A stretch of DNA of 64,000 nt from Nereocystis luetkeana (taxonomy: Eukaryota > Sar > Phaeophyceae > Laminariales > Laminariaceae), in contig JARUPZ010000020.1 in the NCBI GenBank assembly GCA_031213475.1, positions 8,607,562 to 8,671,561 on the forward strand, in the 5' to 3' direction. Position numbers and translations under genes: made by a program. A model generated the notes under the pieces. It searched no databases. It was not told where the DNA came from and saw nothing but the letters and a program-made list of their open reading frames with translations. Shown piece after piece: positions 1 through 64,000 of this stretch (the stretch's first letter is position 1; each line of letters starts with the position of its first letter).

Positions 1-268
1 CATCCTTGGTAAACTACGCCGGCCGTTTGTCTGAGTGTGCGCAGGTTTTTCGGCTGGATGAGCCAGCTTACTTCCTCGCGGCGGAGGCGGACATTTTTCC
101 CATTACGCCAAACTGCGACACCTTCGCGCTGTTGGGTCGCGATAGCTCGATGCGCTTCAATATGCTGAGTGCCGATTCCGCTCCTTGCCTCCTCGCCCAT
201 CTGATCACCGGAATTGTAGGCGAACTGACGTTATCACAACCACGCCCCCAAAGGTGGCCTTGCCTTTC

Positions 269-871
269 CTACCCGACCGCTGCGATGGCGTTGTTGGCGT
301 CACCTTGACTGGTGATTGACAGCTGCTCACTGTTAACTTGGTCCGCCGTAACCGTCCTCCGGCACTCACAGCCCGTTGTCTCGTCGACATGCTGCCCCAT
401 TTCGACTCGGATTCTATCGAGAACTTCGTCGTTTCCGGGTGACAGGTCCTTCTTCCCATTGGCGCTGCCGACCACGATCCTGGTGATATTTTTCTTGGAG
501 TCCCACCCGCGCCCGGTTGTTGCGCGTTCCCGCTCGCGGTTTTCCAGCGCAATCGTCGCCGTTGGTGTTGCCGACCTCGAGATTTGTGACTTTCTTGGGG
601 TTACCTGCGCTCTGCAGTTGCGCATTCCCCCCTCGCGGGTTGCAGCGTGACCTCCGCACCCTCCGTCCTCGTAGCGGACCAACACAAACGTGTACCAGGC
701 CCCGGCTGTTTCGGACTCACCCCTCGCAGGTGTTGAAACCTCTGCTTCGTTCTCGCCTCCTTCTACTGCAGCGTGCGAGTCCTGACCACCCAAGGTGTTT
801 TCGTTCCTGCGGCGTTCAGGGCCTCCTACCTTCGTGTTTAGGCAATCTCGTATTCGATGTAGCGTACACAC
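269..871 (-). CDS. Hypothetical 200-aa ORF
   Basis: An uninterrupted minus-strand frame of 200 codons, hydrophilic and rich in R, E, G and T. It has a protein-like stretch near the C-terminus (for example GSANGKKDLSPGNDEVLDR). I recognise no domain. The opposite strand is also partly open, so it may be a chance ORF or an exon of a gene running off the left edge. A TA-flanked MITE lies just upstream at 946-1055. The product is unknown, and I cannot support introns or a promoter. Confidence 0.25.
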   Translation of the reverse strand: MCTLHRIRDCLNTKVGGPERRRNENTLGGQDSHAAVEGGENEAEVSTPARGESETAGAWYTFVLVRYEDGGCGGHAATREGGMRNCRAQVTPRKSQISRSATPTATIALENRERERATTGRGWDSKKNITRIVVGSANGKKDLSPGNDEVLDRIRVEMGQHVDETTGCECRRTVTADQVNSEQLSITSQGDANNAIAAVG

Positions 872-945
872 CTAGGATTGGACTCCCTTGTCCATCGAAC
901 AGTCGAGCGACGTTGTTCGTGGTTTTACCGGACAAGTGTTTTATC

Positions 946-1055
946 TATTACGGGGGACCATAGTTAACAGGACCTATTGTACACATAAAAACCTATATGT
1001 TTCACCATTTTTACTAACAATATTTGGTCCTGTTAACTATGGCCCCCCGCAATAG
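946..1055. mobile_element. TTACGGGG MITE (family M1), copy 1
   Basis: A complete palindromic copy of about 110 bp. The left end reads ttacgggggaccatagttaa and the right end carries the inverted ggccccccgcaa, flanked by TA and TAg. It shares the interior motif aaaaacctatatgt of the family. Too short to encode a transposase, hence non-autonomous. Confidence 0.85.
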
Positions 1056-2216
1056 ATCCAAGACGGACTTCGGTTGTTGTATGTTTGACTCCGGTGTGAT
1101 AATTGGGTTTTGGAAACCAGCACGCCCGCACTCGGCTCCATCGTATGCGACCGAATTTTGGCCAAGGAAAATGACGCTACCCCGCGCCTCCCGCGGCACT
1201 CTTGGTCTAGCACTCGCATTTTCTCGTGTTCGAGCCCGGTGTGGTGGCCACCCTGAAAAGTACTGGAAGCGTTCGGATCACCGTGAAACCATGAAAAAAT
1301 ATACCAATCAAAATCAGCAGCCGGAGTCAGCTACCCATCCATCCGTCGCGTGGATCATGTCCCCGATTGTTTTGATGGGCTGGTTTCAAGCGAAACGTCC
1401 CAAAGTTTATCCTGTTGCACTATCTACTCGAATGCCACATATTTAGTATAATACTAAACGCCATGAGCAGCGGCAAAAATTCACGGCGTTCTTGCGCCCC
1501 AAAACGTTGAAACTATGGCAGACATATCTCGGAATGGTATGTTTTATTGGTAAAAATATCCATGCATTTCGATGCTAGAATTTGTACTATCCCAGAAAAG
1601 CTCATGGACGGTTTCGCTGCTACATTCCTCTCCTGAGACAAAATAAAAAACGTCCCCAATTTTTGCGTTATGGTCGACGCTGATGTTGGCTTAACTTTGT
1701 TTTGGTTCCCAGATTTGATATTCATCTTCTCGAAATCGAATTTTTCGGGGTCCCCGCGACAAGGCGCCCCAACCAACCGGCCGATCGAAACAAGCAAAAA
1801 GAAAAACACGATCCGGTGCCCTTAAGTAAGGCACACTTCTGTTAAAGTTGTTGGCGCAGCAGACATTCGAAAAACTGGCTGGGTACGATAAATATGAAGT
1901 ATATAAGATGTAATTACCAAGACCGACCACTTTGCTGAAACCAAGTATTTATGAGGCATGCCGCAAATTCCACTAAACATGGGTACTATTTTCCATACAT
2001 TAAAAACCCACATGTCCACGCCATTTTAGAGTCAGACCCTGACGTGTTGCATACGCGTTGCGTGAGCCTTCGCCGCAACATTTTACTCTTTCTTTTTCGA
2101 TTCACCGGGAAATGCATGGCATCGTAGCAGACCGAAGTGTTCAGAAATGAGCGATATCAGGGGACAAAAAAGAAGAATACACCCCACTTGGTAGCGGCTT
2201 GGCAGGGGCTCATATA
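1056..2216. other. Intergenic, AT-rich, no supported gene
   Basis: Only short overlapping ORFs on both strands with no recognisable domain or splice pattern. It includes a moderately AT-rich segment at 1440-2040. I see no repeat family that recurs elsewhere in the window. Confidence 0.5.
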
Positions 2217-2460
2217 ATACGCATGTAAACTCAGGATAAGACCACCAAAAACGGCGTACAATTTGGACGGGGTGAAAGCTCTGGGCTGTTCACCTTGATC
2301 CAGCCTGCGGGCAAAAACCGCGCGGTTCTTTTCATGGACGACTTGATGTCTTCGTTCCACCAGGTCACCTCGGATAAGGACACGATCCCACTCACGTTTT
2401 ACCCTCTTACATAAGCCTTTACGACGAACATTATAGCTCGTCGTGTCACGATGCCGCAGT
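2217..2460 (-). CDS. Possible coding fragment, basic, unknown
   Basis: Minus-strand frame with a protein-like basic stretch (KRVKREWDRVLIRGDLVERR, followed by a segment ending in LYAVFGGLI). It could be a decayed retroelement or exon fragment. It is surrounded by unlikely sequence in the same frame, so only this core is listed. No family is recognised. Confidence 0.2.
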
Positions 2461-2876
2461 GAATCGTGCGGTTGGTTCGTCCAAGTAACCCCCCGAGTAG
2501 ACCAAAACATTCCGTTTTTCGAAAGGTTGCCAGAGCTCGCCCCTCTACAAGGCTCGGATAGGAGCGCAACAGAAACTGCTTCTTTAGCTTGCCCTGCGGG
2601 GCGCCCGCTGGCGCGTACGGCCAGACCCAAAACACAAAAGAAATACTTCGACCGTTTAACACATTTTGTTTGGGCTTCCACATTAATTTACGTAGCGCAT
2701 ATCACAGCTGTTTGTTTAGGAGTCACACCGCTGCCACGGGTTCCTTGACGTGCGCATTATCAACCGCATCAAGCAATAGCCACAGACAGCGGCAAGCTAA
2801 ATTTATGTGTGATGTACACAAATAATTCCGCGCGCGTGGGGGCGACGAGAGCGGACGAACCACTAGCTTCAAACTA

Positions 2877-3176
2877 TGGTTGGTCATCTCGAAGGTCGTC
2901 TCCATCCGCAACGCTACTATTTCTTCCCCGTCCTTCGACAACGACAGCGACCTGCTGGAAACAGTGGGAGCGGCCATATCGGGCAGAGACGGGATGCGCG
3001 CGCCTTTCAAGCTGCCGTAGCTGTCTGGAGTTCCAACGTCTCCTGCGGCTGCGCCTCTGCCCCACGATCCACCGCTGGCGCAGCGTACGCATAGCCTCGC
3101 TGGCGGCCTCTATGTCCGACTTGAAGAGACCCACCTGCTGCTTGTACATTCCCAGCTCCGCCCTCATGGACCTCAT
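2877..3176 (-). CDS. Remnant gene, coiled-coil exon
   Basis: Begins ATGAGG directly after an AG. The first 38 codons (RSMRAELGMYKQQVGLFK and onward to SEAMRTLRQRW) have the heptad-like charge pattern of a coiled coil. After about position 3050 that frame turns into an arginine-rich run. The +1 frame then becomes Ser/Leu-rich and protein-like (ARIPSLPDMAAPTVSSRSL). This is consistent with a one-base indel or a missed splice. Confidence 0.45.
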
Positions 3177-3219
3177 CTGTTTTATCCGTTTTTTGTCATT
3201 GATTGACCAATGGGATTAA

Positions 3220-4097
3220 GCTGCGCCATTGGCCAATGTTTATTGACCGATGGAACTAATTACCTTCATTGACCAAAGGTTGGCGAATGGGGTGACGCAG
3301 CACCAACCGACAGCGAGGACAAGCGGGGGTCGGGATTGCGTTTTAGATGGAAATGGGTGAGCGCCTCGCGAGTTTCTTCGAGTAGTCGATATATTTTATT
3401 TAGATAGTGATGAAACTGTCGGCCTGTGGTGCCCCATTATGTGTCTGAATCGGAACGGGAGGAAACAACGTCAAGGAACGATTGCAGTTTTGCCCAAGCC
3501 AGCTTGTCATCTCTCACGGATCCATGTTCGCCTAAAGCAAGCCTATTACCCCCACAATCGTAGTAGGAGGTAGGCTGGACGTGAGGCTAGCACCGAATAT
3601 CTTCGCCTGCTCAGAATGTATCCACTGAAAAAAACATCCCAGCCTATTTCCCAGCAGTTTATCTCAAGGTGCAGCTGCAAAAGGGATCTTCAAGTTTAAT
3701 ATTTTTTAAACCGAACGCTACGGTCCCACTCTGTGGATGTTTCATCTTCACTTGAGAAACGTGCCGAATAAGATGGGTGTACATCCCGTATGGAGACCAA
3801 CGTTGGCCCACTAAGTTCCCAAGATATGAAAATCCAATTAAAAAAAGGGGCCTCTCGCAACCATCTCACCCCTGACGCTGGGTCTTATGCAATTTTTTTT
3901 TAGTGATTGAAAAAGGCAGGAAGTCGGATTTCCCACCGGCAAAAAGCCACACCAGATCGATGCGCCATGTGCCGTCTTATCGTGATTTTGGTTTTATTTC
4001 ATGGGAGAACTAAAACAGCAGAACAGTACCGACATTTTGAATTCCGCGTGGACCACGACACGAGCGAGAGCCGTTCACGCTGGGTTGGACGATCAAC
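3220..4097. other. Intron or intergenic, nothing recognised
   Basis: Between the coiled-coil block and the middle exon of the remnant gene. It contains a short degenerate direct repeat around 3195-3275 (ttgaccaatgg / ttgaccgatgg / ttgaccaaagg). No ORF of note. Confidence 0.4.
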
Positions 4098-4409
4098 CTT
4101 CACCACCAGCTCCTCGAAGGAAGCAGCGGAATGTGGAACCCCCTGGGGAGCTGCGTAAGGGGTTTGTGCTAGTCGCTGGACCAGCAAGGAGCTCTCGCCC
4201 TCGCGGAGCATGAGCTGCTTGCGGCGGTCGTGGTCAGAAAAAGCCGTTAGATTGTTTTGATACTGCTGCTGTAGTCTCGTCCTATTCGTTTCCACAAAGT
4301 TGTTTGCCTAGAGCAGCTGCAGTTGGGCGGCCGCAAGGGACACGATGGTGGCCAAGATACTGATGCCCTCCCTCTCCGTGGTGGGCGATGCACAAGTATT
4401 GGAGCCCAG
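4098..4409 (-). CDS. Remnant gene, middle exon with in-frame TAG
   Basis: The acceptor gtacacag opens a phase-0 frame whose first 33 codons include EREGISILATIVSLAAAQLQ, which looks like a hydrophobic helix. A TAG follows at 4310-4308. Directly after it, the same frame continues with NNFVETNRTRLQQQYQNNLT and a further 50 residues before a possible AAG|GTTGAT donor. Alternatively ctgctctag is itself an acceptor and the first 33 codons are intronic. Confidence 0.4.
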
Positions 4410-5385
4410 CTGTGTACAAGCGTAGCAAAGCATGTAGCCTCGTGACCCGTCATGAACCCAGTCTATAACCTAAACAAACTTGTATAATGCCACCGAGGTC
4501 TTGTGCAAAAGCAATTTTTATCACTTTCAGAGTTGATCAGAAAAGGCTGCCAAAAAAAAGCGTGTCCTCGAATTTCAGGAGTGATTAAATCTCAGAGGAA
4601 CATTTTTTCCACCAAACAGGCTCCATATGACGTGATTTTGATAAAATCTGATCAGATATGGGACCAGATACCCCGAAGCCTCCGTAAGCAGTCATAAAAT
4701 CACATTTAAAAAAATGCATAAGATCCGGCCTGAGATAGTGGCGAGGACAATATCCCAATATCTTTAGTTGCCGCGTTTTTTCGTTCCGCCAATATGTACG
4801 ACAATATATGCCCTGGTGCTATAATATACGAGAACGATACGCATAGCCTTGTACACGCAAAACACCAAGTACACTGCCGGTTTATGTTGATTGTACGTAC
4901 GACGCACACTTAGTGCTATATATAATATTGATGCGTATAAGAAATGAAATATATACAACTATGTACCAAAATATAACAACCTTTATATTGAATATTATCA
5001 GAGAAAACAACATTATATTTCGGGACAGAGTTGTACCTGGTACGGCTACTGTTTATTTTTCTCCATAGGCACTGCTGTTGCACAGTCTCTACTCTTCGGG
5101 TGGCAAACTAAATATCAGGAAGATCAAAGCGCCACAAAGTGGTGCCGTAACGCGTGATCTTATATATTACGATGAAGTTATCACATTACTCAATTTCCTT
5201 GGCACCTAGCCGGTGGTCACACGACAAGATAAGCAGAAAAGGCGATCCGCCGGAAGAAAACAGAGGTTCGAAAAAAAAATAAAAGGTACACCGCAGTAAG
5301 GTACTAACGACCTGTGGCATATATATGCAATCCTTCATCACTTGCAACCTAATAATATGATGACACCAGATTGAATAACGAGTAC

Positions 5386-5561
5386 CTTGTATTTAAGGTT
5401 GTTTTGGTATAGCGCGAGCTGCTCTGATACCTCCGGTCCTGGCTGACGCCCCAGAATTTTCTTCGACTTCACATACAGCTTCTCCTGCGCGTACACCATC
5501 CAATGCATACACGGGTAGCAGCACACCAACAGAACCGTGCATGCCTCGTTAGTCAATTTTG
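5386..5561 (-). CDS. Remnant gene, upstream exon
   Basis: A 58-codon frame bounded by a pyrimidine-rich acceptor (tacttccag) at the high-coordinate end and an AAG|GTACTC donor. It contains a cysteine-rich hydrophobic run (TVLLVCCYPCMHWMVYAQEK) followed by a charged stretch, suggesting a membrane segment or buried helix. It begins in phase 1 (two bases finish a codon), so there is at least one earlier exon, which I could not find. It ends in phase 0, matching the next block. Confidence 0.45.
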
Positions 5562-6928
5562 CTGGAAGTACCGGAAAAGAGAGGGGCGTCTAGTGCTCTC
5601 ACACAGAAGAGTCACAAAACCTACTGGTTGAAAGTTGCAAGTGCTGCGTGCACTGTTTCCTTTTGAGGGCCACGGTGGGGGCTATTCCAACAGTCAGAAC
5701 ACCCTAGCAGGGCGACTTGGATAGGGAAACCACAGTTAGGTGCAGCTACATCTAGCCGCAGATGCGTGCATCATCGTTTGCGGATTTGGTGGAGGCTGAA
5801 ATCATCCAACCTACACCGCTCTCTTCTTCCCCACCCTCATCACTTGTCTTCACTGCTCCACCCGAACTACGTACAAGCGGCGCCCTCCACCCCATCGTGG
5901 ATCAAGAAATAAGTGTGGTGGATATACTACAAACCTATAATTCGAAGTATACGAAATCGCTGTGAAGTAAATCGAACTACCTTAGACTCGCTCTCTGTAT
6001 GCACAGTAGCTTCGTCGACACGAAGCATTATGATTTTGCCGAAAGGGAAGGTGGAAGTACGATCGAGCATTTGTGTACAGTCTATACGGATCCGTGGCCA
6101 GTTGAAGGGTTGTCGGTCGGTGCTATATCGTGACGTAATTGCTGGTTGAAGCGTCGATGCCGCTGGTTGACGATGTCGCGATAGCATGATGATACCACTT
6201 GCCGGCGGCCGGCCCCGACTCGCGCCCGCCCAGCCGACAAGCCCCGTGTGTGAGTTAAGGATGGCCTCACGCCATGGGTTCTTGCTGGAACAGAATCGCC
6301 AGGAAGCGGAGCGTGTGAGCCAACCTCGAAGAAGTAAGCGTCACCGGGACCCGCGCGCAGATGAATTCCCTATGCGCGCTATGCTATGTTTGTGTATTGC
6401 ATAGGAGTACGTAACGTGGCTTGACAGTTAAAACCACAGACGAAAAAAAGAAAAAGCGAGCAGAACCCTGCAAAACTCAGGAAGAATTTCAAATTTGAAA
6501 GTTTGTTTGTTTTTGGATTATTTTTTTTTCTTCCAGCGGATTGATAAAACGAAAAAGAAAAGTTTGAGAGTTCGCCTGTCACATACACCAGAGTATCACC
6601 ATTGCCAAGTTGAACTTTGAAACTCAAACTATTAAAAATCTATATCACACCTTGGACCTGTAGCTTTGCCTCTGCTCCACTGCGCCGTTACGTGTAGGTT
6701 GCGGCTACGTACCAGACAAGGTGTGTGTACCAAGGGCTACGATTCATGCTACCATTAACCACCGCATGCATCTGATTGACCAAGCTTCTTACGTACGTAC
6801 AAAACTCAAGTTCTCTCATTATTCCAAGACTACTCTGCGTTTGAGGCTATATGCGACGGCATCATGTCGAAAACGCCGTTGTTACTCCGTGGATTCGTAC
6901 CTCAGACTGCTGTGTGAAGTAGCCTCAG
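5562..6928. other. Intergenic region, no supported gene
   Basis: Several short ORFs on both strands, none with splice sites or a recognisable motif. The plus frame around 6261-6390 is charged and open but short. Nothing here recurs in the rest of the window. Confidence 0.35.
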
Positions 6929-7124
6929 ACAAGCAACAAAAATACCTGGTAAACGTACTGCATCGTCCTCACCGAAAGCAGCGATCGACAGCTCGATCGA
7001 CGAGATCATTGACTTGGTCCTGCCGCATTGGCAGTCCCGCAATCCCTCACGGACGGCACCGCCCGGAACCAGCAGCTGTGGCGAGCCCACGATGTACGCC
7101 GAGCACCTTACGGAGGAACTACAG
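6929..7124 (+). CDS. Possible exon of unknown plus-strand gene
   Basis: A frame without an ATG start that reads like protein: KAAIDSSIDEIIDLVLPHWQ, then a Pro/Ser linker, then MYAEHLTEELQ. It is bounded by a possible acceptor (agcctcag) and a consensus-like donor CAG|GTGCCA. If unspliced it would run to a TGA near 7193. It lies 470 bp upstream of RecQ exon 1 on the same strand, so it could be a 5' exon of that gene or the end of another one. A TACCTGGTA motif sits inside it at 6943-6951, which argues for caution at its 5' end. Confidence 0.4.
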
Positions 7125-7227
7125 GTGCCAATCGCCAAGATATACGAGCGCCGCCCCTCGGTGGCTGTTTTTCCTTGCGATACCTCATCATGAGTCGCTT
7201 GTCTCTGCTTCCTTGTCACAGAAGCAG

Positions 7228-7233
7228 ACAACA

Positions 7234-7264
<31 letters not shown>
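7228..7264. repeat. (CTG)n microsatellite
   Basis: Near-perfect CTG/TTG triplets. Out of frame with any supported exon. Confidence 0.9.
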
Positions 7265-7267
<3 letters not shown>

Positions 7268-7593
7268 GAGGGACGGAGCGCAACATGAGCGCTCACGGCA
7301 GTAGTGTTTATGATGTCTGGGGGCCCATTCCTTCGCTAGATCGCGATATGCCCCGCTTTATGTGATGATGTAGGCCCTCCACCAGCACTATAGTGCGGCA
7401 ATGCACACCAACGTAGGTTCGGCGAACATATTGTGGTCTATGGTCATGTGGTCGAAACACCCTCGTTCCAAGTAGGATAGATATTGTAAAGATATGTACA
7501 TTTTATAAAGATATGTAGGCGGTGTTAAACAGTGTTTTTCCCCAATCCACTCCCTGAGGTCGGAGGCATGATGCTCCACCGCGCACCACGTCG

Positions 7594-8103
7594 ATGCTTA
7601 CGCGAAGCTGGGGAGCGAGGCCGAGGAACGAGATGGTCCAGAGCCGGTTGCGCGCAGTGCTGACGACGCTGATACCCATTATCAATCGCACGAGAGGAAG
7701 CCTGGCCGCGTTTACAAACGAAAACATCCCCCACCACCGTAGTAATCCCGCCGCATTTTTGACAGCAGTGCGGCGCTTCTCGTTGATGGAATCATCCTCC
7801 TCCTCGTCTTCAAGGAGACAGCATGGCAGCAGCAGTGGCAAAGCCGAAGCAAGTGAGAGAAGCAGTGTCCCCCAACGGCGATCGCTAAAAAGACCCCTAG
7901 GCTATGATAGTAGTGTACCGGAGAGGGGGTCTGCCGCTGGATGCCGGACGTTCTCCACCCAAAAGCGGCCTGCGACGCAGCTTGGAACTGGGGCTACTAC
8001 GGCTGCTGCTACCGCAGGAGATCGCGGAGCAGGGCTTACTATGGACGATGCGCGAAAGGCCCTGAGGTCGCTGTTTGGGCACGACGACTTTCGGGACGGG
8101 CAG
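7594..8103 (+). CDS. RecQ exon 1 (N-terminal extension, motif 0)
   Basis: Open from ATG 7594, with in-frame ATGs at 7633 and 7786. The N-terminal part is Ser/Arg/Ala-rich and low in complexity, including a seven-serine run. The last 21 residues ([20 protein letters not shown], then Q) carry the RecQ motif 0 that contacts the adenine base, with the conserved Gln at the exon end. It ends in CAG|GTGCGA in phase 0. Because the N-terminus is not conserved, the choice between 7594 and 7786 cannot be made from sequence alone. Confidence 0.85.
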
Positions 8104-11100
8104 GTGCGACGCCGGGCGGCAATTGCAAATTGATTTGTTGATGCCATATGCTCTTCACAATATTAATAGCAGCAGTACAAGGCGCTTCGCTCCGCGGGCG
8201 GCCTACGCCGCCCGCTACGCTCGTTCAGGATGGAAAAATACACCAAATTACTATGCAAAGCGGACAGAGGTCCATGATCGACCGTAGTTGCAAACTGGCG
8301 ACTTGATATTGCCAAGAGTCCCGCCGCCATGCTTCAGGAGAAAACAGCTGACGCCATATACGATACGCTTAGCGTCGCGGGCGGTTGACGGACGGACGTG
8401 GCCCTCTACGCTCGCTGATATGCCGTACGTACGTACATACCCGAGGTAGGGTAATCCTTGTCCACTTTTGACATGCTTGCTGTATGTACAGCTGTACAAA
8501 ACACAGCATTTTCCTCTTTTGACATGGAAAGGGAAAGCACAGCACGGCACAGCAGCACCGCGAAAACAATGAACATGAAACCGAAAATATTGAATTCCTG
8601 TCCCCTCATGAAATAATTTTCTGTCTGATTGGAACACCTTGCATCGGTCAAAAAAAAAAAAAACGTACAGCAGAGCTTCTCTCTCAGCCTCGCACGCCGC
8701 CCGCCCCTCGCGCGACCACCTCGCCACCGATTCGGTCCGGGTAGAGTTTTCCTTACTCTCTGCCACAGCAGCCCCGTCGGCCGCCTCGCGTGAAGCCCGG
8801 TGCTCAACGAGGCCGTCGCTGGCCAGGTCGACAATGTTGGTACTCAGACTTCGCAGCTCCCTCTTTCAATTTGAACGTGGTCTCAAACATAAGCACCGCT
8901 AGAATGCTATCTTGCAACATCGAACGACCCTTGTATCTCGTACGTAATATCCAAAAGCACGAATGGAGGCCAGACAGAGCCCGTTCATGCATCCCGCGTG
9001 TCTCGAGGCACACGCGACGCCTAGGCACGAAAGCGGCGACCGCGCTCCTTGCAACCCTCCCTCTACCCTCCAGCACTCGCTGACACCCGCGACGGCGCCG
9101 GGCTCTCCCGCGGTGCCGAGATCGGAGTACACGCACGCACACGAAACGACAGAAGAAAAAAGGAAGAAAGGACCGAGAGTGCCAAGAGAAATCGAGAAAA
9201 CAAAGAACCGCTGGAAAGGTCTATCTCGTACATACTCTATCAAAAATCACAATTGGAGGCCAGGCAGAGCCCGCTCGTGCATCCCTCGTGTCTCGAGGCA
9301 CATGTGACGCCTAGGCACGAAAGCGGCGACTGCGCTCCTTGCAACTCCCCCTCTACCCGCCAGCACCCGCTGATACCCGCGACAGCACCGGGCTCTCTCG
9401 CGGTGCCGTGCTCGGAGTACAGGCACGCACACAAAACGAACGAAGAAGAAAAGGAAAAAGGACCGAGAAAACAAAGAACCGCTGGAAAGGTCCGGCAAGT
9501 AATAAAAGGAGGCAGTTTCGAAGTGGGAGCTCTGAGAGGCCAGGGATGTACCAACCGAGCACGCTCAGGGATTGAGATCTAAGTAAGTGGTTATTACAAG
9601 GCGCTTCGCTCCGTGGGCGGCCTACGCCGCCCGCTACGCTCGCTCTGGAAGGAAAAAAGTACATCAAATTATGCGAAGTGACAGAGGTCCACGATTGAGT
9701 TTAGGTCGTAATTGCAAACCGGCGACTTGATAATGCCAAGAGTCCCGCCGCCATGCTTCAGGAACAAACAGCTCCGACGCCAGCTCGAATGCCACATATG
9801 CGCTTCGCGTCGCGGATGTCGTACGTACGTACATACCCCAGGTAGGATACTGCTGTCTGTACTTATTTTCTTCTTTCGATATACTCTTATGTCTGTACTC
9901 TTATGTAGGAAGAGGGCGAAAGCACAGCACGGCACAGCAGCAAAAAAAATGAAAATGAAACCGAAAACTCGGAAAGGAAAAAAATCCCCGTCCCCTCTCG
10001 TGTAATAATTTTCTGCCTGATGGGAACACCTTGCACCCGGTCGAAAAGAAGAAAATAAAAAAATCGCACAGAAGAGCTTCTCTCTCAGCCTCGAACGCCG
10101 TCTGCCCCTCTCGCGACCACCTCGCTACCGATTCGGTCCGGGTAAAGCTTACATCACTCTCTGCCACAATCAGCCCCGTCGCCCGCCTCGCGTGAAGCCC
10201 GGTGCTCACCGTGGCCGTCGTTCGCCAGCTCGATAACGTTGGTGTTCAAACTGCACACCTCCTTCTTTCAACTTCAGCGTGGTCGCAAAAATAAGCACCG
10301 CTTGAATAGTATCTTGCCCTCCTGAACGACCTTTATAAACTCGTACATACTCTATCAACAATCATAAATCGAAGCCAGACAAAGCCCGTTTATTCATCCC
10401 TCGTGTCTCGAGGCACACCCGACGCCTAGGCACGCAAGCGGCGACCGCGCTCCTTGCAACCTCCCCTCTACCCGCCAGCACCCGCTGACACCCGCGACGG
10501 CGCCGGGCTCTCCCGCCGTGCCGTGCTCGGAGTACACGCACGCACACGAAACGAAAGACGAAAAAAGAAAGAAAGGACGTGCCAAGAGAAATGGAGAAAA
10601 CCAAGAACTGCTGGAAAGGCCCGGCAAGTAGTAATGAAATGCTGCCTGATTGGAGCACCTTGCACCCGGTCGAAAAGAAGAAAAGAAAAAAATCGCACAG
10701 AAGAGCTTCTCTCTCAGCCTCGTACGCCGCCCGCCCCTCTCGCGACCACCTCGCTACCGATTCGGTCCGGGTAAAGCTTACATCACTCTCTGCCACAATC
10801 AGCCCCGTCGCCCGGCCCGCGTGAAGCCCGGTGCTCACCGTGGCCGTCGTTCGCCAGCTCGATAACGTTGGTGTTCAAACTGCACACCTCCTTCTTTCAA
10901 CTTCAGCGTGGTCGCAAAAATAAGCACCGCTTGAATATTATCTTGCCCTCCTGAACGACCTTTTTAAAACTCGTACATACTCTATCAACAATCATAAATC
11001 CGAGCCAGGCAAAGCCCGTTCATGCATCCCTGGTGTCTCGAGGCACACGCGACGCCTAGGCACGCAAGCGGCGACCGCGCTCCTTGCAACCCCCCCTCTA

Positions 11101-14100
11101 TCCGCCAGCACCCGCTGACACCCGCGATGGTGCCGGGTCCTCCCGCGATGCCGTGCTCGGAGAACACGCACGCACACGAAACGAAAGAAGAAAAAAGGAA
11201 GAAATGGCCGAAAAAACAAAGAACTGCTGGAAAGGTCCGGCAAGTAATGAAAGGAGGCGGTTTGGAAGTGGGAGCTCTGAGAGGCCAGGGATGCACCAAC
11301 CGAGCACGCTCAGGGGTTGTGATCTAAGTATGTAGTTCTATTACAAGGCGCTTCGCTCCGCGGGCGGCCTACGCCGCCCGCTACGCTCGCTCAGGAAGGA
11401 AAAAAGTACATAAAATTATGCGAAGCGAACAGAGGTCCACGATTGAGTTTAGTGTTTTCAATGATCGTAATTGCAAACCGGCGACTTGATAATGCCAAGA
11501 GTCCCGCCGCCATGCTTCAGGAAAAAACAGCTCCGACGTCAGCTTGGATGCCACATATACGCTTCGCGTCGCGGATGTCGTACGTACGTACATACACCCC
11601 AGGTAGGGTACTAACTACTGTCTGTACTTATTTTCTTCTTTCGATATGCTCTACCATGGTATGTCTGTACTGTATGTACGAAGAAAGCGAAAGCACAGCA
11701 CGGCACAGCAGCAAAAAAAATGAAAATGAAACCGAAAACTCGGAAAGGAAAAAAATCCCCGTCCCCTCTCGTGTAATATTTTTCTGCCTGGTTGGAACAC
11801 CTTACACCCGGTCGAAAAGAAGAAAAGAAAAAAACCGCACAGAAGAGCTTCTCTCTCAGCCTCGTACGCCGCCCGCCCCTCTCGCTACCACCTCGCTACC
11901 GATTCGGTCCGGGTAAAGCTTTTATCACTCTCTGCCACAATCAGCCCCGTCGCCCGCCCCGCGTGAAGCCGGGTGCTCACCGTGGCCGTCGTTCGCCAGC
12001 TCGATAACGTTGGTGTTCAAACTGCACACCTCCCTCTTTCAACTTCAGCGTGGTCGCAAAAATAAGCACCGCTTGAATAGTATCTTGCCCATCTGAACGA
12101 CCTTTATAAACTCGTACATACTCTATCAACAATCATAAATCGAAGCCAGACAAAGCCCGTTTATTCACCCCTCGTGTCTCGAGGCACACACGACGCCTAG
12201 GCACGCAAGCGGCGACCGCGCTCCTTGCAACCCCCCCTCTATCCGCCAGCACCCGCTGGCACCCGCGGCGGTTCCGGGTCCTCCCGCTATGCCGTGCTCG
12301 GAGAACACGCACGCACACGAAACGAAAGAAGAAAAAAGGAAGAAATGATCGAGAAAACAAAGAACTGCTGGAAAGGTCCGGCAAGTAATGAAAGGAGGCG
12401 GTTTGGAAGTGGGAGCTCTGAGAGGCCAGGGATGCACCAACCGAGCACGCGCAGGGGTTGTGATCTACCAGGTAAGTATGTAGTTCTATATTATACCTTC
12501 GTAGCATCAACCACGTACCGTACATTGCTTGGGTCCAGCAGCTGGGTACGAGAGTACGAGCATGATCTTGTCTAGTTGAGGCTGGGCTTAGGCTGAGTCT
12601 CGACAGGCTCCCGCCGAAAAATTCGAAGAGGGCAGATTTATGTATTTAGGGTGGATGTTCCGCCGGCAGCGTAGAAGCAAGCACGGAAGGGGAGCGGGTT
12701 CGTTTCGGCATGGTTGTGCCTCAATACTCCTCTATACAGACAGCCAGTATATAGCTCTGGTATTCATGTCGTTACTCTCTACACGAGCGCGAGTGTTTTC
12801 CATCCGAACATCCGAACGACTATCATTGTGAAACTGCTGTGAAACAATTATTAATGCTATCACTACCTGCTCGTTTTTTGAGATTACGGCGGGCTACGTA
12901 GCTTGTACGCAAATTGCAAATTTTCCACACCTTGTTTCGAATAATCGAGCTGTGTTTTGCGGTGCGGAAGTGGACGGTACTCCTAGAATGAGATCGGCAG
13001 GCAGTACAGCTGCGCGTTCAAACATGAGGAAATGGGGAGTTCCCTGGAGCGTGGTCGAGTAAGCGGTGTTGTGCGCTAGTTGGACAAAGGGTAACAGCTC
13101 TGCCCAGTTATCGAAGGATAAGTTGCTATACACAGCCAACACATTATGGACAGTATTGCTGTGAACACGTTCTACGACAGAGTTGCCCTGAGGGCGGAAG
13201 GCTGCTGCACGCGTTTCTTATATCCAAAAACTGACTGCAATTCCTTGACAAGTTGATTATCAAATTCCGTCCCCTGATCGGAATGCAGAGTTCCCGGGGA
13301 ACCAAACACCGAGAACACGCGGTCACGCTTGGACGAACTGAAAGTCGTAATTCTATATATCCTCATGCCCGCGAACAGTGTCGAAGTAAACTATTACGGG
13401 GGACCATAGTTAATAGGACCAAATATTGTTAGTAAAAAAATTGAAATATATAGGTTTTTTTAAGTCGGACAAAGGCGAGACTGTATCCGCCTCTGCCTTC
13501 ATTATATTCCTCCAAACGCGATTCGCTTAAAGGCCAATTAATAGAGTTATACACTCACTTTGACAAGGCAAAATACAATATATAGTTGCCAGGCGTATGA
13601 TAGTAAATGATAGACATAAGAGCAGGACAGACATTCTGCTGCCGTACCGTGTAGACAGGCGGATATAAGTATCCGAACATAGGGTCGGACAGGAACATAG
13701 TAAGCGAGTACCTTGGCCACGTTATTACTATTAATATCCTTTTTGGGACCCCGAGATGATGACCTAAAAACACCAACAATTTTTTGGGTGTTATCAATCG
13801 TATCCAATACGAGCAGAGTGAGCCCCCAGCAGTGCCATGTCATACGGGTAGGATAGGGTCGTGTTGCGTCCGTGCCGTACGGTTTCCTTGCATTCAACCA
13901 TTGTGACTCGGATACCAGCTTGTATCCTCCCCCAACCCAACCACGCAGTGGTCCTTGCTGTCATTGGCAATTCGTATCGTCATTTTTCAACTCTGAAGCA
14001 TCAAAAGCTGTGAGCCGGCAGCATTCCACGACCTATATGATAGCTACCTGGTAGTCGCTTATCCGGCGAAACCGACTATTAGTAGCTGATTCAGCCCACC

Positions 14101-17100
14101 CCCCCCATCCCCTGCCCCCCCCCGGCCGAGCGGGCCCCGCTAGAAAGGCCCGCCTCCGGAGGCGTGGCCCGCCTCTCACTATTTTTTTTTCAGTCTACGC
14201 AAGAAAAGCGAACCAACTATGGCCTAAGGTAGGTCCACAGCACAAAAAATGGCCTCAGTTTACGCAAGAAAAGTGCGTGCCAGGTGTATGAGAAGTACGT
14301 TCGAAAAAAAATAGTGGCCTCTCCGGACTACTGTAGAGGAACGTGACTGCAACTGGTCCCGTCGCAATATTTGCAATATTGCCTGACGGTAATACGACCG
14401 AAACAGCGAACTCAAATCACCAAGTTACGTACCAGGTACGGTATTTTAACAGTTCGACATTAGCGGTGTATGAACGATTCCCAGAGAGAAAATATGTGTT
14501 TTTTAGTTTTGTTTTCCGTGCCGTTTGTCTATACAGTACGAGCAGTATCTTCGACCTTCTTGCTCCTGCCCCCTCTGAGCCGTAGCTTAGGTCCGGGTTG
14601 GCATAGCAGGCCGTTCTCCCCTCTTCCCGCCACGACACGCGTCTTCCGTTTTCATCTCGAGAAAGGTTTAGCGCTTTCTTCCCTCGTAGGCTCGCGTCGA
14701 ATCGCGCCTACGCACGCTGTAGTAGGCGCTCTCGATAGTTGGTGTCGTTTGAGAAATAAAAAGTCTAGATTGAGAATCGAAGCCCTGACACGAACGCTGC
14801 TACTGTAGTATTCGAGGTTAGTCTCTTTCAAATAGGGACGTGGATCCCACCTGTACGTTGCCAGCTGCTGCAGACTAGAGCTAGAATTGCGGCAGTAGTT
14901 TTGGCAGTGTCCGAACTATTGAAAGTTACGTGGTAATAGTATCGTTGACCTACTGTATACCGGGTACAATATAGGATAGTAAACCTACTGTATGTCAGGT
15001 AGAGTATAGTAGACCTACTGTATTTATATATTAATATCGCTTTTACTTTCCAGCTTAACTCATACCTGGTACTCAGTAGGAGGTTATATCCTCAGCGGTA
15101 CTCAGCCGTGGTCGTAGGTCTTGTCCCTTTTCCTCCCCGGTACCCATGTAGACCTCTAGAACTACGGCGCAACAGCAGAAATTCCAGTGGTACCCGAACT
15201 GCAATGCTACATGTGTGGCCTCCTAGAGCCTTCTAGAGCGACGGCTTGGCCTCCTGTTGAGCCTACTGCCGGTCTAGAACTATAGCAGTAGTCACAGTAC
15301 ATGCCATCCGAACTACAAAGCTACAGCACGATCTACTGCCGGAGCTACTCTCCAGAGCTCTAGAACGACAGCAGTAGTTGCAGCAGTGTCCGAACTACAG
15401 CAGTAGGGTCTATAGTCTATATCGTCTGAAGTACAGAGCTACAGTGGGGAACTACAGTAGGGAGCCACAGTAGGGCCTACTGCCGTAGAACTCTCTATAG
15501 CAGTAGCTGCAGTAGTGACTACAATAGTGTCCGAACCACAACGCAAGGAGCATCGGAGGAAAGTTGCGGTGAAGTCCCGCGCGTATTTAGCATCTTACTT
15601 CGCTGATAGTTGCTGCCCTGACAAAAAGGTTGCGCGTGTATCGTGATAAGACGAGACCCCACGAATAGGACGGAGTGAGAAACTACCACCAACAAGCGCG
15701 AAATAGATCGGCTGGTTCGCTGCTCCGACGCTTTTTGTGGCACGAACGTTACGTTATTTTTTTCTTGAAACTGTATATCGGAAGGTTCTGCACCTGCGGT
15801 GGAGGCGTTTTTTATTTTTCATTCCCAATCCTCTTGAGGACCGAGACCGAATAGCGAATGGGACGCCAAATATAGAATATGGTGCCCGGGGTGGCCTTTT
15901 TGAACCGTTGAACCCCCAACGACAATATTTCAACAGCGCACTGCTGTAGCGGCCAGTGGAAAATGACCCTCAAATTGTAACCGCTTCCATTTCCGAAGAT
16001 TATGCGTGAGTTTTGATATTGGACGAACCGTGGGCCGAACCGATACATTCCAGGTGCCATGTACCCGCATCAGGGCGCATGCGGAAGCCCCCAGCCATCT
16101 CCAGTGGCTGTTTACCTCATTACTGCAATCGCCGTGCTCCGTCCCGGCATCGTAGGGATGTGAGGGTTTCTGGTCACGCGACTGCTGCCATGCATGACAT
16201 GAATACCCCCCCCCCCCCCCGCCATCACAGGTTGGGTTGGCGTCGGTTGGCAATGACACTGTACAATTCGCCGCTCACTACGTGAGCTAGACAACCAGGG
16301 TACCGTTTTTTTGTTTTTTGGCGGTCGCCCACAGCTGGTTGTCGAGTTAGATCATTTGTGCAAGGTAAAGAGCCTTTACTCCGCACAATTGGGAATGATC
16401 GTATCACGTAGTGTTGAAGGTAAGGCACCCAAGAGGCAGCTACATAGTACTCCCATTGCTGTCACTAGAGGTGGCTACACCAGAAATTAAATCAACTCAT
16501 TGAAGCTGTCGTCCATATGCAAGTCCGCCTCAAAAGCGGTTCTTAGTAGGATGCAGCTCACCCTTCATGCGACTCGCCAGACACCTCACGGCGCTTCGCG
16601 CTTGGTGCAAGCAATGTCTGCCTGGTCGGTGAAAACCCGACATGCTCCGTCCTGGCATTGTAGGGATGCGAGGGTCTATGGTCATACGACTACGGCCATG
16701 CATGAGATCGAGTACATCTCTCCTATCGAGTACACCCCCCCCCCCCCCCCCCCCGCCCCCCCCCCCTCATCTCCTGCCTCTCGATTTTCGATTTGCTCAG
16801 GAGGGAGTGGTGGCCAAGCTTCTGGCGGGCGAGTCTTGTGCAGGCGTTTTTCCTACGGGGGCGGGGAAATCCATCTGTTACCAGCTTCCAGGAACTCTCA
16901 TGGCGCAGCAGGGCCTTGGACTGACGCTTGTGGTGTCTCCTCTTATCGCCCTAATGAAAGACCAGGTGATATATCCCCGTAACACATATGGCACGTATCG
17001 AGTTCGACGTATGGTGCTGTTCACGCTTCTGCTGTTTTGCTGCTGCTGCTGCTAAAGCTAAAGCTAAAACTGTTGCCATTGTTACTGCATGTGTTTTCTT

Positions 17101-20100
17101 CTGCTGCTGCCGCCGTCGCTGCTGCTGTTGCTGCTACTGCGTATGATGACGCTGCCGCTTGCTTCTGGGCTTGTGCGCGCAGACAGACGCGCTGAAGGCC
17201 GCAGGGGTTCCGTGTGCGAAGCTGGACTCCACCCTCGAGGCGCACGAAGTCCGCGAAATCTATGAGCAGGTGAGAAAGCGACCCCTCCCCTTGTTTTCGA
17301 TGAGGTGGTGCTCTGTGCCAACTTCACCCAGAAATTCTTTGAGATGGTTTCGGTCTGGGTGGACAAAACACGCCAACTTACCAATAACATGGTTGCACTC
17401 GCGGCTATGGCATCCTACTTTCGCTTGACACACGCCAGGATCCAGGATAAGGGTTTCCTCGCGTTTGGCGTTAAGGTTCACGGGATACACATGTGTATAT
17501 ATATAGATATTACACTATTGTCGCGTCTAGGGTGCGGTACCGTTACGGCTAAGCGTGCTCGTTGCTTGCAGGGAGGATCCTTCCTGTTACTTTTCCACCG
17601 CTGCAAACATTCCACACCTCGGACTTGTCATTCGTTTCGGCTTCATGATCTATAAAATATCTCAGGGCGGACAGATTCCTGATATGTTTGATCTGCATGA
17701 CCTGTCTCGTTTTGCCGGGGAGGAGCCTTACAACCTGCATGTATCTACGGTGGGATGTGTTCCCTGGGTCGGATCTGTACTGCACAGAACCTGCACGAGG
17801 TATCATAACGTAAGCGCAGGTTAGGACCTATAGATGACCTACTGTAGATCACGTGATACGTTTGATGTGTGAAACGTTTTCCTCGCTTATTCGAAATTAT
17901 TCCGGAGGGGGCTAACGCTACCTTTCAAGCGGGAGGGGTTAACGCTACCTTTCAAATACGAGGGGTTAGCCCTACCTTTCAAATACGGTCGTCCGAACAA
18001 GCGCTTCCCATTCCGGAGCTTGTTACCGTTTATCACCTGTGTGATAAGATAACACCCCCCCCCCCCCCCCCCGAGGACCAGTTTCAATTTCAGAGCCGAT
18101 TTTCTCTGAAACGTGCCTTAAGGGGGGGGTGGGGGCACACGAAAACGAAAATGGTGGCGTTGGAAATATCTCGTCGAGGTGCGTCGCTCGGCGTTTGTGT
18201 ACACTCTCCCTGTTGCCGAGAAAGCCTACTTAGAAGTTCGTCCGAGGGGGTGTGTTGTCATATCACCCGTGTGTTGTACGGTAAGTCGCGCGGCACGTCG
18301 GGGCACCCATCCTGCTGATCGAAAACCTTCTTGACGGGTGTCCGCCTTCAGGGCCGCTCCTGACACGTTTTACTAGTGCGCTGTACAGAAAGCACCTACC
18401 CTACACTATTTCCGAGTGATTTGTCTCCGAAATGGGAGTGGGGCCCTAAATGGGGTTGATGGTTCGCGAATCGGTTGCACCCAAAAGTGCTACTGTAGCT
18501 CGAACGGGTGATCGCTTGCATTCTCGCGCTGCGTCGCCACCACTCCGCTTTTTGGCGTGTGCTTGCCTGCTTCTGATTTTCTGGACCTGATATGTTTATC
18601 TTGGGCGGTGGCGGCGACTTATCTGTCTACCTTGAATTTTCGCGGCTTGTTTGTTTACATTCGGCGGCGGCGGCGGCGGCGGCGGCGGTGGCTTATCTGA
18701 CTGATTGTCTTCGGCGACGACGGCGGCGGCTTATCTGTTTATCCGCGGCGACGGTGGCGGTGGCGGCGGCGGCGGCGGCGGCGGCTCATCTGGTGATCTT
18801 CGGCGACGTCGGCGGCTTATCTTGCTCGCCTTCGGTGACGGCGGTGGCGGGGATGGCGGGAACGGCGGCGTCTTGCAGATCCGTGCCGGCAGCGTGTCTC
18901 TGCTGTATGTCTCCCCCGAACGGTTCAACAACGAGCGCTTCGTGAACGCGCTGAGAGGAGTCAAAGTCGCTCTCTTTGTGGTGGACGAGGCCCACTGCAT
19001 CAGCGAGGTTAGCGCGGTCATGTGTTACTAGTATATATATATATTGTATGCCTGGTATATATTATATTACGGAGGGCCATAGTTAATAGGACCAAATATT
19101 GTTCGAAAAAATGTTTAAATATGTAGGTTTTGATGTATGCCATAGGTCCTGTTAACTACGGTCCCCCGTAATAGTTATGATAGTTATGCCAGTAGGGGGT
19201 ATGCTATGATGCTATGTAGATATAGTTGGAGCCCTTCATGGGTCGTGCCTCTAACCCGCGGGTCGGGTCAGGACTTTTTTTTTTAATCTCTCGGGTCGGG
19301 TCGGGTCGGGTCGGGTCAGGAGGTTTTCAAGTTATCACAGATTAGGTCCGGTCTCGATCACCCGACCCGGCCCGACCTGACCTGCGACGTTTGACCCGAC
19401 CCGCGAACAGGCCTGCATACGGCAGGGGGGGGGTAGTCTAAATATTGTTTTCATTGTTTGTTTTTCGAGAGACGATATATGTATCACAAACAAAGGTAAC
19501 GTGGGTGAAGTTTTCGATTTTTTTTTTTTTTTGCATCGCTTGTTTTTTCCATAGGGGGGAGACACGGTATCGCCACAACAGGACGTTTGCACGTGGGGTT
19601 AGTGGTGGGTTATTCTGTGTTTGTTGTTTGGTTGTTTTCGACCGACGAAATTACGACGAGTATACGTGAGAGAAGAAATGATTCAATCGATTCGTTTTGG
19701 GAGACGTATGTGGGGGGGGGGGGGGGGATGGTACTCGGGGGGCAAGAAAGACTGAGCCAGGGACCCAAGGGTAGGGGTGGACTATTGCGGGGGACCATAG
19801 TTAATAGGACCTATGGTATACATAAAAAAAACTATATATTTAACCATTGTTACTAACAATATTTGGTCCTATTAACTATGGCCCCCTGTAATAGGACTGG
19901 GTGCTGCGAGGGGCGTCGGGATCGCATTTCGGGTTCAAGGTTATACGTGCATTTGTATCGTATATCAAGCCTCGGCGCGTGCCGGCGTTGGCGTCCCATT
20001 GGTTCTGAAGTAGGTTTGGCCTGAACAGAGCGGGGCTGGCTTGGTGCGGCGACGGGGCGTCTGCGAGATGGAGTGCGCACTGTCCTGCTGTCCGCTCTGA

Positions 20101-23100
20101 CGGCGTCAATCGCTTCTTCTCTCGCCTCGCTTTCCTTTTTTCTGGCCGTTGTTGTTGTTGTTCTCTTTGTTTTTGTCGCATCTAGTGCTACTGTATTATT
20201 CTGCTGTTGCTACTAATGTTGCTGCCGTTGCAGCATCTCCTGTTCGTCGGTCGGGAATGTCTGCTTTGGCCGGTGGAGCCTTTCGATAACTTTTTTTTTT
20301 TTTGCCTGTCATTGCATTGCCTCATCTCCGAGTTCTTCACTTGCTCCACTGTCGTCGTTGCTCCTCCTTGCGCCCCCCCCTCCCGCCGCGCCGCGCCGCC
20401 TGTACCGATTTTCCCGCGATCGCAACAGTGGGGACACAACTTCCGACCGGACTACCTGAGGCTGGCAGACTTCGCGAGGGCGGCTAAAGCGAGCGCGCGG
20501 TTAGCGCTGACGGCTACGGCAACGCCCAAGGTAGGGCCTCTCCGAAGCAGATGCTGTTGTCACGTGTTTCCTTCTGCCGTGCTTTCCTTCCGGTCGTTTT
20601 ATCCTCCCTCTTGGAAACGAAAAAAAGGTCTTGTATACCTGGAGTATACGTGTATTGATAGTGGCTTGTCCCTCTGTGTTGAGAAAAAACCCGCCGTATG
20701 TACGTGTTCGTATTACGGGGGGACCATAGTTAATAGGACCAAATGTTGTTAGTAAAAACAGGTAAATATGTAGGTTTTTATGGGTACCATAGGTCCTATT
20801 TACTATGGCCCCCAGTAATAGTAGCTTTTCTGATGTATCGTAAGAGTGTGAGCGATCGCCCCCCCCCCCCCCCCCCGAGACCGATTTTCGAAGCTCCATT
20901 GGTCCACAACCAAGAGGCTGCGAAAACCGAGCGACCAGTCTAAGGAAAGCTGTGAAACGAGGTCCTTCCCAAACCATGTTCTTCCTTGAGTATTGACACC
21001 CTCCCTCTCGGTTGCGGCCCAATCGATCGCTCTGCACGTTCGTCGCCGACGTGTTGCGACGGTGTTTTTGTTGCTGTCGCTTGAAAGCGGACGGCGCCAG
21101 CGACGCACTCTCACACGCGGCGCTTTTTTGGAACTGCGGCACACGTGCGCCCGGCCTCACCGAGCGCGTCAAACTCACCGCGGAGGCCCCATCGTAGCGT
21201 AGACGTACTCAGAATATAGCGCTCTGCGCCCTTTCGCTTACCGAAAAAAATGATCCCACACTAATTCCGAGTATACTCTGTCCAAAACCGTGGGTAGAGT
21301 TCTAAAGGGGCTACGTATAAACGTTTTACAAACGCCTAGAATGTCCTCAAGTGTTTCGCACCTAGGACAGGTAGTGGATTCCCACACTTCATTCACTATC
21401 TGGATCTCTCAGGGAAGATTTGTTCCTGATCTGTGTGATCTGTATGATCTAGCTCATGCTGCCTTGCCCGGCGGGCGCCTCATAATCTGCTTTATCTATT
21501 GATAGGACATGTTTCCTGGACACGTTTGTGTTGCGGGGTGAGGGCTGTATAGCCTGCGTGACCTGTAGGACGTCTTTTCTGGACACGGTTTCCTTGGTTG
21601 GGATCTGTACGGTACATATCCCCTGCCCAACATCTCATAACGGCACGATAGGATCTCGTAGATGATCTGTAGATGGATCAGATAGATACATCGTGATCGA
21701 TCTGTCCGACGTGTACGACGAAACGGAGGCGCAGGCAAAAGCGGTAACGGGGCTTTGTAACAACCCTTTTTTGCGGCGTCAGAAAAAAAAATGCGGCGAA
21801 ACCAGAATGGCGACCACAGCATCATCGGCCCCTGCTTGCTGGGGTTATCCGAACTACAATGGTTGAAACAAGGCGCGCCTACGCTGGCGCTCGTAGGCGG
21901 CTCAATGGTTGATAATAAACCAAACGTATTGCTGTTTGGTTGCCACGTCTGAGTCCCTAGTGACGGTATAAGGCCAAAATGAGAACATTTTGTGTTGCCG
22001 TTATCTCTTGTGTCCCAAGAAGGTTGTTTCAACGGCTATATTTACACAAGCCCATTTTATCGGTTCCGCTATCTCTGCGCTCCAAGAGGGTTGGTTTTGG
22101 TGGCTATTTTTGGACCAAAAATTGTGAATGTATGTATTCGGTCGCCATCTCTGCGTCGCAAAAATATTTTTTGTTGGTATTTGGTCGCTAAGAATCTTTG
22201 GGCCCCTGAGAGGACTAGCTAGATGGCTGAGACCAAAATTATACTAGCTTCATGGCTGAGACCAAAATTGTCGTTTTTTGTGGTCGCGATATGTGTCTCT
22301 GGGTCCCGAAAAGGGTTATTGGCTAATATCAGAATTGTCATTTTTTTTGTCCCTATCACTGGGAAACTCCTACAAGCGCGATCAACCAAACAATGCCAGC
22401 TGCTGCTGTCGGAGTGAGCTACTTGTTGCTGATACGCACTGAGCCAAAAAATACGACCATAGCGCCCAATTCTCTCTACAACAAACTACAGATCATTATT
22501 ATATCGGTTCCCGACCCCTAATAATGTTTTCTCTTTTTTTGGTTCCTGTATCTGGGTCCCAGGAGGGTTATTACGGGGGGACCGTAGTAAACAGGACCAA
22601 ATATTGTTAGTAAAAATAGGTGAATATATACAGTAGGTTTTGGTCTGTATCATAGGCCCTATTTCCTGTGGTCCCACGTAATAGTTTAATGGCTATAGGG
22701 GCCAACATTTGTCAATTGGTTCGGTCGCTTATCTCGGGTCCCCGACAGAGTTGATGGCTAAGACCAGACTATCATTGTTTTTGGCCGCTTTTTGCTGGAC
22801 CCCGAGAAGATAAGTGTAACCGCTAAAACCAAAAATTATCCATGCATTTGGACCGCGCCCACTGAACCCAGCCCCCCGTACCCGCCGCCCCTCTTTTTTG
22901 CCATCCGGCTATAGGTAACCGTGGACATCGCGAGCCGCCTGGACATACCGCCTCCCAATGTCATTCGCACACAGTTCTACCGCCCTATGTTGAACCTCGG
23001 CGCAGTTCGTGCTCCGGACGACCCGGCCGAGCGGACTCGCGTGCTCGCGAAGCTGATGGGGTCGGGGGGGCAGGGAGCGGCAGGGGCGGTTGTCGTCTAC

Positions 23101-26100
23101 GTGACGCTGCAGAAGACAGCTGTGGAAGTGGCGCAGTCGTTGGTGGCCTTAGGCCTGGACGCGAGGCCGTACCACGCTGGTTTGCCACCTCTTCAACGCG
23201 AGGTATGCCAGCGGGTGCGCGCGCGCGCGCGGGGGGGGGGTGTGTGCTCACGTCATGCACGGCCGTAGCCGTATTGCCACATATTAGACCGTCGCGTGTC
23301 TACAATGTCGGGACGGAGCACGTCGGGTTTTCAACCGACCCGGCGGGCACTGGTTGCTTGCGCCAAGCGCGAAGCGCCGTGGGGTGTTCGGTGAGTTGAC
23401 TCGCACGGAGAAGGGCGAACTGCATCCTGCTGAGAGTATTGAACTACCTATTCATAGAGCGTCCTAAACAGCTAACCCGGGTAGAGCAGCACTGTATACG
23501 CAGGCGGGCGGGGCGGGGGGGTGGCGGGAAAGTGTTCTTGGCGATGGTTACGCTCGTTCGCTTCGTCCGGATGATTCCGCGTTGTGGCTGTCTCGCCATC
23601 GTTTTATCTTGGGTGGAAACGCCGTTTGCTGCTGCTAAGCGCACCGTGAGAGTGCGGCGTGTCTGCGCGCTTGCGGTCCGCTGATATTGGGCGCAGGGCC
23701 CTCTCACGTGTATGTGCGGTGACCCTGACCTTCCGCGACGCGACCGTGCGCGAGAGCTGAAAGCCTCGGCACCGGTCTCCTTCCTTCCTTGCTGCATATC
23801 GATCGACAAGCAGCTACAGTAGCTCTTTGCTGACGCGGCTGCGTCGTAGATGCGGGTGCCGGAGTTGCGGCTGATGCTTTGCTCCTCCGGTTTGTCACCC
23901 CCCACGGCTGCTGCTGCAGTTGATATGCAGCTATCGATGACACGGGTCGTGTCGTTGTTGCTTTGAGCTTCGCGGGGGCTCCATGTTGGGTTCGCTCGCT
24001 GGCTGCTCACTGCAGCGTCGGCTATGATCGCGCGACCAGGTCGTGTTGCGCTCGTAACCGCCAACTCTGATGTCGACGGTTCCAAGCAGATCCGCTGCGT
24101 CGCCCCCAGGTTGGGTAACAAACCTACCCGCCCGTTACCCTACCCTACGCTGGGAACGCGTTTCTTCGAGCACCATCTTTTTGGCGCTCGGGGTGTGGAC
24201 GAGGGTCTCACCACGTAGCGAATTTTGGCGTGTTTTCTCCTCGAGGGAGGGGGGGGGGGGAGGGGTCACAGAAAAATCGATCACTCACACGATTATTTTA
24301 TGTTAGCGTCGGGCGCACGAGTGTGGCAATCAGAGCAGCATCGGTCGCGCACGATTGATACGTACAGCATTGGTCAGACGAAGCAGCCCCGGGGGGCCGA
24401 GAGGTAACGGGGTGTAGCCGGAACACACTGCAAGGAGACGTTCGAAACGCTCGCAGAAGGGTTCTGGTCGTGCCGCTGCGGGCTCCCACTAGTGGGGGGG
24501 GGGGGACATACCGCTATGTCCCTCAATATAAGGAGTCTTTATATACTAATCTTGAAGCAGAACTGTGTTTATCTGTAAGGACAGAATGGTATTACGGGGG
24601 ACCATAGTTAATGGGACCAAATATTGTTAGTAAAAACGGTTAAATATATAGGTTTTATGTATACCATACCAGGTACCAGGTAGGTCCTATTAACTATGGT
24701 CCCCCGTAGTAGTATTCAAACCCAACATATGGCGTGTAAAACATAGGGGGGTACATGGTGTTTCGGGCCCGTCGTGCGTTCTGATTGCTGTTGCCCCTCC
24801 TCTCCCCCCTCGCAATAGATATATGATGGATGAGGCTACTCCTGGCATGTTTGTGGCCGCTATACGTGGGTGATAGCATGCTTTTTGGGGCCATCGTGCG
24901 TGAGGCCTGCTCACGATGCCCCCCCCCCCCTCGCAATATATTCATGATGGATTAGGCCGCTTCTGACGTAACTTTGGCCGCTGTGCCTGGGTGATGCGTG
25001 GCTGTTGGGACCATCGTGCGTGAGGCCTGCTTACCATCCCTCGTCCCGTGATGGATGATGGATAAGGCCGCTTCTGGCACAATTTTGGCCGATATACCTG
25101 GATCCCATGAACGCGTTCTGATGCTCAGGCGCCACCTTTTCACCGCTATGCTATGCTCCGATAGAATGGTAGAGGTCGCGCACGTTTCGATTTTTTTTTG
25201 TTTGTTTTGTTTCTGAATGACGGGGGAGGCACCTCAACCCACAACCGTCGGAAAGCCAAAATGGCGTTTTTGTATGCCTATTATCCCTTTTAGAACCGCA
25301 GTCCCGTTTTGGGGACGGACCACTCAAATTTCAAGTAGTTTGTCCCCACAACGGACTGCGGTACTAAAAGGGTTACGAGGCCTTTGGTATTATTCGTCGC
25401 GGTGCATTTTCGTTTTTTGCTCAGAAGCAGCTTCTGGATGACTTACTGCAGTAATTACTTAGTACCTGGTATTGGTATAGGCCTCTTCAAGTCAGCTGCC
25501 TTAAGACAACAAAAAAGGTTTTTCCTCCGCTGCAGCACGCGTCCCGGTCTGAACTCCAACCCAACTCATACCCTTCACTCAAAAATGCGCCATGTTTTTT
25601 TTCCCGTCGAGCTCAGGAAACCCAGGATTGGTTCATGAACGCGCCGGACGGCGCAAGCCCGGTGGTGGTGGGGACTATCGCGTTCGGCATGGGTTTGGAC
25701 AAGAAGAACGTGCGGCACGTTTATCACTTCAACTTGCCGAGGTCGCCGGAGGACCTCGCGCAGCAGGCACGTCGAGTGTTTGGTGGCATCGCTGTGGGAA
25801 CCAAACCCCTCTTTTTTTTCAGAGATATAGACTACATACCTTGAATGGATAGTTTTGACTCCCTGCTTAAGGATCTGGATCTTTCAGGGCGGATATATAT
25901 ACATAGATAGATAGATGGATAGATAAATAGATAGATAACTAGATATATATAGAAAGATTGATAGATAGATAGGTCCATTCCTGATCTGTGTGATATATTG
26001 ATAGCTCATGTTGCCGAGTGAGGGGCGTCTAACCTTCATGATCTGTGAAGGCGTGTTTCCTGGGTTGGATCTGTACCATACAGATTCTACGCAGCATCTC

Positions 26101-29100
26101 ACGGCGGCAGATTGGGGTCTAGACGATCTATCTGTAGATCCATCTGTAGATGATTTCTCTGTAGATGAGCTTTCTGTAGATGATCTATCTGTAGATGATA
26201 TATCTGTAGATGATTTATCTGCAGATGAGCTGTCTGTAGATGATCTCTGTAGATGATTTATCTGTACATGATCTATCTGTGCATGGTCTATCTGACCTGT
26301 CCGACGTGTGGAGATTTCTGCTCATGGTCACGGACGTGCGGCCGACGTCATCCACACTAGAACCCACCGCACTGAACGGAAATAAAAGTACCGTTGGGGA
26401 ATAAATATGAATATCCAACGGCCCTTACTTTTCCGTCCAGGTCGGTACCAGAACGTAACAGCTACCTGGTAGTAGTTGAGGTCAAAGCAAGCGTCCATCA
26501 CGGCATTTTGTCTTCAAATCTTGCCGCCCCGTCACACCCCTAATCTGCCGAAATTGATTTTACATGCTTGCCCTCTTTGGTTCGAATTTCGGCGCTCAGG
26601 CCGTTGCGAACACCCGTACGTGGTCCGCGGTGATACGTGGCAAAACGCTCAAAGGCAACACCCGACTTGATCAAACCCCAATGGATGCGCAGTCGCTATG
26701 TACCTGGTACGCTTTATTATAGCACACGGAGGACGGGCATGGCATACTACTGTACACCTAAAGGGTACCTGGTATACAACACTCGTTCCTGTTTGAGATA
26801 AATTTGGGCTTAAGAGAGAGAGGTCAAGTGAGCCCTCTGACACGCCCCTCTCTCTCTAAACCCTTCCAGGTTTGCAACCCCGTTGTGTTCGGAACAATCT
26901 GATTCGAAAAAATTTAGTGCAGGATTGTTTTTTGCAGTAGTGAACGAGTTGAGACGTGATACCCACTGCTGTGTCCGCCACATTTTGCGTTGCAGGTGGG
27001 GAGGGCCGGGAGAGACGGGAGACGCGCGATCTGCCGCACCTTGGTCTCCGCGGCAGACCTCCCCCTCCTCAGGTCCATGATCTATGGAGGCACGCCCAGC
27101 CCGACGGCCGTTCGAGGACTGCTACGGACCGTGTTCGGAGGCGGAGAGGACGAAGCAGACTTCAGCTTCTACGACCTTTCCCAGGTATGTCATGACCACG
27201 CGCGCGCGCTCCCCCAAATTGAAAACCTTGTGGTCTCGCTCCCCCCTGCCCCCTGCCACCCCCCCGCACCCACCCGAGCAATGAATTCGACGCCGCTGTC
27301 CGTATGCTCGAAAACCCGCCTCAGAAGCGGTTCTCGTAGTAGGATGCAGCTCACCCCCCATGCGACTCGCCCAACACGCCACGGCGCTTTCGTGCTTGGT
27401 GCAAGCGATGTCTGCACTGCCGGTGACCACCCGACCTGCTGCGTCCCGGCATTGTAGGGATGCGAGGGTCTATGGTCATATATACGACTGCGGACATGCA
27501 TGATACTGAATCCACATCCCATCCCCCTCCCCCTGCACCGTAGCATGCCTCAAAAGGGGGGCCTAGTTACGCGTTAAAGATTGTTTGGGTTTTGCACTGC
27601 TGCGCGCGAGCGTGCTGGGGGGGGGGGGGGGGGGGGGATGCTATTGGCCATGCTTGCTACGTAGCATCGGCACGGTTCCGGTTTTTCATGCGGTACCCGA
27701 CCCGAGAAACAGGTGAACGACGTGCAGAGACTCCCGAGGTTTTGTAGGAGCATTTTCGCAAAACGTTTGAAAGACATCGAGCGTCCGCTCCGGTCCGGCA
27801 CTCCTCGGTTTATTTCGTCGCATTCCCCCGAACTCCCTCTTCAAGAAGGCCGACAACATTTCCGGACTGCTGGACCCTTGACCCTTATATCCGTTGAGGA
27901 TACGGGCAAAAACATATTGTCTCTCACGGATGCGGACTCATTGCGTGTCTTGCGTTCGTGTGAAATTCTTAGTCCGTTGCCGTTGTATCATAGGTTGCGT
28001 GAATGTGTCAGTCGGGGCTCGGGTTTCTTTGTGTCGACGGGTTTGGCATGTGTCAGCAGAGGTTCGGGGTAACCACGATCCTTGTGTTTCACGTACCAGT
28101 ATGCGTAAACACTAGCGGCCATGAGAAAGGCGTATGTCTTGTCCGGACTTCTTAGCTGTTAGGTAGATGAGTACTGTAAGTCAGCCAGTTAGCTGAGTCT
28201 GCCTTGAAACGACTGATTCGAAACACAAGCCGAGCCTTAAACGCGACAGTTATATTTCAAGACGTGGAACTCCGCTAATAACCATACGCAACTAACTACC
28301 TGGTATGAAATAGCTAGCCAACTGATAGCTAGTCGGCGACTTAATGTCTGCCAACCCGCACCCCTAGTACGCACTTCCACCTTTTCTGCCTAGCCAACAT
28401 TTTTTTAGTCGGCGACTTATCGTCGGCCGACTCACAACCATAGTATAAGCACTCCCACCTTTTCTGCCTAGCCAACTAATAACTATGTCGGTAATCGTCT
28501 GCCAGCTTTCACGCCTAGTAAGCACCCGCACCGTTTCTGCCTAGCCAACTAACAAGTAGTAGGCGACTTATCGTCGGCCAACTCACTGCCCTAGTGAGCA
28601 CTCATACTTTTTCTGCGTAGACAACTAATATCCCTAGCCAACTATTAATAATAAGCGGTCGGCGACTTACAGCCAACTATTAATAATAAGTGGTCGGCGA
28701 CTTACAGCCGGTCAACTCACAGCCCAAGGAAACACTTCCACCGTTTCTGACTAGCCAACTAACAACGAGTGGGCGAAAATTCAGTAAGCCAAGTTTTTAG
28801 TCGGCCAATTTGTAGCCCAATTTACGGGGGACCGTAGTAAATAGGGCCGACGGTACGCACAAAAACCTATCTACTTCCCTACTTTTACTATTACGGGGGA
28901 CCATAGTTAATAGGACCAAATATTGTTAGGAGAAATGGTCAAATATATAGGTGTTTTATATATACGACAGGTCCTATTAACCATGGCCCCCCGTAATAAA
29001 AGTATTTTGGTTCTATTTACTATGGCCCCCCGTAAATAGGGAACACCCCCGCCCCCACCTTTTCTGCCCGTGATACTGTTTGGGTGTGCAGGAGCTGGAC

Positions 29101-32100
29101 ACGAAAGACTTGGTGCTCAAGACCCTTCTCGCACACCTCCAGATCCGGGGTCTGGCGAAGGAGGTGACGCCGTACTTTGAGACGGCTGATGTCGGCCTAC
29201 TTGATGCCGGGCGGGACGCGCTAGTCCACGGGGCGACGGGTGACCCCGGGATCATCCCAAACGAGTGAGAAATATTGCGAGAGGGAGTCTGGGTCAGGGC
29301 TTTGTGTTGTTGTTGTTGTTGTTGTTGTCGGTGCTGTTGCTGTTTGTTGGTGTTGGTGTTGTTGTTGTTGTTGTCGGTGCTGTTGCTGCTTGTTGGTGTT
29401 GGTGGTGGTTATGGTGGTGGTGGTGGTAGTGGTGGTAGTCCTTAGCCCCTCACATGAGGAGCTCATTATCTCACTCGATACAGTACTTGGAAGGAATTCG
29501 TTCGTGCCTCCCGACCGGCACTTGTATGCGCTAGTCCTAAAGCAAATATACGAGTACAATTTTCATCCTCATTGGTAGTTCCTCACTTAAGGAGCTCGAT
29601 TGGTCAAATACCTTCGGCCCGAAAAGTGCAACCCCTACCGTGGGGTGGCGTGGTGGTAGTGGTGGTGGCTGTGGTGGTGGCAGTGTTGTTGTTGATGCTG
29701 TTGTCTCTGTTGCTCGGGTTGTGTCTTTCGTGGTGGTGGTGTGGGTGTTTGTGGTGGTGCCGTTGGGGGTGATGGTGTGGTGTTGGTGTTGTAGTCGCTG
29801 CCTCTGTCCTTCTTGTTCTATCGCCACCAGTAAGCCCGTGAGTCACAGACAGGACAGGCTCCAATATCTCTGGAATGGCTGAACGTCCCAGCGAAAACGG
29901 TTGTAGGTGCATTCTTTTTTTTTGCGGTTGCAGGCCGTCACGCTCATATAGTGGCCGCGCGTCTGCACCGGGAGCGCGCTACGGGCGGAGACAGTTGGGT
30001 TTCAACGGGTTGACCACTGCCGGAGTGGCAGTCCAACCCGCGTGCTTCTGTTGCCGTGACTTGGTTGTGCAACATTCCCGTCAAGCAAGCAGCGAGATGG
30101 CTCAGAGAAGGGGGGGAGGGGTTACGAAAGAGGAAGGCCTCTCCGAATGGAGTCGCGAGCTGTGACGTCTTCTTTTAGATAGTCGCGCGTGTGTCCATTG
30201 GCCATCGCCGGCGTTCTGTAGGTAACATAAGACACTTTTCCTGGACTCGCCAAGGGTCTGATCTGTTCCCCCCTCTTCGATTGGGGCGCTCGTCGCAAGC
30301 CCCGCATTTGTCCATCCGTCGCTTCTGTTCGATCCCCGCCAAAGGCGGTGCACGCTAAACGCACTATTTAGCCCCACGACACGACAGCCCACCTTCCTTC
30401 ATCCCTCCCTCCCTCCCTCCCTCCCTCCCTCCCTCCCTCCCTCCCTCCCTCCCTCCCTTCCTCCCTCCCTCCCCCCCACTCTCCTATACCACCACCCCTT
30501 GCTTGGGCGATGCTACTGGATGACGCAGGTGGTTGCAACTTCTGGGAATGGCGGACGCGGCGCTCAAACGCAAGACAGCGCGCGCGAAGTGGGGAACCGT
30601 GCGCGTGGACGATGCGGCCGATGTCACCAATGTCCCCAAGACGCAGGCGAGGCATAACAGGCATAGGCGTGGATTGGGGGTGGAGGCGGCAAGGGTAGGG
30701 ATACATATATATAGTTTCGCATACCTACGTGAAAAATTAACTGTCGGGTGTCGCCGCAGAATTCGGAGGAGACGCGTGGTACGATCGGGGTAGCACATTC
30801 TGCCTTACAAAGCGACTATTTACGACCAACCCACGACTCAACTGAGGTACTACCCCAACCATTGTCTCGTTGGAGTGGCAGTAGTATTTTTACTCTTAGA
30901 TGCCTTTGGCGTTTTGGTGACATTTACCTATAGGCTAGTATGGGATTTGTTTCATCGAGGTGCTCGGCGTTTTTTCTTGAAAAATAAAATGGTTGGTTTG
31001 CGGTGAAGTATAGTAGAGAATCCTCTAGTAAAAACGCGCTCAGAAACGCTGGATGCAGGCCTCTACAGGAGCGCATGCGTAAGGGACGGAAGGTGTCGCT
31101 TATAAAGCTATGGTAATTTCGCTGCCTTACTCGACCTCTCCCCCGGGCCCCCCTCCCCTTGCCGCCCTCGCACCCTCCCACCATCGGTTACTCTCCAGGT
31201 TGCGCGCATGCTGTCGGGGATGTCTGATGCGGGCTTGATTGTGCTGGGTAAGCCTGGCAAGATTCGGGCAAGGTTTCGGGTGCGTAAGCAACCTTTATTT
31301 TCTAGGGGACTTTGTGTGAAGCCTAGAGTGCTACTGGGTCGACCGCGTTGCGCGGCCTGATTCAGGACGCGTTACTTGGAGAACCCCCTTGTCGGGGTAG
31401 GTGCGGGCGTGTCTTTCAGGAGTCAGGGCTGCCCCCCGCGACACCTGACTGCCGTCGGAGTAATGATATGCGCACACGTTTCGTTGCTTCAAACTTCACG
31501 CACGTACGATGTCACCGTCGGTTTTCGCGGCTCCACGCTGTTTTTGTGAAGTAAGCACAGCGACAACTGTCGACGTATGAGAGAACTAGGCACAGCGACA
31601 GCGATCGATGTAAAAGTAAACTGCTGTGGCTGAAGGTTTTAGAGCCGACGGGCCGCAATGTGAACAGCATCAGATTGACGGTGGGGGACACAAAGTCGCA
31701 TGGCACGGTAGGTTATATATTCCCTCACGGACTGGTAGGATACTGCTGTGCGCACTATTCCGTATCAGGTGCTTGTTTTGTTTTCTCCTATGGAGATGCG
31801 TTTTTTTTGTTGGTCTGTTTTAGTGACCATGCACAGGCAGGATTGCAGGGCAGTGAGCTACTGTGAGATCATCGTCATCATCATCATCATCATCATCATC
31901 ATTTGTAGCACCTACCGTAAACGTTATGAGGCTCCTCGCTTTGAATATCTGTACCAGAGTATACCCCCACCAAACGTAATGGCCTCCGACTGACATTCTA
32001 CGCTTGGCCCGACGAAAAATCCCAGAGCCCAGGTATACACGAGACGAATATTACCGAAAACACACACAAGAAAATACACAATAAATGCGATTCCAACGAA

Positions 32101-35100
32101 TACGATGGTTGGTTGAGGACCCCGGTACGTCAGAAACCTTTTGGCCAGAAAACGCGCCATTATTAGCCTAAAATACCGGCATTATGTACAGCGGCAACCG
32201 GCACTATTAGTAGCGCACTACCACTCTGGTTAATCCCATTCTTACCGGGGGGCCATAGTTAATAGAACCTGTGGTATACATGAAAACCTACCAGGTATAT
32301 GTTTAACCATTTTTACTAACCATATTTGGTCTTTATTAACTATGGTCCCCCGTAATAGTGCCGAGCGATTCCGCAGGTACTATAGTGCGCAACCGGCATT
32401 ACTCAACCGGCAATAAAGAAGCCAGCCGGCACTGCTGTGCCCCTATCGCAGCAGGCGTCCGAAGACAAATATCTGATTCCGTCGGCGGTTTTCTACGCCA
32501 GAAAAAAAAATAAATAAAACTTTCACGCTGTTTCGGCCTCCTCGGTTTCGCTAACCTGTTGGCTCCCCCTGCGTTGTATCCTGTTGACTGCGGTAAGAGT
32601 CACACGGAAATCTCGCCAGTTTTGCCGCTCGTTCACATACAGAGCCTTGGTGGGCACGCGTGCCATGGCCTGCAGTCACACCAACCCTCGGCCTACTCCT
32701 AATTATTTCGCCCGCTAAGCAATTTCCCTGGCGTGTTGATGTGAGTGTGAGATGTCCGTTTCTGTGGCGATGGCTATGTCACGGGGCGTTCTTTCACAGC
32801 GACAGTGAAAATTGTGCCGATGATGTTCACGCTCATGTCAAGCTGGACTCCGTTCTCAAACGTCCATGCTGTACGTACCTCGCTTGATCATTCAACAAAC
32901 GAGAGCAGGTGCTGCGTCGGCCTTCTAGTCGGGAGGAAGCCCAGTCGCTAGCTCGTGAGCTGCACCAAATGGCGCTGGAGCTGGAAGCGAGAGAACTCGG
33001 TCGACTGGATACGGTGAGAGGAGGGCGAGAGCCGCGGCAATCAACCCACTCGACGATACATACCTCTGCGATAGAGGTTCCAGCTGACCTTTTCTGAGGC
33101 CCCGTCCTCACTTGAGGGGTTACGTGGCAAATTTCCTGTGGCACGAGCACGCCAGCCGCGATTCCAATCCCCAGCACAACCGCCTGCAAGCATGACAGTC
33201 TACCTACCGCTGACCTATGCCGTGTTAGCACACCGGGTGATAAGATAACACACCCCCTGGAACAAATTTTCCGACAAACCATGCCTTGTGACACGAGCAC
33301 GCCAGCCGCGATTCCAATCCCCAGCACAACCGCCTGCAAGGATGACAAGTCTACCTACCGCTGACCTATGCCGTGTTAGCACACCGGGTGATAAGATAAC
33401 ACGCCCCCTGGAACAAATTTTCCGACGAAAATGCCTTGTGACACAAACACGCCAACCGCGATTCCAATCCTCAGCACAACCGCCTGCAAGGATGACGGTC
33501 TACCTACCGCTGACCTATGCCGTGTTAACACACCGGGTGATAAGATAACACACCCCCTGGAACAAATTTTCCGACCCGGATTTTTCCCAAAAACATGCCT
33601 TGTGACACGAACACGCCAGCCACGATTCCAATCCTCAGCACAACCGCCTGCAAGGAGGATAGTCGACCTACCGCTGACCGATACCGTATTAACACACCGG
33701 GTGATAAGGTAACACACCCCCTGGAACGAAGCTTAACGAAGTTTTCCGAGATGAAGTTTCTCCCAAAACATGCCTAACGGGGGGGGGCACACACACACAC
33801 ACACAAAAATGATTTCCTCGGAAAGTATCTCGATCGAGACCTTTCTTTCCATAGACGAGTCATTGCCCGGCGATTTCACCTCCCCGTTATCGATGAAAAT
33901 AGCTTCGAAATCCGCCCGAGGAGGTGTGTTTTCTTATCACAAGTGTGACTTTTTTGTATTTTTGGGGTTGTATCGGTAGGCAAGTGGTTCATTCGACATC
34001 CTGGTTTATTCGACATCCCGGGTCTTCGTTCCCTTCTTCCCCGGTTATTTTTATGGCGGCGCGTGTTTTCATGGCCCACTTTGTCCCCTGCGGTGCAATC
34101 ACCCCCCCCCCCAACCTATTTTCTATAGGTTGGGTTGGCGTCGATTGGCAACGACACTGCAAAACATGCCGCTCACTACGTGAGCTAGACAACCAGGGTA
34201 CCGTTTTTTGTTTTGTTTTGGCGGTCGCCCACAGCTGGTCGTCGAGTTAGATCATTTGTGCGAGGTAAAGAACCTTTACTCCGCACAATTGGGAATGATC
34301 GTACCACGTAGTGTTGAAGGTAAGGCACCCAAGAGGCCGTTACATAGTGCTCCCATTGCTGTCTCTGGAAATGCCTACACCGGAACTTAAATCAACTCAT
34401 TGAAGCTGTCGTCCATAGGCAAGTCCGCCTCAAAAGCGGTTCTTAGTAGGATGCAACTCTCCCTTCTTGCGACTCGCCGGACACCTCACGGCGCTTCGCG
34501 CTCGGTGCAAGCAATGTCTGCCTGGTCGGTGAAAACCCGCCATGCTCCGTCCCGGCATTGTAGGGATGCGAGGGTCTATGGTCATACGACTACGGCTATG
34601 CATGATATTGAGTACATCTCTCCTATCGAGTACACCCCCCCCCCCCCCCCCCCCCCCCCTCTTGTGTGCGTAACGGTTTCCAAACGTTTTTCCAAGAGAT
34701 TTATCGTTGACGGTGAAAGCCGACGGCCCGCTCTCGTGAACGTTCTGGTTGTAGCCGTCGGCGAGGTCGGCCCAGTCGCGCAACAAGACGCAGGCGGGCA
34801 TCTTGTGTTCGTTCGACCCAGCTCTGATTCCCCCCGCAGTGCATCGCGCATATCGTGGTCGTCGCGAGCTGGAGAACGCCTCCCCTCCTTCCCCCGAGCG
34901 TTTTTTTTTTTTTTTTTCTAAAACGGCTTTCTTACTTATTCACCTTCTTGTCTTCTTCCCGTAAGTTATTCAAGCGTTTACAAGTTATTTAGTGAATTCG
35001 ATGTGTTTATTTTTAATAGTTCGCCCTCTTTGTTGTCATCGTCTCCACCGGGAAAGAACAATCAATTACTACGGGGGGCCATACTAAATAGGACTTACGG

Positions 35101-38100
35101 TGTACACAAAAACCTATACATTTCGGTATTTTACTAACAAAATTTGGTCCTATTTATTGTGATCCCGTAGTGAATAGGACCTGCGGTGTACACAAAAACC
35201 TATACATTTCGGTATTTTTACTATTAATAACAAAATTTGGTCCTATTTATTGTGGTCCCATAGTAAATAAGACCTAAGGTATACACAAAACCCTACATAT
35301 TTCGGTATTTTTTTTATTAATAAAAATATTTGGTTTTATTTACTATGGTCCCCCGTAATAACCATTTTTTTTTTTAATCACCCGGCCTTTTTGTAATTTT
35401 CTTCCGGGTTTACCTTAAAAAACGTTTTTTTGTGGCCAGGTAATGGAAATTCTCTGCAACGAGGAGGGCGCCAGAGTGAGCACGGGGCTCTCCCGCTATT
35501 TCGGCGACACCGTGCAGACAATCTCGGAGGCTGTCGTCAACGAGAACACCTTCGCGTCTGCCGCTTACGCCGGGGGTGATGCGCTGCGGCAAGACGGCGA
35601 GCAGCTCCTTCTCTCCGACTTGATAACGCCAGCGCAGGTGGGACAACGGGTTTTTTTTTACAAGTTTTATCATGATTTTGGCGCTTGGTGCTCTGCCGCG
35701 CAGGGGCGCAGCAGGCCTACAGTAAGCTCACAGTTGGTTTAGGGCAGGTTCTAGCTCTTGCTCAGGCCGGTGTTGACTTTGTGCCCCCACGGTTTCGGTG
35801 CTTGATGCCCTTGAGTAGGTCACAGTAGGTCTACGGTAGGCCTACGGTAAGCTCCCAGTAGGTCTACGGTAAGTTCACAGTAGGTCTACAGTAGACCTAC
35901 GGTAAGCTCGCAGTAGATCTACAGTAGGTCTATGGTAAGTTCACCGTAGGTCTACAGCTGGCCTACGGTAAGTTCACAGTAGTTTTCACAGTTGGTCTAC
36001 AGTAGGCCTACGATAAGTTCGCAGTCGGGTTGCAGTAGATTTACAGTCTGTGTGGAAACGCGTGCTCGGTTTCTTCCCCAGGCGGGCGTTGGCTTCGTAG
36101 AACGGTTTCTTCCCCAGACCACGCCAGTCAGAAAGCCGGGAGCGCCTGGTATTCCGGGAGAATGAAGACCCATTCTAAGCTGTCTAAGCTGTCGGCTCAT
36201 GCTGGTGGCGAGACAGCAGGCGAATGTGGCATCCAGCTCTACTGGGCTACCACTCTGGCCTGTACGATAGTACCCGTTTGATACTCATGTCAGAGTCCCA
36301 AAGTTTACTATATTACATGCCACAGTCGCAGAAAGTACTCGAACGCTACTGTATTGATGATTACGAGCATTCATCCAGTGAACGTGGAGACGTGTTATTC
36401 CAAACTTTTTTTCAAACACGTGTTAGTATTTTGTTTGGAAAGTGCGGAGAGTCAGACACGGGCCGTTCGACAGGAAACGGTACATCCTGGGAGACGTTTT
36501 GTTCAAGCCTAGAGGTATTGGTATGTGGAGCTCGCATCACGAACTGGTGGGAGAACCACCGGTACACCGCTTGGAGGCGTTTTTCGAGGTCGTCGCGTCG
36601 GGAGCTTTCGTTTTTTAGGCACCCTATATAGGTTTAACCTAGGGGAATGTTTTTACTTACATGTTTCAGCTCAAGTCGTATTAATAGTATACATACCAGG
36701 GTAACTGAAATCAGAATAGGAAGTTTTACACTCAGCGATCTTCTGGACAAGCCGCGGCTGGGGGTGTCGTCCCTTCTCCCTCCGCCCCTGGTGTAGTACG
36801 TACCTTCCTTTGTGACCATGCCGCGGGTTAAATCATTCAGCGTTCTCACGGCCCGGTTCGATCTGCTGTCAAAATGTTTGGTATACGACTCGCGCATTCT
36901 TCGCGCTTTCGGCGACAGAAAAACAAAATTTCTGAATAAAGTGATGTGCCGATGAATGCTAGGAGAGGGGACGCGCCTAGTATTCTTCCGAGAATTTTCC
37001 GATGCTCCTTTCACCTGAGGAGCTCTGTAGGTACACCACTCTGTACCTAGCTACAATGACCGTTTGCACATAAATATTTTAATACAAATGGTCCTTATGT
37101 TTTGGAACGGAGTGGTACCACCCACAAAGGGTCTTGAAGAAAAAGTACACGCTTGGCCCTTATGGGGCCTCGAACGAAAGCGATCGAAACGATAATGACT
37201 TTGCAGTTGTCAGCTAGCTACGGTCTATTTCAGAAGCAGCGTGGGTGCCTAACAGTGCATCGTACGGGTAGGTAGGGTAGGATCGTGTTGCGCCCGTTGC
37301 TGTACGACTCCTCGCATTCAACCATTGTGACTCTCACAGCAAGTTGGTTCATCAGAGGGGGGGGGAAACAAACTGACGATAACAAAAAAACAGTGACGAG
37401 TAGATATGCACAGATATGCACAGCACCGGCCGCTGCGTGGTCGGGGGGGTCAATACAATGGTTGCTGTTTCGGGTTACCATGGTTGGGTGCATGGAGTCG
37501 TACGGCACGGCCGCGAGAAACGCGATCCTACCTCCTACCCGTACTGCTGGGCGTTCACGCTCAAATGGTTGGTAACACCAGAGTTATCAACCATTGTTTT
37601 GGTCGCTGTCTCGGGCGTCTCGAAGGGGTTATAACCCGATGAGCAAAACTAACCCCGTCGTCGCCTACGAGGTGGTGGTCTTCATTTTGATGGAGAAAAA
37701 CATATTCAAGAGCGCAAAAACGATAAGGCATTGGCTAGGAGTTCCTCAGCTCAGGAGAGCCCCCCCACCAGTGAGAAGCTTGTCGGCCCAAACAGTGCTA
37801 CTCCTATCGTGGCAGGGACGTCTGACAAAAAATAGAATGCTTACACCAGGCGAGATTTTTTCGAGACTGTGCGCAACCGCCAGCGATCGCCCGCAACCGC
37901 CGGCAAGGGTGGCAGTTTACATGCCACTGACCCCCGCAAACGAACTGCTGTCGATGCTAGGCAACTCAGTACCATTCGAAGATATGTATATTTTTACATG
38001 GCAGTCTACCGCCGACCCGTATGTAGCAGCCAAAGTGCTGTCAATGCTACACAACCGTGTAACATCTGCAAAAGGCGAAGCAAGTGTTCCAAGGTTGTCC

Positions 38101-40853
38101 TGGTGGGCGTACGGCATTCACCGGTATCGGTTTTGCCGCCCAGGCTCATCGCCATCGTCAGCGGGTTGTGTCGGGAGCACGTGGGATGTCTCGCGCTTTG
38201 ATGCGTGTCCCCCTGGACCGTGCGGCCACACTGCATGGCGGCAACGGCTGTGCGGAATGGTGCCACGGCGGCACGTGGGACATTTTTTGCAAACGAGTGC
38301 CATACATTCGATGGTGTGCCCTCGACGCATCCGTCACACGCTGCCACTGCTTTTTTGACATTTTCACAGACTTTTCGGGGCTGTTGACCTGCACGTCACA
38401 CAGGAAGAAACACCGCCTCCTGCGCTTGTGGTGCCGCCTTCCTGGTGCGAGTCCCACCCGATGCGTACGGTTGTAGTGCAGCAGGGAGGTGCTATAGTAA
38501 AGTGGCGCGTGGGGCATGACGGGGAGTACGACGCTTTCAATGCTGTGCCTCTAACGCACCCGTCTCCCGCCGGTTCCGCCATCGAAAGCGTTCACAAAAT
38601 GTGCTCTGGTTCTTGACCCGCACAAGCAAGTTGGAATGTACTATTACGGGGGGCCATAGTTAATAGGACCAAATGTTGTTGGTAAAAATGGTTGAATGTA
38701 TAGGTTTTTATGTATACCATAGGTCCTATTAGCTAGGGTCCCCCGTAATAGATGGAAAAGTGCCGGCGTGCGACGGATACGTGGAAGGCGCACCATTGGA
38801 TGTACACCGGAGTATATACTACTCGTTGCAATGCCCCACGCGCAGCTGTATTTCCTCTCTGCTCGACGATCGTCGTGCGAAGGTTTGAGTCACGACGGAA
38901 AGTCGGCACCTTTTGTTGCAGAAGACCGTGTTCTGTTGTGTGGCGTGCACGGGTCAATAACCTGGGGGGTGGGAAACATGTGAATGTATTGGATGGAAGC
39001 GCCAGCGTGTGACGGACGCGCTAGTTGAGGACCAATGCCCCCACCCGGGTAGGGTGGACCGCAACTGGACCGAGTCGGACGGAGAGGCATCATGGCCCAA
39101 GTTTTTGTCAGTGGGTGAGCCCGCGCAAGCCCCACACTCCCCGGAGGAGATGACTCCCCCGAGTGGCTTTCTCCACCTCGCCTGATCATCTCGGGGGGTC
39201 AGGTCGGGCCAACACGCTCGTGCGCCTCTGTGGAATATAGGTGGCAGCAGTCGGTTCTGCTATTTACAGCGGGGGCGACGGGTTGTATTGACACACGGCA
39301 CTAATCTAAAAGTGTGGAAGTGTGGTGAGATTGCCAGCTTGAACCCTGTAACCAATCCGCCGGCGGACATGAAACGAAATCAACCTACAGGCACCCCGTT
39401 GAATGCATGGTACTCGTTGTAGTGTTCCACGAGCCGGTTCACTACCTCGCTCTGCAGACGTTACCCTCGGGCGGTGTGGGTGCCTGCCCAGGGGGGCGAA
39501 GTTGGAGCTGGTCTACCAGGTATCGACAAGTTAGAGCTGGCCTACCAGGTGTCGAATTTGCGTTTTGGGCGGTGGGCTGATGTCCGATGTTGTTGGTACG
39601 CCCATCAGGATGGCCTTGTTAGTCATGTGTCTTTTGCTATTCATAGATGTTCAGAGCGGTGTGCTGGTAGCGGTATGACCATGGATCAGCGGTAGACTGC
39701 CATCCTTGCTGGTGTTGCTGGCGGTGGCGCTGCGAGTGTTCGTGAGGAGACCAAGCCTGTATGTGTCGTTAGGGGGTTCACGTTTAGACCCCTGTTTTCC
39801 AGTTTCCAGCGGCTTCGGGCCACATTCGGGCGGGAGTGCCTACCCTAGATAGATTCAGCCCATCTTGTCCCGCACCTGCTCCTCTCGGGGGATCAGTTCG
39901 GGTCAACATGCTCACGAGCCCCGACATACGTAACTGCAGCCGGTTCTGCTGTCTCAACAGAAGCGACGGGTGTTTAACATCGACACAAGACGCGTATTGT
40001 AAATGCGGAAAGTGTGGTGAGCTCGAGCTCGAGCTTTATTTTTACCAGTCCGCCGAACGTCAACAACGCCACCGACACCAATATCTCGGTTGGTGCTTCA
40101 TATGTTTATACTACGAAGGAGTACGCGCAACCGAAGTATCAGTAGTAGCATCCGCAGCGTGGAAATGTGAGCTATGACGCAACCCTCGATATCGCTGTTA
40201 GAGTCACCCCACGGTCGGGGTTGCACTTTTTGGGCCAAAGGTTTCTGACCAATTGGGCTCCTTAAGTGAGAAACCACCAGTTAGGATCAACAGTTTACTC
40301 GTATATTCGTTTTAGAACTCGCGCATACAAGCGCCGGTCGGGTGGCACGAACGAATTTCTTCCAAGTATTGCATCGGGTGATATATTGAGCTCCTCCTGT
40401 GGGATGGCTCGTCATTCGTTTTCATCATTAATAATACGGATACGGCTCACAAGCACTGCTCGGTTTCAGGTCCGCCGTTTCAATACATTCCGGTACACAA
40501 ATTAATTTGCTACCCTGTTTCGCACCCGCCGTTTGCTCTTATGCTCGACACGCATTTTTCTTTTGCCCGCACACGAGGTCTCGGAGGACGAGATCGACGA
40601 GCTCTGGCGCGTGGGAGTTCTCGACTTCTTGCAGCAGGCAGGGGGGGGCGTTGGATCAGAGGTGGGCGGCCAAGTCATCCCCTGCGACGACGCGTACCTC
40701 TTGGCCAGGTTCGCCGCCGGCATTCGCAGCCCCCGAATAGGGAAGCTGAAGCTCGCGAACCTGAGCGGGTTTGGGTCTTGCTCGCACTGCCCTTTCCCGG
40801 CTCTCCTGGAGAGAGCCGAGGCGGCTGTCTCGGCGGCTGTGCCGATCTCTTGA
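7594..40853 (+). CDS. RecQ-family ATP-dependent DNA helicase (spliced, about 15 exons)
   Basis: This is the full span; exons are listed separately. The predicted protein of about 840 residues is a 3'-5' superfamily 2 helicase of the RecQ family, which unwinds forks and recombination intermediates in the nucleus. Motifs appear in canonical order: motif 0 ([10 protein letters not shown]), Walker A (PTGAGKS), Ia ([10 protein letters not shown]), Ib (YVSPERF), DEAH box (VDEAHCISE + WGHNFRPDY), III ([10 protein letters not shown]), IV, V ([18 protein letters not shown]) and VI ([10 protein letters not shown]). After motif VI there is no obvious four-cysteine zinc site. Next come a winged-helix-like segment and a last exon reminiscent of the C-terminal domain of RecQ4-like or bacterial-type proteins ([10 protein letters not shown]). 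The exact paralogue is not settled. Coding sequence is only about 2.5 kb of 33 kb. The start is uncertain: ATG at 7594, or at 7786 before a poly-serine run. Confidence 0.9.
8176..9593. repeat. Tandem array unit 1 (R-Q-P-P')
   Basis: First unit of a satellite-like array. Segment R starts at 8176 with the hairpin gcgggcggcctacgccgccc. Q starts near 8614, P near 8948, and a second P copy near 9236. The same segments recur in order at 9594, 10632 and 11339. Confidence 0.85.
9594..10631. repeat. Tandem array unit 2 (R-Q-truncated P)
   Basis: R begins at 9594, Q near 10004, P near 10352. P is cut after the ggaaaggcccggcaagtagt motif and runs directly into the next Q. Sequence identity to units 1 and 3 is high by eye, with scattered substitutions and small indels. 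Confidence 0.85.
10632..11338. repeat. Tandem array unit 2b (Q-P, lacks R)
   Basis: Q starts right after the truncated P of the previous unit, and P runs from about 10981 to 11330. No R hairpin segment is present. The missing R and truncated P at the same border suggest one unequal exchange. Confidence 0.8.
11339..12478. repeat. Tandem array unit 3 (R-Q-P)
   Basis: R begins at 11339, Q near 11775, P near 12120. The 3' end differs from the other P copies by insertion of ccaggta after gatcta at 12466-12474, followed by the same agtatgtagttcta found at 11325. This is the cleanest example of the TACCAGGTA microinsertion. Confidence 0.85.
12479..12893. other. Intron sequence, nothing recognised
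   Basis: Single-copy sequence between the satellite array and the retrotransposon fragment. There is a short open frame at 12640-12831 with no motif. Confidence 0.4.
12894..13366 (-). pseudogene. Ty3/gypsy-type integrase fragment (frameshifted)
   Basis: On the minus strand the sequence reads through part of a retroviral-type integrase core: [19 protein letters not shown] (catalytic Asp in the HSDQGTEF context). In a second frame it continues with [17 protein letters not shown], which includes the glutamate of the DDE triad, then the downstream [18 protein letters not shown] motif typical of Ty3/gypsy integrases. At least one frameshift lies near 13200, and the fragment ends at a stop near 12894. 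No reverse transcriptase, gag or LTR is visible nearby, so this is an old, truncated insertion inside RecQ intron 1. Confidence 0.8.
13392..13463. mobile_element. MITE M1, half copy
   Basis: The left terminal repeat and interior (ttacgggggaccatagttaa ... tataggtttttt) are present, but the right half is missing. It abuts unrelated sequence at about 13464. Confidence 0.8.
13464..16120. other. Intron sequence rich in short TA-centred motifs
   Basis: No gene. It has C-rich and GC-palindromic stretches at 14098-14175 (ggcccgcctccggaggcgtg). From about 14800 to 15540 there are many degenerate copies of tactgta, ctacagtag and cagcagtag-like words. TACCWGGTA motifs lie at 14045, 14430 and 15063. Confidence 0.5.
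16125..16221. mobile_element. Poly-C element (family B), truncated copy
   Basis: Matches only the distal part of the family: gtcccggcatcgtagggatg, then gctgccatgcatgacatgaa, then a C15-17 run. It is followed head-to-tail by a longer copy. Confidence 0.75.
16226..16768. mobile_element. Poly-C element (family B), near full copy 1
   Basis: Begins ggttgggttggcgtcg and runs through gctcactacgtgagctagac, gggaatgatcgta, gcctcaaaagcggttcttag, ctggtcggtgaaaacccgac and tctcctatcgagtac, ending in a C tract of about 30. It aligns along its whole length with 34120-34662. No coding capacity. It ends 32 bp before RecQ exon 2. Confidence 0.8.
16801..16965 (+). CDS. RecQ exon 2 (Walker A, motif Ia)
   Basis: Phase 0 to phase 0, 55 codons. 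It encodes the ATP-binding P-loop in the context [14 protein letters not shown], with the catalytic Lys and Ser, and motif Ia ([12 protein letters not shown]). Acceptor tgctcag, donor CAG|GTGATA. The continuation from exon 1 ([11 protein letters not shown]) has the spacing of RecQ homologues. Confidence 0.93.
17028..17140. repeat. (TGC)n-rich intron 2 segment
   Basis: Interrupted CTG/TGC triplets in the short intron between exons 2 and 3. Confidence 0.85.
17183..17269 (+). CDS. RecQ exon 3
   Basis: 29 codons, phase 0 to 0 ([20 protein letters not shown], then nine more residues). Together with exon 2 it reads [15 protein letters not shown], the normal continuation after motif Ia in RecQ helicases. 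Donor CAG|GTGAGA. Confidence 0.92.
17640..17860. repeat. GATCTGTAGATGATC-type repeat (family C), copy 1
   Basis: Shares the ordered words atctcagggcggacag, cctgatatgtttgatctg, ttccctgggtcggatctg and gatgacctactgtagatc with copies at 21.4, 25.9, 41.1, 44.6, 52.8 and 58.7 kb. No coding capacity. Confidence 0.6.
18031..18275. mobile_element. TIR element family D, complete copy
   Basis: The left end gtgtgataagataacacccc with a long C run and an inverted right end (gtccgagggggtgtgttgtc followed by atatcacccgtgtg) define a 245 bp element with imperfect terminal inverted repeats. Its interior carries an agccgattttctct motif shared with the 48.2 kb copy. Non-autonomous. Confidence 0.7.
18660..18800. 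repeat. (GGC)n-rich low complexity
   Basis: Three blocks of GGC triplets embedded in related ggcttatctg words, directly upstream of exon 4. Confidence 0.85.
18879..19007 (+). CDS. RecQ exon 4 (motif Ib, DEAH box)
   Basis: 43 codons, phase 0 to 0. It carries YVSPERF (motif Ib) and ends within motif [13 protein letters not shown]. The aspartate and glutamate of DEAH, which bind Mg and activate water, are both present. Acceptor tcttgcag, donor GAG|GTTAGC. Confidence 0.93.
19065..19174. mobile_element. MITE M1, copy
   Basis: Full palindromic copy. Left end tattacggagggccatagtt, right end gtcccccgtaatag, flanked by TA on both sides. Confidence 0.88.
19259..19405. repeat. (GGGTC)n pentamer tract with inverted half
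   Basis: Runs of gggtcgggtcgggtcggg are followed 60 bp later by the complementary ccgacccggcccgacc. The two halves can pair as a long hairpin. Confidence 0.85.
19783..19894. mobile_element. MITE M1, copy
   Basis: Full copy. Starts tattgcgggggaccatagtt and ends gccccctgtaatag. Interior aaaaaactatatatttaacc. TA target duplication retained. Confidence 0.88.
20429..20530 (+). CDS. RecQ exon 5 (rest of motif II, motif III)
   Basis: 34 codons, phase 0 to 0. It begins [12 protein letters not shown], the invariant aromatic-rich continuation of the RecQ DEAH box, and ends [10 protein letters not shown] (motif III). The split after CISE places an intron inside the aromatic-rich loop. Donor AAG|GTAGGG. 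Confidence 0.93.
20711..20821. mobile_element. MITE M1, copy
   Basis: Full copy, tattacggggggaccatagt to cccccagtaatag. Confidence 0.88.
21350..21720. repeat. Family C repeat, copy 2 (duplicated internally)
   Basis: Contains ggatctctcagggaagattt, gatctgtgtgatctgtatga, ttccttggttgggatctgta and gatgatctgtagatggatca. The tttcctgga segment appears twice, so the copy is internally duplicated. Confidence 0.6.
21925..22850. repeat. Degenerate 75-80 bp tandem repeat
   Basis: Units share ggttattggctaagaccaaa, then attgtcgttttttg, then gtcgctatctctgggtcccg. Identity is low and spacing variable. One unit is interrupted by the MITE at 22569-22684. Confidence 0.6.
22569..22684. mobile_element. MITE M1, copy with TACAGTA interior
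   Basis: Full copy inserted in a tandem-repeat unit. Where sister copies read aatatataggttt, this one reads tatatacagtaggttt, meaning TA has become TACAGTA. Confidence 0.88.
22915..23202 (+). CDS. RecQ exon 6 (start of helicase lobe 2, motif IV)
   Basis: 96 codons, phase 0 to 0. It covers the link to the second RecA-like lobe: [11 protein letters not shown], then FYRPMLNL, motif IV-like [18 protein letters not shown], and [11 protein letters not shown]. An insert of about ten Gly/Ala residues ([10 protein letters not shown]) lies before motif IV. Acceptor ctatag, donor GAG|GTATGC. Confidence 0.92.
23228..23470. mobile_element. Poly-C element (family B), inverted copy
   Basis: Inverted relative to the 16.2 kb copy. 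A G run comes first, then tcatgcacggccgtagccgt, gtcgggttttcaaccgaccc and gcgccaagcgcgaagcgccg. Confidence 0.7.
24591..24712. mobile_element. MITE M1, copy carrying a double CCAGGTA insert
   Basis: Full copy. Sister copies read ataccataggtcc; here the same place reads ccataccaggtaccaggtag, i.e. the TA has gained CCAGGTA twice (24667-24682). Confidence 0.9.
24815..25110. repeat. Tandem repeat, about 115 bp, three units
   Basis: Units share gatggatgaggc, ttctggca, ttggccgct, cctgggtgat and ggaccatcgtgcgtgaggcc. The third unit is partial. Confidence 0.75.
25283..25374. mobile_element. Palindromic MITE family M2, copy
   Basis: Long inverted repeat: cttttagaaccgcagtcccg with ttttggggac, pairing to tgtcccc and cggactgcggtactaaaagg. 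Related copies lie at 46.37, 46.57, 46.66, 58.08 and 61.27 kb. Confidence 0.8.
25617..25766 (+). CDS. RecQ exon 7 (motif V)
   Basis: 50 codons, phase 0. Motif V is complete ([20 protein letters not shown], then [14 protein letters not shown]). The exon must end at QQ for motif VI to join correctly, which puts the donor at CAG|GCACGT: a GC-AG intron. Using the next GT instead would insert Ala-Arg-Arg in front of motif VI. Confidence 0.9.
25860..26320. repeat. Family C repeat, copy 3, with expanded GATCTATCTGTA array
   Basis: A GATA-rich start (25896-25975), then gttgccgagtgaggggcgtc, tttcctgggttggatctgta, then about ten tandem copies of gatgatctatctgta between 26125 and 26290. Confidence 0.75.
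26996..27184 (+). CDS. RecQ exon 8 (motif VI)
   Basis: 63 codons, phase 0 to 0. It begins [17 protein letters not shown]: motif VI with both arginines (arginine finger region). The following segment ([15 protein letters not shown]) is where many RecQ proteins start the zinc-binding module; here only one cysteine is seen. Acceptor gttgcag, donor CAG|GTATGT. Confidence 0.92.
27296..27520. mobile_element. Poly-C element (family B), partial copy
   Basis: Plus orientation. gcctcagaagcggttctcgt, ctgccggtgaccacccgacc, cattgtagggatgcgagggt and a C-rich end are recognisable. Confidence 0.7.
28290..28800. repeat. Degenerate tandem repeat (gccaact / gtcggcgactta)
   Basis: About six units of 80-90 bp sharing cttttctgcctagccaact, then tcggcgacttatcgtcggcc, then aactcacagccctagt. 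They are diverged and of variable length. Confidence 0.7.
28822..29035. mobile_element. MITE M1 outer copy, split by a second M1
   Basis: Outer element: ttacgggggaccgtagtaaa at the left and ttactatggccccccgtaaa at the right. It is interrupted at its internal ttttacTAaaag by the copy at 28891-28996. The right end lies 56 bp upstream of RecQ exon 9. Confidence 0.9.
28891..28996. mobile_element. MITE M1 inner (nested) copy
   Basis: Ends ttacgggggaccatagttaa ... ccatggccccccgtaa, flanked by TA at 28889-28890 and 28997-28998. The intact sequence of sister elements at this position has a single TA, so TA is the duplicated target. Confidence 0.93.
29092..29171 (+). CDS. RecQ exon 9 (3' border uncertain)
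   Basis: Starts after gtgtgcag with [20 protein letters not shown], the helical segment that follows the helicase core. A donor at CC|GTACTT (end 29171) is the only one I see that is phase-compatible with exon 10. However, the following residues TPYFETAD resemble the homologous strand, so the exon may extend to about 29190 and an additional small exon may exist between here and 30529. The frame stays open to 29268. Confidence 0.6.
29303..29440. repeat. (GTT)n/(GTG)n microsatellite
   Basis: Two related blocks of gttgttgttg and ggtggtggtgg triplets with an internal direct repeat (gtcggtgctgttgctg). Confidence 0.9.
29455..29650. repeat. Inverted dispersed repeat, arm 1
   Basis: gaggagctcattatctcact, gaaggaattcgttcgtgcct, acttgtatgcgctagtccta and ggcccgaaaagtgcaacccc are the reverse complement, with substitutions, of 40195-40395 in intron 14 of the same gene. 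Confidence 0.75.
29640..29790. repeat. (GTG)n-rich low complexity
   Basis: Interrupted GTG/GTT triplets. Confidence 0.85.
30391..30476. repeat. (TCCC)n microsatellite
   Basis: About twenty ccct repeats with two interruptions, about 50 bp before RecQ exon 10. Confidence 0.95.
30529..30646 (+). CDS. RecQ exon 10 (winged-helix-like region, first part)
   Basis: Starts with one base that completes a split codon, then [20 protein letters not shown] and [19 protein letters not shown]. With exon 11 it forms a helix-turn-helix-like unit ([27 protein letters not shown]). The acceptor is atgacgcag. Joining to exon 11 requires the donor CAG|GCGAGG, a second GC-AG intron in this gene. The function follows by position: the RQC-like DNA-binding part. 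Confidence 0.8.
31199..31247 (+). CDS. RecQ exon 11 (49-bp microexon)
   Basis: [16 protein letters not shown] plus one base, between acceptor tactctccag and a strong donor CTGG|GTAAGC. It supplies the recognition-helix part of the winged-helix-like fold. It is too short to be found as an ORF; the support is phase agreement on both sides (phase 0 in, phase 1 out). Confidence 0.82.
31643..31707 (+). CDS. RecQ exon 12 (65-bp microexon)
   Basis: The acceptor aaggttttag followed by AG completes a Glu codon with the base left by exon 11, then [20 protein letters not shown] and T. The resulting [18 protein letters not shown] reads as the beta-wing of a winged helix. Donor ACG|GTAGGT, phase 0. Confidence 0.78.
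31868..31902. repeat. (ATC)n microsatellite
   Basis: Eleven near-perfect tca triplets. Confidence 0.95.
32242..32358. mobile_element. MITE M1, copy with CCAGGTA insert
   Basis: Full copy. Sister copies read aacctatatgttt; here aacctaccaggtatatgttt shows CCAGGTA added at the TA (32289-32297). Confidence 0.88.
32909..33013 (+). CDS. RecQ exon 13
   Basis: 35 codons, phase 0 to 0: [20 protein letters not shown] then [15 protein letters not shown]. It is helical and charged. It ends RLDT, which joins VMEIL of exon 14 in the way R/K-LD-x-M does in RecQ4-like proteins (from memory of the family). Acceptor gagagcag, donor ACG|GTGAGA. Confidence 0.82.
33130..33740. repeat. Four tandem copies of a family D element end (about 145-165 bp)
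   Basis: Each unit: atgccttgtgacacgagcac, gccagccgcgattccaatcc, gcacaaccgcctgcaaggat, ctaccgctgacctatgccgt, then caccgggtgataagataaca and caccccctggaaca. Copies start near 33130, 33281, 33430 and 33594. A matching inverted end lies at 33913-33952. Confidence 0.9.
34120..34662. mobile_element. Poly-C element (family B), near full copy 2
   Basis: Collinear with 16226-16768 from ggttgggttggcgtcgattg to tcctatcgagtac and a C24-26 tract. Differences are scattered substitutions and the length of the tttttgtttt segment. Confidence 0.82.
34665..34840 (-). CDS. Possible coding fragment nested in RecQ intron 13
   Basis: Minus-strand frame that reads like real protein: [20 protein letters not shown] then [20 protein letters not shown]. 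It directly abuts the poly-C tail of the family B element. No domain is recognised. It could be a captured exon or a piece of another mobile element. Confidence 0.3.
35066..35360. mobile_element. Tandem trimer of MITE M1
   Basis: Three M1 units in direct orientation. The internal junctions (gtgatcccgtagtgaatagg and gtggtcccatagtaaataag) have lost the terminal G/C runs, so only the outermost ends (ctacggggggccat and ggtcccccgtaata) are complete. Confidence 0.88.
35440..35637 (+). CDS. RecQ exon 14
   Basis: 66 codons, phase 0 to 0: [38 protein letters not shown] and onward to SDLITPAQ. With exon 13 it gives [18 protein letters not shown]...RYFGD, the pattern that ends the conserved region of RecQ4-like and bacterial-type RecQ proteins. 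Donor CAG|GTGGGA. Confidence 0.85.
35815..36045. repeat. Short tandem repeat (ctacggtaagttcacagtaggt)
   Basis: About a dozen degenerate units of 14-22 bp built from acagtaggtctac and cggtaagttc words. Confidence 0.85.
36634..37014 (-). CDS. Hypothetical 126-aa ORF with one membrane segment
   Basis: ATG to stop on the minus strand inside RecQ intron 14. It is basic and Ser/Arg-rich, with a C-terminal hydrophobic stretch [19 protein letters not shown] that could be a single transmembrane helix. A tcacctgaggagctctg word of the family E elements touches its start. No homologue is recognised. It may be a chance ORF. Confidence 0.25.
   Translation of the reverse strand: MKGASENSRKNTRRVPSPSIHRHITLFRNFVFLSPKARRMRESYTKHFDSRSNRAVRTLNDLTRGMVTKEGTYYTRGGGRRDDTPSRGLSRRSLSVKLPILISVTLVCILLIRLELKHVSKNIPLG
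37594..38358 (+). CDS. Hypothetical 254-aa ORF in RecQ intron 14
   Basis: Longest intronic plus-strand frame, with a protein-like middle ([20 protein letters not shown]). It lacks any known motif, and the opposite strand is also open over parts of it. It is listed because of its length only. Confidence 0.2.
   Translation: MFWSLSRASRRGYNPMSKTNPVVAYEVVVFILMEKNIFKSAKTIRHWLGVPQLRRAPPPVRSLSAQTVLLLSWQGRLTKNRMLTPGEIFSRLCATASDRPQPPARVAVYMPLTPANELLSMLGNSVPFEDMYIFTWQSTADPYVAAKVLSMLHNRVTSAKGEASVPRLSWWAYGIHRYRFCRPGSSPSSAGCVGSTWDVSRFDACPPGPCGHTAWRQRLCGMVPRRHVGHFLQTSAIHSMVCPRRIRHTLPLLF
38642..38750. mobile_element. MITE M1, copy
   Basis: Full copy, tattacggggggccatagtt to ggtcccccgtaata. TA flanks. Confidence 0.9.
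40195..40395. repeat. Inverted dispersed repeat, arm 2
   Basis: Reverse complement of 29455-29650: cccacggtcggggttgcact, ggctccttaagtgagaaacc, gcgcatacaagcgccggtcg and gaacgaatttcttccaagta. Confidence 0.75.
40578..40853 (+). CDS. RecQ exon 15 (terminal, C-terminal domain)
   Basis: 91 codons and TGA, phase 0 from acceptor cccgcacacgag. Begins [20 protein letters not shown]. After a Gly-rich turn it has [20 protein letters not shown] and ends in an Ala/Glu-rich helix. The [10 protein letters not shown] segment resembles the short C-terminal domain that ends RecQ4-like and bacterial-type RecQ proteins; this comes from recollection of the family pattern. Part of this exon is duplicated just downstream. 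Confidence 0.78.
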   Translation, partial: VSEDEIDELWRVGVLDFLQQAGGGVGSEVGGQVIPCDDAYLLARFAAGIRSPRIGKLKLANLSGFGSCSHCPFPALLERAEAAVSAAVPIS

Positions 40854-40869
40854 GAAGGGTTGTTGCTGT

Positions 40870-40990
40870 GCGCACTCCGCGAACGGGGAGTAGGCTGAAG
40901 CTCGCGAAGCTGAGTGGGGCGCTTCGATCCTGTTTCGAAAGCTGTCCCTTTTCCGGCTCTCTCGGAACGGGCAGAAGGGGGCGTTCTTTG
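40870..40990 (+). repeat. Tandem partial duplication of RecQ last exon
   Basis: ggctgaagctcgcgaagctg, gtggggcgcttcgatcctg, ccttttccggctctctcgga repeats 40735-40825 (gaagctgaagctcgcgaacc ... cctttcccggctctcctgga) about 140 bp downstream with many changes. It lies past the stop codon. Confidence 0.75.
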
Positions 40991-41084
40991 GGGTACTGCA
41001 CCAGGTAGCTGCCTGCACTCGTTGGGTAGATAGATGACGAGACAGCTCCCCACTGAAGTGATCTAGATCCTTCCAGGGATAGAT

Positions 41085-41300
41085 CGATTCCCGACTCGTT
41101 ACGATCGAAAAGTCAAGCATGTACCGGGCAGAACCCGGACAATCTGAATGATCTGTCTAGCGCGTGTCTCCCGGGTTAGATCTTGATCTTGTACGTGTCC
41201 TGCACAGCATCTTCATCGCGGTGGGTCAGGATCAGGGTATCTTGTACGTGTCCTGCACAGCATCTTCATCGCGGTGGGTCAGGATTAGGGTGACCTACCG
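41085..41300. repeat. Family C repeat, copy 4, with 54-bp internal duplication
   Basis: gtgtctcccgggttagatct and cttgtacgtgtcctgcacag. The block from cttgtacgtg to gtgggtcaggat occurs twice in tandem (about 41187 and 41241). Confidence 0.75.
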
Positions 41301-41635
41301 TGGGGCCGTGATGGAGTAGCTGGCAGCTTATGCCACTGGCGGTCAGCACGTACCAGGTACCAGGTACGTAGTTTACCGTAGTGAGGCCGGGACAAGAAAA
41401 CGAACACCGTAGGTAGTGGGTGGGTTCTAGACTCGCAAGTCGTAGCTGGCGGGCACATATTAATAGTCTGTGTGGCATAGCGAGTTTTGGTTGCTTTCGC
41501 AGTGTCCAGTCGTTTCCCTGGCTATATACGGCGAGTCCTTTCCACGGTAGTTTGCAGGGGGGGGTGGGGTAGTCGCACTACCGGGCACATATTATAGCAA
41601 GCACCGTGCCTTCGGTTTTCTTTGAGATAGTAAGT

Positions 41636-41660
41636 GTGTGTGTGTGTGTGTGTTTTTTTT
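41636..41660. repeat. (TG)n and T run
   Basis: Simple dinucleotide repeat. Confidence 0.9.
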
Positions 41661-42120
41661 TTTGTCTCACGGACGGCGCACGACGAAATTTAATATGCGC
41701 AGCAACTGCCATGCCGGCCGTGTTTTTGAGGCGAAAAGTTCTTCGAACATCAACAGTGGCAGCCTAGAGCTACGATATCGAAACATGTTTTTCGGGGCGC
41801 TTTGTCGCCATGACGGTATCGCCCTACAGCAGGTAGTAGGCGACCGCGAGTATTTTTTTTTCTCTCTCTTCACTCGCAATGTATACTCCCCCCAATTCGT
41901 CGGTACTTCCGTCGTACTGCGCCGTCGGTAGGTCCATGAGGTGCGTTCTTCGATAGGGGTGACACATTTCCGCTAGAATGTTTTCTGAATGACGGGGTTC
42001 CTTATCCCAAAATCGTCGGCATGCCAATTTTGTCTAGAAAAATGACGTATTTGTTTTACTTGGGTCATGGGATCATTCATCGGGATGCGATTCGATTTTT
42101 GCTGAAGTCGGGTTTCGGGT

Positions 42121-42467
42121 GAGGTGTGGAGCTCCTCAAGTGAGGAAGCCTCGAAAGTTTCAAGGAAAACCTCTGTCGCAGAACGCCTCTAGATTGTCCC
42201 AGCATGTCGCCGACTCCCTTTTGCGGCAGCTCCGTCCTGCTGCTTGGTGCCTTCTACGCTAACGCCCTTGTAGGGGGCCTTGAGCGCAGTACTACGGGGG
42301 ACCATAGTTAATAGGACTAAATATTGTTGGTAAAAACAGCGAAATATATAGGTTTTTGTCTTTAACGTAGGTCCTATTTACTATGGCCCCCCGTAATAAG
42401 TGCATGCTACGATAGAGGTGTCAACGTGAAAAGGCTGAGGCTCCATGTTTTGAGGAGCTCTCCACCT
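42121..42467. mobile_element. Family E TIR element, interrupted by MITE M1
   Basis: Left end gaggtgtggagctcctcaag and inverted right end tttgaggagctctccacctc. The M1 copy at 42290-42398 lies inside. Without it the element is about 240 bp. Related single ends occur near 36.99, 63.28 and 63.42 kb. Confidence 0.65.
42290..42398. mobile_element. MITE M1, copy nested in family E
   Basis: Starts tactacgggggaccatagtt, ends ggccccccgtaata. The interior belongs to the gcgaaatatataggtttttg subgroup. Confidence 0.9.
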
Positions 42468-43449
42468 CATCCAGAGCACTATCAATACCTGGCTCGAGAA
42501 AAAAGCTTACCGTTTTGGGACTTCGAAGAAAATTGACGGAAACGGCCACTGCGTGATTGGGGTATGGCAGAAACTCGTCGTGAAATTTGAACGTGGAAGT
42601 GTGGTGAGCTTTCAAGTTTTTATGTTTACCACGCCGCCGGAGGAGCATGTGTAGTACTGCTGTACCCTGTACACTAATATTAAAAGAAGAGAAAAAAAAG
42701 AAGAAGGTATCCAAGTTGCGGCGCAAGGAGTTGCGCGGCACGGCCCTCAACATGATCCTGCCCGTCCCGCTGGGGGCTCGCGCTGCTGCTCGTAGATTGT
42801 GTGATGGTACCAAAGGTATCAGCCATTGTTCTGGTGGCTGACTCGGGGGTCTCGGAGGGGATAGTGTGGAAGGCGATGAACGATCCCAATGGCATACGGG
42901 TGAATGGAACGAAAACATGGCATTGTGGAACACTAGTAGTGCTGTACTATTAATAGTGTTCTCGTAATGGTATACCGACGATGCTATTCACAATGAGGGT
43001 TTGGGCTCCGTTGGTTGAAGAGCACAGTCAGTCAGAATCAGTTGTGCCGAAATGTGCTGCTGCAGCAGTAGCTCTATCGATGCTTGTGCTATATGCGGTA
43101 TGGTATATGGTGTGCAGTGCCTACATTTTTTCAGGCTCCTCCTTACACTTTAGGAGGTACCTGGTACTATTTTTGTACTGCATATTTCTCCCCCAAGAAC
43201 TGTTTTTGCTTTTTCAAACCAAACGGGTGTGTCTGTTTAACCTCGGCCTATGAATCGTCGGTGTCGTTCTCAAAATAATAAGGGTGTGAACGAAACAAAT
43301 GGGATTCACGATAAAGCATGCCCTTAATGGGTAGTTCCTCTGTGCCCTCGAGGAACCTCATCAGTTCCAGTGACAAAACAAATGGACAAAAAAATGTTCT
43401 AAGGCATGCCCTACCTATCGTAGTACGCCTCCTCACGACCTCAGGCGTT

Positions 43450-43620
43450 CTACATGCCCCCCCACCCCCGTGTCTGGTCGGTGAAAACCCGACGTGTTCC
43501 GTCCCGGCATTGTAGGGATGCGAGGGTCTATGGGCATGCGACTACGGCCATGGATGATATCGAGTGCACCCCCCCCGCGGGCGCTCCCTACACCCCCCCA
43601 CCCCTCGCCAAGGGGCATTG
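43450..43620. mobile_element. Poly-C element (family B), partial copy
   Basis: tgtctggtcggtgaaaaccc, cattgtagggatgcgagggt, ctacggccatggatgatatc, followed by interrupted C runs. Confidence 0.75.
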
Positions 43621-43735
43621 AGGAATACCGCGCAATGCCACGAAGGCAACTATTTAGCAAGCTGATGTCCGGCTCGTCGTGTCGCTATCGTGGCGATGCC
43701 TCCGCGCCTGTCGAGGGAGAGAGAGTGTGCGTGGG

Positions 43736-43778
43736 TGCGTGTGCGTGTGTGTGTGAGAGAGAGGGAGAGAGAGAGAAT
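43736..43778. repeat. (GT)n(GA)n microsatellite
   Basis: gtgcgtgtgtgtgtgagaga followed by GA repeats. Confidence 0.9.
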
Positions 43779-44196
43779 ATAAACAAAGCATAGACTGGAA
43801 AATAGTATGCAACTGATCCTTGAGTTTCGGGAATACCGGAACAGAGTGGGGCAATTTTAAAACACACGTCAGCTGTGAAATCCGAGGACTTTCGTCGAAA
43901 CAGCCAATCTTTGCAAGTTGCGTGGTACATTTCGATCGGGCAGTATCCCTCGCAGTTTACTCTCAGGGTTTTCGCCCGAACTACTGCAAATCGCAAACCA
44001 TTGAAGGTACATGACCGACCCCGATTGTCGCGTTTTCTAGGCCCCAAGTTTCTCACGCCACTACCCACAGGGCGTGAAACAAAAACGTGTCTCGCCCGTG
44101 ACTCGGCGAAGAAAAAGAAAACTGAGGCATGTAGTGTCTTGCACGTAGGGTCGATACCCTGCAAGAGACTTTCTGCACACCGCAGGAGGTCTTAAG

Positions 44197-44275
44197 TCTT
44201 ACCTGGTCGGCTTGAACCGGCGACTTCGTACGCTGTCGGACCCCCGTCACTGACCGCAGAAGAACTGGCTGCAGC
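44197..44275 (-). other. tRNA-like segment with B-box
   Basis: On the minus strand, ggtcagtgacggggg is followed by cgtacgaagtcgccggttca and agccgacc. ggttcaagcc is a good RNA polymerase III B-box, and the upstream word is an acceptable A-box at about the right distance. The arms do not close into a clean cloverleaf, so this looks like a tRNA relic or tRNA-derived SINE head rather than a working tRNA. Confidence 0.25.
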
Positions 44276-44589
44276 AGCGACTCGTGTTTCGTTGATCACC
44301 TTTCGTACTTGGTTTATGCGGCACTTCCGCCTCTCTCGGTTTAGCCACAGCTGAATCGGGCAAAAAAGGCATTCGAACGTTCGATGCGTCGCACATGTAT
44401 ACAGGATAATTTAATGTATACATTGTATGTGTAACCATTTACAGTTACTGTAGTAGATTAACTACCTAGGTTGAATTGACACACGACACGAGAAAGTGGA
44501 GGTGTGGTGAGCTTAAGCTTTATTTTTACTATACCCGCTGGAGCAATACAAAGAAAAAGAAAAAAGGAGAAGCTTCTTAACCTGCCGCT

Positions 44590-44775
44590 ACGATATGTTG
44601 CGCAGTATCTGTACATAGTACATACTCAACCCAGGAAACACGTCCCACTGTAGGTCATACAGGTGACACGGTTCCTGCCCGGAAATATGAGCCAGATCAT
44701 ACAGATCATACAGACCAGAAACCCATATATCGGCCCTGAACGATCTACTGTAGGTCATGAACTGTGGGATATATC
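44590..44775. repeat. Family C repeat, inverted copy
   Basis: aacccaggaaacacgtccca, tcatacagatcatacagacc and gatctactgtaggtcatgaa are the reverse complement of the family words. Confidence 0.6.
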
Positions 44776-44964
44776 TACAGATGTTCTGTCTGGGGTGTGG
44801 AACGCCTCAAATCACGCCGCGGCGGGTGATAACCCATAACTTGCGGGGGCGCGTGCGCGCGCGAGAACGGCACGCAATCGGCATGGAAGCGTTGTCCAAC
44901 GTTTCCAATAGCACGGAGAGGGTGGGCTTCGATCGTTTACGCTGGGGCGGGGCGGAGCGTGGGG

Positions 44965-45030
44965 GGGGTGGGATACTCATTATCATACACGTCCGTAGTC
45001 GTATGACCATAGACCGCGGCGGGGGGGGAA
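44965..45030. mobile_element. Poly-C element (family B), inverted fragment
   Basis: A G run, then atacacgtccgtagtcgtat gaccatagacc. Confidence 0.6.
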
Positions 45031-45204
45031 GGGCGTACTCATGTGTTGCTTGCCCGAGTCATTCGATCATTGACGATGCATCCCGATTGGGACGAAACGC
45101 CGTTCCTACTCCTAAAAGAGACACCGCCAACATACAGATGCTCGCTACATGTTTTCCATGTATTTCATAAACACGTTCTGCTTATGTTCTCTCCTTCCTC
45201 CTGT

Positions 45205-45285
45205 CTATGGTCATACGACTACGGCCATGCATGATATCGAGTACATTTCTCCTATCGAGTACCCCCCCCCCCGCCCCCCCCAATC
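45205..45285. mobile_element. Poly-C element (family B), terminal fragment
   Basis: tctatggtcatacgactacg, gccatgcatgatatcgagta, tcctatcgagtacc and a C tract. Confidence 0.75.
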
Positions 45286-45698
45286 CTGCTTCGATTTCGT
45301 CTTCCGATCGCCCTTTAAGCCTTAGGATGGCGATCGTTTTCTCAGCATCATCTGCAGTACTGTATTAAGGGGGGGGGGAGGGGGGGGTCTAAAGTATTCG
45401 TTTGGCGTGGCGCGCGCGATTGAACACGCATTCATAAATGAAACACCGCAAGTGTGGGTCTTGCCGCACGGCCTACAGGCGTCTCAGACGACTGCGCGCA
45501 CGTGCTCAATTTGGTTACCATCGGCGTGAAGAGTCTGGCCGCTAATATCATTAAGTAAGCCACACGAGTCTGCTCTGTCCTTCAGGCAAGACCCAAAACA
45601 ATTGGAAAAACAAAATCCCCCCATACGACCAAGATTTCTTGTAACGACCACTCTGAGCTCACACCAATACTTACAGAGTATGCCTCTGACGCGTTTAG

Positions 45699-45806
45699 GA
45701 TTACGGGGGGCCAGAGTAAATAGGACCTGATGTCGTCATTCAAATTAGGGGAATATACAGGTTTTTGTGTGTACCGTAGATCCTATTTACTATGGCCCCC
45801 CGTAAT
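45699..45806. mobile_element. MITE M1, copy
   Basis: ttacggggggccagagtaaa to ggccccccgtaata. A subgroup member with taaatagg arms. Confidence 0.88.
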
Positions 45807-46149
45807 AGCATGCCAGGCACTGCATGGTACAACTATTAATACAATGAATATATATATATATATATATTTGGGAATACTTCGAGGCGTTGAGCAAGTACGG
45901 TATACTTTTGATCACCCGAAAGGGCGACCCGACCGGCGTCTCGACCGGCGTCTCCTCTTTTGCTCACTAGCAGGTGATACCGGAGGCAAACTTAACTCGT
46001 TGGGTGCCCCGAGATGTCGGTCAAAGCAATGGTTGGCCACTTTGGGTGTTATCAGCCACAGTGTGTACGACAGCAGCGCGAGGGCCCACACGTAGGGGGG
46101 TGGTAGGACCATGCTGTGCCCGTGACGGGCGTGTCAACCATTGTTAACG

Positions 46150-46257
46150 TTACGGGGGGCCATAGTAAATAGGACCAAATATTGTAAGTAAAAAACTGCG
46201 AAATATATAGGTTTTTGTGTGGACCGTGAGTCCTCTTTAAAATAGCCCCCCGTGATA
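46150..46257. mobile_element. MITE M1, copy
   Basis: ttacggggggccatagtaaa to tagccccccgtgata. Confidence 0.88.
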
Positions 46258-46369
46258 GGACACCCCTTCGTGTCACCCACCACTCACGCAGTGGCCGTCG
46301 CTGTAACCGTCACGTTTCGGCTTCCGTTTTTATCCCCTTTGAAGTTCGAATAGGGGTGGTTTAACCCAT

Positions 46370-46466
46370 TTAACCCTTTTAGAACCGCAGTCCCGTTTTG
46401 GGGACAAACCACTCAAATTTCAAGTAATTTGTCCCCAAAACGGGACTGCGGTTCTAAAGGGGTTAA
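46370..46466. mobile_element. Palindromic MITE M2, best copy
   Basis: Near-perfect inverted repeat of about 40 bp arms: aacccttttagaaccgcagt and cccgttttggggacaaacca, pairing with tttgtccccaaaacgggact and gcggttctaaaggggtt. TTAA or TTTAA at both borders. Confidence 0.88.
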
Positions 46467-46573
46467 TACGGGGGACAATAGTAAATAGGACCTACGGTAC
46501 ACACAAAAACCTATATATTTCCCTGTTTTTACTGACAATATTTGGTCCTAATTACTATGCCCCCCCGTAGTAG
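46465..46573. mobile_element. MITE M1, copy abutting M2
   Basis: tacgggggacaatagtaaat to gcccccccgtagta, inserted directly at the TTAA edge of the M2 copy. Confidence 0.85.
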
Positions 46574-46661
46574 TGCTGCAGTCCCGATTTGGGGGCAAAC
46601 CACTCTAATTCCATGTGGTTTTCCCTCAAATCGGGACTGCAGTACCAAAAGGGTTTACTCT
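46574..46661. mobile_element. Palindromic MITE M2, copy
   Basis: ctgcagtcccgatttggggg and cctcaaatcgggactgcagt arms. Confidence 0.8.
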
Positions 46662-46765
46662 CTTAGGGCAAACTGCAGTCCCGTTTTGGGTGCAAACTGC
46701 TTGAGAATTTGACTAGTTTGTTCCCAGGACGGGGCTGACAGCAGCTTGCCTTAAAAGGGTGAACC
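46662..46765. mobile_element. Palindromic MITE M2, diverged copy
   Basis: aactgcagtcccgttttggg and a decayed right arm (tttgttcccaggacggggct). Confidence 0.7.
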
Positions 46766-46898
46766 ATTACCGTATGGTGCCATAATGTCTTTTGAAATAC
46801 TGGTGGGGTACCTGTAAGAGTTCGTTCAATTGGCGTCATGGGAGAAAGGGACACGGGGAGGGGGGGGGGGGGGGCTTTTCGTAGACAACCGCGCCTAC

Positions 46899-47094
46899 CT
46901 CCAGGAACCTCCGAATGCGCGTTAGGTCGCGGTCGGGGGCTCTCCTGAAGACCGCCCGCGTGATGTCGCCCAACGAAACTTCTCCGTCGTTGTCCTCGTC
47001 CAGCATCCCGAACTGCAGCCCCCTGAGGATGCTTACGCTCTTGTTGCACAGTAACGCCTTCCTCCACTGGTCGTAGGTGAATCGTAGCCCATCT
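46899..47094 (-). CDS. WD40/EF-hand gene, EF-hand exon
   Basis: Acceptor accactcag, one base to complete Arg, then 65 codons. FTYDQWRKALLCNKSVSILR GLQ forms the entering helix; LDEDNDGEVSLGD is the 12-residue loop with Asp at positions 1, 3, 5 and 12 and Gly at 6; ITRAVFRRAPDRDL is the exiting helix. Asp rather than Glu at position 12 is less common. It ends RRFLE before a possible GTAGGC donor. If unspliced, the frame continues through a poly-proline stretch to a TGA near 46831, which may be the real end. Confidence 0.88.
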
Positions 47095-50000
47095 CTGAGT
47101 GGTGCATCCCAGGTTTAAAAGCATCGACAACGCGGAGGCATCATGCATATATATTTGTGCGTAAAGACGGTACGTATACCTGGTGTGTACTATTGATGAG
47201 AGGGTATGGGAACAGGCGAAAATTATTTAGTGAGTGCCTCGAGTGTAGTGAGAAAATATATTCTCTGCTAATACGAAGTATTAACATTAACAATATTAGC
47301 AATAATAGTAATGATATGAACAATAATTATAGTAATCATCATAATATTAATGAAGACAACTAATAACAGCAGTAAATAATAATGAGTAGTATCTCTAAGT
47401 TCACGATAGTGATAATATTCACAGTTGATCGAATGGCCTGCGTGAGGCGTTACACTGAAGCTGGACTCCTGAACGCGGTTGCGGGGCAAACAAAAACGCA
47501 AGAAGAAGGAAAAAATCACCTGGCAAACAGAAGAAACACGCCTCCCAAGGTCTCCACCTCACTCCTGAGGTACGATCCGAAGTTGGCGACGCCAAGCAAG
47601 TCTTCGTCGGTTTCTCTCCCCCCTCGAACCGCCGACATCAGAGATCGAGATCGCGCGTCCGGTTTCATACGGATGTATTCCCCCACTGTCGAGTTTGTCT
47701 GCACGTACACCACCCGGAAGGCAACAGGGGGGAGAATTAAGTTCGGTTCGGGGACGGGGGGGAGGGGACTTACAGGTGAGCTGGTTGGAAGGCGGGGTAG
47801 GGCAGATTGAAGGGGGGAGGGGGGGGGTGTACTCGATAGGAGAGATGTACTCGATCTCATGCATGGCCGTAGTCGTATGACCATAGAACCTCGCATCCCT
47901 ACAATGCCGGGACATGAGCATGTCGGGTTTTCACCGACCAGGCAGACATTGCTTGCACCAAAGCGCGAAGCGCCGTGAGGTGTCCGGCGAGTCGCATGAA
48001 GGGTGAGCTGCATCCTGCTAAGAACCGCTTGTGAGGCGGACTTGCATATGGATCACAGCTTCAATAAGTTAATTTAGTTTCCGGTGTATGTAGGCAATTC
48101 CTTGAGAGAGGGGGGGGGGGGGGGGGTCGCGGAACTGTTTGTTCGCACATACTGTCTGTTTGCGTTATCACACGTGTGATAAGATAACACACCCCCTCGG
48201 ACGACTTTTCCGAGCCGATTTTCTCTTTACAGTGGGGAAGGTGCAAACGCCGAGCGACGAGTATCTCGCCGAGCTATTTCCAAAGCCACCAATTTCGTTT
48301 TTGTTTATGCCACTCCGCTTGCTGCTTTAGAAAAAACTCGTATCGAAAACTTACCTACGAAGTAGCCCCAGAGAGAGTGTGTTTTCTGGCGAGCAAAAGT
48401 ACGTATACGTCATAATGAGTTTGCAGGGCGGCAAAACTTGTGGCTTTGCGCGCAAAAATATTGAAGAAACAAAATCATGTCGCGACCAACATTTCCGCAT
48501 TAATTAGAGAGAAACCACTAGTATTACGGGGGGACCATAGTAAACAGGACCAAATATCGTTGGTAAAAAATAGCGATGTTTACAGGTGTTTGTGTGTGCC
48601 GTAGGTCCTATTAAATATAGTCCCCCGAAATAATTTGATTGTATCGCACTCTCGAACGTGGAGGGAATCTGCCCTTTTCATGGCGCGACCGATGAAAATT
48701 ATCGTGGCTCTCAGCCGACGAAAGGACCGTGGGTGCTGGGTATAGCTCAAGCAAGCGGGCGTAGAGACGAAGGGAAGCGCTCGTTCGTGGCCTGTGTGCT
48801 GTAGTGTTTGCTTCGTGCCTCGGTCCCGCTTGCGGCTGGCATGGCAAGGGAAAAGCGGCGGCCGTGAAAACAAAACGAAACCGTATCCTTCTCCAGGTGA
48901 CGCACTTGCTTTGGTACCGTGTATCTGAGGCTACTGGCTGGAGGAGATCTGTGCTTCGCTCGCCCCACGGCCGACCATAAGCCCGGTATGAGTACGCAAT
49001 AAAAAAACGGATGATTGATATTCCGGGGGACCATAGTTAATAGGACCTGTGGTATACATACAAACCTATACATTTAACCATCTATACTGACAATATTTGG
49101 TCCCGTTAACTATGGTCCCCCGTAGTAGTTATCATACCTGGTACGCATCTAGCGAATACTGGTGTTGTGTATCTGGTGGACAACTTGGCGCATCGGATCT
49201 CGACATGCTATTAGGTGTTGCAGTGCCTACGATATCGTGTGCCTCGAACCGCAGTAGTATTAATTTGGCTACTTTTTTGTCATTGTATAGTATAGTGAGT
49301 ATGGGAATGTGTCAAACGAGGGCAGGGGTTTGTTGGAATACAACTATTACGGGGGACCATAGTTAATAGGACCTAATATTGTTAGTAGAAATGGTTAAAT
49401 ATATACCTGGTAGTTTTTTTGTGTATACCACAGGTCTTCTCAACTACGGTCCCCCGTAATAGTTTCCGCAGGAAACTATTGGCTATTTTCGTATCGGGTC
49501 GTTGCACAGGAACACCTGACTTTTTGCTTTTATGTCGTACTGGAATATATGAACACACCGGATGTATGTACGAGCCCTGATATTGGGTAGCGCCTCAGCT
49601 GAGGTACCCCCCCCTCCCGTCGGACATTTTTCAGGCAAAAAACTTCAACCCCCCCCCCTCTCCTACGTGGTACCACGGTATGAGTCAGAGGTCATCATGC
49701 ATCCCGTGCGTGGCGGGCACGCGGTCGAAGCATCGCACGCAGCTGGCAAAAGACGAATCTCGACGAATTTATACGAGTAGAACCGACAGCTGACGTGTCG
49801 TTTAATTAAACGTTTCGGTTGAAAATGGCGGATGTTCGAGTCACTGCCGGTCAAGAGACATACCTGTGCTTTGAGCTTGCTCCAGCTGGTCATGGTCGGA
49901 GCACCCTCGGTGGGCGAGGCGGAGATAGCGCTGTCAAAGCGGTCCTGGGTCGGAATGGAGGTTGTCGGCGCGAGACATTTAATCGTTGGAGGTTTCCGGC

Positions 50001-52249
50001 GACGTGGCACAATAAATCAATGACGGTGCCGGCAACGGGAGCTTCCAGACTCCGCCCATGCGACTGTACACGGCGGTGTCACGGCGTTTTTTTCGACAGG
50101 TGGGTCAAGAACCCCCGCCAATGATGAACGTCTGGGCGGCTGCAAAGGTGGCCGGTACTCCTCCCCCTCCCCTTCCCCTTCGCACAGCGTGGGCGTCAAA
50201 ATCATCATTTGTGGAGATATCGAACAATGCCGCAAGCCCCGCAAGTTGTCGACGGCCTCTCAACTCTATACTCCCAATGGTGCGCTACAATTGCTCAGCG
50301 TCTCTCCACGAGGAGCTCTTTCACGCGCACATTGTTGCATGAGCGGGGGGGGGGGGTCCCGGCCACCTGTTTAGTTGACCGTTTATCCTAGAAAACGAAT
50401 GGAATGGCGCAACCTCCTCCGTGTAGGAGACGAAAACAACTAACTAACTGTTAGCCTGCCCCTAAGCCAATCAGATTAAACCAAAACAGTTTGCTGGCGT
50501 TGGTTCCCTATTTTTCTGGTGCACAGGGGGTGTCCACCACAGGACCCCCAAAACTCACCCACCCCCCCACCCACAGCCACCCGACTCAAGAGTTCAAACC
50601 CCTCACCGTACGAAGCACGGCTCGGTGCTAGGGTATCTATATAGGAGGGCTGCGAGTTGTCTGGACTTCGCGACTGTTTCGGAGGGGGGGGGGGGGGGGG
50701 GGGGAGTAGTGATCAGAACCCCATGATGAATGCTAAAACCAGGTATCCCCTTATATTTACACGTACTAGTTTGCTCTGATTACTACTTTGCTTTAGTGCG
50801 CCCCACCGGGAATAGTACGTTAGTGCATATTAGCGGGGGGGGTATTTGTAGTAATCAGAATGTACGATGGAACCCAAAAAAAATGTTACCTGCCTTTTAT
50901 TTTGTGCATCCTGTAGCTGGGTGGAGAAGTAAGCTTTACTACTATTACTACTACTATTACTGTAGAACCGACTGTCACGGATTATCAACAAGAAAGAAAT
51001 AGATGTGTAGCCATAAACGCGCCACTTACTGCAAGGACGCCCAAAGCCCACAAATTACCGTGTGCAACCGAACCCTTTCTGTAGGACTGCAGCCCTAAAT
51101 GGGTTCGCGGTGAAGTACCTTCCGTGCGTGGACAACCGCAATAACTAGTCGGCTGCTCCTTTTACTCGGCCGGCTCACAGTCCTCGTATCTGTGATGTAC
51201 ACACACTACTTGACTACTGTGCTTGCCATTCGACACTGCTTGCGTGTGCCAGTCGCCAAGATAGGACCAAAACATGAAAAACGGCGCGTAAGTACTGAAA
51301 CAAACAACACCACCATCCCACAACCGATTTGACGTACGGTATGTACGTACGAAAACCCTCTTCAAAACCCAAACACCCCCTTGCATCTCACCCGTCAAGC
51401 AGCGGTAGACTAACTCCCCCCTCCCCCCATCCTCCACACTATGCATTCCAACCATGCATCGACCATCGAGACCCTAGATATATCGGAAGCTATAGCGCAA
51501 CGAATTTACTCATCTCACCAACATATGCTTCCACTGCTCCTGGACTGTCATCGGAGGGAGGGACTCGCACTTCGTCAACCCTCGGCGATTCGAGGCGGTC
51601 AGCGTGTTCCCAGGGCCAAGCTCGAGATGGAGAGGGCTGCCGTGAGGTATGGCGTCCGAAAAAAAAGAGGAGGTAGGCGGATGGGGCGGTTAGGTTTTGA
51701 CCCGATAAAAGCGAATGAAATCGGCATTTTCTGCGCTTTAAAGAGAAAAAGTTGCATTTTTTTAACAAAAATGGCCCGTATATAGTTCTCCTGCGGATTA
51801 ATTCACTTCAACAGATTTGCAGAGGTACGCTAAAATCCATATGGAGCACATACGCGAGATAACACGGAATACATGACATTTTTTTGTTTCGCGTAAAAAA
51901 ATTGCGAGCTCAATTGGTCAAAGCCGTCGGGAGCGGTCATGCGGACGGTGGGATTCCGCAGCCAAAGGCAACGTGTACGAAGCGGTAGGCGGTAGGGCAT
52001 CGCTTATGGGCTCAACATTTCCTGACCGGTTAGGCTTCTTGAGTGAGCAACAACTACAGTATCGGGTATCCGATAGATATAATATTTCCCCTACGAGTAC
52101 GTACAGTGGTGGGGATTTTTGTTCCAGGACCCTCGTGAAGAGCGTCGAGAGGTTCGATCTCTTTTGCACAACTCGGTTTTGTTTTTTTAGAACGGGAAGG
52201 CTGTCCATACCGTACTGTGCCGAGCAAGGTGTTCTCGGGAAGATCCGGT

Positions 52250-52288
<39 letters not shown>

Positions 52289-55200
52289 TCCCATCGAAAA
52301 TGTAACGCTCGACTGCTTTTACTATTTAACGCCCTTCCCGTTGCTAAGAGATAATGAGAGAAGAACGCTGACGAATGGGCTGACAGACGGGGGCACCCCA
52401 TGCATGAAACCAAAGCTTATTCGGAAGTCACGTCATGTTTTCGGGTCACATGTCAAGCTCCTCGTTCCTTACAGGGGGGGTGCCTCGGACAATAAGGTGC
52501 CACCCGTACGAGGCTTTGCCCCTTGACTAAAACGGGGGTACTGCTGCTGCAATTTGGTGTTGTTGTTCCATCCCGTGTACTGAAATATGTTTACACTTTA
52601 TTTCTCCAGCCTCCACGCTTTCGTTGTTGTGATCCGGGGTAACATACCAGCCCCCCCCCCCGCGCTCTACGCTACGGTGCGTGCCTTCCTTTTTTATCGC
52701 GGGGAGAGTTACGGATGGTAATAGTAGGCATAATCGTGATATGACACTTTCACACCTCGCACAGATCATCGATTTCCACAGTTTATGATATGGATCTTTC
52801 ATGGAAGATCTGTTGATGTTCTTGCAGGATCTAGCTCATGTTGACTGGTGGGACCCGTACAGTCTGCATGATCTACAGTAGCACATGTCTCCTGGGTTGG
52901 ATCTGCCCTATAGGGCAGATCCTGCACAACCTATCAAAACGGCTGGTGAGGAACTAGATGATCTGCAGCAGACAGATCAGATATATCATGATATATCTGT
53001 CAGAGTTGTGGGTACTTCTCAGCACGGAAAACTCACATGTTCAACGCGGCGTTTTTCCTTCGATACCCCGGGCTCTCGCCCGTCGGCCCCAAGGACAACG
53101 TCGCCAGCGAGGCACTCGTGGTGACGTTCCTCCGCCTCCTCCTGGCCGCTCCCGGCGGTCGAGAGAACATGCCTCCAGCAGCGGACGAAAAATCTCCCAC
53201 AACGATGGCGCTCGCGTCCCCGCCTCTGGGTTGTTTTCTCGGCCCGTCCCTAGCACCTAGCCGATCCCCGTCTACGGTGCCCCTTCCCCGACGGTTTCTC
53301 TGGGGACGATGATGATGTCGCCCGCCCTCAACATACGTGTCATATGTACTATCACCACCACCACCACCATCACCACCACCACCACCGCGTTCCTTTCTTG
53401 AAATTTGTCTCATGTTGTCCGCCGCACTCAGCAGCGTCGATCCAGGAGACTCTTCTTCGACCGACAACTGCTTATTGCGAGAGGGGGAGCAGCGAAATAT
53501 TACCTGTTTTTGCTTTCTACTGCTGCTGCTGCTGCTGTTGCCGTTTCTGCGGCCCCCTGCAGCTCCCGCTCTCTTTCCTTTCGAGGAAACGTTGTCGTTG
53601 ATGGTGGGGGCGGGGGGGGGTGTTGCAGCGGGAACTCTCACTACCTCCGCCGCGGGTCCGAAAAGTGGCGGCAAAATTCCGTCAGGGTTCGCGGTGTCAG
53701 AGGTCGTCGGCGACGCTAAGGGCCCCTCCATTGGCGGGGCATTCACATCGTTGTTGGAGATGGAGGTCGTCTCTGTGATACCGTTGTCGGCACCGGAAGC
53801 AGCATTTTTTCTCCCTTTCTTGCGTTGAACGAGCGTGGGCAACCTCTGCCGCAGGAACGGGGGCAGTCTCGTGTCGATCTCTTCCATCTCGGTGTGGCTC
53901 GCTCCTCCGTCTTGCTGCGCTTTCTTCCGGCTGATGTACGCCTCCATAAGAGTGTTACACGCGGAGCCGGACTTTATCTCCCTGTACATGTTTCTGTACA
54001 GAACCTTCCCGAGTTTGTTCTTCGCCGTGCTTGGGATTTGTTTGCGTCCGTGTAGCCACCACGAGAAGGAAACCGGTAGCGGGGCGTGGCAAGAACAGAA
54101 CCACTGGTCGTGAGGTCAAGCGAAGTGGAACGAGTGGATAGAAGGGGCGGGCTCACTCGTACAACTGAGGGGGGGGGGGGGGTCACCGCTGTGTTTGGCT
54201 TTCCATCAACGAACGGCTGTACATGCGAATATCGTATGTCACACGATTTCAGAACGAAGACCATGGTCTACAGTAGATCTGGACTCACGCGCGCCGACAC
54301 AATTGTTGAGTACCGCATTGTGACATTGAAAGTAAAGCACGAGTTCAGACAAAATTCCCGCCAGGCACGTATGTAGTCTAGCTCTGGACTCGATGGCTAC
54401 ATCGAGAGGGAGCCTGCCACATTTGCTGATGCGGTCACTGGTCTGCACACGTCATCAACGCCTGAGGCAAGCCCCGAAGTAAGAGCTAATAAAAATGTCC
54501 AAAGTTGGTTAACAACCGCGTCCCACCTACAGTATACAACACGTGTGATGAAATAATACACCCCCTCGATCTATTGCAAAGGTAGTTCTCTCGACAATGG
54601 GGAGAGTACAAATGCCTCACGGACGTGTAGTGTGTGCGAAGACGTCGACGGCACCTTTTCAAACCCACCATTAAATTGGAGGAACTCGGTTGTGAAAAAC
54701 CGTCCCAGCGGGTGTGTTGATCGCTGGAGTGCTAGGATATGCGGTAAAATGTTTCCCAAGACCGATTATTGCGCGGGGTAAGGTGTAGACCTCGGCGTGA
54801 ATATCACCAGGGAGGTGTTACCCCTCCCACCGCGCGCGTCCGTCGGGCAAAACAAACGCACAGCAAGCCATAAACAACATCAAAGTTACGAAGAAACCAC
54901 TACCCACGGCTCACCCAGCACTCCTGAGAGCGGACCGCTGCATGTCGAGGCAGTCCATGGGAGGACGTCGCCCACGTCCCCGGCGCCCCCGTCCTCTGCG
55001 AGCAGCTACCGCGTCGACATCGACCCCCCCTGGAGGCATGAATTCCCGCGAGGCTGCGGACAAAATAATATCTATCTTCCTCTTTCCTCCGCTTTTTCTG
55101 ACGAATGGGCTGTTGCTGTCGCCCCCCATTACTCCTTGGGCGTCATAGAACGCGTCACGATCGTCGCCGCCCCCTTCCTCTCCTCGTTGACGGTCGCTGC

Positions 55201-57931
55201 TGCTGCAACCGTCGACGACGTGTCCGTTGCCGTGTGCCACGTCTCCCAGCTGGACGGCGCTTTCTGATCGTTTCAGAGCGGTCAAAAACGTGTTGGGGTC
55301 GCCCGAACCATTGTCGTCGCCGCCGTGTTCCCGTTCGACGTCGGTCCGACTCATAACCGCCGCCGCCGCCGCCGCTGGCCGCCGCTTTTCGGCCGCCCGT
55401 GGACGCGCTCCTAGCCCCTCAGGGCCTTCACCATCCGCTTCTCGCTGGTTTTTCTCGCTAGCTCTCTTTTCCCCGGGCATTGTGCCCACTTTTCCTTGGT
55501 TTCCGCTGATACCAGCTCCACCGGGGGTGCCAATATTTTGTTGTTTTTCTCTGCGTTTACCGAGCGTGAACCCTGTACGGGTACGAGCACCAGTGGGTGG
55601 CGGGGGGGAAGCGCTAGACCCCGTCGTCGTGCCTTCAAGCTCTGTGCAAATAGTTTCGCTGAACAGTCGGTAGGCCTCCATTTCTGCGGCCGACTTGACT
55701 TCTGCCGCGGTCAAGCTCGGGCAAGACCACCTTTTAAGGCACCGGGACATGACGGGGAAGGTGGATTCGAATGGAAGCGCGGTAGGGGGTGTTCGGACGT
55801 GAATTCCCCCGCCGTTCCAAGGACTCGTTTCAAGATTAGTTGGCTGGTTGGTGGTTTGCATTGGCTGGTAGTTTCGATCGGTTGGTTCGTTCGTTGTTCC
55901 TGTTGGTTGTTTCCTATTGGTTGTTTGGTTTTGTTGTTTATGGAATAGTCGGTCGGTTGGTCGGTTGGTTGGTTGATTAGTCGATTGGTTAATTGATTGA
56001 TCTATCGATTGGTTCGTTTTTTTATTGAATGATTGATGGATTGGTTGGTTGGTTGATAGAATGGTTGGTTGATAGGCTGACCCTCTCAGGGGCAAAAATC
56101 GGTAACAGGAGGCGGGGCTGGACTCTCACCTGAAGATGGGCTATCTGTTTGTTTTACACCTCAGATCTGGTGGCATCGAAAACGAGGCCTCGAAACTTGC
56201 AAAAACCACCCGTAAACCATTGCTTGTCGACCATGAACAAGAAGCGCGGGTTTGCTAGCCGGGCCAAAAGAGCAGTGTCCGTCGTGGATAAAAAAATAGA
56301 AAAAAAAAAACAATTTTCGTGCTTGGATGCGCGGTGTGCCTTCCCCCCGGCCTGCGCTCACATTTCAGAGCGACTGATGCGGACGCTTTCCGTGTCGCTC
56401 ATGTCAATTTCCCCGAGAATGTCCGCGGCCTTGAACAGCTGAGCCCCCACCTGCGACGTAACGTCAGAGAAAAATCGTGAGAAGAGCAAGAATACCGTTC
56501 AAAATAAGTGTCATTGGAAACACAGATTTGTTTTGCTCTACCTTTTGCCACAGCAAACTTGGGGATTTTTTTCGTACCACAGCATACAACTGATTACTTT
56601 GCCTAAGGAGTCAAAAACTACTCCGATGCTACGAGTACTTCCAACTAGCTTGTGTCAAATACGACGTGAAGTTTCGGAGGAGTTGAATGGAGGCGCTGGC
56701 CATCCTCAAGCCAGTTGGTGGGTCATAGTCAGCCAACTAACAGCAGTATCACAGCTCCGACCGTATGAACCCAACCAACTGATCCGCGCTACCTAGACGC
56801 GGCAGATCATGATGATATGCACGACATATATTTGGCGAATCGTGTGATATGTTCGATCTATATCAGACAGATCATGACCTGTGCGATACATATCGTACAT
56901 ATCATCACGACCGTACTAAATATATCAGGCAGATCGTGATATGTTCGATCTAATCAGACAGATCATGATCTGTGCGACCTCCATCAGGCAAAGCATGATC
57001 TGCCCGATGCACGAAATATTTTTTGTTTCTCCTGTTTTGTTGATCACGGATCATCCGTCCGTCAAACCTGGATGTCGGCGAGGGTGAAGAGCCGCAGGGT
57101 GTTGTCGGTGCTGGCGGTCACCATCAGCGAGGTGTTGTCCACAACACAGAGGGTCGACACCGGGCAACCGCTGTGCGCCTCCCACCTCAAAGAGGCGGAA
57201 GTTGGACGCATAGCTTCCAGTTCACCTTTGACAGAAATCAACGAGCTGTCCGGCACAAACAGAGAAGAAACAGGGGAAATGGGAGAAGATGGACGCCGGG
57301 ATCTAAGCCAAGCCAAACCTTTTCAAAACATGCTACGACAGGGGTCGCACCTAACCATATTTGAGGCCGACCAGACCGGACCGGATCGGACCCGACTTGA
57401 TCCGACCAAACTTGATCCGACATCCGACATCCGACATCCGATATCCGACATCCGACATCCGACATCCGACCCGACCCGACCCGACCCGACCCGACACGAC
57501 CCGATCCGACACGACCCGACACTACCCGACCCGACCCGATCTGACCCGACCCGACCCGATACGATCCGACACCAAACGAAACGACACGACACGACACGAC
57601 ACGACACGACACGACACGACCCGTGATAGTTTGACGATCTTCTTGCCCAACCTGCGGGTCGGGTGATGGCCCATGAAAAAGTAACCGTCGAAGGTCCCAC
57701 CCACTCACAGCACTACTTCTACTTCTCACTACTAAATGCGTGCTCCTGTAAAACTAAAAACACATTCGACGAGAGGGATCGGTACGTACATACCTGGCGC
57801 TGCCTGAGGGTATACTTGCAGCCGACGGAGGGCAGCAGTCGAGCCCAGAGCGCCTATGTCTCGTGGTGCGCAAGTGGGCCCCGGGGTCGTTGTGCTGCTG
57901 CCTGCGGGCAAGCCAAGCGGCCATTGCCTCC
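46899..57931 (-). CDS. WD40/EF-hand protein gene (ten phase-linked exons; more upstream)
   Basis: Span of the well-supported part. Ten exons join with matching phases into about 921 residues. The order is: WD40-type segment (FDGYFFMGHHPTR-WEAHSGCPVSTL...STDNTLRLFTLADIQ), a short helical exon, two long low-complexity exons rich in Gly, Ser, Arg and Lys, then short exons ending in a canonical EF-hand loop DEDNDGEVSLGD. WD40 domains are protein-binding propellers and EF-hands bind calcium. The combined role is not known to me; a calcium-regulated scaffold is a guess. The gene converges with RecQ. Exons farther upstream (59.2-59.5, 60.67-60.82 and about 63.7 kb) probably belong to it, so the 5' end may lie beyond the window. 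Confidence 0.85.
47520..47698 (-). CDS. WD40/EF-hand gene, exon
   Basis: Acceptor gtacgtgcag, 59 codons plus two bases: TNSTVGEYIRMKPDARSRSL, then DEDLLGVANFGSYLRSEVET and a hydrophobic end LGGVFLLFA. Donor CCAG|GTGATT. Probably a helical lead-in to the EF-hand. Confidence 0.82.
47815..48110. mobile_element. Poly-C element (family B), inverted copy
   Basis: A G run, tactcgataggagagatgta, catgcatggccgtagtcgta, gtcgggttttcaccgaccag and aaccgcttgtgaggcggact. Confidence 0.8.
48156..48420. mobile_element. TIR element family D, copy
   Basis: The left end cacgtgtgataagataacac and accccctcggacgacttttc are clear. The right end (gagagagtgtgttttctgg) is decayed. Confidence 0.65.
48522..48632. mobile_element. 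MITE M1, copy
   Basis: tattacggggggaccatagt to agtcccccgaaataa. Confidence 0.88.
49019..49128. mobile_element. MITE M1, copy
   Basis: tattccgggggaccatagtt to ggtcccccgtagta. Confidence 0.88.
49345..49462. mobile_element. MITE M1, copy with CCTGGTA insert
   Basis: tattacgggggaccatagtt to ggtcccccgtaata. Sister copies read aaatatataggttttt; here tatatacctggtagtttttt (TACCTGGTA at 49404-49412). Confidence 0.9.
49864..49944 (-). CDS. WD40/EF-hand gene, exon
   Basis: 27 codons, phase 0 to 0: DRFDSAISASPTEGAPTMTS then WSKLKAQ. Acceptor ccattccgacccag, strong donor CAG|GTATGT. Confidence 0.8.
50682..50704. repeat. Poly-G run
   Basis: Uninterrupted G tract of about 22. Confidence 0.95.
51519..51636 (-). 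CDS. WD40/EF-hand gene, exon
   Basis: One base completing Ile, then 39 codons: PLHLELGPGNTLTASNRRGL and TKCESLPPMTVQEQWKHML. Acceptor tcacggcag, donor TTG|GTGAGA. The preceding exon ends in AT, so the codon ATC is formed correctly. Confidence 0.8.
52249..52287. repeat. (GA)n microsatellite
   Basis: Almost perfect gagagaga tract. Confidence 0.95.
52740..53010. repeat. Family C repeat, copy
   Basis: cacctcgcacagatcatcga, tgcaggatctagctcatgtt, ctcctgggttggatctgccc and atgatctgcagcagacagat words in the family order. Confidence 0.6.
53037..54029 (-). CDS. WD40/EF-hand gene, 993-bp exon
   Basis: One base completing Gly, then 330 codons. Starts TAKNKLGKVLYRNMYREIKS, then GSACNTLMEAYISRKKAQQD, a helical and probably ordered part. 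It becomes low-complexity: Lys-rich (QRKKGRKN), Ser run, Gly/Asp runs encoded by the ccaccac tract at 53343-53390, Arg-rich, and Ala/Ser-rich. Acceptor aatcccaag, perfect donor AT|GTGAGT. Confidence 0.87.
53343..53390. repeat. (CAC)n microsatellite inside coding exon
   Basis: On the coding (minus) strand this is (GGT)n and adds a poly-glycine stretch. Confidence 0.9.
54537..54725. mobile_element. TIR element family D, decayed copy
   Basis: aacacgtgtgatgaaataat and acaccccctcgatctattgc at the left, agcgggtgtgttgatcgctg at the right. Confidence 0.55.
54915..55715 (-). CDS. WD40/EF-hand gene, 801-bp exon
   Basis: One base completing Ile (AT+C), then 266 codons and two bases. Begins LTAAEVKSAAEMEAYRLFSE, then TICTELEG, probably helical. 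Long Lys/Arg/Gly/Glu-rich disordered stretches follow, with an eight-alanine run, and it ends near RRGRGRRGRGRRPPMDCLD, an RG-rich basic patch. Acceptor ttgcccgag, donor GCTGG|GTGAGC. The sequence upstream of 55715 in the same frame (Thr/Asn/Gln repeats from a ggtt array) is read as intron. Confidence 0.85.
55840..56075. repeat. (TTGG)n/(TTGA)n array in intron
   Basis: ggttggttgg, gattgattga words. Open on the minus strand only because the repeat lacks stops. Confidence 0.85.
56362..56450 (-). CDS. WD40/EF-hand gene, exon
   Basis: 29 codons plus AT: VGAQLFKAADILGEIDMSDT and ESVRISRSE. Acceptor tacgtcgcag, donor AT|GTGAGC. It links the WD40 part to the low-complexity exons. Confidence 0.83.
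56800..57010. repeat. Tandem gatcatgatctgtgcgat-type repeat (family C related)
   Basis: Repeated atatcagacagatcatgatc and gatatgttcgatctatatca words. Confidence 0.7.
57068..57185 (-). CDS. WD40/EF-hand gene, WD-repeat exon
   Basis: One base, then 39 codons: WEAHSGCPVSTLCVVDNTSL, MVTASTDNTLRLFTLADIQ. This is a textbook WD-type blade (H-S-x-P-V...A-S-x-D-N-T-L-R-L-F). Acceptor tttgag, donor CAG|GTTTGA. Confidence 0.9.
57360..57620. repeat. (CCGAC)n / (CATCCGA)n array
   Basis: cgacatccgacatccgac then cccgacccgacccgac then acacgacacgacacg. The same pentamer type as 19259-19405. It lies in the intron between two WD exons. Confidence 0.93.
57652..57703 (-). CDS. WD40/EF-hand gene, 52-bp exon
   Basis: Two bases completing Val, then GGTFDGYFFMGHHPTR and two bases completing Arg. 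A TGA just upstream in frame forces the acceptor at gctgtgag. Donor CGCAG|GTTGGG. It gives the outer strand of the WD blade that continues with WEAHSG. Confidence 0.78.
57794..57931 (-). CDS. WD40/EF-hand gene, exon
   Basis: Acceptor tttcatggcag, two bases, 45 codons, one base: RQWPLGLPAGSSTTTPGP, then DIGALGSTAALRRLQVYPQA. Strong donor GCCAG|GTATGT. The phase fits the next exon. The frame choice rests on that fit. Confidence 0.72.
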
Positions 57932-58078
57932 CTGCCATGAAAACAAAGAGATACGTCGCTGTTTCCTCGGGATAAAAGGTAGTAGAAAGTACAGAAACGC
58001 ACAAAACGCACATTTTGTTTGGGGGGGGGTCTCCCTGCACCCAGGTAAGACCTGTTCACGCTCTGCGCATCTAAGCGT

Positions 58079-58195
58079 TGATCCCTTTCAGGACTGTAGT
58101 CCCGCTTTGCGGACAAACCAATCAAACTACTGTACTGTATAAGTAAGTACTTACAGTAGTCCCCAAAACGGGACTGCAGTCCTGAGAGTGTTGAA
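58079..58195. mobile_element. Palindromic MITE M2, copy
   Basis: ccctttcaggactgtagtcc and ccccaaaacgggactgcagt arms around a tactgtactgta spacer. Confidence 0.75.
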
Positions 58196-58629
58196 TAGTT
58201 GTGCACATCGGGTATGATATCATGATCTAGATCATCTAGAAACTGAACCCGCCCTTAAGAAATGTCGCTGTGCAGGATCTGCTCGGCACATCTGCATTCC
58301 AGGAAATGCGTCCCGGATGTCATACGGTTTATGCGACTCAGCCGGTGCGACTCAGGAGCCACCACCAAATATTTTTTGGGGCCAGCGGGTACACGAGGGG
58401 CAATGGATTGCGAATGTATACCGGGTTTGCGGCTTGCAAGGTTTCTCTCAAGATTGATTGCTGGATGAGATTTAGAGCCCCTCGATTCGACGCGAGTCCA
58501 TGAGGAGACGAAAGAGCTGAAGAGTATTCCTGAATTGATAAGCCGTAGTGGGGAGGGGGCCTGCACATCACGAGCAACAAAACAGTCGGCTGGCCGTACC
58601 TGCCGCTAGAAACTCGCGCAGCAGAACGT

Positions 58630-58905
58630 GGTTCACACCTCGCGGACAGATCATCGATTCCCTCTTCACGATCATAATATTTTCAACATTTTCTTTTTAT
58701 CATTCCCGATCTTCTATGATCTACTGCTGTAGCTCATGTTGCGAGGTGAGGTCCGCATACTGTGAATGATCTATGAAACCACATGGTCGCTGGGGTGCAT
58801 ATGTACTATGCAGATCCCGTACAGCCTCCCACAACGGCAGTGAGGAACTAGATGATCTGTATCATGATCTATCAGTAGATCATCTGTCCCAGATGTGAAA
58901 ATGTT
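58630..58905. repeat. Family C repeat, copy
   Basis: cacctcgcggacagatcatc, gatctactgctgtagctcat and gatgatctgtatcatgatct words. Confidence 0.6.
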
Positions 58906-58913
58906 AAGTCTGT

Positions 58914-58972
58914 CCGTCGGTCGGTCGGTCGGTCCGTCGGTCAGTCGGTCGGTCGGTCGGTCGGTCAGTCGG
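58914..58972. repeat. (GGTC)n microsatellite
   Basis: Tetranucleotide ggtcggtcggtc with few interruptions. Confidence 0.95.
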
Positions 58973-59261
58973 CTGCTCCAGCCATTCCGAAAGTAAAACA
59001 ATTTTAATCCCAGGGATGGGCGCCGCGCCGACTCAACGCGGAGCTTATCCTGGGCGATGCCCCTCTGCTCCGGAGCAGTAGGCCTCATCCAATCCCCTGC
59101 TTCCACCGAATGATCGCTGGCAGCGTAAAATAGTATTGTGGTGATCCCTGTGTATCCCCGCCGTGCAAAATCGAAACTCGCACTCTCCCGTCGTAAATGC
59201 AAGCAGCAAGTCCACCTCAACTCACTCGTCCACTCCCGCGGCAGCCGCCAGCCCACCCGCC

Positions 59262-59490
59262 GGCCAGACTTCCACCCAGCCCCCGGCGTTACCGGCGACC
59301 ACTACCAGTCCCCTCTTTCCCCCTCCCCCCCTTCCCCCTCCTCCTCCGTCGTCGCTACTGTTGTCTCCGCCATCCGACGACTGCTGCGGTGGTGGTGGTT
59401 CTGAATCCTTGTCCGTCTTTTGCTCCCCCGGTACTGCCGCTGCCGTCGCGGAAGCCTCTCCTTCCGTAGAAGCATTATCCTTGCGGGTAC
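59262..59490 (-). CDS. Probable upstream exon of WD40/EF-hand gene
   Basis: A minus-strand frame, acidic and Ser/Gly-rich (KDSEPPPPQQSSDGGDNSSD), then KRGLVVVAGNAGGWVEVWPA, which has the end-of-blade pattern of a WD repeat (V-x-V-W). A donor in phase 1 (G|GTGGGC or G|GTAACG) would connect to the 57931 exon. Exact borders are unresolved. Confidence 0.6.
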
Positions 59491-59759
59491 GAGGTGTTGT
59501 CAATACAGTAGGTTAAGAGTTGCGTGCTATACACCGTACATACACGTGACCTGGGACCCCCTACCTTGGACAAATAGGAAGTGAAAAACCAACGCCTTGT
59601 GGGGACATGGAACCAAATGTATCGTACTGTAAATGCAGTAAATAACTCCCCCCCCCCCCAGGTGTCGACAACCTCTCAATTCGGCACGCCGTAAGATGGT
59701 GTGCTGCCTTGTCCGAGAATGTCTCCACAAATATTTGTCTATGCCCACAATGCGCTGGG

Positions 59760-59835
59760 GGAGGGGGGGGGGGGGGGTTACTCGATAGGAGAGGTGTACT
59801 CGATCTCATGCATGGCCGTAGTCGTATGGAGGGGG
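59760..59835. mobile_element. Poly-C element (family B), inverted terminal fragment
   Basis: G18 run, tactcgataggagaggtgta, ctcatgcatggccgtagtcg. Confidence 0.75.
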
Positions 59836-60231
59836 GGGGGAGGGGGGGGGGCGGGAGGGGTCCTGACCACCTGTGTAGTGGTGCGTTTTATAGCATTGTT
59901 TGGTGAAATATGCCTCTCTGGTTGACGGGGTGGGAAATACCTAAATGCTACCTGGTACCTCTCTGGGCTGAAATAAAAGTACACTTTAGACACTAATATG
60001 AAGACCAAGCGGTCCTTATATTCACGCCCAAGGTGGTATTAGATATGTATATATACTTATTTTGTGGCGTCCAGTGATCAATCAACGTGCGGTGGCACGC
60101 GAAAGCTCCAACATTTTTCGATCCCTCATGAAAAAAATCGCAAAACGTAAAAAAAAAAAAAACGAAAAGGCCTACTAATGCCGTACCTGCTGGCTGCAGT
60201 ATCGTGTGCAGTCTCCTTTCGTGAATTACAT

Positions 60232-60328
60232 TATTACGGGGGACCATCTATGGTATACATAAAAATCTATATACTTGACCATTTTTACTGACAGTATTTG
60301 GTCCTATTTGCTATGGTCCCCCGTAAGA
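60232..60328. mobile_element. MITE M1, copy with internal deletion
   Basis: tattacgggggaccat is followed at once by ctatggtatacataaaaatc; the left inner arm is deleted. The right end is complete (ggtcccccgtaa). Confidence 0.85.
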
Positions 60329-60666
60329 GTTTTCGATATATACATGTAAAAATATATAAACACTATAGTATACCATAGAACATAGGGCTGACTATTGTTA
60401 AACCCCTTCAGGGTAGCACTCCCGTTCGGGGGGACATAAGGCTTTGAATTAGTGCACTACATGAGCGTCTGTGTCTCCATACGTAGTGCTGTTCGAAAAA
60501 GAGTTAAGCTAGCTACTAATAGTTATCTCTCAAGTCAGTTTTTCGTCTATTAATGTAGTTTTCTTGTTTATTGCTCTTCCCATGTACTATATTTCCCCTG
60601 TTTTTATCTCTCCATCCCATGAATAGGAGTAACTCAGACCGTGGGTCATATACATAGCAGGCTCAC

Positions 60667-60817
60667 CTCCCCCCCCCCCCCCCCCGCTCGTACGGTTCGT
60701 GCCGTCAGTGGCATTTTTATCACGAGAAGAGTTCTTGAGCCCTTTCTTCCGGTCAGCGACTCGCGTGGCTTTTTGGTTTTGGGGTGAGTCACAGAACTCT
60801 TCCATCGAGAAAGGAGG
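60667..60817 (-). CDS. Possible exon with poly-glycine (WD40/EF-hand gene?)
   Basis: 50 codons: PPFSMEEFCDSPQNQKATRV, ADRKKGLKNSSRDKNATDGT, NRTS, then a glycine run encoded by a G18 homopolymer, ending GAG|GTGAGC, a strong donor. Protein-like and basic. Same strand and style as the WD40/EF-hand gene, but its phase does not dictate a unique join to the 59.4 kb exon. Confidence 0.5.
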
Positions 60818-60921
60818 CTCAGACAGTCGCGCGCAACGGTAAATAATGTTGCGCTTTGTTTTTTTTGTCTATTGAGGCAAAATATTCTGACCGGTTGAGC
60901 TCCTTCAGTGAGCAGCTGCTC

Positions 60922-61049
60922 TTGCGGGGGACCACAGCAATTACTGTAGTACCGAATATGTGTATTAGCAAAAAAAAATAGGTATATATATATACTGGTA
61001 GGTTTTTGTATGTACCAAAGGTCCTATTTACTATGGTCCCCCGTAGTAG
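60922..61049. mobile_element. MITE M1, diverged copy
   Basis: ttgcgggggaccacagcaat to ggtcccccgtagta, with a TACTGTA word in the left arm. Confidence 0.82.
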
Positions 61050-61266
61050 CACACCGTTTAGTACGATAGTTATGCCGCCACAGCTGTTTGAGGGATTTCG
61101 AAGGGCACAGAAATATTGGCCCGGTTGTGCAAAGAACGTTCTTCGAAAAGTCATGTTTGTCGGGTGGGATAATGGGCTCCTCATTTAAAAAAAAAATACG
61201 TCGCCACCCCTTACGTAAGGGTGCTGCTACAGTACTGCATTTATTTTGAGATAAAACGGAAAGATT

Positions 61267-61338
61267 GACCCTTTCAGGACTGCAGCCAAATTGTAGGTAG
61301 TTTGTCCCAAAACGGGACTGCGGTCCTAAAAGGATTAA
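61267..61338. mobile_element. Palindromic MITE M2, shortened copy
   Basis: ccctttcaggactgcagcc and aaaacgggactgcggtccta arms. Confidence 0.7.
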
Positions 61339-61365
61339 CCCCGTCGAACAATCCTCATGGCCTAC

Positions 61366-61478
61366 TATTACGGGGGACCATATAGTGGGTAGGGCTAAAT
61401 ATTGTTAGTAGAAACAGGTGAGTATGTAGGTTTTTGTGTGTACCGTAGGTTCTATTTATAATGATCCCCAGTAATAGT
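61366..61478. mobile_element. MITE M1, copy
   Basis: tattacgggggaccatatag to gatccccagtaatag. Confidence 0.85.
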
Positions 61479-61796
61479 AGGCGCTAACAAAGACTACTAA
61501 AAATAGGGTGAGGGGTGTGGGCGTTGTGTGAGAATAAATATTGAATTGGAGACTACTTCGGTTAAACAAATCGCACTGACTGTGAATTAATTTGTTTCCA
61601 CTCCCTCCGTGGCCCAGACACATGCACCAACACCATAAATCGACCACCCTGGCCCTACGTACGTGCGAGTGGTGCCAGGTGCTGGTAGGAGGTAAATAAA
61701 AGGAGAAGGGGTGGATGGAATTAATGACTAATTGCTTGAGCTAGTGTGGATCAAACGGTTTTTGACAATGGAGGGCAACGATATCGAAATAGCACT

Positions 61797-61907
61797 AGTA
61801 CGGAGGACCACAGTAAATGGGACCTACGGTACACACAAATACCTATACATTTACCTATTTTTCCCAACAACATTTGGTCCTGGATACTATGGCCCCCCGC
61901 GCAATAC
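61797..61907. mobile_element. MITE M1, copy
   Basis: gtacggaggaccacagtaaa to ggccccccgcgcaata. Confidence 0.83.
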
Positions 61908-63700
61908 GTGTACTTGAAATATTTTGGGTATGTGCTAGTAGTTCCTCAGTCAAGCAGCTCCCCCCGTCAGTCGGAAACATCTTGCCCTTATTGTTGGAAT
62001 ATTACCCCTATGGTGGAACGCCTCCTCAAGACATTTCGGGTGCACCCTTACCGTGGCAGGCGTTTTTTGCCGGGAGCGCGATTCAGAGGGGTTGCATCCG
62101 TCAAACATCCAGTGTAGGTGTATTTCGTAGACCGGGCTGGTCGGGGCGAGAGCGGGCGGGCTTTGTGAAGACGACGGGTGCTGCGGCGACGATAGTATTC
62201 TCCGGCTCGAGAGGAGAGCGCCAGGCCGTAGCGCGCAAGGAACCGCCTGGTGCTTGGCGACGAGAGCGGGGGGTGATATCTTCCCCTTTTGAAACGGATG
62301 CAAAAACAGAAACAATAAGCACGGGGGCAAGGGGATGGGGGCGGGGTTTGGAGACAAGGGAAGGGGTTTCCCCCACGGGTTGGATTACAGGGCAACACGG
62401 CCGAGAATCGGTCAGGGGGGAGGGGGTTGCTGCCGTCCCCACTCGATAAACTCGCTGTCTGGTGGATAGCAACGGGAGGGGGTGGAGCCCTTCTCCTTCG
62501 AGCACGTGCCAAACAAACGCAAACATGGGTGTCGCACACACTCCAGGCAAAGGAAAGACAAGCGCGAAACGGACGAGCTCGGAACGGACGGAGGGGGGAG
62601 GGGCGGGGGGGGGGTACTCATGTCGTTCATGGCAGCAGTAATCGTATGACATTGTTGGCCTAGAGTAGGCGGGGAGGGTGGCTCCACGCCAGGTTGAACG
62701 GAAACATACCTGGTAACATCTTTACCGTTCAAGCAGATGCCAAACACACACAAAGATAACACCACACGCGAGAGAAGCGGAAGCTGACAGCGGAGTGGGC
62801 CAGGGTAAGTCTTGGAGGGCCACTTTATGGCCGAATCTCTGGCTGCATGAGCTCCTCGAAAGCACTGAGGAATTACTGTACCCCGTATACATGTATCCCG
62901 AAAGTGTTTCACAATGTGTTATCGCTACCACCTACGAAGGTCATGGTAACCTTGTTCCTCGTTAACCACATATTCCGTCAACATTATTGTTATGCTTGCC
63001 TTCCGACAATATAGCGTAGATGCTGTTCCCATATAACCGAGTACCCTTCCGTAAATCAGCAGTTTCTCTCATACGCTTCTCTGCTTGCCCTTTCCCAATT
63101 TCCATTCCCCACACCATTTCAGTTTAGCTACCGGTATCGTATATCCTATTCCTCGTCAAAGTTCCGTCCCCAGGTCATTGGCCGCATTCCCCCGGCTTCT
63201 TCCTCCCTTCCCCTAGCGGCCTGGTGGCCCCTCAGGGCTAGTTTATACCAGCATTCAGTTTGGGGTGACTCGCTAATAGTGTGGAGCTGTTCGAGCGAGG
63301 GGACTATCTCGTATCCCATCTTTATCCCACGCTGGGTTTGGTTTGTTAGCATCTACTCGTAGGTCGTGGGATTTTGTTCATCAGGTTAAGCCTGCACATT
63401 TCTCCGAAAAATAGTTGGGTGAGGTGTGGAGCTCTGCGAGCGACTTACCGTACCTAAACAAAATGGTTGCTACGGTATACGATACCCCGTTCGCAGCAAC
63501 ACGTCGAGAAGGAACGTTCTAGGAACGTACTACAATAGGAACGTTCTACAGACCACAGCTTATAGGGGAAAAAACACGCCCGAGAATATTTCGAAGGCAG
63601 GCCGTCGGAATCCCCAACGGAGCAAAACCATTGAGTATAACGGTATTATCGGATGTTTTGACCGATGAGGTGGAGGGGTTGTCTGAATAGCGTGGTTATA
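61908..63700. other. Probable intron sequence, no supported exon
   Basis: Several overlapping ORFs on both strands at 61.8-62.9 kb lack splice support. A minus frame ending EAGGMRPMTWGRNFDEE (63146-63352) is protein-like but has no donor before its stop. A family B fragment lies near 62605-62660. Confidence 0.35.
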
Positions 63701-63711
63701 TGGTTATGCGC

Positions 63712-63810
63712 GGGGCAGATAGATGCCAGACGAACACCTTCCCTGCGGACGAGGCAAACACGCGAAGAGGCAGAAGGATGGCCGAGTCCTTCCGTCGATT
63801 ACACCGCCAC
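63712..63810 (-). CDS. WD-repeat fragment, probable 5' exon
   Basis: Minus frame DSAILLPLRVFASSAGKVFV then WHLSAPR: the last two strands of a WD blade (A-S-x-G-K-V-F-V-W). The 5' border may be the AG in front of gactcggcc. No convincing donor is seen before the TAA, so the 3' border is unknown. It probably belongs to the same WD40/EF-hand gene, whose start would then be outside the window. Confidence 0.5.
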
Positions 63811-64000
63811 TTGCGTGGTTGGTTGCATGTTGTTTCCCCAAAACGAAAAATATGTAGTTTGTTCGAAACCATTTTGAAAACCCTACGAAAAATACACACG
63901 TGGCCGAGATCCCCCCCCCCCCCCTGTAGAATGTGAGCGCGAAGACATCGCAGTGGAAGCAATGAGCAATGTAGCACACCACTACTCGAGAGATTGTCGA

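Follow-up and report, generated by a model that had tools for sequence, protein, structure and literature searches.

Abundant TACCWGGTA words in a kelp genome as probable excision footprints of a TA-targeting DNA transposon

Footprints left by members of the Tc1/mariner superfamily are described as 2–4 bp long, and one such element, ZB, is presented in the same source as having a palindromic AT preference, ATATATAT (PMC7913693). For Sleeping Beauty, TACAGTA and TACTGTA are given as the two consensus footprints (PMC4378557). Excision of the Stowaway/Mariner MITEs of grasses is reported to leave a small duplication together with short end sequences (PMC4561436), and the excision patterns in a rice comparison are characterized as very complex (PMC4423477). 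In the brown alga Ectocarpus, 17 Tc1/mariner families with 11,912 copies have been catalogued; this survey counts copies rather than scars, and its main text uses neither "footprint" nor "excision" (PMC12477816).

The words considered here, TACCTGGTA and TACCAGGTA (together TACCWGGTA), come from another brown alga with TA-targeting DNA transposons and MITEs, the kelp Nereocystis luetkeana. They share with the Sleeping Beauty footprints the TA target, the W centre and the existence of two reverse-complement forms, but carry a 5-nt CCWGG instead of a 3-nt CWG and have a different flank preference; it is a separate CWG class of this genome, and not the CCWGG class, that has the Sleeping Beauty form. 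The main form of 5 bp and a minor form of 6 bp both lie outside the range described for Tc1/mariner. A small duplication with short end sequences also recalls Stowaway/Mariner excision, whereas the single dominant scar differs from the complex patterns of rice. The terminal repeat of Mos1-type mariner elements starts with CCAGG, the same as the tip proposed below, and their usual footprint is 3 nt, compared with 5 nt here.

In the window, the whole stretch of 64 kb that was analysed, an exact word scan returned 22 TACCWGGTA words (14 TACCTGGTA and 8 TACCAGGTA) at 20 loci, and all 22 copies listed in an initial annotation of this DNA were recovered at the positions it gave. A second-order Markov model predicts 0.51 for both words jointly, 200 simulations under such a model gave a mean of 0.60 and a maximum of 3, and the word ranks top among the enriched TA-X-TA words of the window. 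The excess extends to a genome sample made up of twenty 10-kb stretches (200 kb, with 2,500 N; 67 against 1.65 expected) and to the whole 465 Mb genome, where 182,395 copies, about one per 2.5 kb, stand against 1,744 of the reversed control word. Centres are nearly equally A and T (50 and 58 in 314 kb). Single TACCTGGTA footprints, with no strand assigned, lie at 5034..5042, 6943..6951, 14045..14053, 15063..15071, 25463..25471, 26463..26471, 26701..26709, 26766..26774, 28297..28305, 43158..43166, 59949..59957 and 62707..62715, a TACCAGGTA footprint at 14430..14438, and a double footprint, TACCAGGTACCAGGTA, at 41351..41366.

Comparison of sister repeats displays the word as an insertion. Most of the insertions are exposed by a MITE, M1, of about 105 bp without inserts, with ends TTACGGGGGACCATAG and flanking TA (for example 24590..24711, plus strand). 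At four loci a TA has become TA-CCWGG-TA: TACCAGGTA at 12466..12474 in a satellite copy whose sister has a plain TA; a second double TACCAGGTACCAGGTA at 24667..24682 (+14 bp) within the M1 copy 24592-24709; and, at a TATATA hotspot shared by two further M1 copies (32243-32355 and 49347-49459), 32289..32297 and 49404..49412. Inserts are +7 at the single footprints; at 49404 the +7 gap is clean with one partner and split with the top-scoring one. These are four of the five footprint loci spanned by any self-alignment of the window, the fifth, 49135..49143 immediately outside an M1 copy, being covered by the end of an unrelated match alone and hence uninformative. The word at 39514..39522 provides no independent test because it lies within a 29-bp tandem duplication, the other copy of which reads TACCAGGTG. 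A blind list of small inter-repeat insertions in 264 kb, which includes weak repeat pairs of 65–75% identity, held 351 raw loci, 40 of them of TA type, the commonest inserts being CWG (7), CCWGG (6 and one double), single C (4) and TTAA (3). The alignments bear out the four cases, one satellite and three M1, on which the annotation had rested, and clean TA insertions between repeats, whose lack it had named as fatal to its interpretation, do occur. Insertion with TA duplication, a Tc1/mariner trait, is deduced here from pairs of empty TA and TA-X-TA, the element itself not having been seen.

The insert is uniform and its surroundings are mostly not. Flanks of 66 held-out loci are mostly unrelated, and some insertions lie in plain (TA)n tracts. 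A non-random flank preference is nevertheless present, both in all 20 window loci (permutation p=0.0002) and in the 15 outside known repeats (p=0.0006). T is favoured at +5 and +6 on both sides in the window; with sides pooled, the held-out loci favour T, A, T, A at +1 to +4, T at +6 and A/T at +7. They thus display the palindromic AT-rich target preference typical of Tc1/mariner, which resembles that of ZB.

With a probability of about 0.8, we attribute the TACCWGGTA words to excision: they would be the footprints of a Tc1/mariner-like element that moves by cut and paste, targets TA and has 5′-CCAGG tips and 3′ overhangs of about 5 nt. Such a DNA transposon would insert at TA, duplicating it, and its putative transposase would excise it by cuts that fall exactly at the element's 3′ ends and, on the other strand, about 5 nt in from the 5′ ends. 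A 3′ overhang, CCAGG, would remain on both flanks; the overhangs would anneal CC with GG around one central A.A mismatch, and mismatch repair to A or T would give TA-CC(A/T)GG-TA. A slip of one base would yield the 6-nt forms CCAGGG, CCCTGG, CCATGG and CCCGGG, and the opposite slip may yield CCAG/CTGG. A low-copy element that jumped often would leave many scars and few copies.

The variant spectrum bears on this scheme. Among the six-base variants listed in TA-rich context, 74 of 93 places are the four slip-predicted forms (four of 16 dinucleotides), which number 14 against 1.55 expected in 314 kb. Words special to a CCTGG tip occupy one of the 93 places, and the three such words together occur once in 314 kb (1.02 expected). 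The tip can accordingly be read from the variants as CCAGG, which amends the ends CCT/CCA...AGG/TGG initially suggested. Fifteen of the 93 (GT/AC) fall outside the prediction and count against the slip model. The 4-nt form is weak, with CCAG at 18 against 4.25 and its reverse complement CTGG at 6 against 4.84 (314 kb); one shortened TA-CTGG-TA lies at the M1 TATATA hotspot (60993..61000). Decayed copies exist: 86 one-mismatch words were counted against 47.1 expected, alongside 89 intact, in 264 kb. The window alone lacks this excess (11 against 11.15), which had suggested very young scars, an idea dropped in view of the larger sample.

The same footprint mechanism with an overhang of 3 or 4 nt (tip CCA or CCAG), the ends overlapping by one to three bases and the gaps being filled, is possible but doubtful. 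Sleeping Beauty-type elements usually cut with a stagger of 3 nt, and by reasoning a CCAG overhang would also give CCWGG through a 3-nt overlap; a CCA tip alone, however, cannot yield CCAGGG and CCCTGG, which make up 52 of the 93 places listed, and with CCAG the 6-nt set would require an overlap without any Watson-Crick pair. Very little probability attaches to a protein-binding site or other functional palindrome under selection. The palindromic form of the word, its extreme copy number and the window without decayed-copy excess would suit that explanation. Four observations would not: 7-bp presence or absence between repeats, a mismatch-type spectrum among the 5- and 6-nt forms, the decay seen in the genome sample, and insertion into plain (TA)n tracts. 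Equally improbable is a deliberate or wholesale removal, in which nearly all copies of a TA-bounded family would have been excised by cuts with a 5-nt stagger. In this imprecise kelp counterpart of ciliate-style DNA elimination, the sequenced nuclei would retain next to no element beside some 180,000 heritable scars; the sequenced tissue would then be without donors still carried by another stage or lineage.

Local duplication or replication slippage is, if anything, slightly less probable still. Double footprints do exceed chance (5 loci against 0.70 in 314 kb), but the flanks around single copies are for the most part unrelated, and three of eight overlapping pairs among 100 listed genome-wide matches have an A beside a T centre, unlike simple duplication. 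Allelic comparison, between genome G000 and stretches of 99% identity to it within a single bacterial MAG, is suggestive only. L012 and L042 differ by 30 substitutions and 3 indels of at least 3 bp over 3,575 aligned bases (ends trimmed), L016 and L043 by 5 substitutions and 1 such indel over 1,000 bases; three of four TACCWGGTA places are the same in both alleles. Two of the four indels, an extra CTGG+TA next to a footprint and an extra TTAATA within TATTAATA, could both equally have come from exact tandem duplication of 6 bp; of the remaining two, one is a CAG microsatellite and the other a 5-bp gap away from TA. That the motif is part of one longer repeat family is the least credible explanation: TACCAGGTATATA recurs in 8 of 26 source sequences, but this is explained by the TA-rich target preference, and the flanks of the 66 loci otherwise mostly differ.

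Two further classes, TA-CWG-TA and TA-TTAA-TA, occur in the window. TACAGTA and TACTGTA are enriched (37 against 7.3 in the window, 82 against 26.1 in the 200 kb sample), and TA-CAG-TA is inserted at the M1 TATATA hotspot (22629..22635). This class is diluted by chance words, since two window sites with partners, 11668 and 29479, look like substitutions and not insertions, and the CWG words of an array at 35.7-36.05 kb belong to the array itself. TA-TTAA-TA, found by repeat-pair comparison as an insert in an M1 remnant (35222..35229), is probably the scar of the resident M1. The M1 flank preference is seen at TATTAATA (p=0.00025, 8 sites) and is not unique to M1, because CWG sites score too (p=0.00005, 32 sites); CCWGG flanks do not have it (p=0.64), which speaks against M1 as their donor. 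TACGTA (31 against 14.7) and TACSGTA (22 against 7.7) are mildly enriched.

The abundant element proposed in the initial annotation is not supported, as no donor was met in the sequence searched. CCWGG-ended pairs with matching terminal repeats were absent from 264 kb, and 317.6 kb held none except footprint-to-footprint pairs. In the window, terminal repeats next to TA, whether of CCWGG, CWG or another sequence, belonged to pairs of M1 type, to pairs joining two footprints or to scattered chance pairs, and none marked a CCWGG donor. M1 copies also served as insertion traps: of 365 other continuations there, the roughly 200 listed were inspected by eye, and no terminal repeat recurred after CCWGG among them. 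An inverted repeat with CCT ends, at 8307-8584 of L029, was discarded, its terminal repeats extending past TA, as were TACAGACAG repeats in L032, a local satellite-like array. Among 30 first-look candidates scored, none from the kelp's own genome matched Pfam DDE_3 (PF13358) at E<=0.001. The 16-base double footprint matched 9 IMG/VR contigs, fewer than the chance estimate. The Tc1/mariner-type element of the annotation stands as regards TA targeting; its assignment to the superfamily is unproven, no transposase having been met. Its footprint reading is supported, none of the three observations it named as refuting having been made, the motif within one longer conserved repeat included; the origin of W in a central mismatch, and excision activity later than M1 insertion, fit the data.

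If the footprint reading is correct, this transposon has left its mark mainly as scars, a 7-bp insertion in every 2.5 kb of 465 Mb, and not as copies, and its 5-nt stagger would lie beyond the 2–4 bp footprint range described for Tc1/mariner. Cut-and-paste elements that are extinct or very rare would then come to light from scar counts without any copy, along with the sequence of their tips, the stagger of their cuts and the targets they prefer. DNA transposition would be a large source of small indels.

All 22 TACCWGGTA words listed in the initial annotation were found in the window, and its expectation of about 0.5 was reproduced. In 200 second-order Markov simulations of the window the count never rose above 3. 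The excess is genome-wide: the assembly (465,085,209 bases; the window is 8607562-8671561 of its contig C20) contains 182,395 such words on the + strand vs 1,744 for the reversed pattern, and 20 stretches of 10 kb from seven contigs hold 67 against 1.65 expected, with 0 to 7 per stretch.

That the word arises by insertion of CCWGG and a TA at a TA is seen in sister repeats. The MITE M1, which measures about 105 bp and has TTACGGGGGACCATAG at its ends and AC-TA-GT as its flanks, is common in the genome, with about 20 copies between window positions 946 and 61904. Among 21 aligned copies, one of them truncated, five carry extra bases at a TA: CCTGG+TA in two, two CCAGG+TA in one, and CAG+TA and CTGG+TA in one each. 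Four of these five inserts share a single TATATA spot. Neither of the two CCTGG-bearing copies is the nearest relative of the other, which argues for independent hits. As also claimed initially, the satellite pair adds to the M1 cases a fourth CCWGG locus for which a sister copy exists. At 8.1-12.5 kb the window has a long complex tandem array; a GC-rich segment in it, near 8173, 9592 and 11339, is strongly palindromic. Comparing repeats with one another across 264 kb, blind and with some of the pairs weak, turned up 351 raw loci with small insertions. TA flanks 40 of these, and their commonest inserts were CWG in 7, CCWGG in 6 (plus a double), C alone in 4 and TTAA in 3. In stretches such as L036 (1828-1870), a single (TA)n tract has received three footprint copies.

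Footprints and MITEs also occur in the introns of a RecQ-type helicase gene (18.7-27.2 kb, perhaps to 29.2 kb, + strand), whose introns of over 1 kb indicate a eukaryote. An M1 20-mer is present in three bacterial MAG contigs, and M1 matches stand at the starts of the sequences L010 and L011. Part of one of the three contigs, JALZWD010000061.1 (L012, 15-3600), is 99% identical to contig C4 of the kelp assembly, as is another locus of the same MAG (L016, 717-1722) to contig C8. By eye L012 looks chimeric, algal until about 3.6 kb and bacterium-like beyond. The MAGs concerned carry the names Flavimaricola and Saprospiraceae. A bull-kelp microbiome study gives 39.0-49.8% kelp DNA in whole-tissue assemblies (PMC9238374).

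Several elements appear to have left scars of different kinds. CCWGG flanks in the window favour T at +5 and +6 on both sides, read outward; by permutation, p is 0.0002 with all 20 loci and 0.0006 with the 15 outside known repeats. In 66 held-out loci with sides pooled, positions +1 to +4 read T A T A, position +6 favours T and +7 A/T, the +5 signal being weaker. Sites of the TTAA class favour AC-TA-GT flanks, as M1 itself does, and CCWGG sites do not score for this preference (p 0.64). TA-TT-AA-TA is therefore probably the scar of M1, the CCWGG donor being a different element. TATTAATA, with 11 copies in the window (0.37 expected) and 40 in 200 kb (1.1 expected), is probably the excision footprint of M1 itself. 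The M1 preference is detected at CWG sites (p 0.00005), whose preferred context is C-TA-G. TACWGTA, the form of the Sleeping Beauty footprint, has 37 sites in the window vs 7.3 expected, 4 of them in an array at 35.7-36.05 kb (others are at 22629, 50958 and 58128). It has the C-TA-G preference and points to a second, unseen donor. A second short inverted-repeat element, with ends TTTTAGAACCGCAGTCCCGTTTTGGGGAC, lies at 25260, 46349 and 46382-46454, and at 2949-3045 of L012.

If both overhangs were CCAGG, annealing in register would leave a single A.A mismatch and yield an A or T centre. The proposed origin of W from a central mismatch agrees with the centres in 314 kb: A 50, T 58, and C or G 11. 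Annealing slipped by one base would give the centres AG, CT, AT and CG. The genome holds 1,184 + 1,224 matches to TATATACC-NN-GGTA (control 38 + 39). At 93 distinct places (100 rows) among the matches listed, the centres were CT 31, AG 21, AT 13, GT 11, CG 9 and AC 4, with CC, GG, TG and TT one each; the GT and AC centres (CCGTGG/CCACGG, 15 of the 93) are not predicted by slippage. Words that slippage predicts, four in all, total 14 vs 1.55 expected over 314 kb, and those specific to a CCTGG tip (CCTGGG, CCCAGG, CCTAGG) 1 vs 1.02. On these counts the tip can be read as CCAGG, in place of the CCT/CCA originally suggested. The shorter CCAG/CTGG insert is weak in the same 314 kb (CCAG 18 vs 4.25, CTGG 6 vs 4.84). 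A 4-nt CCAG overhang keeps a small probability.

One-mismatch words number 86 vs 47.1 expected in 264 kb, alongside 89 intact ones, an excess not found in the window alone (11 vs 11.15). Mean footprint divergence is estimated at about 5%; M1 copies diverge by 3-22% from a hand-typed consensus (truncated copy 29%).

No paired CCWGG ends with matching terminal repeats were found in 264 kb, and under a looser rule 317.6 kb gave only footprint-to-footprint pairs. A PF13358 (DDE_3) search of the genome, with 30 first-look candidates scored, found nothing at E<=0.001. With M1 as a trap, the bases after AAATATATACCWGG were inspected: TA in 1,792 + 1,812 cases and something else in 231 + 134. About 100 listed from each non-TA set were judged by eye. 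Some continue as M1 behind a decayed TA, some are six-base variants or nested footprints, and the others are single sequences unrelated to one another; no recurring 10-mer was seen as a terminal repeat, and one poly-T continuation was present twice. About 2% of all footprints lie in this trap, from which the number of such donors is estimated at a few hundred at most. In the open-licence literature covered, no paper dealing with CCWGG footprints or with comparable counts of scars was recognised. A small number of copies that jumped often and for long could have produced so many scars; the alternative is that the donors were eliminated.
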